Source: Aphelocoma coerulescens (lineage: Eukaryota > Chordata > Aves > Passeriformes > Corvidae). Taken from it: a stretch of 64,000 nucleotides of DNA. Every line of letters starts with the position of its first letter. The first letter of the stretch is position 1. The stretch lies in assembly GCF_041296385.1 (NCBI RefSeq), contig NC_091014.1, positions 65,542,578-65,606,577 on the forward strand, in the 5' to 3' direction. The translations under genes were made by a program, and so were the position numbers. The notes under the pieces were generated by a model. It was not told where the DNA came from. It worked only from the letters and a program-made list of their open reading frames with translations, and made no database searches. Shown here in pieces: positions 1 through 64,000 of the stretch.

Positions 1-1139
1 CCTGGCAATGATTGCTTACCAAGTTCTTAATGAGTATGAACAAAGAAAGGAAATTTGGGCTTTCAAGAAAAGCACCGTTGACTGCTGTGCTGCAGGGTGG
101 AGTAAATTGCATTGGAAGATCACCAGAGATTTTGGGAAGCAGGTTAGGTGATAATCAAGAATGGTTTCGAGATAATCCTACCTGGAGCAAGAGTTGAACA
201 CGAGTTCTTTAGAGATGCCTTCCAGCCCCGTGTTTTGATTGCCACGATATTTATGTGTTACTGATGTGTTACAGATGTTGTACCTGTGACAAACCTTTCC
301 ACCACAGAAAGACTGACACTGCTTTAAATAAAAAGCACGCTTTCCCTTCAATCAAGTAATCTGAAATTGCCTCTCCCCACTAATAATGTGTTATTTCTTT
401 TATCAGAACAGGTCTTAATCAACTTTTAAGTTAAAGGAGATTTCAAGATATTTTTATCTGTGCAGCTGATTAGAATTTAAATTAATGAGAGAGTTGCTGC
501 TGCTGAAGGTGTCAATGCTCATTCTCCTTGGAGCATCCTGCTTGGATGCCATTCCTTGCCTGGTCCCTGGGTGAAAGCAGCCCTCGAATGCAGTGGGAGG
601 CAGGAAGGGGTTTGTGAAGCCCCTGGGAGCATTCAGGAGCCAGCAGCTGGACCGTGGGGGGCTCGTAGGGCAAGCGCAGTCCCTGCAGCACTGCCACATG
701 GAGACAACCCGTGGGGCGGTGACAAAGTGGGGAAGGAGGGTCTGGAGCCCAGAGATCTCTCCAGAAGAGTGCCAGAGCCAGCATTTATGTATGGGGCTAC
801 TACAGCAGGGATGGTAAAATCTTAGTCTCTGGACATGGAGATGCATCCAGCTAGCAGAATTCAGATCACACGTGAGCCTCCGGGCTGTTTTACCATCAGT
901 TCCTGAAGATTGAAGGGAGGCAGTACCCCAAGGATGCCAGCCAGCCCCACACACAGGTCAGGGCTGGGGTATACGGGGTTTCAGGGGGCCAAGTCAGCGT
1001 GTGGGAAGCAAATCATCTACCCCGAGTCCCCGTGGGGAGCATAACAAGGTGTAAATCACCCTCCAAAGCACCCAGCAGAGCAGTAGCATCATCACCTCTG
1101 AGCTCGTTTGACAGCTGCAAATTGTTGCAGAATTATTGA

Positions 1140-1580
1140 GGGATCAGGGAGATGGATCATTGATAGAATTATGGGATCAATAAAAGAACTGTAGCAAGAG
1201 CCTGCAAGCAAAAGGCCTGTGTGAGAAAGACTCTCCATGAGAAAATTCTTGTGTGAGAAAAGGCCTGGGAAACAAGAAGGGAGTTTTGAGAAGGTACAGC
1301 TGTGTAGATAAGACCGAGAGAGAAGGGAGGTGAACTCTGAATTCTTTTAATCATAACATAACTGTAGAAGCTTGCCAATGTAAGTCCAATTATGTAGAAA
1401 TAGAAATGTGTTTTGATAAGCTTTAAGCCACTTAGGAGTTAACAAGCTGGTATACTATATAAGTGCCTCTGGATTGCTAATAAACGGAGTTTTGCTCTTA
1501 TCAACCACATTGGTTTTGGACTGCCATTTTCTCCCCTCGCCGGAGCCGCCGGACCTTTTTACTTTCCAACAGCAAATCAC
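1140..1580 (+). mobile_element. LTR-like block, probably a solo endogenous retroviral LTR
   Basis: The block has the layout of an LTR: TATA-like actatataag (1454-1463), then about 25 bases on an AATAAA (1480-1485) followed by a T-rich stretch (cggagttttgctcttatc), then a GC-rich U5-like end (ctcgccggagccgccgga). No gag, pol or env coding sequence flanks it, so it would be a solitary LTR. Borders and target-site duplications were not fixed; TGTTGCAG at about 1123 and TGTAGC at about 1190 are alternative left ends. Confidence 0.5.
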
Positions 1581-4536
1581 CCGAATAAAACAGTTCTCAA
1601 GGTTTTGCTCCGGTTTTGGTTTGATGAGCAGTTTCCTCTGTCATGTGTCAGCCGGTGAGGCGACTCCGGTGCCACCTGGGAGGGGAGAGCCGCTGGGGAG
1701 GGGTTGCTGTGACAATACGGGTGGCTTGTCCTCGTCCCTGCTTCAAATAAGCCAGCGAGCTGCTGGCCGGAGCTGAGCCATGGGGCTGGAAAGAGCTCAC
1801 CCAGAGTTTATTCCTGTGAAAGCAGCGTAGCCACAGCACCGGTCTCCCAGCCCAGCACAAGTGAAGGGCTCAGGGAAGGTGGGAAGGGAGAAGGGCGCGG
1901 CGTGGCTGGCACCCAGTGATTAGATTGCACTGTCCTGCGTCAGGAACGAGGGCTGAGGCCACGGCAGGGGAGGGAGGAAGGTCACTAAGCCCTCATAGGA
2001 TCAGTCTCCCAGATGTTTTACGTACCATTTCCTTGGAGAACAGGTTCAGCCCAGATGTTCACGGAGCTGCAAGGCCCAGCGTGGTAAATGGGTGTAACCA
2101 TGGGCACGATCTTGCCCTCGGGGCTGTTTGTTCCTGTCTGAGGGCAGTCTCCTGCAGGCACGGGAGGTCTGGTGCAGCACTGCTCCTGCCTTTCCATCCA
2201 GCAGCTCCTCATGGGGTCACATCAAGGAGCGGCTCCTCCTGGGGTGCTGCAGGTGATGCCTCTGGCTGGGCTGAAGGACACTCACATTTGCTCTCCTCCC
2301 TCCTGCTTTTCAGCTTCGGCTGTTGTCTTGCTGTCTCTTCTGACTTTGGTTCTAGTCAAACAGGAGTTTTCTCTCCCTTTGGAAAAGCAGATCAAACCCT
2401 CTTGTGATGCAGCCAGCAGCCCTTGTCTGGTTTCTCCTGCCAGGAGCCAGATTGCAGACTGAGACCCTTAAAACACGTGCCTTTTTTGTGCTGTGGTATT
2501 CCCGATCAGCCACAATGGGATTGACACCAGAGCATGTTCCCATTCCCAGATTTTCTTGATTAAGTTTCTGTGAGAGGAAAGAAGAAGAATAAAACCAGTG
2601 AGTGGCTTTGCTAGCAGACACTCACACCTTGGAATGAAGTTCCTGAGCCTCTACCAAGACCTTTTTTTTTAAAAAAAGATGAAGTTGGCAGAAACAGATA
2701 AATCCTTTTAGAGGCATTAGGACATTACAATATTTATTGATCAGCTTGCACCAACCCTCACTTATGCACTCTGATACATTTTGCCAGTTGAGTCAAGCGT
2801 GATAATAAACACTATGTCCAGCAAGTGGATTAATAATGGAGATGTGATGTGAGGGAAATTGGAACATTGAGAGAAATTGGAACAGCGTGGTACCTTCAGA
2901 GAGAAGGCAGGATGGCTGTTACATAATTTAAACTCAGAGTGAGGTGTTCTACCACACACAAAAGGCCAGCAGCCCCCTGCTCTGCTACAATAATGGCCAA
3001 GCAGGTCTCTGCTTCACCTTTCTGCCCATTCCAAAAATCCCGAAGGGCAGCTCCCCTGTAACTGCAGCTGGCAGCAGGGAGACCTGGAAACATTTGAGTA
3101 CATGGAAATCAAGTACTTGTTTGTCCCTTTCTGTAGGAGCCTGAGATTGCAAAAGCTTTCCCTGGCCAAAGCCCAAAGTCAAAGAGTACTGAATTAATCA
3201 TCACCGCCAATTTGGGTTGGATCATATTGTAAAGTCATGCTGATTGTATCAAAAAGTTTTAATTTCTATCACACTTAAATAGCTTGAACCATATTCAAAA
3301 TTCAAATGCTGTTTCAAAAGGAGTATTTTTTGTGAGTTGGAGGGAAAATGTTGCTTAGAAAATGTCAAATTTGTAAAATATTTTTGTATTTTTAAATCAC
3401 CTCACCACATTTCCTTTTAGTTTCAATACTCATCAAAAGTCACTCCTTCCTGCCAGAAACTCAGTATGAAAGAAATGCCAGAAAGCCCCAAATCACTGGA
3501 AAATCCCAAACTAACTCCACCAGTTACAGCAATGATTTTCTAGGACAAATTTCATAGCTACTAATAAGGACCCAGACTTGTAACGCCGAGGTCAGTAAGA
3601 GTTGCCAGTTCCCATAAATCAGGTGGTTCTGATTTGGGTACCGAGATCGAGTTACAAATGCCCAGTGTTTGTCTGCTCCCACCCCTGTGTTTACATTTAT
3701 TTGTAAGCATTTGTTTCTTGTCAGACTCATGTCACCATTCACAGCCATAAAGTGGAGTTTTGCTGAAGGAAGGGAAGCAGCTGCAGCATTTCCCAGCTCA
3801 GGTGCAGCTTGAGACAAAATGCTCTGTGTTTCACACTTGACCGTGGGGTGTGGAGGTAAATAAGGCAGGGAGGACACCCTAAACCCAACTGACTACTGTG
3901 TTTCTACACAAATAAAGGTCATTGTAAGTCTTTTGTTCCTCCCTTGGTCCTTAAGGATATTTGCAGTATTACAGCACTTCATTACTCTTCAGATGGGAAT
4001 GATTCTTTACTCGGAGACTATTTGGAAGTAAAATATAGTTAGGACTATAAACATAGATGCAAAAGTCCATTTTCAAAAAACCTGCCTGGCTCAATATTGA
4101 TGCAGGGCTGGTCTTCCAAGGTGCTAATGCAAGAAAGAAGATGGTCTAGCCTGAGTGCTGGAGCTTTGGGGAGTTGGACCTTTTCATTTAAATGTTCCCT
4201 CTTGAAGGAGATGAACCATTTTGATACGAAACTTGTACCAGTTTGAAAGCAGCGTGTGGCTGTCTGAGATCTCTGAGCCACCAAAACTAATTTGTGAAAC
4301 GGGCAAAAATCCTCACCTAGAGGAATAGGCAATGGGCACATTGCATGCTCATCAGCCAGATCACAAAAATATCGTTTAACAGACATTTTTTTCCTACTTT
4401 GTGTGTTGCAAGGGGTTTCATGTTTGTCTGGGTGAATTCCAGCAGACCTGTCTGGTTTTCTTGTTGGTGACATCCCTCCTTAGTCCTACGTCGGTCCGCG
4501 CTGGTCTGGCTGGGCAGAGCTCCAGACACCTGAGCC

Positions 4537-4573
4537 AGAGCCCAGAGCCCAGAGCCCAGAGCCCAGAGCCCAA
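4537..4573 (+). repeat. Short tandem repeat, 7-bp unit AGAGCCC
   Basis: About five to six perfect head-to-tail copies of AGAGCCC, ending in a partial copy. No gene overlaps it. Confidence 0.85.
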
Positions 4574-7500
4574 GTCTCAAGGATTAGCAGATGCTTAAGC
4601 TCTGACCTTGCCAGGTGCTAGAGGTGCTGTATGAGCCAAAAATCCCACAACACTTACGCAAAGCAGAAACTACTCATCCCCAGGGAAATTTATTCCGCTC
4701 TGGGATGGGACATGAGAGCAGGATCAACAAACCCACCAAAACACCAGGGAAAAACACGTCCACGGAAGATTTTCACTCCCCCTGAGACAACCAATGCCAG
4801 CACACAGCACTTACCAAGTTTAGAGTGGGTATTTAACCGGTGAAATAGAGTCCTTTTGTTCGCACACAGAACTGCCGATGTTTACTGAGGTTTTCCGGGT
4901 TTCCAGCAGGCTGTGGGTGGCTGAGTTAATTACGGAACATTTTCTGCAACTCATCCTCTCCTTAAAGCTTAATGGTCTTTCAACAGCCCCAACGTCCTTC
5001 CTGGGCACTGCGTCAGGTTTAATTTTGTTTGATTTCCATTTGAAAAGCAAAATTGGTAGCACAGGCGTAATATTTGTCGTTACCTCTAATCATTCATCCT
5101 TAGCCACCCCATGACTGATAAGGAAAGAGGAGTGGGCAGGAAAACCAGAGAGGTTTTCCGTAGTAGCCATGGAGTCGGTAAACACGGCAGGACTGTGAGG
5201 CTCTTAGTGCTGACTAGTGGGTAAGGTGTGTGTTCACCTGCCAGCTGGCCGGGCTGCCTTAAGCTCAGAGGAGGAGGAAAAATATCCTTGCCTACAGCAG
5301 CAGGTTAGGATTAGGGATTAATCACACCACCATGACTGGGAAGTGCAGGCAGGGAAGACAGGCACTCTGCTTTCCCAGACTGAGAGCCTGGAGCAGGTGT
5401 AGCCTTGGGGCTGGCAGAGGAGACTCGTGCTGAGGGGACTCGTGGCCGTGCCCTGCCCTGTGACACTGCAGTGACCACGTTTTCCCTGAAGCTGCTCAGG
5501 GCTTGCCCACCGCAGGCGGCTCCTCCGAGAGCTGTGGCAGTTGGGAGTCTCCATCGGCGCGGCACAGTTTTGCTTTCCCTGGCTCCAGAGTGAAAATAAC
5601 AGCCAATCTGGAGTAGGTTAACCAAAATAAAATGAACCTAAAATTAAGTGAAACTAAAAGCAGCGGAGCTGTGCACAGTGCTAGTGGTGTTTTGGGGATG
5701 CTCAGTGGGAGAGGCCACTCTCGTGAGTATTGTGAGCAGGTGAAGTCCAAAGGATCTTTCCCAAGCTGTGGTTTCCATTTCCAAGGGAAGCACAGAAACT
5801 CATACCCTCCCCAGGTTTTCATCAAATGAGTCTAAGGTGGCAAATGCCAGGATGAGCAGGGGTCACAGCTCTGATTTTGTCTCTGATGCAACACCTGGCC
5901 CTGGGAGCAGCGACAGTGGGGACTTCCCTGCAATGCATCAGCACTGACAGCCGAGAGCTCCCCCCTGGAGCCATCTCTTGCTGAGGGCAGAGCCCCTGTG
6001 CCAGTCTCTTTCCAGACCTTGTGCTCTGTGAATAAAGGCACAGGACCTAAAAAAGGCAGCTCCAGCTCCTTCCAGAGTGGCTGGGCTGGGAATACTCCCG
6101 GTGTGGATAGAAGGCAGCTGCAGCGTGGCCAGCCTGGTCGCTCCTAGCGCATCCTCCCCTGCCCTTCCTGCACCCTAAACACTTCCAGGGCCGGTATTTT
6201 CCAACCAGAAATGCCACAGGCACTGGGCAAAGCCTCTCCTGTTTTTTGCAGCCCTTCTGCTCTGTCTAGCTCCAGGGCCAGCACTGTGGCCAGGCACTGC
6301 TTGCTGTCCAGGGCTGGTGCTCCTGCCCAGGGTACAGCCACCCCACTGCTCCCACAGCTGGAAATGGCTCTGCCAGCACCCCTGGGGTGGGAGAACCATC
6401 CAAAAACCACCGTGCCGCTGCTCCACAAGAGCACCAGGATAAACAATGGCACAGAGACCCGCAGGGAAGTGAGGCTTTGCCGAGGGCAGGGAGCAGGGTC
6501 CAGGAGCTGCCCCCAGCAGCTGCCCTCACACACAGGTTACCTGCTGCCAGCCCCTTCCATTCGCCCTGTGGGGAGCTGCAGACCCCTGGGAAGCAGCTCC
6601 CAAAAGAGCAGGGAATTAAAGCAAACAGGATCTGACCTGGGGCAGCCTCTCAGCATGCCAGGCTGTGAGCCACAACAGCTCCAAAGGGGCTTCCCAGTGC
6701 TCTCCCTGGAGTGGCTGCCAGCATGTCAGGAGCAGGAGCCAGTGCTCTCAGCTGTCACAGTCACTGAGCCCAGAGATGCCCTTACATGCTCCACTATTCT
6801 GTAACAATAACAGTGGAGACCCCTCCTGCCCTCCTGGGGCCTTGAGGATGCCTGCAATGCCTTTGGTTCCCAGCTGTTAGCTTCCGAATTTTGGACACTG
6901 GGGATTTCTCTTAGGTGCCAATAGCTCAGTGCTGGATGCAGGTTTGTGTCCTGGCTGGAGGTCTAGAGGTGTGATCTCAGCCCCCCAGAGGCATTTACTT
7001 GTTTCCCTCTGGTGGCTCACCTTCTGTTTTTTCCCCCCAATAAATCAATAGGATTACTGCAGTACAAAAGAATATGTGCTTGGATTTGCACAACATATTT
7101 GGATAATCTGGCCAGGGTTTGGCCTGTGTGCCTTGAGTTCCTGTGGTCAGCACAAAGCTGCTGCACACCTGCATGATGCACCTGGCTAATTCTGCTTGTT
7201 CTTTTCCACTCCAGAACCCAGCTCTCCTCACTGCTCCAACAGGGTTCTGTGGGGTAGCACCACCCACAGGAGTTGGCTCAGGGAGTTGACTCGGTTGCTC
7301 CGTACCCCACTGATCCCTGAAAGAGCACCTCCTTAGCATCCCTGTGTGTCCAGAGGGTATCCCAGGTGCAGGGACAGGACATCTCCTTGCACACATCTTG
7401 GTCCTGCACAGGATGCTGCCCCTCAGCCCTTCCTACAGCTCCCAGCTCTGCAGCTCCAGCTGTCACCTCTGTCCCACCCCACAGGAATGTCACGGGGCTC

Positions 7501-8284
7501 CTGGGGAAGGCAGCCAGGAGTTCCATGGCACACTCCAGGTGATCCTGCCTGTCCTGCCACAGGAGGCAGATCACTTCATCTACATGACTTAATGGCAGCT
7601 AATGATGGCATGGTCCACTGGCTGCCTGGTCAGGCTGCCCCTTCCAAGGGCCTTGGAAAAACACAGGGCTTTTGGAATGGCAGTGGTGATTTCAAATGCC
7701 TGCCTTGCACAGCTCTTTGTGGAGAAGCAAGTGTGAGAAGTTTAAAAAACCCAAACAGAACCCCAACATAATCAGGAACAGCAGCAAAGCTTTCAGTTTC
7801 TTAATCCTGAAATCCCTCCCCCACTTCTAAGGAAAAGCATTTTTTCCAAAGAAAAATGAAGGAAAGGCTGAGGGGCAAAAAGGCAGAAAAGAAAAGTCAC
7901 TGAGTCCTGTATGCCTGAGAGTTGTTTTGCAGGATGTGGATTTTGAGTGGTGCTGGGTCTCAGCCTGGGAATCATAACAAAATGTAAGGAATGGGCTCTT
8001 CTGCATTGTCCTGAGAGCAGGAATTATTTTAAGGTCATTGCACAATGATGTGTGGGCTTGCAGATCCCGTTTTCTTCCCTCTCCTAATGATGCCAGGGGA
8101 TCACCTCACCCAGGAACATGAGACCATCTGGAAAATATCATCCAGTGCATTATTCCCTGTGCCAGAGGGATATTTATAGATAAAGAAAATCATGTTGTCA
8201 CAATCCAAACAAATAAGGAGAGGCTGCAAGGCAGTGGAGTGTCTCTTGCCCCGCCTCTGTGCCTGGCTTTGCCCCAGGAGGGGC

Positions 8285-8340
8285 CACTGGGATCTTTAAA
8301 GTCTCTTCCAACCCAAACCATTCTATGATTCCATGATCCT
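8285..8340 (+). mobile_element. CR1 LINE 3' tail fragment
   Basis: Contains gggatctttaaagtctcttccaacccaaaccattctatgattccatgat, split here only for description: the CTTTAAAG, TTCCAACCC and ATTCTATGATTCCATGA elements define the avian CR1 3' end. 5'-truncated, + orientation. Confidence 0.85.
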
Positions 8341-9015
8341 TCCAAATTAAGCCAGTTTTGGAGGCAGCACTCGAACCAGTCCCTCACAGGACCAGGCTCC
8401 TGCTAAGTCCCTTGCCCAAATTTGCTCCAGAAAACCATATAAGGCTCACAAGGGTGTATATTTTTGACACAAAATAGGGTCATTTCAAAGGAGTTTCTCA
8501 CAAGAAGTGAAACCCTTCCCCTTAGCTGAGCAGTTCAGGTTATTATTCATTGTTTGGATCTAACCCACTGAACAAAATACTGCTTTGCCTTTGGAAAGGA
8601 ACAATCCATTGAGTGAGTTCAGGCCAGCTCTTGTTACAGGCTTCCTAAATTTGTTCATGGAAAATTAAACATTCTCTTCAGATAGGGAGGTATGTACATA
8701 TCTGTGTCTCCAAAGTGGTTTCAGGCTCTCTATTTGTAAACAAATGGATATAATTCGCTTTGCAGCACTACCTAGAGTGGCTCCAGGGTGTGATGTTATT
8801 ATGGTCATGGAAACTAAACGAAGAGCACATGGCTGACCTTTCTCAGCTCAGGTCTGTCTTCCCAAAGGAAGTGTGTAGAATAGGGGTTGTGTTTAGAATA
8901 CCCACTGTCTGGTTTATCCTTTATTTCCTTCCCGTTGGAGCTTTACCTCATCATTCCATGGAGCATAGGAAATCCTGTTGCAACACAGCCTCTTCTTGTC
9001 CACTGGATCCATGCT

Positions 9016-9078
9016 GGAATCCCAGAATAGAATATTCCCAGCTGGAAGGAACTCACATGGATCATCAAGTCCAATGGA
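9016..9078 (-). mobile_element. CR1 LINE 3' tail fragment, reverse
   Basis: Reads as the reverse complement of a CR1 tail: aatcccagaatagaatattc, then ccagctggaaggaactcac, then ggatcatcaagtccaa. This matches the subfamily with 'GTTGGAAGGAACCCACA.GGATCATC.AGTCCAA'. Confidence 0.75.
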
Positions 9079-10114
9079 GGGAGGGCAGTATTGGGTTTGG
9101 GGTCCTTGGGATCTGGCACTTTGCAGATGACAGAGAAACAGTGATGAACCCCATGCTGGGGGATATAAAGCAGGTAGCAGAGAGGAGAGGTGGGAGAAAT
9201 GTTCCCCGATAGTTTTGAAGTTTAAGCAGGCAGCAGAGTTCTGTAACATGGATGTCCTCATGTTTGTGTTTTGGTTTGGGTTTTCTTGTCCTCTGTATTT
9301 TGTACTGCTCTTCCAGAGTATTCTCCAGTACCTTCAACTGAAGAATAACAAAACATACATTATCATCTTCTAAAACCAGGCCTGCATCTCTTTCATATGC
9401 TTCGGACTGATTGTTCAGATGCAGCCCTTTGTGGACTGAAAGAAGGAGGATGTTGGAATTGAGAAGAAAGGATTTACTCCTTGGTGTTCAGTTGTCTACA
9501 GTTAGGAAGAGGAGAAGCGATTACGAGCAATTCCAGTGCCCAAAGCCCATCCATCTCCCTGGGATCCACGTTCTGTTCTGCTGACCTGTAGTTAGGTGTC
9601 AGATTTGAGCAGCTGGAGTCTTTGTTCTTTCTGGCAAAACACTGCACTTTCCATAGGAACATCCAGCACTTTGTATTTCTGCTGGGTGACGAAATGACAG
9701 AAGATTCTTTCTGCAGGATCTTGTACGAAGTTCCACCTTCTCTTTTTCTGCAAATGAACTTGGTCCAGGCTCAATGTACAGCTGGATGCAGGAAGATGCA
9801 GGGGGGCAGGGAAGAGTTGTCACTGAGTGTGTCCAGTGCTTCTCCTGCTGTGCTCTTTCAAAAGAGACCCTCCTTGGATCTTACAGCATTTTAGTCTTTA
9901 ATTCCAGCTGATTTTTCTTTTAAAACAAACAAACAAACAGAAAGCAGGCAAAACTGCATTTCCTTGTGGGCCATATTTAGAATGTATGTGTGTTATCAGA
10001 GTTATGGGTGTGTGTCAGTTTCTACAGAAGAAAAGATCCAGCTTTTGCCTCCAGATCACATGGATTTACTTGAATGGTGCAGAGTAAATTTTCTTTCTGA
10101 ATCTCTCTCTCTCT

Positions 10115-10115
<1 letters not shown>

Positions 10116-10150
<35 letters not shown>
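10116..10150 (+). repeat. Poly(A) tract, 35 bases, after a (CT)n run
   Basis: A perfect A35 run directly after ctctctctctctc. It could be a degenerate retrocopy tail or an expanded homopolymer; no retrogene was recognised to its left. Confidence 0.9.
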
Positions 10151-10152
<2 letters not shown>

Positions 10153-10239
10153 AAAAAGAGAAATGCTGTCATGTGAAGCTGGGTTACACGGGATGGCCAT
10201 GAGGTACAGGAGTCACCAAGGTATGTTTCACAGGTGGAG

Positions 10240-10815
10240 AGGCCCGCATCTTTATCTTTCCTTCTTTCTTCCTCTCCTTGTTCCCTTGCCCTGCACCGTG
10301 ACTGTATTTCTTTGTGCCTCTCGCTGTCCTTTTGCCTGTACCTGTCTGGATCTGCTGCTCAGTCCTTCTCCCTCACTGCACTCTTCTCTTTATAACCCTC
10401 TGTCCTGCTGCCCGTCCCTCTCTTTCTCCGTCCCTCTGCTGTGCCTTGCCCATCTTCCCCCCCCACCCACCTGCCGTGGTCATTTCCTCTCTCTGTCCTT
10501 GTTTCCCTCTTTGTGTGTCCCTCTATCCTTCCTGTGTGATTACCACCCTGTCTTTATCTGTCCTTCTCCATGCCTCACCCGTGTTGCTTTTTATTCTCTG
10601 TTGCTCTGTCCTGCTCCCTGTTCCATCGTTTCTCACTGGATCCTTCTGTCCCATTCCCTGTCCCTATTCCTTTTTAATCCCTCTCTGTCGTGCTGCCCCT
10701 CCCAGGTTGTTTCGTTTTATCTCCATCCTGCACCCCGTTCTTCCTTCTCTTCCTGTGTCGCCTCTGCTCCCACTCCATCTTCCTGCCTCTCCTGGTCTCT
10801 CCCTGGTGCTCCCAT
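10240..10815 (+). repeat. Pyrimidine-rich degenerate repeat tract
   Basis: About 575 bases are overwhelmingly C and T on the + strand, built from loosely repeated TGTCCCTCT / CTTTCTCC / TCCTGTG words. A 243-codon frame stays open across it (10163-10894), but the translation is a Leu/Ser/Pro/Cys-rich low-complexity string, which follows from the skewed composition. I treat it as repeat-derived and not as a gene. Such tracts can form H-DNA triplexes. Confidence 0.8.
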
Positions 10816-10825
10816 CGCACCGCTA

Positions 10826-11015
10826 GGATGGGTCCGTGAGCGCAGGTTGGGATCCCGGCGCTCCAGCCTCCCAGGGGCAGCAGCGGCGCCGTAGGGAAGG
10901 GATGAGACAGCCCCTGGCAGTGCCCCGAGCGCAGGAACGGAGCGGAGCCCGAGCGGGACACGCGGCACCATCCCGGGACACGCTGCCCCGTGCCGTGCGG
11001 CGGCACCAGCCTGAG
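10826..11015. other. CpG-rich patch, no gene seen
   Basis: About 190 bases with many CpG dinucleotides (ggcagcagcggcgccgtag, cgagcgggacacgcggcacc, gtgccgtgcggcggcacc) between the pyrimidine tract and a CR1 tail, in a region otherwise poor in CpG. No start exon could be recognised on either strand. Confidence 0.6.
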
Positions 11016-11075
11016 ACAGTGGAACGGGACTTTAAGGTCCCTTCCAGCCCAGGCCATTCTATGATCTATGGAAAC
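11016..11075 (+). mobile_element. CR1 LINE 3' tail fragment
   Basis: gggactttaaggtcccttcc followed by agcccaggccattctatgat is a CR1 3' end in + orientation. Confidence 0.85.
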
Positions 11076-12425
11076 ACTGCAATATCTCCATGTGAATGGA
11101 GCAAAGTTTACAAATATAGGGATGTTTTGATAACATTTGAGTTTTGTTGACATTTCTATTAATGATTGTTAAATGTGGGGAGATACCAGGACACACAGGA
11201 AAATGGAGTTTGTCCCACAGTTATTTTTATTTATTTATTATTTATTTTTATGTACATGTTTATCATGTTTCTATATATGTGTGTGTTGTTATACGTATCT
11301 TTATGGGTGAGACACACAATCTTTATGAATCTGCCAGGCTCTGGGGAGCTTTACTTCCTCAGAAAATGATAATTCAAATGCATATCGTGGTAGGCATTGG
11401 TGTAGTGTGGGGTGTTACTGAGTATTGCCTAAATAGTGCTTAAAGTGAGATCCCTGCTCTTACACCTTGTTAAAAGAGGGCCTAATTCTAGGAAATAAAA
11501 CTCCTTGTGTGTCCCACATGAGTTACAAATTTCTCCAGTGGTGTGGTGTTGTCCTTTGGTTTAATAGGAGTGAGTTTTCTTGTAGTACTGACTTAAATAA
11601 AACAACTGCAAACTGTTGGCATGATTTAGCCCCACTTCACAGCCTTTCAGAGTTGTCATTTTTGATGTGGTGTTATTGTCTCAAAGCGAATTTCATAACA
11701 ATTGCAGTCGCTGTTTTTACAGTATTGAACACTTTTTTCCTGTAACTGTAACTTCTCTCCCCCTGTACCATCCCATGTGACATTTTAGGTGGGGGTTTTT
11801 TTGCTGGTTTTGTTTTTTAAAAGAAAATACTTATGACCATTTATGTCCACGGTGTTTCTGCCTTTTACTAACGTTTTCCAAGCAATTAAACCTTTATGTG
11901 GTATATACATAATTCTTTTTTTTTTCTATGCATAATTGTTATCTGAGGATTGTGTTTCATGTTCAACCCCTCTTGCTCCTCATAATTATCATATGTCTTT
12001 CACCTTCTGCCCATAATCTTTTGGTGCTTTTTTAAAAATTTCTTTTGATCTGCTATTTTATTTGCCTTATTTCTTTTCATATCAATACAATCTTGATAAA
12101 TCTGTCCAGAATCTCCTGTAATATTGTGCTTGTGAAATTCTTCTGTGGGTAATGATGGGACTCATTGTGTCAGTAAATCCTTATTCCTGTAGAAAGCATT
12201 TGGAACTGGCTACAAATGCAAAAGCTCAGCACCGCCTCAAGAAGTGCTTTTCGTTGCCCGGCTCTCTGCCTTCCCCACGGGTCAGTGATTACAAAGAGCA
12301 CCAGTAGATGGGGCTGAAATGCTGCACGGTGTGAAGCGCTTCAGCACACCGTGAAAATCGACAGGTGGGAAATGGGGGTGAGACTGAGCCCCAGGTGAAC
12401 TCCTGCTGTCTGGTGAATTTTTCAG

Positions 12426-12583
12426 AAGAGGACGCAGTGCTGCAGGAGGAGCGGGGCGGCAGAGAAGAGGCACCAGCAGTTGTTGATGTGCAGCAGCTGG
12501 TGCCCGTGGGGGGTGTGTACCACATCGATGCTCTGCAGCTGCCGCCTCCGGCCCAGGACGTCAGGGGCTGGAGCATGGTGGAG
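12426..12583 (+). CDS. DNAI7: DNAI7 exon, first one visible in window
   Basis: Acceptor gaatttttcag before 12426 and donor gag|gtgagtg after 12583. The exon starts with two bases of a split codon and ends on a codon boundary. It encodes an acidic stretch (EEDAVLQEERGGREEAPAVV) followed by the conserved GGVYHIDALQLPPP and ending GWSMVE. The following exon at 13307 continues in phase with LLDVGLEVYPYSPGEAED, matching the order seen in vertebrate CASC1 proteins. Base composition is GC-rich compared with later exons. Confidence 0.85.
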
Positions 12584-15500
12584 GTGAGTGAGGAGAGGGA
12601 TCAGCCCCTCCCGCCCTGGCACCCCGAGGAGCTGCTCCTGAGCTTTGTCACTGCTGTCACCTGCGCTGGACACGACGTCCTGAGCAGCAAAGGAGCGAGG
12701 CAAGGTTTGCAAATCATCCCTTTTTCCTCTGGGAAAGGTGAAAGCAGGGTGGTAACAAAAATCCCCGCCGGTCCAGCTCCAGGCTCTTCACGGTGGCTGA
12801 GGACTGCAGTCCCTGTGTTCTGTTTCCTCTGCAGCGCTGACCGACCCCACAGATGTCACTGTGAAGCTGGAAACCTTTAATGAGCAAAATTCCCAGCCAA
12901 ACTCAGCAAGCAGGACTGTGGGCAGGGCAGGAGGGATGAGATCTTCATTCCCAGCCACCTGTGGCTTCTCCTTCCCTCTGACACTCTGCAGCCAGAGGGG
13001 AATTGCACCTCTTTTGCCCCCCCCAGGTGCTCCTGGTTTTCTGAGGCTGTGGATCTGTGGAAAAATGGCTGTGCCCAGTGTGTGGCACTGCCTTGAGGGT
13101 GCTTTCAGCAGCACAGGAAGGGTTCCAAGGCCCCGTGGTAGCTGCTCTTCTACTGCCTTCAGAGCTGTAGTTGGAAATGTGCAACATTAGCAAACCCTTT
13201 TAAATGGTGTACTAAAAAACTTTGCAGTGGTTGGATGAGCTCAAAGAAAAAAAACCTGTATTTTCTGATAAACCCCTTATCTGTCCTTTTCTCTCTCTTT
13301 CCAAAGCTGCTGGATGTTGGATTGGAGGTGTATCCATATTCCCCAGGAGAGGCTGAAGATGGCACACAGGCAGCAGTACAGATAACCCTCAGGCTCCCTG
13401 ACAATGTGATTTATTTTGAAGCACCTGTGGTAGCCCAATGGGATCCTGCAGGTATGAACTCAGGACATGAATTTATTTTAAATTTGAATAGTGGAATTTA
13501 TGCCGGAGTTGGACTATTGTCACAATGCAGCTGTAAAGATAAGGGCCAGTTTGGAGCCCAGAAGTAATTGGGGGACTTCAATGTTAATTGATTAGGGGAT
13601 TTTTATTTTTTTATTTTTTTTTTTATTATTACTTTTTTGGTTTTATTTTACTTCTGCTACTGCCAGAAGCCTTCCACGTGCATCTTTGTATTTTTGCATC
13701 CTTTTTGGCCAGGCCAGCAGTGGAGAACTGATGGCATCAGCAACATAACCTATGAAGCACAAGAAAGGAGCATCACCTTTGGGATGGGTGCCTTTTATAC
13801 AGTAGCCCTTCTCCAGGATGCTCACCTGAACCTGCCCTATCAGACCTGGGAATTGCAGCCTACTGGTGTGGATGAGGGGCTCTTCACAGTCACTGCAGTC
13901 TTTGCAACCATTCAGATAAAAAAATATTTACAGTACCTTAATTTGTATCAGCTATTTGCAATTAAAACCCCCCATAATTATTACAGTGTCCCTGATTAGG
14001 AATTTGGGATGCTTCCACAAGAGCAGTTTGAATTTCTGTCTTTTCCTTTCCAAGCACTGTACTGGTTATTTAATTTCAGTTATTTCCTATGAGACAGCAT
14101 CTGTGCATTTGCTCTGAAAAGTTCCAGTCAGTGTTCTGCTGTTGGTGGTGCCTTGCTGCATTCAAGCCTGTTCCACCTGTTAGACTTGAAAATTGTTCCT
14201 CTCCCCTCCCAGTTTTAACAAGAGAAATTAAACCATTTCTAGCAGGCTGCTACTAACGCTCCTTGTTTCTTCTAAAAGTTCAAGCTACACGATTATCCAT
14301 CTGCTCACTGCTGTATAAATCAGTACACCAGTGTCATTTCTGAATTCCTACACAAAGCTGGCTCCTTGAGGATCTGTAAATGAAAGGCCAAAGCCCAGAG
14401 GAGCAGATGATGTAGGTGACACCCAGCATAGCAAAGGTATCAGTATTTGAAGCCTAAAGCAGAAAATGGCTTCCATGACCAGTAAGTTGCTTTCACTGCT
14501 TTGTACAACAGGATAATCAGTGTATGTTGTCTTCAGTAGTGGTGGAAGAGGAGGAGGTGCTTTCCCACATCACAGGACAATGGATGAGTCCTTTTGCCCT
14601 CAGAGAAGCTTTGAAAAGAGCTGGAGTGAACATTTTCCCAGCAGAGCACTCTCACAAGTATGTCCCTGTGCCCAGGAAGGTGAGTGCCAGAGAGTTTCCT
14701 GTTGGCTTTTCCCTGTTTTTCACTCAGGTCACCCTTTCCTGCACTGGGGCCGGCTGTGCTGCCAGCTGAGCCAGGGGACTGAGTAAAGCATTGCTAAAAC
14801 CCAGGGAAAGAGAGTGAGATCTACTTTGTCTGACTTGTCCTTCTGCTCTGCAGGCTGCCCTGGCAGAAGGGAAGGCCTATGCACAGATGGCTCTGCTTGC
14901 AGCTGCTTTTGCTTTTGCCCACAGCAAGTGGAATGGAGAAGCAGGGCCAGAGCGAGTCGTGTTCAAGGTTTGTGGAGTCAGACCAAACTTCCAGAGCAGA
15001 CCAGCACTGACCCCTCCCCAGTTAGACAGAAACAATTAACTCCCCCATGGTGGCTTCAGCCCCTGCCTCAGTTCAGTGTCACAGACTGCACTTGAGCCAG
15101 CTCTCAGGGGACACAAGTCTCAGCAACAGAGACACTTGCTAAGGTGGCAGGAAATGGAACTGATAAGTCACCAAGGGAGGCTTTAGCCAGAGCTGGGGTG
15201 ACAGAGCTTCATGCTCTTCAGAGGCCCCTTGAAAATCAGCAATCTGCTCTGCCAGCTTTTTAGAGAACAGCTGGAAATCTCTTCCTGCCTGTAGGGTTTC
15301 TTCTGCTCCCTTCTGTGCAAAGGAGGGACTAAGCAACCTCAGAGCTGATTTGTCTCCAGCTGTGAACTTAAACACACGGTTAAAACTTCTCCCAGCCAGA
15401 CAAACACTCCCAGGTGTGGCTGGAGATAGGTAACACCAGGCTGCTGAAAGCTGGAGCAGCTTTCTCACTCTCAGCTTCAATGCATGTGACACAAATATTA

Positions 15501-15836
15501 CAATTTGTGCTCTGTCAGTGGCACAGGCTTCAGCTCACAGTGCATTGTCTCCTGCCCTAGGTAAGTGAGCATCTTGAAGCAGATTCTGCCAAAGACAACC
15601 ACTGGTCTCTTTATATGTTTAATGGTGAGAAAGTACAAACCCTCAAGCTCACTGAAACCAGTGAAGCTTTTTCAGAAGAGCTGGAAGAAGAGTCTGAATT
15701 TCACTCCACACTCTACCATATGCTCAAGGATTTTGCCAGCAAGGAAGCCATGGATAAAGTGGAAAGAGCTGGCAGCCTGTTTATTGATTCTGTGTATCAG
15801 CTGCTCCTTGCTACCAGAGTCTTAGCATTCTCTTAG
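12426..15836 (+). CDS. DNAI7: DNAI7 (CASC1), 3' part of gene, axonemal dynein-associated protein
   Basis: Exons read: 12426-12583, 13307-13451, 13713-about 13932, 14537-14679, 14854-14967 and 15561-15836 (stop TAG 15834-15836). Recognised from segments typical of the CASC1 family: GGVYHIDALQLPPP, then WRTDGISNITYE, LPYQTWELQPTGVD, FTVTAVFATIQIK, and near the end KLTETSEAFSEELEEESEF and HSTLYHMLKDFASKEAM. The family product is linked to axonemal dynein in motile cilia and acts in cytoplasm and axoneme. Phases agree from 12426 to 13451 and into 13713, and again from 14537 to the stop. The join between 13932 and 14537 does not keep frame as I read it, so a small exon or another donor is missing. 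Only the C-terminal half is present; exons 5' of 12426 were not found. It converges on IRAG2. Identity is firm; the exact end of the third exon is not. Confidence 0.93.
13307..13451 (+). CDS. DNAI7: DNAI7 exon
   Basis: Acceptor ctctctctttccaaag before 13307; donor GCAG|gtatgaa after 13451. It is 145 bases, phase 0 to 1. It encodes VQITLRLPDNVIYFEAPVVA then QWDPAG, the start of the conserved CASC1 C-terminal domain. The split glycine codon is completed by the exon at 13713. Confidence 0.9.
13713..13932 (+). CDS. DNAI7: DNAI7 exon with conserved CASC1 core, 3' end uncertain
   Basis: Acceptor tttttggccag before 13713. It encodes QQWRTDGISNITYE, a block ending LLQDAHLNLPYQTWELQP, and TVTAVFATIQIK. 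The only reasonable donor after the conserved part is TTTACA|gtacct, ending the exon at 13932 in phase 2. The next recognised exon (14537) needs phase 1. Either a micro-exon lies in between, or the true donor differs, or a small indel is present in the A7 run at about 13918-13924. The start of the exon is secure, the end is not. Confidence 0.75.
14537..14967 (+). CDS. DNAI7: DNAI7 exons (14537-14679 and 14854-14967)
   Basis: The first exon follows acceptor tatgttgtcttcag and ends GGAAG|gtgagt. It encodes VLSHITGQWMSPFALREAL then GVNIFPAEHSHKYVPVPRK. The second follows ccttctgctctgcag and ends TTCAAG|gtttgt. It encodes an alanine-rich helix-forming run (AYAQMALLAAAFAFAHSKW) then PERVVFK. Both match the order and content of the CASC1 C-terminal region, and phases agree (ends on codon boundaries). 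Confidence 0.92.
15561..15836 (+). CDS. DNAI7: DNAI7 terminal coding exon
   Basis: Acceptor gtctcctgccctag precedes 15561. The exon runs from VSEHLEADSAKDNHWSLYMF through KLTETSEAFSEELEEESEF and ends LLLATRVLAFS followed by TAG at 15834-15836. It is 276 bases including the stop. Its first nine bases (GTAAGTGAG) are themselves a consensus splice donor, which is unusual for the start of an exon. Confidence 0.95.
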   Translation, partial: VSEHLEADSAKDNHWSLYMFNGEKVQTLKLTETSEAFSEELEEESEFHSTLYHMLKDFASKEAMDKVERAGSLFIDSVYQLLLATRVLAFS

Positions 15837-15879
15837 ATACTGCATGCTTTCCTTTAAAACTTTATTATCAAAAGCTTTC

Positions 15880-15885
15880 AATAAA
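15880..15885 (+). terminator. Poly(A) signal of DNAI7
   Basis: AATAAA about 45 bases after the DNAI7 stop codon, giving a very short 3' UTR. No other hexamer occurs between the stop and this one. Confidence 0.8.
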
Positions 15886-15970
15886 GTTACATTTCATCCT
15901 TTTCTATTCAAATCATTGAAACAGGTTCTAAAATGCAAACATTTCATCTTTGTTCAAGCAAAATAAATTC

Positions 15971-15976
15971 TTTATT
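15971..15976 (-). terminator. Poly(A) signal of IRAG2
   Basis: TTTATT on the + strand reads AATAAA on the - strand, about 305 bases beyond the IRAG2 stop. A second copy sits at 16004-16009. Either would place the IRAG2 transcript end within roughly 50-100 bases of the DNAI7 transcript end. Confidence 0.6.
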
Positions 15977-16281
15977 CTCTTGTGGCTAGACCACCTAGAC
16001 ATGTTTATTGTTAGCTACGTTCAAAACTGCTGTTCTGTTGTAAACCTCAACAGAACTGAGGCCCTTTTAGCTACTTTTAAAGATGACTTTTGTCAGAATG
16101 GGGAAAAAATATATATATTTTTTTCATTTCAAGTCATGCTTTAAAGAAAAAAAGTTCATCTCCCCCCCAAAAACTCCCCCCAAGCCGACAAAACGAATCC
16201 GAAGGTGTAACCTTAAATCAATCTCGGCTCGGCTCCTGTCCTGCAGAGGCGGCAGCGCAGCTCCGGCAGGCGCAGCCGGGG

Positions 16282-16525
16282 TTATACCGGGGGGGGGCCG
16301 TTGTGTTGCAGTCCTGTGTAGGGCCACAGCAGCTGCTGCAGCGACGTCCAGGAGTCCCCGGTGCCTACAGGGGCTGCATCTGCCGGTCTCTGCAGGGACA
16401 GCCCCGTGAGGAAGCTCGTGAGAGCAGCCAGCAGGACCAGGATGGACACGGACACCCAGAGGGTTTTGTTAGCGTTGGAAAAGGAAGCCTTGAAGTGGGA
16501 TGCCCACGCTGACACCAAATTGTAC
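16282..16525 (-). CDS. IRAG2: IRAG2 terminal coding exon: transmembrane span and KASH tail
   Basis: Acceptor tgtcctgcccag precedes 16525, and the stop is TAA at 16284-16282. The exon encodes [20 protein letters not shown], a single hydrophobic span ([20 protein letters not shown]), then a lumenal tail of about 40 residues ending [19 protein letters not shown] and PPPV. The terminal PPPV is the KASH signature that inserts into SUN-domain trimers in the perinuclear space. The upstream part faces the cytoplasm. The three prolines are encoded across a G9 run on the + strand (16289-16297), and the frame reaches the expected stop, so that run appears correct here. Confidence 0.97.
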
Positions 16526-19500
16526 CTGGGCAGGACAGGAAAGCACAAAGCCCTTCAGTGTTTCTTCAAAATGTGCAACTCTTCCCACCCCACCCCAAAA
16601 GCCATAAACCAAACGAGATCCCACAAACAAACATCCTCACATGTGACAGGTTGTTACTGTTCTGGGCGCTGTGCAGGGGGAGCTTCGGTGCTGGGTTTAA
16701 GACATGGTCAAGGAAGCAAATCCTTGATAAGCTGACCCAGCTCACCAGTCCACCCCTGCTCTCTGTACCTCACACTGCTTCTGAAGAGGATTCACAAAAG
16801 CTGCCTTGCTAGAGCAGCAAGAAATCTTGCTTGTAGAAAGCACTGAAAGTCCTGGCCTTTAGTTTGAACCCTCTTCCCACATGCACCTACCAAACGTGGC
16901 TTTAACTTGTGAAAAACACTTACACTGACTCCAAGGTCCATTTGGATGGGTATTTTCCTTTTTCAGAGACACTTTCCTTCCTGGTTGGTTGTTCCTGTAC
17001 TTCAGCAGGCAATTCTGACCGCTCATTTCTGTAAACAACAATCAACAGTTCCAAAGCTTTGCCAAATTCACAACAGCTTGGCTTTATAGCCCTGACCAGG
17101 TGGTGAATTAAAAGCTCCTTAAAAAACAAAGCAGCACATCGGGGAGGAGGCTGCTGCTGAACTTACTTGGTTTCAAAATGCTCCTCTTCATACTCTGCCC
17201 AGGAATAGGTGCTGAGGAACCTCTGCAGAGAAGGACGCTTCTCATTCTGCTTCACCCCTAGTCTGCCCCTGACGTATGTTAAAATAGTTTGTTTAAATTT
17301 CCCCAGCAGATACAGAGCAGGAAATGAGAAATTTAGCAGCAGCCTACTCATTTGGTTGAGCTCAGACAAATAACTTTCAAATTTGTTTGAAATTAGGATT
17401 ATTAAAAAAAAAAAAAGAAATCAAACAAAACTACTGATTCATCAATGGCACATACTTAGATTTCACATTCTAGTTCTAAAGCAAGGAAGTTGAGGGATTT
17501 TTTTTTAAAGCTCTCAATGCTCAATAAATAAAAAAGGAGAGCTCATGAGCCTCATTTACCTATTATAGCACATAAAACTAATGCGAAAGGTGTAGCCTAA
17601 ACATAATTATACCTCAAGATGCTCCATCAACTGCTTAATACAGGCACAGTTAGAGTTGAAAAATATTTCCCCCTGTTCAAAGACAAGCCCAGGTGACTTT
17701 ACCAACTGCTTGATCTCCTGCTGAATCTGTCAGTCCGTTCGTCTCCATCGGGCTCGTGGAACTGGGCCTGGAGGAGAAATTTGCCACATTTACTGCACTG
17801 CCATTCTGATGCTTCATCCCAGCTAGTTTTGGGGAGGTGAAGCACCTCAGCATCCCTCCAGCAGCCCCTACTTACCAGTGGCACCCCAATCCCTGCATTC
17901 CCAGCACTCCTGGGCACTGTTGCAATGCTAACTCTCCGCAGGGCTGATGAGGGCTATACAAATAAGAGGCATTACTGGCTCTTAGCAAGGCACAACTGGG
18001 TTCCCCACTGACCACACAAAATACCATCTGTTTTATACAAACTATATTAAAAAAAAGATGTTGATGCTTAGCTTGAGGTGACACACAAAGAATCCAATTT
18101 CAAGTGCAGATGAAATAATATTTTGAAAGCAGCATCTTTCCACACCAAGTGCTTTCTTCCCACCTGAGTGAAGCTGGCTGCACACAGCTTCCAGCAAAAT
18201 ACCAAAATTGAATGTATCTAAATTCCCCTAATCTTGCACACAGGAATTCCTACACTCAGTTTGAACTGCTCCCATCTATTTTTCTCATATTTCTGTGCTA
18301 AGCCCTCCTTTAACCCCAAGAAAATCCCACATGAACAGTTTTTCTTAACCAGTGAGTGAGTGCTCGACCATTTCAGCTTCATCTTCTAAGAGGGACCACT
18401 TAGAAAGTTAGTGGGGTGACTGGAAAGTAAACCTTCATGTTTGATTACATCAGCCCATATTTGTGACAGAAAAGCATCAAGTCAAGCATGCAGCAGAGCA
18501 CCAGCACATGACAAAGCAAAGAAAAACACACACACACTTAAAAAAAATCTTGAAATTTCATGTAAGGGCCATTACCTTAAAGTTAAAAGGACTTGGTAGT
18601 TTTTTATTCGTAGATTCATCTGCAAAGATATCAAACATCAGGGCATTACAGGAGGAGTTTGCTGCTTACAGGAATGCAGTGAGTTTAATTTGCAGCTTAA
18701 GGTCTGACTTTCTGCAGTGTTTAAGCCAAGAGCACTTTCAGAAAGCAGAAATGAGACCTCAGTGAAAAGCTTCCTGACGTTCATAGCATTCCCACATTAC
18801 CCATCCTCTGCAAGCATCTACTTCTGTCACTATCATCAAATGTATTCTATTATTGAGGCAATGTCCTGTTACAAGACTTTCACAGTCAGGACTGTGATTC
18901 AAAAGGCTCCTGCAAGGATTTTACTGGTGTGCAAGATTTCCCTTTTGGTTTTTACAGGACACATCCTCCTATTTTTCAGAAGAATTTAATATTTCTCTGG
19001 CAAAACCACAAGTGCACAGCATTGTCTGCAAACCTGGCTGCTTAGAGGGGGAAATAGACACCCCCTGCACTTGAAGGGGTTTGTAATTCCCATTTTGAAA
19101 AGGGCAGGGTGCATCTGTAGAGAGCAACCAAAGCTCAGCTACCTAGGAATAGATACTGTGAATACTCCAGTGTGAACAAGAACCCAAATTCACTGCTCAC
19201 AGGGAATAAGATTATCACCAACACATGCCGTGCACTTTTCTGAGAGCCAGAACATTCCTGTGTACTTGCAGTGGTCCCACACACACTCTCTCAGATCCCT
19301 GACAGTTTAGGTACAAGTTTAATTTCAGAGAGCTGCTTTTAATACTGTTAATAAATTACAATTTCCCCCCATTTTTAGAAGAGGGGATAAAACAACCATA
19401 TAATCCCACCACCTAAGATGTGGAGGGATTATATAAATATTCTGCAGCTGTAAGGGCCTGGCTGGCAGGTGCTAGCAAGGAGAAAGAGGCTTTTCCTGGT

Positions 19501-22500
19501 TACCTCTGTCTCCAAGGGAGCTGAAGGACCTCTCGTTCTGGAGCAGGACCTGCTTGAGCTCCTCGAGCTCCGCGTGTTCTTTGGCGTACATGCGCTTCAG
19601 GTTCTCCACGTGCTGGATCATCACCTCCACGGCCTTGCTCACCCGGCTCTCCTGAGGGAGCAGGGCAAGGAGCAGCTCTCAGGAACTGCCTCATGTTTGG
19701 AGATTTCCCCCTCAAGCATCTGCTCTCCTCTGGTATCACCATGGTACAAGAGCCTCTCACTTTTGTCCTCCCTTTCAAAGCTTCACTACAACCCACAACC
19801 CAATACATACACAGGTTTCTTTTCTCCAGGGATCACTCTTGTTGTAAAATAAATAAATTAGTCTTCAGTTTCCCAAGCCCTTACAACTCGTCATCATCCT
19901 CATCTCCTCTGATCTACAGTCTCAGCTGCCACCATGCATTTGCTGGTATTGCCAAGTCACATTTTCATGCTGCTCTGGGGTATTATACACAACTACACCT
20001 AACATTTGAGCAGGGCTTTGTAATTTTTCCATAAATTTAACTGATTACTGCCCTTTCCATAAGGCACAAAACAACCTTTGCAGCATCAAGGCAATTGTTA
20101 CCCACTGCTTGCTATTTTGTACATCCCACTTGCCAAACTTTTTGTTTGTTTTTTTCAACCAGAACCTTATTTCTGCTGTGGGTTTTTGCACAATTCTAGT
20201 GCAGCATAGCTGCTCTCAGTGCCTGGGATTCCTTATAATAACACAGAGTGAGAAGAGTACACTACATACATCAGATTCCCAAATCCAATCCTGGAACCAG
20301 AAGCCCAGCAAGCAGATGTGGCTATTTATCCCTTTACATCTGGAAGATTTTAGTTTTGTACAAAGTACTTTTAGATGGAAAGTGTTACCTGATTAATAGC
20401 TCCCAACATCTCTGCTCTGCTGGCGACTCGGGCTGCATATTGGCTAAGGAACTGCAGGCTTTTTTGCAGCTTCTTAATGATCTCCTGTGCTTGGTTATCT
20501 TCTTCACACAAAGGAGCTAATGCCTAGGAACACACAGTGGTAAGAAAACTGGTGTGAGTTACTAACAGAGAATCAAAGGTTGAGCTGATGACACTGAGGA
20601 GTTGTGTTCAGGCCCACATCAACATCCTCACTCTGACTGGGATAGAGAGCTCCGGTGGGCAGAGACTGGAGCATTAAGTCAGCTGAAGCAGGGGTCAAAT
20701 GTTTGTGCAACAGAAAAATTCCCTGCTGCCTGAGCAGACAATGTACTTGGATCAAGGTTATCCCTCAATCTCTCATATTTCAACTGCATTGCTCCAGAAC
20801 TTCATTCGGATTTGCTGGTCATGTATCCCATGCACACACACCCCCTTTAAAGAGCTGTTTTAAGAGACACTCACATCTACTTATCCCATCCACCCTACCA
20901 GCCCTGGCCAATACTGACCTCTAACATCTTCACAGCGTTTGTGATCTCCTTTTTCAAATTTTCTTCAGCCAAGTCTCGGGACCTCTCTTCGAGCTTCACT
21001 CTCTTGTCCAAGGTAAACAAGTCACACTTAAAACCTAAAGACAGCCTCAGAAATTCAGCCTGTTGTGTGAGAGAAAAAGATTCCTGGGTAATCCAAATGA
21101 TGCAGAAGTTTAAGTAGATTTGGACACTGACATGACATTTGGGACTATACCCTAGGAACAAAGTTTAGGGGAGATGCAGAAGAGTAAGTGAACATGACCC
21201 ACTTCCTCAAAGAAGGTCTTCCCATCTGTAGTGATGGGGGGAATGTGCTGCAGCCAGAAGAGGTGACATCCTGGCAGCACACTGTGCCATCTGTGCCTTT
21301 TGACAAAACTGTCTTAAATCAGCACATTCTGCCTGGGAGGAGGTCACAGCTATGCTCCTTCAAGCTTGCAAACAAATGTCACAGTAGTGACAAGTCTTTG
21401 TTCAGTTTTACAGGTTTCCACCTTTCTCCATCCCATCTCTTGCAAAAATTTTCATTAGGCTTGGAAAGAAAAATTTCAGAAGTTAACCTACAGAAATACA
21501 TCCAGTTTAGTCTGGAACATTCTTTTACACAGGAGGAGATATTAATCAGGGTTTAGCTACAAGATCTGTTGTCTGAGACACTTCAGGATACAAGCAGCTT
21601 ACCTCCACTTCCTTCTCATTTGGGGAGTCACTGTAGGAGAAGAAAAAGAACCATGGAACAGACTGTGGCTTTAAATTCATACCTGCAGGTGATCACTGAA
21701 AGTCAAAACACTTACGGCTCATTTTGCTTGGTTTTATCTCCTTTAATGCCACCTGCAGTGGGTGAACTCCCTGAGAAGAGACCAAAAAAAAGGTTTTCAG
21801 ACCAACATGAAAAAAACAGGCTCTCCAAACCAACCTGTGAGAGTCTTTTAAGCTTCCACAGAAGCCCCCGTTCAAGATTTCCAGTGTTGAGCTCTTGCCA
21901 CTGAAAACAACTCATGTGCCTCAGGTTCTGTTCATTGCGAGACACCACAGCACTGCCACTTGTACAAAGCCCAAAAAGTCAGTTGTTCAGGGGACTTCAG
22001 CTGGCATCTTATTAGCACAGAAATGGTTAATTGCAGGTTTTGGCTTCAGGGTGTTATGTAGGTAGGACTTACTACCTTCATCAGCTTTTAGCAAGCTCCA
22101 GAGGGAAAAGAGGAGGTGATTTGAAAAGTGGAGATGTCTAAGGAGAAACAAAATCCTGCCTTTCTATACCATCTATAGCACACAGAGATGCTTCTTTCAC
22201 AAATCTCTGGGGAGAGCAGGAGTGCCAGAACTGCTTCAAATATCTCAAACTCCTCTGCAGCTAAGAATTTCCCTCCTGTCTAGAAGAACATGGAGCTGGT
22301 TAAATGAGTATCTGCAGAAATCAGAGGAGCAGATTTTGCATGACACCACTGTCCTTCTCTTCATTTTCATCTCCAATTGCAGCTACTAAGCCTTAAAACA
22401 AAAAAGCCCCGGTCATGTTTGGTGTGGGACAGGCAGCTCTCTGCATCTTCCTACATAGCTCTGAACTCAGCTGACCAAGACTCATTACTCCAGTAATGTT

Positions 22501-25500
22501 AATTTGTTCAGCAAAACCCTCTTACCTTTCCTGCTGGGAACCACAGCTGGTGCTTCCTCACTGCGCTCTTTATTATTTTTCTTTCCCTGGTCCACCTCCT
22601 AAAGGCACATCAGAGCAGTTACAGTGAGAGAGCAGCCACACCACCCCTGGAGGGGCCTGTCCCCTCCTTTATCAATGCTCAGCCAACCCAGTTTGGCTTT
22701 CCACTGTCACCAGGACTCTTACCAGGTCTTGCTTCAAAATATTTTGAAACACAGGCTTGTGTTCTTCCATCACCAGACAGGATTCCTTCTTGATCTGACT
22801 TGGTTCTGTGGAGAAACATTCCCAAACCCAAATGTAACAATTAAAAAGACACACCAATCTTCCAACACGCACTGTTTTAGCCATGGGCCAACAGGGCTGA
22901 AAAACTGCACCAAATGCCAGGAAAGACCACTAAGAAAGAGAGGCAGCAGCAAAGAACACTACAAAGACACATAGGAAGAAGTGTGATGATAACTACAATT
23001 GGAAAAAATCCCAGTAAGAAGTGTTATATGTCTACAGCTGAGAATATCATGTACTTCCTGTAGCTGAAGTTGCAAGAGTTGCAGTAATATTCCCTTGGAT
23101 GAATAAATTTTATTATCTTGCTACCAGCATGGAGGTTTTTTTGTTGTTGTTATGTTTTCTGTTTAAAGAGGCAGCTTATAATTAATATTTATACCTTTAA
23201 GAAGATCTGGAATATTTTGTTTTCTCCTCTGTTTATGCAGTCACACACAGGTGTGAGACAAAGAAACAGCACAGGGAAAAACAAAAAGGAAAACATAAGC
23301 CAACCAAAACTCCAGCTTCAGGTTTGAAGCCTGCAGGAGAAGATTTATCAGCTCTAATACTAGAAACACTTTCTCTTCAGATATGTCCAACAAGCAACTG
23401 GATTCTCAGGCTGTTGCTCACATCTTTTTGATCTGTTCTGCATATCTGTTTTCTCTTCGCCAAATGCACCTGGACCACATATGAAAATTAACAGTAGAGG
23501 GAAATTAGTAGAAAGAAAATGCTTTTAAATGAAGGGACAGAATTAGATATCGGGAAGATAGTACTGAGGAAGGAAACAAAACCAATCAAGAAACTATAGT
23601 CTTGTATTGAGGTAAAGATTAAAAAAAAAATTGCAAACAAGCGTGCACAGCTATTCTGTGCTGCTTATTCAGATCAGCTTTACAAAAACAGCTTAAATAC
23701 AGTGTGTACACACACTCCAGTTTTGGTTTGGTTTTATGGTTTTTCACTGGAAGAAAACCATCAGATCTGGTAAGAATATGGTGGGTGTTAATGGCTCTAG
23801 CAAAAGACAGAACCATACACAAATGCCCCTCCCCTCATCTCTCCTCTTGAACCATCCCAGCGTCTTGTGCAACAGCCATGAAAGAGAGGAAAGTGTTTAG
23901 TGGCACTGTTGAACTAAATGACTTTTTAAACCCATAAAAACATATTTTTTCTCTTGTCAGAATTGTTTGGGATTTTGTACCCACTCAGGGTTTTGCCAGC
24001 TGAGCAAGCCCCAAGATCTCACCAAGTTCTTTCATGCTCCCTGTCTGCAGTGCTGTTGTAAGGTGGGTAAAATCTTTATTCCTACTCAGCTTCAGGGAGG
24101 CTTGAGAGCACTGGTGAGTGAAAATACTTTCAAAAATAGAAATTCTCAAGTTGTTGCTCTTACTCAGCTTCCTCACTTCAAAGATGTGCTGGAAGCAAAC
24201 CATTTCCTCAGTGGGTGAGTGCCAGGCAGTGCAGCAGCCACTGTACCTGACACAGGAACAGCTGGGTCCTTATCACTGTTTGTCTCTGTTGCTGCAGAAG
24301 TTGGCACATCTTCCCCTCTCTCATGTAAACCCTTGGGTGATCTTTCCTCCATAACAAAGCAGCCTGCAACATCAGACAGCAGAAAACACAGTTTTTACTG
24401 CTCAGTAAACACACAGACTTGGGCACATCCAGGACTTTCAGTGCCCCAAATTAAGGACTCACCTGGTGCTGGCGCTGTGCTTTCCACTGAGGATGCAAGA
24501 GCTTCTCGGGCTGATGTTAAGTGATCACTGCCAAAACAAAACCCTTTCAGATACTCATCCACATGATACAGATCTTGATAAAGGCTTTTAAATCTTGCAC
24601 AAGACCTGACCTGGATGGGATCAGAGTGGCTGGTAGTGTTGGCTCCCCACAGTCAATCTTCACAGAGAGAGAGAGAAGAGTTAGTATCAGAGTGATAGCC
24701 ACCAGTATAAAATTTGTATATCAAAGCTTTAACTTTCCCAGCTGTCCCTAAACTATTCCAGCAGTGAAGAACTAGCTGGTAAGTGCAGAGATTCACCTAC
24801 TAGTCTGAAGCCATCTCAGGAATATCATACTCAGAGATGTGCTTGGTTCCTGACTCCATGGTTTGCTCCTAACAGACATTTTCAATGACCAACAAACGTG
24901 TTACTGCACCACCACTGTTCCATCTTAACTCTGTGCATTACGAGAGATCCACTTGCAAAGTCTGGACCTCAAACCCTACAAGTGAGGTGCACAGAGCTCC
25001 ATTTGGCTGTAGGGATCAGACTCATTAGGTAAATAAAAGTGTTAATAGTCAAATCAATGAGCAAGCAGATGGTTCAGAACACAGAAAACTTGTGTGCTGT
25101 GTTGTACGTCTTAGTGACTGCCTCTGAAGGGATCCAGTTTTATGATAATGTATATAACAATTACCCAGCCTCTTTGGAGGCCTCAGGCCTCCCTGGTGTG
25201 CAAACAGCAGAGGAACAAAGCAATTAGAAGCTGGCAGTTTTGCTCATGTTCCTTGAGCTGCCACAGTGCGGTTTTGGACCCGAGTCTTATCACATCACAG
25301 ACAAAACCAATATCCTCTTGAGGCTTTTAATGTCAAGGGAGGTGCTATATGTGCACTATCCCTCTTCCTCATTTCATCCTGGAAAGCTGCAGCTCACTCA
25401 TTCAGTTGTTAGGTTGGTTTCTCTTTATGGGTAAAAAATACAGGGGGGAACTGAGGTTTAAAGGGTTAAGCTGGTAATGACTTTTGCTGAATTACACCCA

Positions 25501-28500
25501 CTGTTGAAGAGAAGTGCTGAATAGAAAACAAAAACACCCCAAACCCAATCTCTCTCCAAGAAGAGGAGGAACAAGGCCGGACAGCTCACTACATATCAAG
25601 CACCCAAGGATGCTGTTGAAGTATGTGTGGAGAAACAACAGAAAAACCACATCAGCAAGTGATTGCCTACATTCTGGTATCTTTCTTCTCCCCTCAAATG
25701 CCCTCAGAGGACACAGGAAACCCAGCAAATGAGAGCAGGAGCTGTCCAAGGGCCCTGGTCATTCTTAAGAGTGACCAACTTCTCCCAGCATCAATAAGTG
25801 CCTTTTCCCTCCTCCCTGCCCCATCAGAGCTGGGCTGCTCTTGCACAGCCCTGCCCCAGCCAGGTGGATGTTTCCTCTAATGCAAATTCAGGCTATTTTT
25901 ATTATTATTATTTGAATTCTCTCATAAGATTGAGGAAGTGCAGCACTGCATTTACCTTGTTAGGCCATTAGGTCTGCAGGAGTATTGGGGAGGGAGAATA
26001 ACATCATGCTGGAAAGAAAAGAAATCTAAAGGGCTTTTAAAACCAACACAAAGCACCTGAGTAAACAGAGAAGCCCTTGCATCATCTAGAACTGACCGAA
26101 ACAATATATTTTGCTACATGATCTGTCCCTGCCCAGGTGGGCACATGGTCAGTGGTTTCTGTTTGCAATGAAGGCAAACCCTGAATTCAGTTTTTAAAAC
26201 CCCGAGCTGACTACCAGGATTGTACACTCCCATGGATTCCACTTAAAGGGAAAAAAAATCCCCAACCCAATAAAAGAGGAACACCACATTCTAGATTTCT
26301 TAATAAAATAGAATCATACAATGGTTTGGGTTGGAAGGGACCTTAAAGATCAAAGTGCCAACCCCCTGCCAGGGGCAGGGACACCTTCCACTATCCCAGG
26401 TTGCTCTAAGTCCCATCCAACCTGGCCTTGGACACTGCCAGGGATGGGGCAGCCACAGCTCCTCTGGGCAACCTGTGCCAGGGCCTCAGCACCCTCACAG
26501 TAAAATCTGTTTGCCCAGGATTTTAGAGAATAGCACAGTCCTTTTATGAGGAAGAATAGCCAAAGAAGATCCTGTGGTCCATCCCTAATCACTTCCCCCA
26601 CTTGCATCCCTCTGATCAGCATAATAATCCAAGGGTTCTCTATCACAGCACACAAATTCTGGCCACAGTCTGGTACAACTCATCCGAAACAATTACTAAC
26701 ATTTGGAAGACCTCTCATCTGGCTCTCAGACCGGGGTATGGCTTCCACATTTATAAGTCAAAACAAGAACAAAAACCCCAAGCTTCACTTGGCTCTTACA
26801 AGTTCTCCTTCATTAAGTAGCCCCGAAACGTCTATGGTGACAATGATTTGACACAAATAATTTGAGTTACTTACATGCTGATCTGCTCAAATACATCTGC
26901 AACTGCAGTGAAATAAAGCTCCAAAGAAAACTAGAGGGACTTTTTCTGTTGAGCAAGGATATACGAATTCTCCTGCATGCCAGTGTTTAGAACAAATACC
27001 GGACACAGCCCCTTTGCCTTTTCTCCGGGGCAAGCTTTAACATTTTCATTTTCCCCCCTCAGAACATTCATGTGCAAAGCTTATACTAAAAAATGATAAG
27101 AATAGAAAATGACTTTTCTGAGCCCAGATGGAATTATAGAAAGCTCCAGAGCAACAAAGCACAGGTGTTTCACACACCTTTGCACAGACGTGACTTTCCA
27201 GAAGGACCAGGTAAAGTAAGAACCCTTGAGATGATCCTCTTTGAGGTCACTTAAGTAGTAGCAGCACAAGCTGGGAGTTCTTCACCTGCTCTACCCCAGT
27301 GTGCTGAAACCACAGAGAGTCCCCAGCACTCTTACTTTCTACCCTCACTGCATTTTCTGCTTTGATTTACCACTACAACCAGACCACTGCTGCACTCACG
27401 GGTACCACACACCAGCCAGGATCACCCTGAAGTTGGCTGCTCTTTAGTCCCAAAGGTTATTTCCAGGTTCACAGAAACCACTGACCAACATTCTTCCACC
27501 ATCCCCCCCCAATACTGGAGTTTGTAAAGCCCATTAGAAGCCCTGTGTGGTGGAGCTGAGGTGTAGATTTCAATAGTGAGGATTGAGGCACAGCTTAGGT
27601 GTGCTGAGCTGCAGTTTCTCTTGCTGTTGCCACAAGAAAACTGCAGCTCAAGCAGTAGATGCAGGATTCAGGGCAGCAGTGAAGGCATAACTGAGTACAT
27701 CAGCTGAAGGAAAGCTCCCATACAGCAAAGATGGCATTTTTCAGCTGTTACATGGTGCCCGTGGGAGAAAGTGTAAAGAAAGGCAGTACTCCCAGCTAAA
27801 GCATTCTGTGGCTTCTTGCAGGTGGAGAAAAAGAGCGAAAACACTCAGTTCTTCCCTGGCAGAACCAACTGTCACTGCAGAACCAGCACTGTCTCCAGCC
27901 TTGAAACCACATTTAAAACACTCCACAGCTAAAAGCATGACCCAGTTGCACGTGAACATTGAGACATTTAGATTTATAACCAAGGTATTGCAGAAACATG
28001 CCCAAACAGAAGGGAACACCCCCCACAGCACCCTGCTGACTGATGCCAGCTCCGTCCACCGTGGAGCAGTGCTGATTTATAGCTGAGCCATCTGGACCTG
28101 GGTCTGAGCAAGGCATGAAATGCTTGAGCCTGTTCAAAACCACATCTCGGGTGTCAGAGCCAGCACTCACCTCAGCAAGTGAAGAGTCCATCATTGTAAT
28201 GGAAACAGGAAGGTCTGCATCAGTGTAGTCATCAGCAGAGCATATTTTCCACCTGGCAACACAGGCTTTATTTGCATATTGCCCAAACAACAGAGAGATA
28301 GAGTGCCCATTTTCCTTAAGCACATAACAACTGAAGTCACCACTCTCTGTGTAGTCAGTCAGCTGGTCTCTCAGGGAAAGACAAATTCATCACCAACATC
28401 AATCCCTCCTCCCCCGAGCAGCAAGAACCACCACCAGTCCTTTTTCCAACCTCCTCCACACTGCACAATTCTACAGAAAACCAGTGTCAAAAGCTCTGAG

Positions 28501-31500
28501 AGCTGCTGAGTAGTCTCTTGCTGCAGACTGCCTGCTTCTGCACCTTCAGGAACATCCTTATCTTTTAAAATATTCACTGCAATTCACTACAGCTTTCATA
28601 ATCTCAGGCAGTTCAGTCTCTATTTTAAAGATCTAAGGAGGCAGCTTGATAGGCAAAGACCTCAGAATTCCTGCTCTAAGATCTGCAAAAAAAAGAAAAA
28701 AAAGACTCCTCAAAGCCAATAGGATTTTGGCATCTAATGGGAATGTCAATTGTGAGTTAAACATGAAAAATAGACAAGAATGCCTAAATCACGTCTCAGT
28801 TCTCCAGCATGAAATAGAAACACCATCACTGTATTTAGCTGGTTACAGCAGCTCCATTAAAGAGTTTTGGTATTTGTGAATAGAAGCAAAGTGTTGCCCT
28901 GGCTTACCATGAGCTGATCACCAGGTGTCCAGTATTCCCTCTAAGGGAGGCTCCTGCAGCTGAACTCAGCACACGGAATCTGCTAGACCCTGTGGACTCT
29001 TCCCCCCTTCACCCCAAAGAGGTTATTCTGCCACCTTACCTGCATTCTCCTGATGTCACATCTGAGGTGGACACGTGTCCCACATCACACCTGTCCAAGA
29101 TGCAGCTGCCAGAGCTCTGCCTGCAAGGCTGGTCCCAGCTGTGCCCAGGAGGGTTATTTGGGCAGGAGATCTCCAAGGTCAGAGCATCTGTTAAGAAGGA
29201 CAAGCATGAAGAGAGGTAGTCCTTGGCAAAGTTTGATTTAGTTACAAGTCAATTTTTTGGCTAACTCTAAAGTAATCAAGCAGACCAACCAAGCAGAGAT
29301 TTATAATAAGGCAACTTCCATCTTGGTAAGAAGCGATTTGGTTGTGTGGCTTCCACTTGTTTTGTAGATGGAGAGTTTGACAAACTGAAACAGCACTGTC
29401 AGAGTAGCAGACTGCTCTGATAAGGAGTACATAGAGCAAAACAAGATCTACTTCCATTCCCATCAATATGGCCTGGAATTACACTTGAACATTTATAGTC
29501 TGTGTGAGAAGAGCCTTTGTGTGGTACCAGCTCAATGCTGGGAGAAATGCTTGTGTGTGAAACCCCAAGTGCAGCACCCTGCAGCCCTGCAGTGCACAGC
29601 TATCAGTGGCTGCTTTCAATCCTTTTAAGGTTTGAGAACTGCAGGGAAGTTCAAACAACTCAGGAATGCAGGAGATAGTAGCAAATACAATCTGCTGTGA
29701 AAGGTGAGGCAGTTCAGCCTGGAGAAGAGAAGGCTGAATGGACACTGGCACAGGGTGCCCAGAGAAGCTGTGGCTGCCCCATCCCTGGCAGTGTCCAAGG
29801 CCAGGTTGAATGGGGCTCTGAGCAAGGTGGGATAGTGGAAGGTGTCCTGCCCATGGCAGGGGGATGGAATTAGCTGATCTTTAAGGTCTTTTCCAACGTA
29901 AACCATTCTGTCTATGATTTTATTCTCAGTAGCTCTCTTACTGTTCAGGTTGTTAAACCAGGACTACCCTCAGCTCAGCAGCCAAGGAGCAGAACACCTC
30001 AGGGTGCCAGTCAGAGGGAATGGGAAGAACATAACCCATGCCCTCTAGATCCAGACTGACAAGCATCCTGTCAGGAATATACTTGGATGTATGATTTATA
30101 CCAGTAGTCTTAAGATTTTGGGAACTGTCTGTCAGGTTGACAGACAGCCACCTTTTCAGGCCTTTCACTGCAAGCACTGTAATCATGGTTCAGGTTCCTG
30201 GATTACACACAGAAATAGGTTAAAGCCTATTTTCCACAGATTTTCCACACTCTACCAGCACATTCAGCACTATTTAGACTGTTCTGTTGACTCTATCTAT
30301 ATTTCAGGTAAAAACCACAGAAATGTCCAACACTACCAAGTCTTACCTAGCAGAGGGGAGCTGTGCCAGTGTGAAACACGTGAGGGCAGTGCCCAGGGAA
30401 AGTCAGAATACCAGGTGGGTCCTTCACTCCACGGTTGTTTGGAGCAATGGAGCTGCTAATTGGAAAAAAAAAGAAAAGAACTGCTGCTGTTCCACCACAC
30501 TGAATACATTAATGCCACCAACTCCCCCCACACACAGGCATCTGCATAAAGTAACACCAACAGTTACACAAATACCAGTTCTTCTGCATTTCTAGACAAA
30601 AAAGCCACAGAAGATGTATCTGTAATGGGCAGAACAGCTACAGGAAGAGATAGGATACTTAAACTTTACAATTGCAACAAAAGTGTTGGTTCAAGCTAGG
30701 TCTGGAAATAAATACTACAAAACCAGGAAAGATGAGCACAACAGGAGAACCAAAGAAGCCACTCAAACCCTGTGAAGGGGGTAAAAAGAAAAAAAAAAAA
30801 AAAAAAAGAAAAAGAAAAATCCAAAACACACTATTTCAGCCAAGCCAAGAGGTGTCATCTGAAGAAGGCATCTGGGAAAACTTCTGAAGCAACATGTGCA
30901 TGCTGTATTTGACCTAGCATTGCTTAAACAGTGAAAAATGGAAAAGAAATTGGAAGAATTACCATCTTCAGCCTCTGATCCTTCTCAAAAAGCAATTTAC
31001 CACACATTTGTGTTGTGCTTCAGAGGCAGTGGGAACCTGGCTTTGCAATAGGGTTTGGAATATGCTTTTGTATGCATGTAAACACCTGCATGCACATACA
31101 CACAGATATTGATCTCAAATTTATTTTTAGTGAATGTTTAACTCGGCAAGGTTTCTCACGAGGAAAGTTATTTATTTCCCTGAGGTGATGAAGAAAAAAA
31201 AAAAAACCAAATTAACCCAGCATCCCATTTTAACAGGCTCAGCAGCGGTCACAGGAAGAACACTTACCTTCCCTTTTATGTGTTCAGCTGATGTGGACAG
31301 CAGAGCGTAGTCAGATTCTAACTCTGCACAGCACTGTTGCAATAGAGAGAGAGTTTAAGGCAGGCAGGTAAGGGAAGGAAAAAAAAAAATAAAAGCAAAG
31401 ATGAAAAAATGAGAAGGAACACTGCCACCGAACCTGAGCAAAATGCAACTTTATCTTTCAAACGGAACAACTTGCAGCTATCAGTTGCAAAACTGCAACT

Positions 31501-34500
31501 GCAAAACTCTGCAGTTATTTCCCCTTGTGACTTTCAGCCTTTAATTCTGCAGACCCTCACTCACAAATATAAGTTTTATTCACGTGCAGCTGGCCCAGTT
31601 TTGACTCTGCTCCTCTGATGCTCCTGTCACAGCCTAGGGAACATTTCGGGACCTTCTGTTTGCTGTTATAAATACCTTGCTGTTCTGTGTTGACCCCAGA
31701 GTTCTCAGATCCTAAGCTATAGCATTCCTTACTAGAGTCAGTTGGGAAAAAAGTCTTTCCACAATGTCTCCCCCTCCACCCCCTCCCAAAGTTGAAGCAA
31801 ATAATTTTATTCAAAGCAAAGCACTCCGGAGTTATGTAATTTCCAACGTATTTCTCCATAGAGGGCCACAAAATTAATAACTCTTTCATTGCCTATTCCT
31901 GGGTACTGAAAAAATCTTACATTATGGGATTTTAAACATTTTTTTTCAAGCCAGCCTGCAGAAGTGAGGGCTGGTTGTAGGACAAAAATCCCACCAATGC
32001 ATCAGGGAAGGTTTCCCTCAGCCCCTTTTGATACGGTCACCAAGAATTGCTCACAGTGAAGACCAACACCACACCTGTAAGTCCTGACACATTTTTCCCA
32101 GAAGGCTGAATAAGGAAAATAATGTGCCATTTGTACGTGCAGCTTATGTACATGTTAGAAAAGAAGATACCAGGTGCTGCCAAATTGTTTGCAGCTGGTC
32201 TCAGCTGGGTTATCCTTCCACCAGAGCCCCTCCTGTGCAAGCCCATCTTTCCTGCTGCCAGCAAAGGGCACCATACCTGGCACAGCAATTCACAGAGCCG
32301 CCTCTGCAGCAGTTCCCATCTCAGTGCATTAGCAGTTACTATGAAGAGACATTTACAAGTCTAACAGGGTTCCTTACAACTTGATAACGATGTTACAGCA
32401 TCTCTAACTACTCCTTATCAGAATTCATTGCAGTTTGCATTAGTCTGGTTAAGCCTGCAACAGTTTTTCACAGGAAAGAGAAAACACTGGACTTCTTCCC
32501 CTGCAAATCACAGGCAATGCTTCCCCACATCATTAGTGTTAGGATGCCACAGTTCCCTGTGGAAACAGATCCCTCACTTATGGCTTAGGGGAAGAGAAGT
32601 ATTTGGCCTTTCAAGCTGACATCCTGTACAGGCGTTTTAAAGCCCATGGGCTTTATATTTCGAAGCATTTTCCCCTCTTACCATGCAGGTAAGAGGAAGT
32701 AGAGGATTGGAGTGGGTAGGTGGGGAGGAGACCACAGCCCAGCCCTTCAGTCAGAAGAGGCACCAGACCTGTCTGGCTTTCTACAGGAACCAATATAAAG
32801 CATTTTTATTCTTTCCTTCAGTGCTAGCCTTGTTTGTCAGCTCTGTTCTTCATAACACTTTGCAACTTTTCTACGCTTCTCCCAGTTTATTTATCTACAG
32901 AAAGCGATTTCTGCAAATTAACTGGAGTCATTTAAAGCCAAGGTCTTAGCCATTTTCAGGGTTGTGGGTTTTTTGGGGGGGTCTCTTTGGGGTTTGATTT
33001 TTTTTGTTGATTTTTTTTTTAGTCACAGTGCTACCAGTCTCACATATCTGGGGTTCTCTCTCTATCTACTCAAGCTCACTTTGCAGAAGAGCTTCATCTA
33101 TTCAGAGCTGGAAAATGACAAACTATTTCCACTGTCATGCCTCTTGCTAAGAGCAAAATAAAGCAGCTGCACAGTTTGAGGGAAGCATGAAAGCAACATG
33201 AGCGCACACATGAACAACACCAAAACAGTGATCAGAGGGGGGGGCAAGCAGAGTCTGGGGCTGTTTCTGCCACATCAGTGCAAAGTCATGCCTCACAGCT
33301 AAAGCAAAGGGTCCCAGGGAATTTTTCATGCAAGACAAACTGTGGTTTCACATGGAGTTGTTTGCTATGCACATATATATGTTGAGCATATATGGTAAGT
33401 GCATGCCTGAGGCCAAAACATTCAGAGGGTTTCAATCAGTCAAATCTCTTTTCTATAAGAAAGTGATCAGACTCCAGGGTTAGGAAAGAATAAGCTGTGT
33501 GTTCTGGACTCAGACCACTGCATTATTTAATTGCCCAGGCTATTGAGGTGCTGATGTCAGGAAGTGAGTAAGAAAGAGGCAATATAAAGTTTCCATGGCT
33601 CTGGCAGAAGTTGCACGTGTACGAGGCAGTGACAGGATTGCTTTCCACTAAACAGAGCAGCCTAACACCATGCAGTCATTCAAAAACACAGAGCAAACAC
33701 AAGCAGGACACAGAATATACAAGAATCAGGTCTATTTGGTTCAGGAAGCTTAAGAAAGAGGGATGGCTTTGTTAGGGATAAGGTGGGGAACAGCACCTTT
33801 GGTAAAGGAGTACCCGTGCCACCCGTGGAGTTACTGATCTTCCCTCCTAGGACTAGGGGTTTCATCGGAAGCTTTGGTGGATCCCAACACCCACTCCCTT
33901 GGGATCCCACCTGCTTCTCAGCTCAGATGGTGGCAGATCTCTTCAAGGAGAAGGAAAAATAGAAAAAAAAGGAAAAAAAGCCCCAAAACAAAAAGCAAGA
34001 CTCCAGAGAGCGTTTACTGGATGACCTGCTGATCGATCCTGTTCTGCCTTGATGTAACTAAACCCTAAAGTACTTGCCCATGCAAAAAGTGAAAGCTGGC
34101 ACATTGCCAAGAGTTACTCACTTCTCTGGTCTTCCACCTTTTCTTGAAGGAACTGGCAAGTGCTTGCTAAAGCTGTATTCACATCCCTGAGCTTCTGCTG
34201 CTCAGAAATGGCTTCCTCCAACTTGCTCTTCAAGGATGCTGCTTCCTCACAAGCAGAGTGAAATGCTTCAACTTGATCCTCCGCCTAAGCACAAAACAAT
34301 ATTTAGGGAAAAAAGAAAGGAATTAAAAAAAAATAAAATAAAGCAGCCTGGCTAGCACAAGGAGCCTCTAGAGTTCATGTAAATGAAACTAAACTGCATC
34401 TGTTCTTTCTCAGGAAGTGATAAAGCTCCCTCTGAACTTCTGCATTTTTACGCTGGGGTGGACTGTGTATGGAGGCTATTTTTGGGCTTTTTTTTCTCTT

Positions 34501-37500
34501 TTCTCTTTTTTTTTTTTTTTTAAAGCCACCACAAATATGCAATGCTGCCTCTTTCATCAGCAAACTGTTGTCACCACCCCCTCAAATTTTACTTCCTCTG
34601 CTGGTTCCACTTTTGCAGGGAGGCACACCATTCCGAATACGCGATTCCCTTCCCCAAGGGCAGCCGTGCGCTGGTCGTGGTCCTTTGCATCTCCTGGTGC
34701 CCCACACAGAGGGAACTGGGCTGCCCCTTACATGCTTGCTGGCATCCTCCAGCTTCTTGGTGGCTTTTTGCAGCTCCAAACCCAGGGCTTCTGCCTGGCC
34801 AGCAGTTTCTTCTTGTAGCTGTTTGACAGTTTCTATCTCGTGTTGCCTGCAGGGGAGAGAGCACAAACCACAGCCCGTCAGTGACGTCTTGGAGCAGGAT
34901 GGCCCAGGAGGTGACACTCTGGTTACTGGGACATGCACCAAAAGTCAGCTGTTACACACTGCAGCTCCCCAGCATCCAGAGCCAGGGAATCAGACATAGT
35001 TTTTCTACAGCAGGAAAGGGATGAAGGCTTTCTGTGATGTGTCTGGGTACCACAGAGGAATCACCAGAGAACTCGCAAGGAGCAAGAGCTCAGTGGGGCA
35101 AGCTTTTGCAATGGACAAAAGAATGTGTTTTTCTCAGGGTTTGGGAGAGATAGTGGTTGGTTAAAGAGTCAGTCATTCTAGAAAAGGGTACCCTGGAGCT
35201 ACTACTGCTTCACTGGTTTGATTTCTTAGTGTTTTAGAGGGAACTTCACTTGACCGCAAGCAGATGCCATCAGAACAGGTGCTGAAGAGGACAGCTTTCA
35301 GTGAAACCCTTCTTTCTCACTGCAGAAACCTTTGCCCATTTCCTCTCTAACTCGCTTGCACTTTTTTTTTGGTTGCTATCATCACAAGCAATTTTGACAC
35401 AGAGACAGCTTTAAGAAACCAAGTCATCAGTATTTTATCAGCTCTTTTACAAGCGGAGGGAGAGCAGGTGGGAGGTGGTTCAGTGGAAGGTAAGTCAGCA
35501 AAAGTCAGTGTGGTACAACTGCTGTGCATCAGCTCTTGGGGCTGCCAGGCCCTAGGGACATCCCAAATCCAGGAATGGGGCTCTGAGCAACCTGGGATAG
35601 TGGAAGGTGTCCCTGCACATGGCAGGGGCTTGCAACTGGATGATCTTTAAGGTCTTTTCCAGCCCAGGCCATTTTATGATCCTGTTTCTAAGATCACAAC
35701 TCATAGAAAAAGCCATATGCCAATAAAGTCACATTTTCATATTTAACAACAAGTCATTTAAGCTACACCCTTGGGGAATTGAGACATCATCTTCCCTGAG
35801 CCTAGCAACTGTATCCCAAAGCAAAAATACCTGCAGATAGATATTTTACAGCTCTCTTGCTTCACACAAACCCACCAGTTTTTTTAATGGCTGCACCTGC
35901 TTGATAGGCAGTGCCCTCATGCTTTAACTTCTCAGTCTGTGGTCTCCCTGGTGTTTTCAAAGACACCTCCAAGACTGTACATCCTTTCAGACACAAACCT
36001 TAACTCCCACACAGTGTAGACGTTGTGCTAAAACCAGATCCACTCTCCAAAACAGAAGATCATTTCCTCTGTGAGAAAAATTCTTGAGAATTCAGTAGAC
36101 TTTGCTCCACAACCCCCCCCGCCAAAATAAAACACTAAACATCTGAACAACCAGCAAAAAAAACCCAAAAAAACCCCACAAAACAAAAAACCAAAACCAA
36201 GCAAAACCCAATCCCCACAAAAAAACCAACCAACCAACCAAACAAAAACAAAAAAAAACAACCAAAAAACCCCCCAAAAAGCCACATGCTTTGAAGGGGT
36301 ACCTAGCAGAGAGCTCTTTCCTTAGGTGAAGCTGTTCTGTCTTGGTTCTCCTCAGGTTGCCTGCCATTCGAATAAAATCCTTGTCCAACGAATCCTTGCA
36401 TTTTTCCAAGAGCTGGAGTTTCTGGGTCCAAAGATGTCTTTTTTCTTCTAGCTCTTGCTTGAGAGCCTGTGGAATTTTGAAGTTGCCATGTGGTTAGAGG
36501 AGGAGCAGAGCCAGAGAATGAGCCAGAGCCTCAATTTACATGGTGAGACTTGAGTTCCCTGCTGCAGCAATTAATATCATCACCTACATCCCACACTGTC
36601 AGCAGTAAAGCTAAAACTCCACCAGCAAGGTGCCCAGACACAGCAACAAAACCTGTAGCTTATAAAAGGAAGTATTAATAATGGCCATCTTGCAGGAAGC
36701 CATAAAATTGATAATTTAGGCTTCTGTGGCCCTTTCCTCAAAGTACAACTAAGTCCACTGGTACCAAATTGAGTTTGTATTACAACAAAATAAATGAAAT
36801 AACCAAGAACCAATAAAATCATATTTCAGTTTGTCATACATGCCTAGCAGATGATCTTTGCCAGGGATGATCCCCATAACACAAGGCTTTTAGATTTACC
36901 TCTGGTTTGTAGGAAGAAAAAGGGGGAAAGGGTAAAAATTAAATATTAGGTAAAACTGAGCCCTCTATTTCTCTGAACAGTGACTTGAAGTATAAAGTAC
37001 TGAGGAGAAGAATCCAGTGCTCTCTCTCTGACCTTGCTCAACTGAACACATGAAAGAGTGTCCTCAGCTTTTAAAGAATGCTTAATGAGAGTCAAACAGA
37101 GGTCAGGAAAGAATGAAGTTTATATTCCTGGGATTTTGCAACAATTCTAAGGGGAAAACATCAATCTTACAAATACAGGCCACGTTATCTGCTTGCAAGT
37201 TGGAGTCAGATGTTCATGAGCTTCAAAAAAAAAAAAAAAAAGCACATCAAGTATCATGCTTTAAAAAAAAACAAAACCCAAAAGCGGTTTTTGCTGATAG
37301 GTTTCCTAGGATGACATGGGATGTGACCATGTGCAACTGCCCACATCCTGAGGATCTGCTTCTCAGCCAAGGCAGGCAGCACTCACTCGTAGAAATACCA
37401 TGATTTTGACAATTAAGTGGTATAGGCTTATCAGGGCACATGTGCCAGTCTTATCTCCCAGTAGAAGGGTGAAAAATATTTTGCTGTTGCTGTCTATATA

Positions 37501-40500
37501 TACTTAAGTATGTGTATATATGCACAAAAACATAAGCACATTTCAAATTCACTTTAATGCCTAATATCCTTTAGACATACTTGGAAATACTAAACCCCAA
37601 CAAAACATGGCCACAATGTATTTCACAGGAAATGGTGGGCAAGACTTCTAGTGACAACTTTTGTTGTCAAACTAATTAAATTTTGGACCATGCACTTCCT
37701 CTAAGGCTGGAAGAAGCTACTTTGGATCTCTTTTTTATTGGATCCACTGTTGTTCAGCTCCCTGCACAAAATTTCACACATATCTGGCTTCCTCTGTCTA
37801 GTTGAGGATAATTTTTGACATGAAGTCACTTCCCATCCCCCACCAAATAAAAGGATGGGACCTTTTATTTTTAAAGGATTTTGTTCTTTCTTGATCCTCT
37901 GTTAGCTCAGTTTCCAAATGCATCACTCTTTAGGAGCCAGAATAGGATTCACTTGCCACAATCAACTCCAACCCCCACACTGAAAGTTTTTTAGCTTCAC
38001 ATGTTTAACAGGAATATGATCCCAACGTGAATGTAACTTCACAAGCATTTTTCAGCTCTGACAGCTTTGAAGGAGGAGGTTTCCAGTCAAGATCAAAAAG
38101 CTACAGCAATTCATGAGCCAGCAGTTTCCTTGAGTCTACCCAAAGTCACATCTGGGTGAAGATACTGAGAGGATTGCACCTTCCCTAAGAGGAAGGTTTC
38201 AGGATTTACCTAAAGAAAAAATATTAACAAACCTGACTTCTGGACTGGATGGCTCCCAGTGATTGCTGCAGCCCTGCCCAGGAGACATTAAGAGGCCCAG
38301 TTACACCATTCTGCAGCACCAGAGGAAAAGAGAAGGGCAGTTTTCTGCCCAAAGAACCAACAACTGCAAGCAGCACATCCCCTGGTGGCACCTGCTGTCA
38401 CCCAAGGGAGATGGATTGAAGGGTTTGACATCCATTAGGGAGCTGAAAAACAGCCTTAAGGTACAGCTTGGGGTTGTTCAAGCATTCCTAACAACAGATC
38501 AGCAGGAAGAAGCAGGTTAGAGAAAAAGCCACATCCAATAAGATAGAAATTTCAGAAACTGTGCTGTTACAGGGGAGAGGAGGAAGGAACAAGAGTGTTT
38601 AGTTGTGTCCACAGGCACCTGCTACTACATGGGGAAGATATTTCTACCAGTACCTTAAGCAAAAGTCCTTACTTGCAAGCCTCACAAGAGGTATGAGGAA
38701 CAGGAGAAGTGCATTATGCAAGATTAAATTGTAAAACAAGGTTTTGTTGAAAGTTTTCCTGTGGAATATACCCAGTAAAAGCAGAACTCTTCGCCTTTCA
38801 CAACAAAATAAGCCCTGTGAAGGTTTTGATCTGGAAATTTGGTTATAAAGCCTCATCACTCCTCTTGATGGTGAGACCATCCAGTGCCATCACCAAATTC
38901 AGAGCATGGGGGAAGTGGGTTCAAGGCACACAGAAACAGGCAGTGGGCAGAAAAGCTTCATTGTTCACAGGACACAGTGTTGCCACTGGCCTCATTTTCC
39001 TCTGCTAATTGACCTGCTCCATCTGCCCTTTCCTTCAAGCAGAGTTTGAACAAAGGGAGCTCTTGCCCAAGACAAGCCAGCAAGAGCACAGCATGTAAGT
39101 GATCATCCTTCTCCTCAAAAAAACCCAGTCAAAAATATTTCTCTCCATTTCTGACCCACAAATGGACTCTGATCTCCAGTAATTAGCATACACAGCATGC
39201 AGCAGCAAGATACCCACCTGGATTGTTTGCACAGCCCCACCATTTCACTAAAGGCTCCAGAGAAAGTTACTCACCACAAGTTTTCTTTCCCAGGCTTCTT
39301 GCATGTCCTCATCAGGGTCTTTTACCCATTCTAATGAGGCCATGACAAGCTCCTCTGCTTCAGAGGCTTCCTCTTGCTGAAAAACAAAATAAACCTCAAA
39401 ACAACTCCCCCCAGACTCTGGCATTTGTAGTGCTCATCTAGAACAACTCTGCCCAGAATTACCCAGGATATAAGTTAGAGTAGGTGCCAAGTGATATTGT
39501 TAAACTATGCCCCCCTCTACTCTCAAACTATTCTTATTTTTGCGAAAGGAGTAAATAATCTGATTATCAATGCCTGGAAAATTCCCAATTAAATTGCTGA
39601 TCAAAACAACATCGTTATCCATGTAAGCTTTGCCACTGACCAGGCTTTGCATGATAGTCTTGAATTTTTCTCCTGCATATTCAGGCCCCTGAAGCAAAAG
39701 CAGCACTTCACGGTCCAGTGTTTCATCCAGGGATGTCCACTCAGTCCTGAGAATCTTTGAAGAGATGGAAGACCCAGCTAGTTTATTTTGACATCCCCTT
39801 ATTACAAACCAGCATCAGTGACATTTAGACTTTCCTGAAGTCCCCCTGCTCTGTATTTACCAGAAGGTCAGTGCTACTGAAACTTCAGGCTTGGAAAAGC
39901 TTTGTCAAACTCATCACATCAATGGGGACTTAAAAAAAAAAAGAAAAAAAAAGCAAACCAGCCAAGCTGCTGAGTGATCCAGCGTAAATATTCATGTCGG
40001 GGTAGGCAAGAGGAAGTCAGTAATTAGTTATCTTTATTCTGAAGAGGCTTTACCAAGTGATGAATAAGCAGAGCCCTTCCTTGCTTTACAGGTGACTCGG
40101 TGGAATCATGTCTGACTGCAGCGTTTGAAGGGCAAACAGTGACTCACCGGAGCTCTGGGGAGCTGCGATTTGGGATGATACCTTAACTCTTCAAAGCTGC
40201 CTAGCCAAGCCTACCTCTCCTTCCCAGGCCTGAAGTTTTAGTCCATTTGTACGTTTTTCTGGTTGTTGTTACAAATGTGAACTCTGCAAATGCACCTCGT
40301 ACAAAAATAAGCAGCAATTGCTTAGCAGCATCTCTCTGCTGTCAGCTGTGCTGCACAGCTTGTATCTGAGGGGAAAGCAGCACACAGAGAAGGATGAGAC
40401 TCCATGGATTGTCTAAGGAAATGGGAACAGGATAGCTCAGTTTAAAATCAGAACCAAAGGCATAATTGTAGCAGGATGCTCCACCTAAACTGGGGTAAAA

Positions 40501-43500
40501 CGGCTTCAGCGATACCCTACCTGCAAAAATTATCAGTGGTGGACAGAGAAGGGGAATCATGCTGCTGTTGGTGTTGGAGAATGCCAAGACCAGCCTGATT
40601 CCTCGGTCCCAAAATGAAAAGTTCTGAGGATATGAAGAACACTGTTTCCTGACAGAAACTGGCAGGAAGTGGCAAGGTAAAGCTCCTGACAAGGGAACCA
40701 ACTGAGCTGGCACAGCTGGTCTGGAAAGGTCTGACAGTTGATCACTTTATACCATAAAAGCCCAGTCCCACTTTTTAAAGTCAGGGGCTTCTGACACACC
40801 CCTTCAATCAAGGTGTGTGTGGAGATCCCTCCCTCAAGTGGGGACACTTGTCAAAGTTACTCCTCAAAGCTGAACAGAGGATTTGCCCATGGTCATCAAC
40901 ATGGGTGAGTAACAACAAACTCTATTGAATAATTATTAAGCTAGCTTTGAAATTATTGATTTAATAGCTAGTGCACTGTACACGTAGTTATAAGTAAATA
41001 ATTCTGATTAAAGTCTTTTAGTCTAATCATTATCCTCTATTTATATAAATAACATATTTTATTCATTTAAATATATTTGGTTTACTGCCAAAGATGCTTA
41101 TCAGAGTTCCTTAACAATACATTAGATGAAGACCCAACAACTTTATCAAGATGCTCACTCTAGTGCTGAATTTCCTTTCTCACTACATTAGGCTTCAGAG
41201 AAAAAGAAGTCTCCTCTTTCACAACTGAAAAATCATTGTTCATATCTGGTGTAGGCAGCACAAGAAGCAGACTGTCAGTTACTTTCTGCAGCATAAAAGC
41301 CTTTTTATATTGGAAAACTGATATCTTTTCCCATCAGTCTGTTCTTCTGCCAGCTAAACGCATGACCCAAGCTCCTCCAGATTTACTTTGAAGAGCAGAG
41401 GGGGGGTTGGAACTGGATGATCTTTAAGGTTCTTTCCAAAGCTGGCCATTCTAGGATAATATGAGCTAATTTTTTATATCTACAAGTGTTCTATTTGCTC
41501 TTCTTTGGGCTTTCTCCAAGGTGCTTGGGACAATATTGCAACCTTCTCATTCTGTGCTTACATGCTAGGATTAATGGCTTCAGATTCCAGAGTTATCTAA
41601 CCATCTACAGGGAATGAGCTTTGTTATGACTCTGCTGACGCAAGACAACTGCAAAGAGATTAATTTAAGGTTTAATTCATACCTCAGAAGACTGTGCAAG
41701 CTCCAGTTCACAGTGCAGTGAATTCATCCCTTCAGGAATATTGCTGTTAAATTTACACAACAACGGGAAACTCAACCCATTCCTGAAAGGGGCAGGAAAA
41801 AATTATGTGTCAGTCTTTTTAGGATTTCTGATGAGCCACCTTTCCTGGGATTTGGTCACAATACTCACGAGATCAGCTCTTGCTGCATGTGTTGGATGTT
41901 CTCCAGCAGTTTATTCTTTTCAGCCCGCAGCGTCTAAAACATCCGTGGGGTTTGGTCAGAGGCTGACTTTGCCATACAGGATCAGCACTGGCCCTCCCTC
42001 ACACAGCCCAAACCAAACCCATACCTCTATTATCGAGGAACACTCCACAATGGTTAACTTGAGTTCCTTGATATTCTGCTCCTTCTGCAGAGATTGTGGA
42101 GAAAAAAAAACAACAAAAAAAATTATATTCGATCCTCCATCACAGCAGTGAGAGGTATGATTTAACTTGAGCAGCAATCTGATTATGAAACAAAAATAGT
42201 CATGAATTTAATAGAATACAGTGAGTTACCATGCATATTAACTAATAAAAAGCACTCAGATGATCTTTTCTACCTAACTGCTGGAATTAAGGAGACAAAC
42301 CCTCATTTCCAGGTGCTGTACTTTAATTTATTACTTACCTGGTTTCAGGTCCAACAAATTAAGTTAGACAGAAACACTCTAGTTTTAGCTTAAAACATGA
42401 TCTATATTATATTCCAGCATGAGTTTTAATCCCAACTGACCCTGAGAACAAGTTGCAATATTCCAAGTTTACTGTAATTGTTTTTCATTATTAGAGGGTA
42501 GCACTCCATAGATTAAACATGACCTAACAGAAGGGCTGAAAAAGAGTCAGCCCTCATGGTAGGAATGAGGAATTGGTAGAAGAAGAACCTTTCTTAGCAA
42601 CTAGCAATGAGCTCCAGTCAGGTTATGCCATTCAAATAAAAGACACTGCATAGACAGCAGAGAATTTATAAGAGAAAACAGGAATTTTGAGTAGGAGCTC
42701 TTGTCCTCTCACACCTTTATGAGTTCTTCCTACTCTCTCTTTAAAAATCATTGAGGTTTTTGAAAGAGATGAAGTGCACAGAAAGCTAAGCAGGAAAAGT
42801 GAGGTTTTAGAACCAGATTATCCTAATGCCAACAAGTAAAGCCAGTTTTCCACACCAGTTTCTTCAAAAATTACACCAACCACACACATTTATCCACACG
42901 TAATCTAGCAGTCTACTTTCAGAATTCCCATTTAGTCAATAGACTAAGAGAGTCTTGTTGAAATAAAATGATACTACAAAGCTCACAAAAGCTTTGAATC
43001 ATTCAACTACAAGAAAGTGAAAGCTATTTAAAAAAAAAAAAAAAAGATTTTAATAAATTTGTACCCTTAAGCTGCTTCTGGAAAAACAATCAACCAAACC
43101 AAAACTATGAAAACATTCAGCTACAAAGTTATCAGCTGAATCACACCAGAGTTCAGTTCTCTTTGTTACTTTTTGAATTCAGCTGCAGCCACTTTGCAGG
43201 GAGCCCAAAAGTCAAATATTTTATCAGGAGATTTATACCATATTCTGCTAAGTAGAAACTCCACTAGCATAGAAGGCTCTTTGCATAATTCATGAATCCA
43301 GAGAAAGCCAACACATTTGTATAGTCTTATACCTTTGTGTTCTTGTCTATAATGCAAGAAATGTTCACTCCTCAGCAAAGCCTAGGCAATTACACCTCTG
43401 TAATAAAAGGACAGATTTCCAGTGGGCTTCAAGTCACCATTTCTAATTTGACACAAACAATTTCAGTAAAAGTCATGAAGGGGAAGACCTTCTGTAGGTC

Positions 43501-43573
43501 CCTGCTGAAGGAAGTAGCCTTTAGAAATTTCTGGACATTTTGTCTGAAGTTTGCAAGTTTGTTTTAATAGGTT

Positions 43574-43628
<55 letters not shown>

Positions 43629-45101
43629 GCAACTAAAATCCTGAAACCTTTAATTATGCTGACTCATAACCAGGTCCTAAAGTAGAGCTCGCCTACTTTG
43701 AAGCCATTTATAGGATCAGGTTCTGCAGTGTGAGAAGAGTAGAAGTAAGAGTGCCACAGTGAATACTACTGCCTTGCCTTTTTACAAATCATCCCATCAG
43801 TACAGACCAGGAACCTGGGCCAGTGGAAGCTGTCCCTGCCCATGGCAGGGGATTGGAACAAGGTATCATTAAGGTCTCTTCCAACCCCAACTGTTCTGTA
43901 ATTGTGTGGTTTTCAGTCAGCAATGAAGTAAAAGCAACTAACCTGGATCAGGGTTGCCTCTTTATTCGCCACAGTGCTCTCATAGATATGGGCTTGGATC
44001 TGAAGAAGGAAAAGACCAAAAGTAAACCCAGCCATCAGTACAGACTATAATAAAAGTCTGTTCCTACTTGCTATTAGGAAAGGAAAAAGAGTATCAGTGT
44101 TCCTTGCTTAGAAAAATCAAATTTTTCTTTGAGTACCTTGTGTGGTATTTGTTTCAAAGTACAAGTCTTATACCCAAAGAATGAAAGCATTCTCAGCTTT
44201 CAGTCACCTTTGTTTCCTCTCATCTGTCCAGGCCAATATTTCCAGTAACATCTCCCAAAGCATGACCTTAATATATTTTCTTGAATAGTGAGGGAAAGGT
44301 ATCCAAAAAAAGTTTAACTTGGAGGAAAGAACAAAACTTTGGACTGTTTCTATTAGCCCAGTTTTTAGCCTCCAGACAGCAATTTCCTTACTGAAAGCTG
44401 TCACACTATCCAAGCTACTATTGCATTGCAGTCCTTCAATGTAGAGAGGTTCATGGCTGTCTGCCTTCCAGCAGCAGAAATTCCCCCTTCACTAGACCCA
44501 AATGAAATACAGGTTGACTTTTTATTCCTCCCAGCTTCAAAATGCTTACTTGAAGTTGTGCTGCATTTTTAGACAGCTCCAAAATCTTCTTTTGCAGCCC
44601 ATCGGTGTCCATGCTGTTCCTAATAATCTAAACAAGACAGAGAGTGTTTAGGCACAGCTGAATGGATTGACAGCTTCTCCTTGAAGAAACCAGGAAAAAA
44701 TGACATCTCCACCCCCAAGCTGCTGCCTACTCTCGAGCACTATCAGCATTTTTGCACATACATTGCATGTGTTTGCCCCACCAAAACTGCTTCTGCTCCT
44801 TTTCCCACCCAGAGAACTGGTAAAAGAGAAAACCCCTCAAAATGTGATTTATAACCACTGCCAGACCTCAAAAGCTAAAGAAAATGCCCTGCAGCATTGT
44901 TTTCAGAAAGATGTGGTTTAATAGCTATTTGGACTAAGGAGCTTTGCAGAAAGACTGATCTTAAGGTGCTTCTTTTATTACTAGTTGGATTTAGCCTGTT
45001 TCTCCATTTCCCCCTGAACAGTCTGAAATACATTTGGTAAGCAAGCGTTAAAACATTTTATCACCTGATAAAAACTGCTTTGTAAAATATTTGCTCTAAT
45101 G

Positions 45102-45147
<46 letters not shown>

Positions 45148-48100
45148 TAAGAATGAACAGGTCTCCTCTGAATAAAAAAAAGCATAGGCATACACTGCTA
45201 ATGTAGCTGCATTCCCTAAAAACCTCCTGTACATCCTTGGTCAGTGTCAATGGAGCCATCTGTGAGTGGAGACCCCACCCACTGCTTTTTTTTTTTTTTT
45301 TTCCTACATATTTTAATGTTACAGCTCTATACAAGGTTTCTCCTTTGTATCTTAAGGGAGGAAAACAGAAGTGAATATGAAATGAAGTGCTGGATAGAGA
45401 TTGTTTCAATATAGATTTTGTGTATTTATAGCTGTGGAAACCAGAAATACATGGAATTTGCCTATAAATCTTAGAAAAAAGGTGGTGGTAGGAGAGAAGT
45501 AGTTTGTCCCCATGCTTCCCTAACCTCATATCCTTACTTATCCAGCAAGTGGAAAATCTGAAGCACAGTGCAACCCCAAGATACAAAGTTTTATGACAAA
45601 TCATCCTTTTAAAATGCTAGATATTTTGATAACCTAATTAGCATGCCAGTTTTCAAAGTCTGACAAACATTTAGTTTCTTAATGGCAAATTTTAGCTAGG
45701 CAAGAGCACATCAAATCATAACTTTATTTTACCTCTTCCTGGAGAGAAGTAACTTTGATGTTGAGAGACTGATTTTCTTTTTCCTGATCAAGTTTATGAG
45801 GAAAAAAAAAGAGGAAAAGAAATAATAGAAAAAGAAAAAGAACAAAATAGTTGGTTTTAGCATGTCAAATTCAAAAGGAATTCAAAAAGGAACAGAGCAC
45901 AAACACATGCAGAGCTGTGGTGTTGAATGCCTTTGTTTCAGAGAGCACACGGTAAGGGGACAGCTGAGGGTGGTGCAGCTCATGAACCCTCACTGAAGGT
46001 ACAGAGAAGGTCTTCTGATTTTTAACAGCCTGAGCGGCCACACCACTGTTACAGCAAGGTGTGAGGTGCTGTACCAGGCAAACCAAGAAGGAAGAGCACC
46101 TACAAGCTGTTTGTTCTGCCAGAGAATCTGCTCTCTCTTCTCTTCTGACAGGTTCAGGTTGTTTCTTGCTTCCTCTAGTTCTTCTTCCAGTGATTTGGCT
46201 TTCAACACAGAGTGTTGGATGCTGCACAGGGGGAAGCAAATTCAGAGAAACTTTAGCCAGTTAATGCTGGTTGTTTAGATAGGCTGGAAATAGAGTATTT
46301 TTAGAAGCCACCAAGGACTTATTTTATGGCACAGAGACTTAACAAAAGAGCAACAATCAAGTTTAAGCCCATCATTTCTGCCCAGGAAGCAAAGGCTCAT
46401 GGTTCTACTTCCTATTTATCACCCCCTTCCACTCTTACAGTGAGGGATGAAACCCCAGGCAAACAAAGCCATGTTAAATACATTAAAATTTTAGCTTGCT
46501 ACAGTTAAATGTATCAGGTAACCTGAGCACAAAGCCATCTTTGCAACACTTCACAGTTTACAGTTGGAGAAACCATTTCAGTCCAGTTTTCCAGGATAAG
46601 CTCTGCACCATTTTCTTACCCTGATCTGATAAACCCCAAATCATGTGTATTAAAGTCACAATAGGCCCTTTTCCAAGCTAACTCTATCCTGCAGAGCATC
46701 CCAGAGCAGGTGGTCCCACAGAGGGGCATATGTCCCATGCCAGCTACCCTGCACAACTCTTGCCTTAATCTCCCCCAAAAATCCTGGGAGCAGTTTGGCA
46801 GCAGACCAAGCCATATCACAGTGTAATTAATTAGGCCAGATGAACACAATGAAAAATAGGCTTGTACTTGTGGCATTGATATGTCCCCAGGCTACAGAAA
46901 CACTGAACAAGTGACACAACTTACCTCAGTCCTGCAAATGAGTAGCAAAACAGCTCTCAGACACTCATTTCCCCTCTGCTTGGCAACAAGAGTGTGGTCT
47001 AGGATTGGAAGCCTTCCAATGCTTGGCTGTTCTCTTGGTAATATTAAGCCTTTTTTTTTTTTCCTTTTATTTCTTTTCTTTTTTTTGGTTTTGTTTTGTT
47101 TTACCCTGAGATTTTTCCCTCTCTGTACCCACACCACCACACGCTGCAGAAACCTGGCTCTAAGATGAATGATTTTCTAAGAACCAGGAGGGACAGAGCA
47201 GAACAATCAGACAAGAGGGCTAAACCTTACAGATATTACATAAAGTCAAGAAAGCCACTGTGGTGAAGAACTGGTGAGGAGAAAAGCATGAAAGCAAGGC
47301 TGGAAGAACACAGCTCTGCCCGTAGCAGGCCTGGTGCCATCAAGGTCCCCCCACCTTTTTAATTGTTGATGTAGATGCTCATTATCTGCCAGGAGCTTGT
47401 TGTTGGTCTCATCCACAGCTTCCAAGGTGAGCTTCAGCTTGTTGTTCTCTTCCTGAAGCTTCTGGTTGTTGTACTGCAGGTCCGCAACACAGGCTATCAA
47501 GTCAGAGGTCTCCCTGTCCCAGTAAGAAAGCCAGGAAAGACTGAGAAAGGTGATTTGATCTACTGCAGACTTTTAAAACATCCTAATGCACATATTAGAG
47601 GCCAGAGAAGAGCCCACAGAGGACTTGTGATGCTGCAGTGTCCAGTCATTTGCTCTGCACAGAGGTCTTGGAGCATCTTCAGGTCAGTTCTCCAGTTTTA
47701 GGACACCAAGAACAGTTTTGGTTTTAAGCACTTTTTCTGCTCCCTACAACTGAAGTTTTCTGCCAGCAAAGGGCCATAGCTGGATGTCTGTATTGAAATG
47801 CCTTTAACTAATCACCTCTTGGGCCACTAATGATGCTTCTGTACTCACTCTGCAATTTCTGGATCCTTTCTTTTCCCCAGGCCATCCTCCACTTATGCTT
47901 TCAACCAAAACATGAATGAGGATCATTCTTTTGAGATCCTGAGAAATTATAGGGAAGCATTACAGAGCAGATCTTGCATCTCTGACTATGCATGAATTGC
48001 AAATGAAACTTCTCCTCTTTGTTAAGTGCTTTGCTATTAACAGAGTCCAAGTCATAGACATAACTGCTACTACTACGATAAACCCAACAAACTCCCTATC

Positions 48101-51100
48101 ATAAGAAAAACAACCCCAAACAAAACCAAGATCAGATTTTCCAGGGCATAATGTCTTATTGTCAGACAACTAAGAATTTGGTGGAGAGAAGGAATCAGTT
48201 TAAACAGGGAAACACATGGCAAATCTCTGACCACAGGGAATTAAAAAGGCAAATGGACACAGAAGCACCAAGATATCAGCAGGGAAATTACTGGTGTGTT
48301 TTTAAGTCTGAGCAGAAGCTGTGAGGAAGAAGGCAACAGCATCAAGAGCTCCTGCAGACTGAGGTGAACATTAAACTCTGCCAGGATAGTGTTCCAAAAC
48401 AGAGGTTCTAGGAATTTCTGTCAAGTAATTCAATACTACATTCTGAGAAGGAATTGCTTAAGTGGACTTACATGTCTCCTTTAGACACATCACCCCCAAA
48501 GGCCTCCAGGCTTCCTGATGTAACATTCATCCGGACATGTGTCTTTTTGGCTGAAAGAGGTGGGGGTTTTGGTTATAGAGCAAGAAAGTGGGGCTTTCCT
48601 GGACAGAAACAGAGTAAAACATCGTGCACCTTCAGAGATGTTTCTAGGTACTTGAAATTCCAGGTCCTCCATGCTTGCTGATGATTCTTCAGTAGCACCT
48701 TCTTCCCTGAAAGAAGGGAGCATCCAGGGTCACAAAATCAGCAGGACACTGGGCTGCTTACCAGCTTTGTAACACAAAACTTCAGCCAAACCCAATATTG
48801 TGGACATGGTGCCCCAATAACACCTTCTTTCCAGAGTCACAGGGGAAGTTTATATCTCCTGTTTTCACAGAGGCATTGAGAGAAATTTATTAAAATGCTG
48901 TTACCATTTCCTCTTACGGTCTTCGATCCACTCTCCCATGATGGCCTGATATGTTTCCAGGTCCATGGAGATATCTTTGTGCTCTGGGTCAAGCATGTTG
49001 CACAGCTCCTCAAGACCACTGTCCTCTGATCCCCGACTGGTTGTATGTCTCAAATAATCAACTATTTTGGACACTGCCACTTTTCCTAAAGCAGAAACAG
49101 GGGTCAGGCTCCAAAGCCAGGCAAGGCATGATAAAAAAACTGTAAAAGGCCATGCTACTGAACTGCATTGCATCCAAGTGCCCTCAAGAGCTGCAGACAA
49201 GCAACTGATCCCTGCAGCTGTAGTGTGTCCAGAAAAAAAAACGGTTTAGAGATCTTGTTTGTTGTGTTGTAGGGTTTTTTTAGTGGTGGTGGCTTTTGGG
49301 TTTTTTCTAGTACGAGAATGTAAAAATCCAGTTTACTAATTTTGTGGATTTCAGTTCAAGAGAGACAAAAGTTGACACACAATACTAATCCTTGCTCTCA
49401 GGGCCAGGCTGGATGGGGCTCTGAGCAACCTGGGGTAGGGGAAGGTGTCCCTGCCCATGGCAGGGGCTTGGAACAAGATGATCTTTAAAGTCCCTTCCAA
49501 CCCAAGCTATTCCATGATTCTACCATGTTTGAGCTGGAACTGGGAGAAATTGTCTCTTGCTCTGAAGTGTCCCAAGTTTCTAACAGCATAAAGGCTGAAA
49601 GAAAGAAACAGTCATTTGCAGTGAGGGTAATTCCTAGAAACATGTTGCTCCTCTATTTCTCCTGCACTAAAACACTGCAGAGAACAGCAGGGGAAGGGTC
49701 AGGCACCATGCAAAAGAGGCACAGACTCTTATACTTCTATTCTGCATCTGCCACAACAGAGGCACCTAAGCATGCCAGAGATTGGCATCTCTCAGGAATC
49801 ATAACACGATCTGAACCTTGGAAATCTGTTGAGAGGAGACCAAAAGAGAGCCCTGAAAAATCCCTGGCAAACCTGTGTGATGGATGTCACATGCACAGAA
49901 GATGGTGGTCAGCAGGTCCTCTTCACAGATCAAGCTCACATCGTATATGTTGTCAGCTTTGTAGGCCAGTGTCTGCCTCCCTCCTGCAAAGAATAAATCT
50001 GTTATTGCCCATTTTTATTTGTTCATGATAACTTTCATTCCATACGACTGAAACAACAAAACCTACTAAGCAGCTTCCCCTCTAATAAAAACAGAGCTTT
50101 TACTGCCAAATAACAACCAGAACTGGCCCTAACTTGAGCCTCTGAGCTGGAAATTACTTCATGCATCTACTTTTACACATGCATTTTTGGAAAAACTTTT
50201 TTATTCTTTCACCTGGAGTAAACATAGGAAACAGAACATTTTAAGAAGCCAGGTATTTCTTCCCTCCCCCTCCAGATATATTGTAGAGAAATCATTATAG
50301 TTGAGTCAACTTGTTAAGAAAGCAGTCCCTAAAACAAACAAACAAAAACCCCACAAAACCTCCAAACTAAGAGCGACACCCAAATTCATGTATCTTCTAG
50401 GTTAGTCTATATTAATAGCCAAATCATAGTTTAAATTAATAGCCAAATAAAATTTGGTTATAAAAAAAAAGCTAATAGTAGTCTAAATCTTTTAAACTGT
50501 TAAAAAAATCTCCATCTCTTAAACCAAAAGTTAATTACCAAATTTGAAAAAGTTTTTGCCTTATTAATTCCTTACAATTTACATTCACATTAATATTTTT
50601 TAGAGAAAACTTCAGATTTTCCTCAGCTCTTTTTGCAGTCTTATAAGATTTGAGTGCTACTAAAATGTGTTGCTACCAGTTTAAGTGGTAAATAAATGTT
50701 GTCTATGTAGGCTGAGTGTTCAGATGTGTAGGATTTTGAATCAGGGGATGTTTTTCTTCAGCATTTTTACCGCTTTCACTCGAAGGAAACATCTTCGGCA
50801 CAGGAGGTTGGACCACAGCACTTTCTGGCTTCTTCTCAGATGTGAAGAAATATAAATTTGGACTTGATGTCAGATATTTCTGCTTGGACTGCACATCTTT
50901 AGGTTCAGCATTTGCTAAAGCACATGGTTTGTTCTGGGCATTGGCCTCCCTGGATCCAAAGCAGTATGGAGAAGAGCTCTCCATGGCATAGGCAGGCATC
51001 CACGGGCTGCTGGATCTCTCAGTGCTTTTAAGGATTGAAAAGGTGGTGTTTGCAGAGTAGGGGTCAGAGGTGGCCCCAAGACAAGGCGAGTTCGCAGAGA

Positions 51101-51380
51101 AAACACTGTCACTGTCAGGGCTGACCAAGGGTGAACGAGGACTCTCTCGATTCCTGCAGGTTCTCCCCTTCAGTATTTCTTCCAGGTTTTTTTTGGTACT
51201 GCTCTGTGGGCTGTCGAAGTTCCGGGACTGAAATTTTGGTATCTGCAAAGCTGGGTTGGAGACTTGGTCCATCATTTGGATGGATTTGATCTTCCTGCAG
51301 ATGCTGTCGACTGGGTTGCGGTGCCGTTTCTTAGCTCCGCATTTCAAAGACATCATCAAATCCCTTCTCTTGCCAAATAT
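16282..51380 (-). CDS. IRAG2: IRAG2 (LRMP/JAW1), long form, ER/nuclear-envelope KASH protein
   Basis: I reconstructed 37 coding exons, summing to 4171 bases (about 1380 residues from the ATG at 51356-51354). Exon phases match at every join but one (18576-18620). Exons, 5' to 3' by left end: 50771, 49873, 48905, 48630, 48472, 47355, 46104, 45733, 44550, 43943, 42025, 41869, 41683, 39275, 36303, 34732, 34122, 32277, 31268, 30347, 29040, 28171, 24611, 24463, 24247, 22723, 22526, 21716, 21603, 20919, 20389, 19504, 18576, 17703, 17167, 16924, 16282. Family knowledge: IRAG2 is a tail-anchored protein with a coiled coil that binds IP3 receptors and a KASH tail that binds SUN proteins. Identity rests on the MRVI1 segment, [24 protein letters not shown], and the tail [16 protein letters not shown]. 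The classical human product is about 555 residues, so this long reconstruction needs transcript support. Confidence 0.93.
16924..17767 (-). CDS. IRAG2: IRAG2 exons encoding the Ser-rich pre-membrane segment
   Basis: Exons 17703-17767, 17167-17268 and 16924-17028. They encode [20 protein letters not shown], then [34 protein letters not shown], and [20 protein letters not shown] with [20 protein letters not shown], RPSLxRFxSTYSWA and PSKW.xxSV are landmarks of vertebrate LRMP just before the membrane span. RRSSS and RPS fit basophilic kinase sites (PKA/PKG type), and IRAG1 is a known PKG substrate. Phases are 0-2, 2-2 and 2-2. The 17268 boundary uses acceptor acatacgtcag; an alternative AG at 17344-17345 is in frame but would add residues not expected in the family. 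Confidence 0.88.
18576..18620 (-). CDS. IRAG2: IRAG2 small exon with an apparent one-base frameshift
   Basis: Acceptor tttgatatctttgcag and donor TTTAAG|gtaatgg delimit 45 bases. The upstream exon ends with one base of a codon, and the downstream exon (17703-17767) must begin on a codon boundary, so 44 bases are required. Read in the incoming frame, the exon begins DESTNK and then hits TAA. Removing one T from the run at 18600-18606 restores an open frame and correct phase on both sides. This looks like a homopolymer error or a real one-base insertion. Confidence 0.7.
19504..21059 (-). CDS. IRAG2: IRAG2 exons encoding the MRVI1/IRAG coiled-coil domain
   Basis: Exons 20919-21059, 20389-20523 and 19504-19651. 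They encode [100 protein letters not shown], and [20 protein letters not shown]. This is the signature block shared by IRAG1 (MRVI1) and IRAG2, with the [36 protein letters not shown] pattern. In IRAG proteins this region binds IP3 receptors at the ER membrane. Acceptors and donors are all canonical, and the first two exons begin and end on codon boundaries. Confidence 0.96.
21603..30455 (-). CDS. IRAG2: IRAG2 exons encoding the low-complexity linker before the MRVI1 domain
   Basis: Exons 30347-30455, 29040-29187, 28171-28252, 24611-24657, 24463-24527, 24247-24363, 22723-22805, 22526-22598, 21716-21770 and 21603-21630. All joins are in phase. The chain is about 270 residues, poor in hydrophobic runs, and likely disordered. 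Landmarks are [140 protein letters not shown] and DSPNEKEVE. The 30347-30455 exon has a strong acceptor (ttcttttctttttttttccaattag) and is needed to keep phase, although its Trp-rich content is odd. The linker carries several acidic and Ser/Thr patches but no domain I recognise. Confidence 0.75.
26308..26530 (-). mobile_element. CR1 LINE fragment, reverse
   Basis: Begins atagaatcatacaatggttt, gggttggaagggaccttaaa, and continues through gccaggggcagggacacctt, ccactatcccaggttgctct, ttggacactgccagggatgg and gcagccacagctcctctggg. This is the reverse complement of about 220 bases of CR1 3' end. It lies in an IRAG2 intron in the same orientation as the gene. Confidence 0.92.
29695..29925 (+). mobile_element. 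CR1 LINE fragment
   Basis: Contains ggttcagcctggagaagaga-type sequence, the cacagggtgcccagagaagc and ggctgccccatccctggcag words, tggaaggtgtcctgcccatg, and the tail ctgatctttaaggtcttttc. It lies in an IRAG2 intron, antisense to the gene. Confidence 0.92.
31268..39376 (-). CDS. IRAG2: IRAG2 coiled-coil exons, second half
   Basis: Exons 39275-39376, 36303-36466, 34732-34846, 34122-34284, 32277-32338 and 31268-31333. They encode [115 protein letters not shown] and [20 protein letters not shown]. All phases agree. The heptad pattern runs on from the preceding exons, giving a coiled coil of about 440 residues in total, consistent with a dimeric rod. The Cys-rich LLCQCCAEL junction near its end is distinctive. 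Confidence 0.85.
35568..35690 (+). mobile_element. CR1 LINE fragment
   Basis: Contains ggggctctgagcaacctggg, atagtggaaggtgtccctgc, aactggatgatctttaaggt and gcccaggccattttatgatc. It lies in an IRAG2 intron, antisense. Confidence 0.9.
36110..36292. repeat. Low-complexity A/C-rich stretch
   Basis: About 180 bases consist almost only of A and C on the + strand, with (CCAA)n and AACCCC words, immediately 3' of the IRAG2 exon 36303-36466 in gene direction. It is a simple-sequence expansion. Confidence 0.8.
41396..41465 (+). mobile_element. CR1 LINE 3' tail fragment
   Basis: gggttggaactggatgatct followed by ttaaggttctttccaaagc and ggccattctaggata. Diverged CR1 tail, antisense in an IRAG2 intron. 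Confidence 0.8.
41683..47513 (-). CDS. IRAG2: IRAG2 coiled-coil exons, first half (KASH_CCD-like)
   Basis: Exons 47355-47513, 46104-46221, 45733-45783, 44550-44627, 43943-43999, 42025-42084, 41869-41933 and 41683-41743. Together they encode an uninterrupted heptad-rich chain beginning [20 protein letters not shown] and continuing [99 protein letters not shown], and [15 protein letters not shown]. The opening lines up with the coiled coil that directly follows the EF hands in KASH5. The 47513 boundary uses acceptor ctgggacag, not the gag four bases further in, because only this keeps frame. The 46104 donor is read as CTT|gtaggt for the same reason. Confidence 0.85.
43581..43619 (+). repeat. 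Poly(A) tract, 39 bases
   Basis: A perfect A39 run in an IRAG2 intron, followed by gaagaaaaagc. No retrogene recognised beside it. Confidence 0.9.
43800..43908 (+). mobile_element. CR1 LINE fragment
   Basis: ggaacctgggccagtggaag, ctgtccctgcccatggcagg, ggtatcattaaggtctcttc and caaccccaactgttctgta mark a CR1 3' end, antisense in an IRAG2 intron just before exon 43943-43999. Confidence 0.88.
45106..45144 (+). repeat. Poly(A) tract, 39 bases
   Basis: A perfect A39 run in an IRAG2 intron between exons 45733 and 44550. Confidence 0.9.
48472..48706 (-). CDS. IRAG2: IRAG2 linker exons after EF-hand domain
   Basis: Exons 48630-48706 (77 bases, [20 protein letters not shown]) and 48472-48550 (79 bases, [20 protein letters not shown]). 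Acceptors are ttctttcag and ctttcag; donors are GAAG|gtgcac and ACAT|gtaagt. Phases 2 to 1 and 1 to 2 fit both neighbours. The first is acidic and Ser-rich, a likely flexible linker between the EF-hand-like domain and the coiled coil. Confidence 0.75.
48905..49983 (-). CDS. IRAG2: IRAG2 exons encoding a KASH5-like degenerate EF-hand pair
   Basis: Exons 49873-49983 (111 bases) and 48905-49085 (181 bases). They join in phase to give [20 protein letters not shown], then [20 protein letters not shown], and after a spacer [20 protein letters not shown] followed by [14 protein letters not shown]. The pattern [LTxxF.ACD..xTGxVAV...V..YL] ... [LDP......DLxTF..VM.xWI] is that of the N-terminal EF-hand-like domain of KASH5 (CCDC155). 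Loop 1 (DIHHTGKVAVSK) lacks acidic ligands and ends in K. Loop 2 ([12 protein letters not shown]) keeps D1 and E12 but lacks the central glycine. Calcium binding is therefore doubtful. In KASH5 this domain helps contact dynein light intermediate chain. Confidence 0.85.
49403..49525 (+). mobile_element. CR1 LINE fragment
   Basis: ggccaggctggatggggctc, tgagcaacctggggtagggg, aaggtgtccctgcccatggc, agatgatctttaaagtccct and ccatgattctacc. Antisense in the IRAG2 intron between the two EF-hand exons. Confidence 0.92.
50771..51380 (-). CDS. IRAG2: IRAG2 first coding exon, Ser/Pro-rich N-terminus
   Basis: Acceptor tattctttccag precedes 51380, and donor GAAAGCG|gtaaaa follows 50771. The 610 bases are read in phase 0 to 1, which fits the EF-hand exon at 49873-49983. 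Likely start is one of the tandem ATGs at 51356-51351 ([14 protein letters not shown]). The first third is basic and looks conserved: [20 protein letters not shown], then [18 protein letters not shown]. The rest is Ser/Pro-rich and probably disordered ([26 protein letters not shown]). I think the basic block resembles the N-terminal IP3-receptor-binding region of the KRAP/TESPA1 (ITPRID) family, but this is from memory. If the donor is not used, the frame stops at TAG 50703-50705. Confidence 0.75.
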
Positions 51381-53040
51381 CTGGAAAGAATAGGCACAAG
51401 ATACAAGAGTCAGGGCAATCAGCATGCACATCTTTATGCCAATCTTTCCATTCAGCAGCCACCTTGGAGCTTTTGCATCCAGTGGTTTGAAAACCCTTGT
51501 TTCACTTACCAGCTGTGACAGAAACCTTTAGCCAGGATATTTTGTTGTCCAAGGAACTAGAAGTTTATGTGCATGTGGAAAAGTTGGAGAAGAGAGACAG
51601 AAATACTTCCTGAAATATCACTGCTTATTCTTGAATACCAGAACCATGGCAGGGAGGTGAGGGGAACAAAAATGAACACTGAAGAACACCCTGCAAATTA
51701 GCAGAGGACATTTTAGATTAAAGCAAGCGCTTTAATTTTATTTGGGGAAGTGGGGAGGCAGGAAAAGTGAGGCCAACAAGAGTTTCAGCATTTCTGTGAG
51801 CCTACAAGAACAAAACCCTCAAAATCCAGTGTTTCTTCTGCTAATTAGCCACAGATGTCATGGTGCCACACTGGGAATTACACAAGAAACACGTCCTACA
51901 GAGGCACCTCATCTTGTTTGTATTTTTATTATCTATTCTCCCAGGCAACATTTAAAAAGACATTTCCTCCAAGATAAGCATGTCTCTGTCTGACTAAGGC
52001 ATGGGAGGTTCACTTTGCCAAGATAAGTCCACATTCCAAGTGAGGTTTCCATGTCTACCCTGCACATTGCAACCGCCTGAACTGATCAGCTGGCAGCTTG
52101 CAAGGGACAATGGGGACTTTGAGCTTCTCAAACCACTAAAGCAGCATCTGCTAAAACATCAGCACCAAGAATGTTCACTGGGGGATGCCCTCAGCAGGCC
52201 TGGGACAGGCACCCACATCTTGGCTGAATCTTTGTCACTGGGAAGAAACAAGAGGGGAAACAATTCCAGTAGGAAGCAACATTGAGATTATCAGGCTATA
52301 TTATTAAATAATAATAACATACCAGATGAAGCTGGCTGAAGCTCCAAAGAATGAGATTTTAAGCATTTTTTTTAGGTAGAAAAATTAATTCCTTTCCCCA
52401 AAACCAGCAGCAGGCTTCACTAGCACTTAACACTTGCATAATATTTTGAAGCAAGGAATAAAATCATATACAAGTATTTATTAATCTAGATTGAAATAAA
52501 GATAAATACTAAGTATTTTATTTAAACTGGTTTATTACAACCTGCCTGCATGGCAGCAACTTAGTTTTATACAAGCAGAGGCAAGGGCTCCAAGTTAATT
52601 TTTCTGATATTTCTATAAGTAGCAATATTTATGTTAATGAACACATCTCTAGCCACAGGAATACTTCAGGAAAACCACCATAAGGAAAAGCTCAGAACAA
52701 TTTTAGAGAAGAGACTACTTTTTAATTATGGCTGTCTTAAAAATTTCTTCCTCAAATAAATGCCAGGAAGTTGAAGCAATCTTCTATATTAGGATGCATT
52801 ATTACAGATGTATTAACTTTAAAGAGGTAGACAAATTAGCTTTAAATCAAAATGTTAAAAACACTGCAATTAGATTTAAGACTGTTCTTAAAGTGCACAA
52901 GAGCCTTCAAGCAGATACAACTAAAACTCTATTAAAGGGTATTTGACTTCTTTTCTGCAATGTACCAGTAAAGAAAAAGAAAACAAAAAAACCCCAACCA
53001 AAACAACAACAAAAAATATAGCCCAAGAGCTTATACTTAC

Positions 53041-53115
53041 ACTAGCATGTGGAAAAATAACTTCTCTTCCCTCTCTGAGGGAGCCAGCACAGCTATTTCA
53101 GCTGTTCCTCTGAGG
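53041..53115 (-). other. IRAG2: Possible IRAG2 5' untranslated exon
   Basis: A very strong donor on the - strand (ATGCTAGT|gtaagtataag) ends an exon at 53041. Some upstream exon must feed the acceptor at 51381, and this is the best donor seen between there and SPX. Its 5' limit is a guess. The exon would contain an ATG 8 bases before the donor, opening a short upstream frame. The assignment is an inference from splice-site strength and position only. Confidence 0.35.
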
Positions 53116-56100
53116 AGTAGTAGCTGACTGAACTTCAGTGTTCAAATGAGCAGAGGGCTCATCTGCTGGAAAATCAGCTTTACAAGGTACAACTGCTGCC
53201 ACTCAGCCCTCAGCTGAGAGGGACCACCAGCTGCAACCAGGTTCTAATCTAGCATCAGGCTCCAGCTTTCTGGCCTTTTTACTTTCTTTTTTCCTCACAT
53301 CTCTCCTACCACTGTTAAATTAATTGCCTGGGAATTCAGTGCAACTTGAAGTCTCCCTGCTCTTCTACTTGTTTGTTAAAACAGCAAGGAACATTGTGAT
53401 ATAGGTTATTGTTGTGTCAAAACTTTGGTTCCTGGGATGTTTCTCACTTCTATTAGCAGTTCTTTTCTGCGTTTCACACCTACAGCAAAATTTCAGGCAG
53501 GAGCAGATCTCTCCTAATTTCTGACAGTTAGAACAGGGAATCCAGGAACTGTATGAATTTCATCGCTCTCACCACTTTTGAAAGGAAGGAAGTGTTGAAG
53601 TCTCTTGAGCTGATAGTGTATTAAATAGTCTCTGTGTTAACTCTCTGCTCTGCCCTTGGTTCTGTGAAAAAAAAAGAAAAGGAGTATCTTGTCATTAGGA
53701 CCCTTAACTAATTCTTCTTTTTTTGTGTTAAATTATCAAGACATGTGCAGTAGGGCCTGTCTATCCAAAGAGCTCTACGGCTCCTGCTAAAGTCCCTTGT
53801 AAATGCCTATGCTTAGATGGTCACATCTCCTTTCCAGCCTGCAAACTGGAGAAAATTGGTTTTCAGCTGGTCTTTTCACCTGGTGTTTGCCCCAGACTTG
53901 TCCATTGCTGGAAAAAAGAAATGGTTGTACCATCCCATAGCTTACTGAACTTCAGAAGTAACACCTCTTTCTGAGATGTTTACACGTTCCAAAAGTTTGT
54001 GGATTTCCACTCTTTCCTGATGCTTTCAAACATCCCTCACCCCACATAATATATTTAAATTTTACTTATAATTATCCCCTTCACAAACACACTTGTGAGA
54101 AAAGCAGAGCCTGGACCTGGTTGCAGCACTGCTCACACATTAGTCCTCAACAAAGTCCCTGTTACCTCTCTTGTGTGAGGCATTTACAAGATCTCTAACA
54201 GACTGGATTTTCTACACCTTGTTCTCTTCCTTAAGCAGGTTTTATCACAGTTCTTCTCCTACAGTCTAGAGAAAAGACAAAAAGCTTCTCCAGCAGATCT
54301 GCAGTGCTTGAAACACACCCACATTCAGACATTGAGGTGCTGAATGTGCAACAGAATAGTTCAATAAATTTGGGCCAGCGACTGATGGACTCTCTAATCA
54401 TGCACCTGGTTTACACCAGAGGGTATCTCTTCCCTTCAGAGCTGCACCATGAAAATTCACCCTCCCAGAGAAGATGAAGACATCCCTACTTAATTGCAGG
54501 GGGGTTGGACTAGATGACTTTTAAAGATATTCTATGGTTCTGTAAATTAAGGCCTATTATGAAAATAAATAATACTGAAAAACATGTTTATGTGGCATAA
54601 AATGTATTGATGGATCTCAGATAGGATTGTTTTGGTCAATAGGTTTTACAAGGCAAATATGGAACTTGTACTCAAATTTCCCCCTAGTCTAAGTGGGATA
54701 TATGAGGTTAAAGTCCAGAGTCAGCTTTGAAGGATCACAGAAACACAAAAAAAAACATCCAAAAAGAAGATATTAAGAGGTCATACGGTTCATCACCACG
54801 TGTCTGGGCAGGATCAGTTGGGCAATGAGTCCTAAAAAGGGGTTGTCTAATCTGTTCTCAGAGTTTCTCAGTGATAACAAATCAACATCCTTCTAGGGCT
54901 ATCTATATTTGACTCTGCTACTGGTAGGAAGCTTGCCTTACAATACAACTTACTGCAAATTAAATGCAAAATACTTCGTAATTTCCTACTTTGCAGGCGC
55001 TGCCATGACATTTTACAGCCTTTTAGGATGCTACAGTAGCACGTAGGAGCCAGAAGTACTCTGTGCTAGGTGCTGTTCAGGTGCCAGACAGAAGTGGGAT
55101 GTACTTCCCAGAGTTACCAAACTAGCAGAAAAAAAACCCAAACCAAAACAAACCCAAAGGAAATGAGAGTAAGCACAAAGGAAAGATCCTAAGTTCCAGG
55201 AGATTTATACCTTGACAGCACCAGTGTTTGCTGACGCACCCACTGACCACCTACACACACAACAGCTACACCTTTTACTCAGGAGCAAGCCACAGATCAC
55301 TGGTGTCCCTGCTAGCAGTTAAAAATACACAGGAACAATGACTGTATCCTATATTTTCAGGGAAATATTTGGGAAAGTTCACGGTTGTGACGCGAGTCAC
55401 TGAGGTAAATTCGACCCCGCCGGTTAAAACTCCAGTGCACGAGAACATTTTTCTCTCACCTCAACACTGAACTTCAATGCCAGAAATTGGCTTTTTATCA
55501 CTTACAGTGCCAGGATATGCAGCCCGTGCCCTTTAGATCATCTCGAAGAATAGGAATAGGTTATTTTCTTTCTAATAAGGGGTCCTGCTGCTATAGCAAG
55601 CTTCCCTCTGCTTCCTTCACTCAGGGTATTGATTACATGCCAGAGCCACTTCCTCCTCCAGGTGAATCAGCTGAGAAATGGCAGCACTGACGAGTGTTTC
55701 ATGCACAGCTCATCCTCCTGAAGTGCCACAGTTTTTTAGTGTGTTATGATCCATAAACCAATTATAGGCTGCTTCATTTTTCAAGAGTAAGAGCTCACAT
55801 GTGCCCATACACAACCACAGCTCTTCTGTGAATGCAAACACTCTCAGTACCTGCACTGCCTTCCCAAAACATTGCCTCCTGTCCCTGCTTGCAAATAAAT
55901 TGTGTCCCATATGCCATCCTAGAAGTTTCTGGGAAGGGTGAGGTGACCACTTTCTCATAGGGTCATGGCAAGAAAAAGCTTTGAAGGGAGAAGCCGAATC
56001 TTTTAAATTTTGGTCCTTGAAGTAGAATTGACAAACCTGGAGTTCTTTGTTCTGCATGCAGGCTTCTTACAGATTTCCCGGATGATGATCTTGAAATACA

Positions 56101-58537
56101 CTTTTGTTTGAAAACCAAAGCAACTTGAAGTCACTGGTCATAGTAAAAATAAATGGACTTAGAGCCATGAGTCACAAAGGAAGAGGCAATTTAAGGGAAA
56201 AATAAAAACCTTTTGAAATGAAAAAAATAACAAAGCCCCAAGCCATTTTGGAAATACAATTTGAAATTGGGTTCATTTCACCTGACATGAAAGGTCAAGG
56301 TCAACTGTCTCTTGCTATAGTTTGCAACTAAATTCCTGACTTTTAGATACCTTGGTGCCACTGAGGCCTCTGATGGTACAGCAATGAAACCATTCAACTT
56401 AAGATGATGCTGTCAAGATCTTGCTTTTGTTCTTGGACTGGTGGGCACCTGTTCCCCTAAGGCAGTTCAGATTTTGATCTGCTCAGTTCAGCTCCCTGCT
56501 GCCCTCCAGGCAGCTTCAAACAAGCCCCAATCTGCACAAGGATTCCAGTGGGACTCAGAATACACCTAGGTTTGGAAGAGAGACTGAGACTCCAGCAAAA
56601 CCAAGTCAGAGTAGCTCAGGTTTTGCAAAATGGTCAAAAGACAAGAAAAACTGAAGCTGTTTTTCTACAGCATGGTAACAACACAAATTTTTCTCCATGC
56701 CTCCCATTCTCCTCCTCTTCTCCCCAGTTGCAGCAGGAGGGCTGAGCTGGTTGCCCTCCCTGTTTATTTGTGTTACCTTGTCTCATTCCAGTGACAGGAA
56801 AAGCAGGGTTTATTTTCAATGCCAGACACATTCCAGTTTTCCTACCAGGAGGACAACCATCCTGAAGGGATTATACTTCACCCTGCCCAATCCCAAAGGC
56901 AGGGGGTTAATTTTCACAGGCTCAGCTGAATATTTTGATTCCAGCCCTGTGGTCTGTGTGTAAAGGGGAGATCTAAAGTCACTCCAGAAGGGAATAGAGG
57001 AGTAGCTTTACCTTTTCCAAGCCTCTGCATGTTAAATGTCTCTGGGATGCAATGCACAGCCCCCTTCTAAGGCTAAGGGTTAAGCATCATCAAGAAATGT
57101 CTCTGATCTGTCAGAGCACAGGGAAAAGAGCAGGGAAAATGTAAACTTCGCAGTGAAGTAGATGCAAGTAGAATCCCTTCTGCTGGCTAGGATGCATCAG
57201 GGCATGGTCTTTTAAAAAGGATAGAGCTCTAACAGCAGCTCCCAGCCACCACAGGAGCTGCTTGAGACCAAAACCTGAACTGCCCTCTGATTTCTTCCCT
57301 CTACACCAGCATGAGCTGCAGCTGATGGCAGTTCTGTATACTCAGTGAGCAATTCTGTGCAGCATGAGCAGAGAAAAGAGCGATACCCCCCAAAAGCTGG
57401 ACAGCAATTGCACCCTCACTTAATAATGTGCTTTGGAGCAGTGTCCACAGACACACAGTGCCAGGGAGGAGCTCACAGTGAGCAGCCTGTCTGCACATTC
57501 CTCCTTGGACTCCACATCCATGAGCCAGCATTTGCCACATGCACGGCCTGACCTGGATTTTTGTCACACCACAGGCTGGCGCTCTTCGTGAGGCTGCTGC
57601 AGTAAATTTCCATTGGTCAATCTTCTAATCAGCAAATTTCTACCTGCCTGTTTGCTTTACTTCTCCTGCTTCCATCAAGTTTACAAAGGAAAAAGTGCAG
57701 GAGGAGAGATGATAACCCTGGCTATAGAGCAAGCAAGGCCAGGCATCAAGTGTGATTAGGTCTTTGCCTGAAGACCAAACCCACTCTCCATGACTGCAGT
57801 GAGCCCAACAATCACCCAGAAGTAGCTCATGGAAATGACTTCTCTGATCCCTGCCTTTTCTTCTGTTCACTGCTTCACTGTTTGACCTATTCAAGCCCAT
57901 GATCTGGACTTTTACTCCAGCTAATCCATGACACAGAGAAGTTTTTCTGACTATGAGGAGTTCAAGGTTTATTGGTTTGGGTTTTTTTTGTTTGTTGGTT
58001 TTTTGCTTGTTGCTGCTGTTGAGCTTTGTACTTTTACTTGTGTGCAAGAAACCTAGATGCAAGAAATCATTAGAGAATCAGACCATAGACTACATCCTCT
58101 ACATGTATGTGAGGAATAACCTCAAGCTAGTGACACTGGGTAAGTCACTTTTTTCTTGATGCTGGCGAGTCATTTACCAGCTTTTCCAGCCCCCACAATG
58201 GATAGTAATCTGATATATGCTAGATTATCCTGGGTAAACTCTCGCCATCCATATTAATACCCACCCTGGCTGTGATTATTGATCATCCAGCAGGAAGGTG
58301 ATGCATTGCAAACACACAGGGCTGATGCTGATGTATTCAGGAGGTGTTCACCTGGTTAATGGGGTGCATCTCCAAGTGCATCCATCTTTCAATCATTTCA
58401 ACCATGACTTCCTGCAAGACTGCAGGTTTCCCTCAGGAGTCATCAGACCTTCTGCTTTTTCATCTACAGGGCTGACAAGAGATCCCTTCAGATTCCTCCA
58501 CCCTGTCACGGAAGGGGAGGGCACCTCCACTCTGAAG
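53116..58537. other. Spacer between divergent IRAG2 and SPX
   Basis: No coding exon recognised. It holds one CR1 tail (54496-54548) and an imperfect inverted motif at 55387-55400 (GTGACGCGAGTCAC). Any further IRAG2 5' untranslated exons would be here. A 115-codon frame at 55710-56057 on the - strand has no recognised similarity. Confidence 0.55.
54496..54548 (+). mobile_element. CR1 LINE 3' tail fragment
   Basis: caggggggttggactagatg, acttttaaagatattctatg and gttctg mark a short CR1 tail in the IRAG2-SPX spacer. Confidence 0.8.
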
Positions 58538-58547
58538 GTTTAAAAAG
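58538..58547 (+). promoter_or_regulatory. TATA-like box of SPX
   Basis: GTTTAAAAAG lies about 85 bases upstream of the SPX start codon, in a position compatible with a transcription start near 58570 and a 60-base 5' UTR. The preceding 40 bases are GC-rich (gaaggggagggcacc). Confidence 0.5.
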
Positions 58548-58629
58548 GGACCCCTGGACATGTAGGAGGGAGATCTTGTGACACATCATCCCGAGGAAAG
58601 AAGACTGAAGGTTTGTCACTGAGATAAGT

Positions 58630-61600
58630 ATGAAGGTAAGTGAGAATTTTTTGGTGTATAGGAAACATTTAGTTTGTAATTAATGTTTTTTTGGTTTTTT
58701 TTCATGTGAGTGCAATGTTTAGGAACTGCAGGGAGGCTTAATAACTTTTCCTTAAAAATAACCTGAAAGAAATATACACACATATATATAATGTATATTT
58801 AAAAAAACCACCAGTGGCACAACATGCTCTCAAACCCAGGATGAAATAAACCACTGTGAAACATAAAGTTAGACTCTCTGCTGCCCATCACTGTTATCAA
58901 TACATGAATAACAACATGGTCTGTGTGAACAAGCAGAGATGCAACTTATGCACAGAGGATTCATGCTCAATGCTTCCATTTGCATGTGCTGCATCAGCGA
59001 GCAAACTCAAAGAATTGAGAAAACCCACCTTCTGACTTGTGTTAATCATGGTTGATATTGATAGGATGCTAAATCTAAAACATTTTTTCCTTTTTTTCTT
59101 TTTTACCTGAGGAAGTAGAGATTTGGTCTCCTGGTTTGTTTGTTTATTTGTTTGTTTGGAATGACAAGCCCCCTACGTTTGCTTGTTATCTACAGTTTGG
59201 TAAAATCAAGGTAGATTTATACCATCCTTACCCATTTTGTACCTTATTCTCATTTCTGGAGGATTTGATATCCTTGCAAACAGGAACACAAAAGGTGCTT
59301 GCCTTGATGGCAGTTCTCACCAGGATGGAATGGATTTGAGAAAAAAGAATAAAGTCCTGTTTAACATTAATCCTCTGATCAGATCAGCGTGTACTGCAAC
59401 ACCCCTTGAGCAAGAGGAGGTTTGGCAGCAAGACAGGGACAAAACAGCAGCTGGAAACACCCTCACATTTAGATGTGAAGTTGGGAGGATGTGCAGATGT
59501 GAAAGGTTTTTCCTGCACCTTGTGGTTCTCTGTTGTGCACAGGGGCTGCATAAACTCACAGCATCTGCCCTGGCCCTGTTCCTGGCTGCATCCTTCGTCA
59601 CCTTCTCTTGGAGTGCTCCTCAGGTGAGCTCAGGTTGGAGCTCATGAAGCTCAGAGGCTGGTGCCATTAATTATTTGCACTAATTAGCAACAGCATGGAA
59701 TGTTGACGTCTCTTTTCCCTCCTATTTTTTTGCATAAAGACTCACTTCCAAAGGAGAAACTGGACTCCTCAGGCCATGCTCTATTTGAAGGGTGCACGTA
59801 AGTCCCGAGCTCTTTCCATTTTGAGGAGATAATTTTCTCAGCCCCTGGATTATTCCTTGGTTCCACACAAGCAGGAGATCCTGAGGATGCCATGGAGGTA
59901 GAAGTTCTGAGGCTTGCAGGGAGGTTGTGGTAATTGCATGGTGCTAATTATGTCAAGGTCACACCTTTGGTCCCTGTACAGGTAATCCACTTCAAAGTTG
60001 GACTCAGTGGTCCTTGTGGGTCTTTCCCACTCAGAATATTCTCTGATTCTGTACTTAGTTATTTCTTCTTGTCTCTGAAATTGTGGCATTGTCAATATTT
60101 TTTTTTAAAGAAATTAAATCAAAAAAGTAAGTGTTGAAAGAAGAAAAGGAAAAGAAAGGGCTGAAAATGTATAGGGTTTGATATTTGATTGTAAAACCTA
60201 TTGCAAAAGCAGCTTCCTTATCTGAAATAATCCTAAAGGGGGTTTAAGACATCCTGGATATAGTTATCATTCCTTATTCCCACTCAGGCTTTAGTGAAAC
60301 ATCTTCTCAAGCAACAGGAGAACACAATTCCTGTTTCAAGCATCTTGCAGCAAAGTTGGTGTCAAGACCACAAGCAACCTCTTCTAAGGAAAACTTAGAT
60401 GTCAGTGCCATCAAAATTATGGTGTTACAGTTGTGTGAATGAAATTTTGAGTTTCTACTGTTAGTCCAGAGTTAAAGAAGAATTAAATATGAAAGATAAA
60501 ATTTAGAGCCAAAGAGAGATTTTGTCCTTCGATCCAAATCATCAAATTTTACAGAAATACTAACATGAAAAATTGTATTCTGAATTGTTGATTTAAAATT
60601 AAAAGCTATCAGGGAGGGCAGGTATTAAGGGAGGAAGAAAAAAAGTTCCCTGTAAATTAGAAAAAAAAAGTCATAATCCTGAGAGAGTGCAAGGGAGACA
60701 ATACAAATAATAGTAAAACAAAATAAATACAGGCTCCAAACAACTGTAAATATAGCTGACAGTTCTAGTGACTTTAATACAATTATTTCTAGTCAAAGCA
60801 AAGATTTTGACTCTTTTTTTGTTTGGCTGCGTTTTTTTTTTAATTTTTCCAACTGAAAAATGCACTGTGTTACTTCCCTACTGAGCTTTTTATCATTCTT
60901 TTTGATGCATAGGAAGCAATGGGATTTTATTGTGTTAGTTTGGGATTTTAGTGGTTTTTTTTTTTCATTTTTTAAATAGAATTACAATCTAAAAGGCAAT
61001 ACTCTATAGTCCAGTAAAGAGACTTAAGGCTCTTGACCATACAGAAAATTGAAAACAGGGGATTTAAGGATTTTGAGGTTGGAATTACAACAAATTTGGA
61101 GGCTGTTTTCACCCTTCTCCCACTGCTTTTGTAGAGGGACGTCGCTTCATCTCAGATGAGAGCCAGAGGAAGGACCTGTATGACAGAGTGCAGCTCGGTG
61201 AGTCCATGAGCACAGGGGTGTGAAACCCATCCACCTTCCCTCAGGTTATGGGGGAAATCCGTGGAAATGGGAGGGGATTTGTTTTCCTGGAATCATAACC
61301 AAGGAAACAACGAACTCCCCTTTTTTTAGTCCCTTCATTCCAACCAGCACATGACAAAGACTGACTTTCCTCTCTGGTGCATCTGGGTGATTTCATTTAC
61401 ATAATTTCCAGACTGACCTGGCTGCTAAGTGGGATTTTCATCAGTGCTTTTGACTTTCTTTAAAAACAATCAAATCAAGCTATTAATTGTGCTGAAGTGA
61501 CAAATAACATAAGCAGATGACATCAATCCACACAAGGCAATGTTTCTGGAGGGATCAGAATGTTGTAAAAACAGTTAGGAACATACAAAAACGGAAAATG

Positions 61601-62424
61601 TTCTTTTTACCTTCCATAGGATTTTGAAATAACTTCCCTTCAAAAAAGATTGCTAATCTCTCTTTTGTTATTTATCAGGCTGGTTTTTAGCAGACATTGC
61701 TATAGAATGAAGGACACAACAGTATTTTCTTGTCTTTGGGTCCCTAGTTGTAGAAATAATAAAAAAGCAATGAACAAAGTAAAGAAATGCCATCAGACAC
61801 TAACAAACCATGAGCCTCTGATTTTTTCATTCTAGAAACACGCAGCCAAAACACAAATCCTTTATCTCTTTCTGAAGCTGCTGCACTGTTCCTTAGTTCC
61901 TTACAGAAAGCACAAGAAGGTAAATGCACATTTTGTCTTCCTCTAATCTTTTAAAAGTGTTTTTTCAGTATTTCAGTATTTAATTTCAGTATTTAATTTC
62001 AGTATTTAATTTACTAACAATTTAGCAAATTAGTCTGTTTTGAATGAAGATATTGTTCCACAGAGTGCATTGTATTGGAGTGGGCATTTACACAGATTAG
62101 AACATGAGCCACATAATGATAGCAGGTAAATATTTGTATATCATGCTTTTAATTTTCTTTTCAGATGTTTTCCTGGTTTGGATTCAAGGGAATGACTATT
62201 TTTAATTGAATTTTCAAAACCAATTCTTTACTCAGGTTCCTTTTTCTCTGTAATATTGTTTGCTTGTGAAATTTTTATTCCTCCACTAGATTTGGTGCAA
62301 AAGTTTAAAAGAATCCATAAGAGTCCCAGGAGAGGAGCTGTTGGTTTCACATCAGCAGGCTGAGACCCTAAACCTTTGCTCTCCATGTCCTTTGTCCTTA
62401 AATCTTTCACCTCTTCAGCTACCA

Positions 62425-62499
<75 letters not shown>

Positions 62500-63288
62500 G
62501 AAATGGAGCTGGGGCTCTGTGCTCAGCCCTCTCTTCTCTATCCTGGCAGAACTCTGAACAAAAAAAATTCAGTGGCATTTTGGAGACAGAGAGAAAGGCA
62601 GAATTAAAAACAAGCATAGGGCTTTGGATAAAATATATGAGCAGTTCTAAAGTTAAAGCAGTGAAAGTGTCATTTGTATGCCCGCAAAATCCTCTGAAGG
62701 TGGATTTTTACAAATTTTAGTGGTATTCTCCTGCCTGCTGTTACTGTGGGAGAGGAGATGGTGGACAGCAACTGAGAAGAAAGGGTGAAATATCTGAGAG
62801 CAATAAGCAGAACTGGAAGCTTGTTTGGAAAATACTGTGTGGAATAACACTTCCATCACTGTAGTAGGGAATAACCAGTCAAACCTGGGTAAGGCATGCA
62901 CTTTCAGATCAGCTGATTTTAGACTTGACTGAGGGCAGTGTGCAAATGAAGAACAAATCCATGATCTTCTTCAGCATGAAATTTTTTTGCTGTGTGCTAA
63001 CTTACCCCTGTGGACATGGTTTGTATCTTTGCTCTTCAGCAAACAGAAAAATTCCTACATTTAAAAATGAGAGAAGACATGATTGTTTTTAGAGGTGCTG
63101 CTTCTCTTAGCTGAGCAGTCACACTGCACTGAATCTGTGCCTGAGGCACATCTGAAAGCTGAAAACTTTGGCTGACTGAACTTTCCTTTATCTACAACTT
63201 ACTTCTCCCCATTGTGTGTTGTTTTACAGCGGAGGAAGAAAACAGTGATCACCCTGGCTACTTGGCAGACAATCTATCGAACTGGTGA
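58630..63288 (+). CDS. SPX: Spexin neuropeptide precursor, complete
   Basis: Six coding exons: 58630-58635, 59543-59623, 59740-59797, 61135-61197, 61836-61919 and 63230-63288 (TGA 63286-63288). The total is 351 bases or 116 residues, equal to the mammalian precursor. Order: Met-Lys in exon 1; signal peptide (LTASALALFLAASFVTFSWS, cleavage near SA|PQ); RR; mature peptide NWTPQAMLYLKGAQ; Gly for C-terminal amidation; RR; a second peptide region FISDESQRKDLYDRVQLE; and a C-terminal segment ending GYLADNLSNW. All joins use GT/AG and keep phase. Spexin is a secreted ligand of galanin receptors 2 and 3, with roles in feeding, energy balance and stress. The KGAQ ending marks it as the SPX1 type rather than SPX2 of other vertebrates. 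Confidence 0.98.
59740..61197 (+). CDS. SPX: SPX exons 3 and 4, encoding the active peptide and processing sites
   Basis: Exon 3 (59740-59797) ends ...TTGAAGGGTGCAC|gtaagt. Exon 4 (61135-61197) begins AG, so the last glutamine of the 14-residue peptide is split by a 1.3-kb intron. The peptide starts at 59758 after AGG AGA (Arg-Arg). Exon 4 supplies GGA (61137-61139, amide donor), CGT CGC (Arg-Arg) and FISDESQRKDLYDRVQL. In mammals the second peptide is followed by Arg-Arg; here the next residues are E-T-R-S, so that second dibasic site is absent. Confidence 0.96.
59985..60058 (+). mobile_element. CR1 LINE 3' tail fragment (other subfamily)
   Basis: aaagttggactcagtggtcc, ttgtgggtctttcccactca, gaatattctctgattctgta. 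This is the subfamily whose tail reads GGATCCTTGTGGGTCCCTTCCAACTCAGAATATTCT. It lies in SPX intron 3. Confidence 0.85.
62430..62498 (+). repeat. Poly(T) tract, 69 bases
   Basis: A perfect T69 run in SPX intron 5, the longest homopolymer in the window. It is preceded by taccacagac and followed by ggaaatggagctg. No retrogene was recognised on the - strand. Confidence 0.95.
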
Positions 63289-63712
63289 AATTATTTAAAA
63301 CATCTTTAACATTTGTACAGCTTTGAGCCTGAAAGCATAACTTTTGTAAGCAGAGTGTTTCATCCATTCTCGCTGAAGTTCCCAAAGGGTGAGGTGTTTG
63401 CACATTGCAAAATTTTGAATGCAAAGGGATTAAAAGGTATTAGTTCACATAAGGAAAGCATCTGTAAAGTTCCCTCTTTCTTTGGAGCATTTTGGATGTC
63501 CCATCCAAAATTTAAAATACGTGGTACCATCTAACCTGAAAAGATGATTAAAACTGTCTTTTTGGACAACCATTTCATTAAAAACAGTTTTTCAGTTTTC
63601 ATTGGGAAGCCTTTTACCACCTTCCACTCAGCTGAATATTGAAGCTTTTTAAAATGATAAAGAAAGATTCCTTCACCACTTCACTGGTAGCTCTGTGGGC
63701 TGCTAATGGTCA

Positions 63713-63718
63713 ATAAAT
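63713..63718 (+). terminator. Poly(A) signal of SPX
   Basis: AATAAA (in tcaataaattc) lies 425 bases after the SPX stop codon and is the first perfect hexamer in the 3' flank. Confidence 0.65.
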
Positions 63719-64000
63719 TCAGTGAGATATAAAAACATTCCAGCTATCTGTGACTGCAAAGCTGGTGACTTTTAATTTTTTTTTTGGCAGATATCTGTCA
63801 GCACAAAGAATAGGCAGCAGCACTTATTGCCCCAGTTCACTCCACTCCTGCAGAAATGCTCTGCATAATCCTACTGAGCAAGCCCCACCACATAAAAACA
63901 GTTTGGGGACAGGTCTTGCATTATCAGGGCCTCATTAATGACTGCATTGTGATTGTATTTTTTTTTTGTTCTTTCTTTCTGAGTTGTAAAACTGGAATTA

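Follow-up and report, generated by a model that had tools for sequence, protein, structure and literature searches.

Based on our analysis, we propose that the 64,000-nucleotide stretch studied here (the window) carries a gene for a long form of bird IRAG2, likely the counterpart of zebrafish lrmp/futile cycle, and that this tail-anchored protein rather probably holds dynein at membranes bearing IP3 receptors. The gene lies on the minus strand, from 51356 to 16282, and its 39 coding exons give one protein of 1457 residues (1458 codons precede the stop; the 1457 are counted from the second Met). The initial annotation had described phase-consistent exons forming one chain, and our model bears this out: phases fit from exon to exon, also across the linker, there are no internal stops, AG is found at 38 of 38 acceptors and GT at 38 of 38 donors, and bird proteins are collinear with the chain from end to end. 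It had counted 37 exons, where we count 39. It had also extended the span to 51380, a position that fits the acceptor of the ATG exon (ttctttccag), where exon 1 probably starts with 5' UTR ahead of the ATG, but coding itself begins at 51356.

The exons were found by reading the sequence; automatic exon dynamic programming recovered only part of the chain (23 exons). The Corvus protein P0001 guided the placement of the starts of exons 23 and 37 and the identity of exon 24. Two candidate exons were dropped by eye, one near 23470, whose donor phase would give a stop, and one near 26008, in place of which P0001 has 24657. Seven annotated bird proteins align with the model over its full length, with 78-94% identity and 0-40 gap positions, and the bird protein P0003 agrees with it throughout (1456 columns, 0 gaps, 90% identity). 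P0001, the closest relative, differs at exon 13, exon 19 and the start of exon 16; these mismatches reflect either alternative exons or prediction differences, and exons 13 and 19 were retained. At 34 of the 38 junctions a 20-residue stretch was recovered gap-free with at least 60% identity in at least 44 of 60 bird proteins, and the weaker junctions were 1-2 (14 proteins), 20-21 (37), 26-27 (20) and 27-28 (40), the homologues being mostly predicted models that are possibly not independent of one another. As judged from these alignments, the joined three-domain chain is far beyond chance.

The predicted protein starts with a basic N-terminus carrying a conserved motif, followed by a Ser/Pro-rich linker (exon 1, aa 1-196, 50771..51356). 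Exons 2-3 (48905..49983; 49983-49873 and 49085-48905) encode an EF-hand pair of the KASH5 type. Pfam EF-hand_9 matches the 1457-residue model at 221-285 (E = 1.2e-14), and the AF2 model of an ostrich relative also gives an EF-hand pair, as had been claimed; the profile named for it, EF-hand_14, was absent from the Pfam matches. A linker in exons 4-5 (48472..48706; 48706-48630 and 48550-48472) ends in SLEAFGGD, which aligns with NLESFGGED in an approximate sequence of human KASH5. The roughly 190-residue coil that follows the EF hands, in exons 6-12 (41869..47513; 47513-47355, 46221-46104, 45783-45733, 44627-44550, 43999-43943, 42084-42025 and 41933-41869), matches Pfam KASH_CCD at 345-533 (E = 4e-49), so that the suggested relationship to KASH5 was recovered by profile search. 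Exon 13 (41683..41782) covers the stretch after this first coil and contains SLHCEL (aa 562-567), a Spindly-like candidate. A distal coiled coil follows in exons 14-20 (31268..39754; 39754-39641, 39376-39275, 36466-36303, 34846-34732, 34284-34122, 32338-32277 and 31333-31268). The coiled coil is predicted at about 345-836, and the AF2 model of the ostrich relative is of low confidence and mostly non-helical after about 542.

The second half begins with a variable linker in exons 21-30 (21603..30455; 30455-30347, 29187-29040, 28252-28171, 24657-24611, 24527-24463, 24363-24247, 22805-22723, 22598-22526, 21770-21716 and 21630-21603). Pfam MRVI1 matches at 961-1457, to the C-terminus (E = 7.5e-152), confirming the MRVI1 domain proposed before; its strongly conserved coiled-coil core lies in exons 31-33 (19504..21059; 21059-20919, 20523-20389 and 19651-19504), followed by a stem in exons 34-38 (16924..18619; 18619-18576, 17953-17876, 17767-17703, 17268-17167 and 17028-16924). 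Exon 39 (16282..16525) encodes a hydrophobic membrane segment, a run judged by eye, and a luminal KASH6 tail ending in PPPV before the stop. The membrane span and PPPV tail of the initial annotation thus stand, with the tail matching the human KASH6 peptide: the last 42 residues match the human IRAG2 peptide in PDB 8b46 (E = 2.4e-13) and 7z8y (2.8e-9). Passages of PMC10827754 describe the crystallisation of this human tail peptide with SUN1 (8b46) and give human IRAG2 a numbering up to 555, of which 515-555 are the KASH domain. A C-terminal hydrophobic segment plus a luminal PPPX tail is the sequence mark of a KASH protein, and SUN binding is predicted on this basis.

By sequence, the gene is IRAG2 (LRMP/JAW1, KASH6), rather than IRAG1: the best matches are named IRAG2/LRMP, the tail is that of KASH6, and the neighbour is DNAI7. 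The 3' exons of this neighbour (DNAI7, also CASC1) lie at 13300..15836 on the plus strand, convergent with IRAG2, with exon ends set by eye. A Pfam search of the neighbour's open reading frames found no domain; its exon pieces, once joined, gave a match to dynein axonemal intermediate chain 7 (PDB 9fqr_Hn, 2.3e-78). In the human gene order, DNAI7 likewise adjoins IRAG2.

The front half of long IRAG2 resembles KASH5 (CCDC155), with which the whole protein shares EF-hand_9, KASH_CCD, a hydrophobic tail segment and, at its end, PPPV; KASH5 differs in its length of 562 residues and has no MRVI1, distal coil or N-terminal motif. Compared pairwise with an approximate sequence of human KASH5, long IRAG2 shows 30% identity over 320 residues (5e-39). 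Long IRAG2 might then stand in for a KASH5 lost by birds, and two observations point that way: at E <= 0.001 the KASH_CCD profile reports across the genome a single match, exon 6 in the window, and an ostrich model of the IRAG2 front half, P0122, is labelled KASH5. However, pieces of a separate KASH5 are present on C231, on the same strand and in order: an EF hand, a coil (KASH_CCD 1.4e-24), a hydrophobic segment and a PPPL tail. Their identity is 46% to the approximate human KASH5 sequence and 29%, over 178 columns, to the window. Loss of KASH5 in birds is ruled out by this second gene, and therefore a replacement role for long IRAG2 is scarcely credible. In an 8-sequence tree the two KASH5 sequences form a pair (support 1.000) separate from the window, which is thus not a KASH5 orthologue. 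This pair joins beside equid IRAG2 (support 0.819), probably by a long-branch effect, and for this reason the tree does not settle the date of the IRAG2/KASH5 split.

The KASH5-like architecture described before holds in that the EF-hand/coil half is joined to the IRAG2 half in one model, but the KASH5-Lrmp relation is not new: passages of PMC8115505, where KASH5 is identified via zebrafish Lrmp/Fue, and of PMC10071310 already contain it. The long form is also not avian, as had been claimed, since protein models with the same three domains occur in turtles, alligators, squamates, amphibians and mammals. Among the 120 matches listed of 583, 113 have the three domains in one protein; in a second homologue search 28 of 45 matches have all three and 14 have MRVI1 only. 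Mammals have 23 three-domain IRAG2 models as well as short ones. Conservation is uneven along the chain. Residues 1-60 are 81% identical in turtle P0073, 66% in newt P0110 and 47% in equid P0250. Identity to turtle is 86% in the EF region, against 37% in the flank before it and 58% in that after it; the linker at aa 837-1040 is weakly conserved (34% to turtle), and the MRVI1 core at aa 1096-1247 is 97% identical in duck, 86% in equid and 82% in newt. Between the mammalian models P0239 and P0250, identity is 64% in the EF region versus 89% in the KASH_CCD coil; the lower EF-region identity in mammals may partly be annotation error.

It could be argued that two genes, one upstream for the EF-hand/coil part and one downstream for a short IRAG2, were merged by gene predictors only. 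Among the 120 matches listed of 177 there are at least 90 bird models of at most 500 residues with the front half only, and 78 of the 90 carry NLVS near their end, a read-through of the exon-14 donor, so that some reference may contain a truncated transcript of the front half. The MRVI1-only models of mammals and the weak conservation of the linker would fit two genes as well. On the other hand, one shared odd ending is what would be expected if the partial models, possibly non-independent, were projected from a single reference. An exon-2 pattern is found in 109 of 126 listed long proteins versus 0 of 90 partials, and a looser pattern in 119 of 126 versus 0 of 90. The shared junctions, the occurrence of three domains in one protein in both searches, the phases that chain through the linker and the zebrafish EF-hand mutation, which in passages of PMC10071310 maps to a gene named lrmp and is detrimental to pronuclear migration (futile cycle), all speak against two genes, and we regard a merger as very improbable.

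Whether the front half of long IRAG2 could bind dynein was judged from residue counts in 126 proteins of at least 1200 residues, taken from 264 among the matches listed (99 sauropsid, 22 mammal and 5 amphibian, by id range). Nine KASH5 residues are placed around the LIC helix in passages of PMC9242646, three of them with severe mutants. At these three, L77 is L in 125 of the listed relatives, F97 is Y or F in 125, and M101 is M in 117 (15 of the 22 mammals). In 111 relatives L stands in place of I36, and 122 have Y or F at Y60; T40, V64, R73 and L98 are identical in none. The valine of the fue mutation, V54, is V in 121; according to passages of PMC10071310, KASH5 with the matching EF-hand change binds dynein much less strongly and no longer recruits it to the nuclear envelope. 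The pattern SLxxE[hydrophobic]xLA[QE], of the SLHCEL type, is present in 113 of the 126 and the strict Spindly consensus in 6. A Spindly motif after the coil occurs in many dynein adaptors. On the need for the motif Garner et al. and Agrawal et al. disagree: in the former, KASH5 1-349 could not activate dynein, and in the latter an EF-coil construct of KASH5 moved processively.

With its EF-hand pair followed by a long coil, long IRAG2 also resembles the EF-hand dynein activating adaptors CRACR2A, Rab11-FIP3, ninein and Rab45, which are not known to be KASH proteins; these differ in that none gave a PDB sequence match to the front half at 0.01 or better. That search, made with the EF-coil part, returned coiled-coil noise (best 0.024), a PDB search with the family profile matched the KASH6 tail and not the front half, and with Foldseek nothing reached E <= 0.001. 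In the EF region, the VIA matches are with EF-hand proteins of a generic sort (centrin, calmodulin); CRACR2A and FIP3 are missing from the 50 matches listed, a result that does not exclude them.

These results leave room for a long form that is made with an N-terminal half no longer able to bind dynein, which would give the calcium machinery a coiled-coil spacer or a module for oligomerisation. Four of the nine LIC-facing positions are never as in KASH5, 120 of the 126 listed relatives are without the strict Spindly motif, and the genome has a separate KASH5. Against such a spacer, amphibians, sauropsids and mostly also mammals retain the fue valine and the three pocket positions of highest sensitivity, and the EF region is conserved above its flanks; we consider the spacer unlikely and a dynein-adaptor role of long IRAG2 plausible on these residue patterns.

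Zebrafish lrmp/fue is named for its LRMP half and has an N-terminal region homologous to KASH5 (passages of PMC10071310 and PMC8115505). Our comparison rests on such published statements, with the fish domain order taken from papers after Lindeman and Pelegri 2012, and by this comparison the gene in the window is most likely its counterpart. The classical short human IRAG2/LRMP/JAW1 shares the MRVI1 coil, membrane segment and KASH6 tail, and lacks roughly the N-terminal 60% of the long form, EF hands and KASH5-like coil included; it is the C-terminal part, as claimed initially, and its 555 residues amount to some 38% of P0239, a long model of 1452 residues from Cercopithecinae. In passages of the IRAG1/IRAG2 review PMC10298018, mammalian IRAG2 is a 75-kDa ER protein that binds IP3 receptors and is associated with both microtubules and SUN proteins; the Golgi fragments upon its knockdown, and the microtubule association is reported without considering the front half. 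The words dynein and EF-hand are absent from the text of PMC10298018 and of the Jaw1 paper PMC7804115, and zebrafish from the former; therefore, we found no published dynein link for IRAG2. The KASH5 papers, in the passages concerned, cite fish Lrmp and do not note an annotated long IRAG2 with an adaptor-like half in mammals, birds and reptiles.

We suggest the following scheme for long IRAG2, by analogy with KASH5 and mammalian IRAG2. The protein would be tail-anchored in the ER and outer nuclear membrane. Its N-terminal half would bind the dynein light intermediate chain and, together with the coil, recruit dynein-dynactin as KASH5 does; the MRVI1 coil would bind IP3 receptors, and the KASH6 tail SUN proteins. 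In this way the long form could anchor dynein on ER or nuclear envelope that bears IP3 receptors, and the most likely purpose would be to attach the centrosome to the nucleus or to move the nucleus. A short form, started internally, would retain the calcium half only. As a more tentative extension, possible but doubtful, long IRAG2 might be a second transmembrane dynein activating adaptor of tetrapods and probably fish, the amniote counterpart of fue and a candidate for the KASH protein of mammalian pronuclear migration and of centrosome-nucleus attachment. Calcium release might be coupled to dynein anchoring through the IP3-receptor half, and the use of different promoters, or splicing that skips exon 2 in frame, might switch between motor-plus-calcium and calcium-only forms.

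If long IRAG2 binds dynein, one linker would serve the position of IP3 receptors, the association with microtubules and the position of the nucleus, a role of which we found no statement in the literature covered (listings, abstracts and passages of papers mostly outside the subscription journals). Garner et al. 2023, in passages of PMC10071310, state that it is not yet known which KASH protein serves mammalian pronuclear migration; long IRAG2 would be an obvious candidate. A gene known in mammals mainly for a short regulator of calcium release thus appears, from its predicted exons, also to encode a front half like that of a motor recruiter.

The minus-strand locus in the window (C2:65542578-65606577 in a source genome of 1.33 Gb and 660 contigs) is a known gene, IRAG2 (LRMP/JAW1, KASH6), in a long form whose front half has been neglected. 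Its 39 coding exons run on the minus strand from 51356 to 16282 of the window, their phases chain, and they give 1458 codons ahead of the stop. In the 1457-residue window protein, numbered for Pfam from the second Met (other residue numbers are from the first), we found EF-hand_9 at 221-285 (1.2e-14), KASH_CCD at 345-533 (4e-49) and MRVI1 at 961-1457 (7.5e-152). The protein aligns end to end with seven annotated bird proteins, with 0 gaps over 1456 columns against the bird protein P0003, and its best protein matches are songbirds (the Corvus protein P0001, 89%; residues 200-1480, first model). Taken together, exons, Pfam and bird alignments confirm the initial annotation's one in-phase chain joining the EF-hand, KASH5-like coil and MRVI1 halves. 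Human LRMP and CASC1/DNAI7 adjoin each other. In the window, DNAI7 is the plus-strand neighbour, ending at about 15.8 kb and convergent with IRAG2 (PDB 9fqr_Hn, 2.3e-78). The last 42 residues of the window protein match the human IRAG2 peptide of PDB 8b46, described in a passage of PMC10827754 as crystallised with SUN1.

With the window protein as query, 113 of the 120 matches listed have all three domains, and these include birds, turtles, alligators, squamates, salamanders, a caecilian and a frog; no mammal was among the 120. Because this first listing gave no mammal, mammals were searched with a chimera that had the human tail at its end, its length chosen to exclude short forms. Its 45 matches comprise 28 with the full set of three domains, 14 with MRVI1 only and three without the EF hand. 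The 28 include 23 from mammals (monkeys, lemurs, equids, whales, bovids, bats, naked mole-rat and elephant shrew); none of the 45 is labelled human, and 90% clusters may hide one. On the domain content of both searches, the long form is, as far as sequence models go, a widely annotated tetrapod IRAG2, these relatives being mostly predicted models and perhaps not independent of one another. The 555-residue human protein is the counterpart of its C-terminal part. The earlier interpretation therefore stands in part: the KASH5 relationship and the place of the short human form hold, but the restriction of the long form to birds does not, since other sauropsids, amphibians and mammals also have the three domains. 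Database names can mislead: an ostrich "protein KASH5" (P0122) is an IRAG2 front half, and an elephant-shrew "myosin-3-like" protein (P0263) has all three IRAG2 domains.

The proposed KASH5 relationship of the front half is borne out by the KASH_CCD and EF-hand_9 profiles and by 30% identity to human KASH5 over 320 residues of EF hands and coil, the human sequence used having one-residue numbering differences. The KASH5-Lrmp link is already in print: a passage of PMC8115505 gives similarity to Fue, the zebrafish LRMP homologue, as one of two routes to the identification of KASH5, and Garner and colleagues (PMC10071310) report that introducing the EF-hand change of fue into KASH5 stops dynein recruitment. 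Genome search and profiles also located distinct KASH5 pieces (EF hand, coil, PPPL tail) on contig C231 of the source genome (G000:C231; 136,638 bases), at about 7200-4960 (minus strand) of L007, a 10-kb stretch with 71% GC. The coil matches KASH_CCD (1.4e-24), the EF hand matches EF-hand_9 under its cut-off (5.1e-8), and a hydrophobic segment and a tail ending PPPL follow downstream of the coil on the same strand. Single genome-search matches are weak (0.0014 to 0.41), and the assignment is made because three collinear pieces and the tail occur together. Over 178 columns this KASH5 shares 46% identity with human KASH5 and 29% with the window protein, and the tree pairs it with human KASH5 (support 1.000). 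IRAG2 and KASH5 are paralogues, both in the source genome. The genome-wide KASH_CCD scan missed the C231 gene, so an exon-by-exon negative is weak. GC-rich genes are easily overlooked in bird annotation. Of additional note, a weak tetraspanin match lies upstream of the C231 KASH5 (6.9e-6, under cut-off), and a further EF-hand_9 match above the curated cut-off lies at G000:C2:2308161-2308343 (2.4e-7).

About 50 residues near the N-terminus (window about 51330-51180) form a motif conserved from newt to monkeys; it gave no Pfam match in the window protein and lacks an equivalent in human KASH5. Exon 2 (window 49983-49873), 111 bases long and of symmetrical phase, holds the entering helix of EF-hand 1, and skipping it would leave the frame intact. 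The exon-2 signature is present in 109 of the 126 long proteins (relatives of at least 1200 aa) and in 0 of the 90 partial bird models (at most 500 aa, front half only, among the matches listed), an absence that may be a projection from one reference. Near the end of 78 of these 90, NLVS is read-through of the exon-14 donor into intron 14 (window 39640 downward); such partials may be an annotation artefact or a soluble front-half product, which would resemble tail-less KASH5. A Spindly-like block, SLHCEL(E)LA(Q), follows the first coil (window 41782-41683) in 113 of the 126 long proteins. The short block (Y)TPLLDALxLE, at aa about 868-878 in exons 21-22 (30455-29040), is prominent in a 33-sequence consensus; it reads SSPLLDALTLE in the window protein, in a linker elsewhere poorly conserved.

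For long IRAG2 the sequence comparisons show anatomy, homology and residue conservation. KASH5 has been reported to activate dynein. Passages of PMC10298018 describe IP3 receptor binding by the mammalian IRAG2 coil, microtubule association of mammalian IRAG2 and Golgi fragmentation upon its knockdown, and PMC10827754 describes SUN1 bound by the KASH6 tail. The long form would bring dynein activation, IP3 receptor binding, microtubule association and SUN1 binding into one protein, and it is reasonably likely that these roles are combined at once. By analogy, the dynein step is unlikely to be under calcium control, because dynein binding of KASH5 is given as calcium independent in passages of PMC9242646 and of Garner and colleagues (PMC10071310). 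The neglected front half of long IRAG2 yields a precise, testable prediction.
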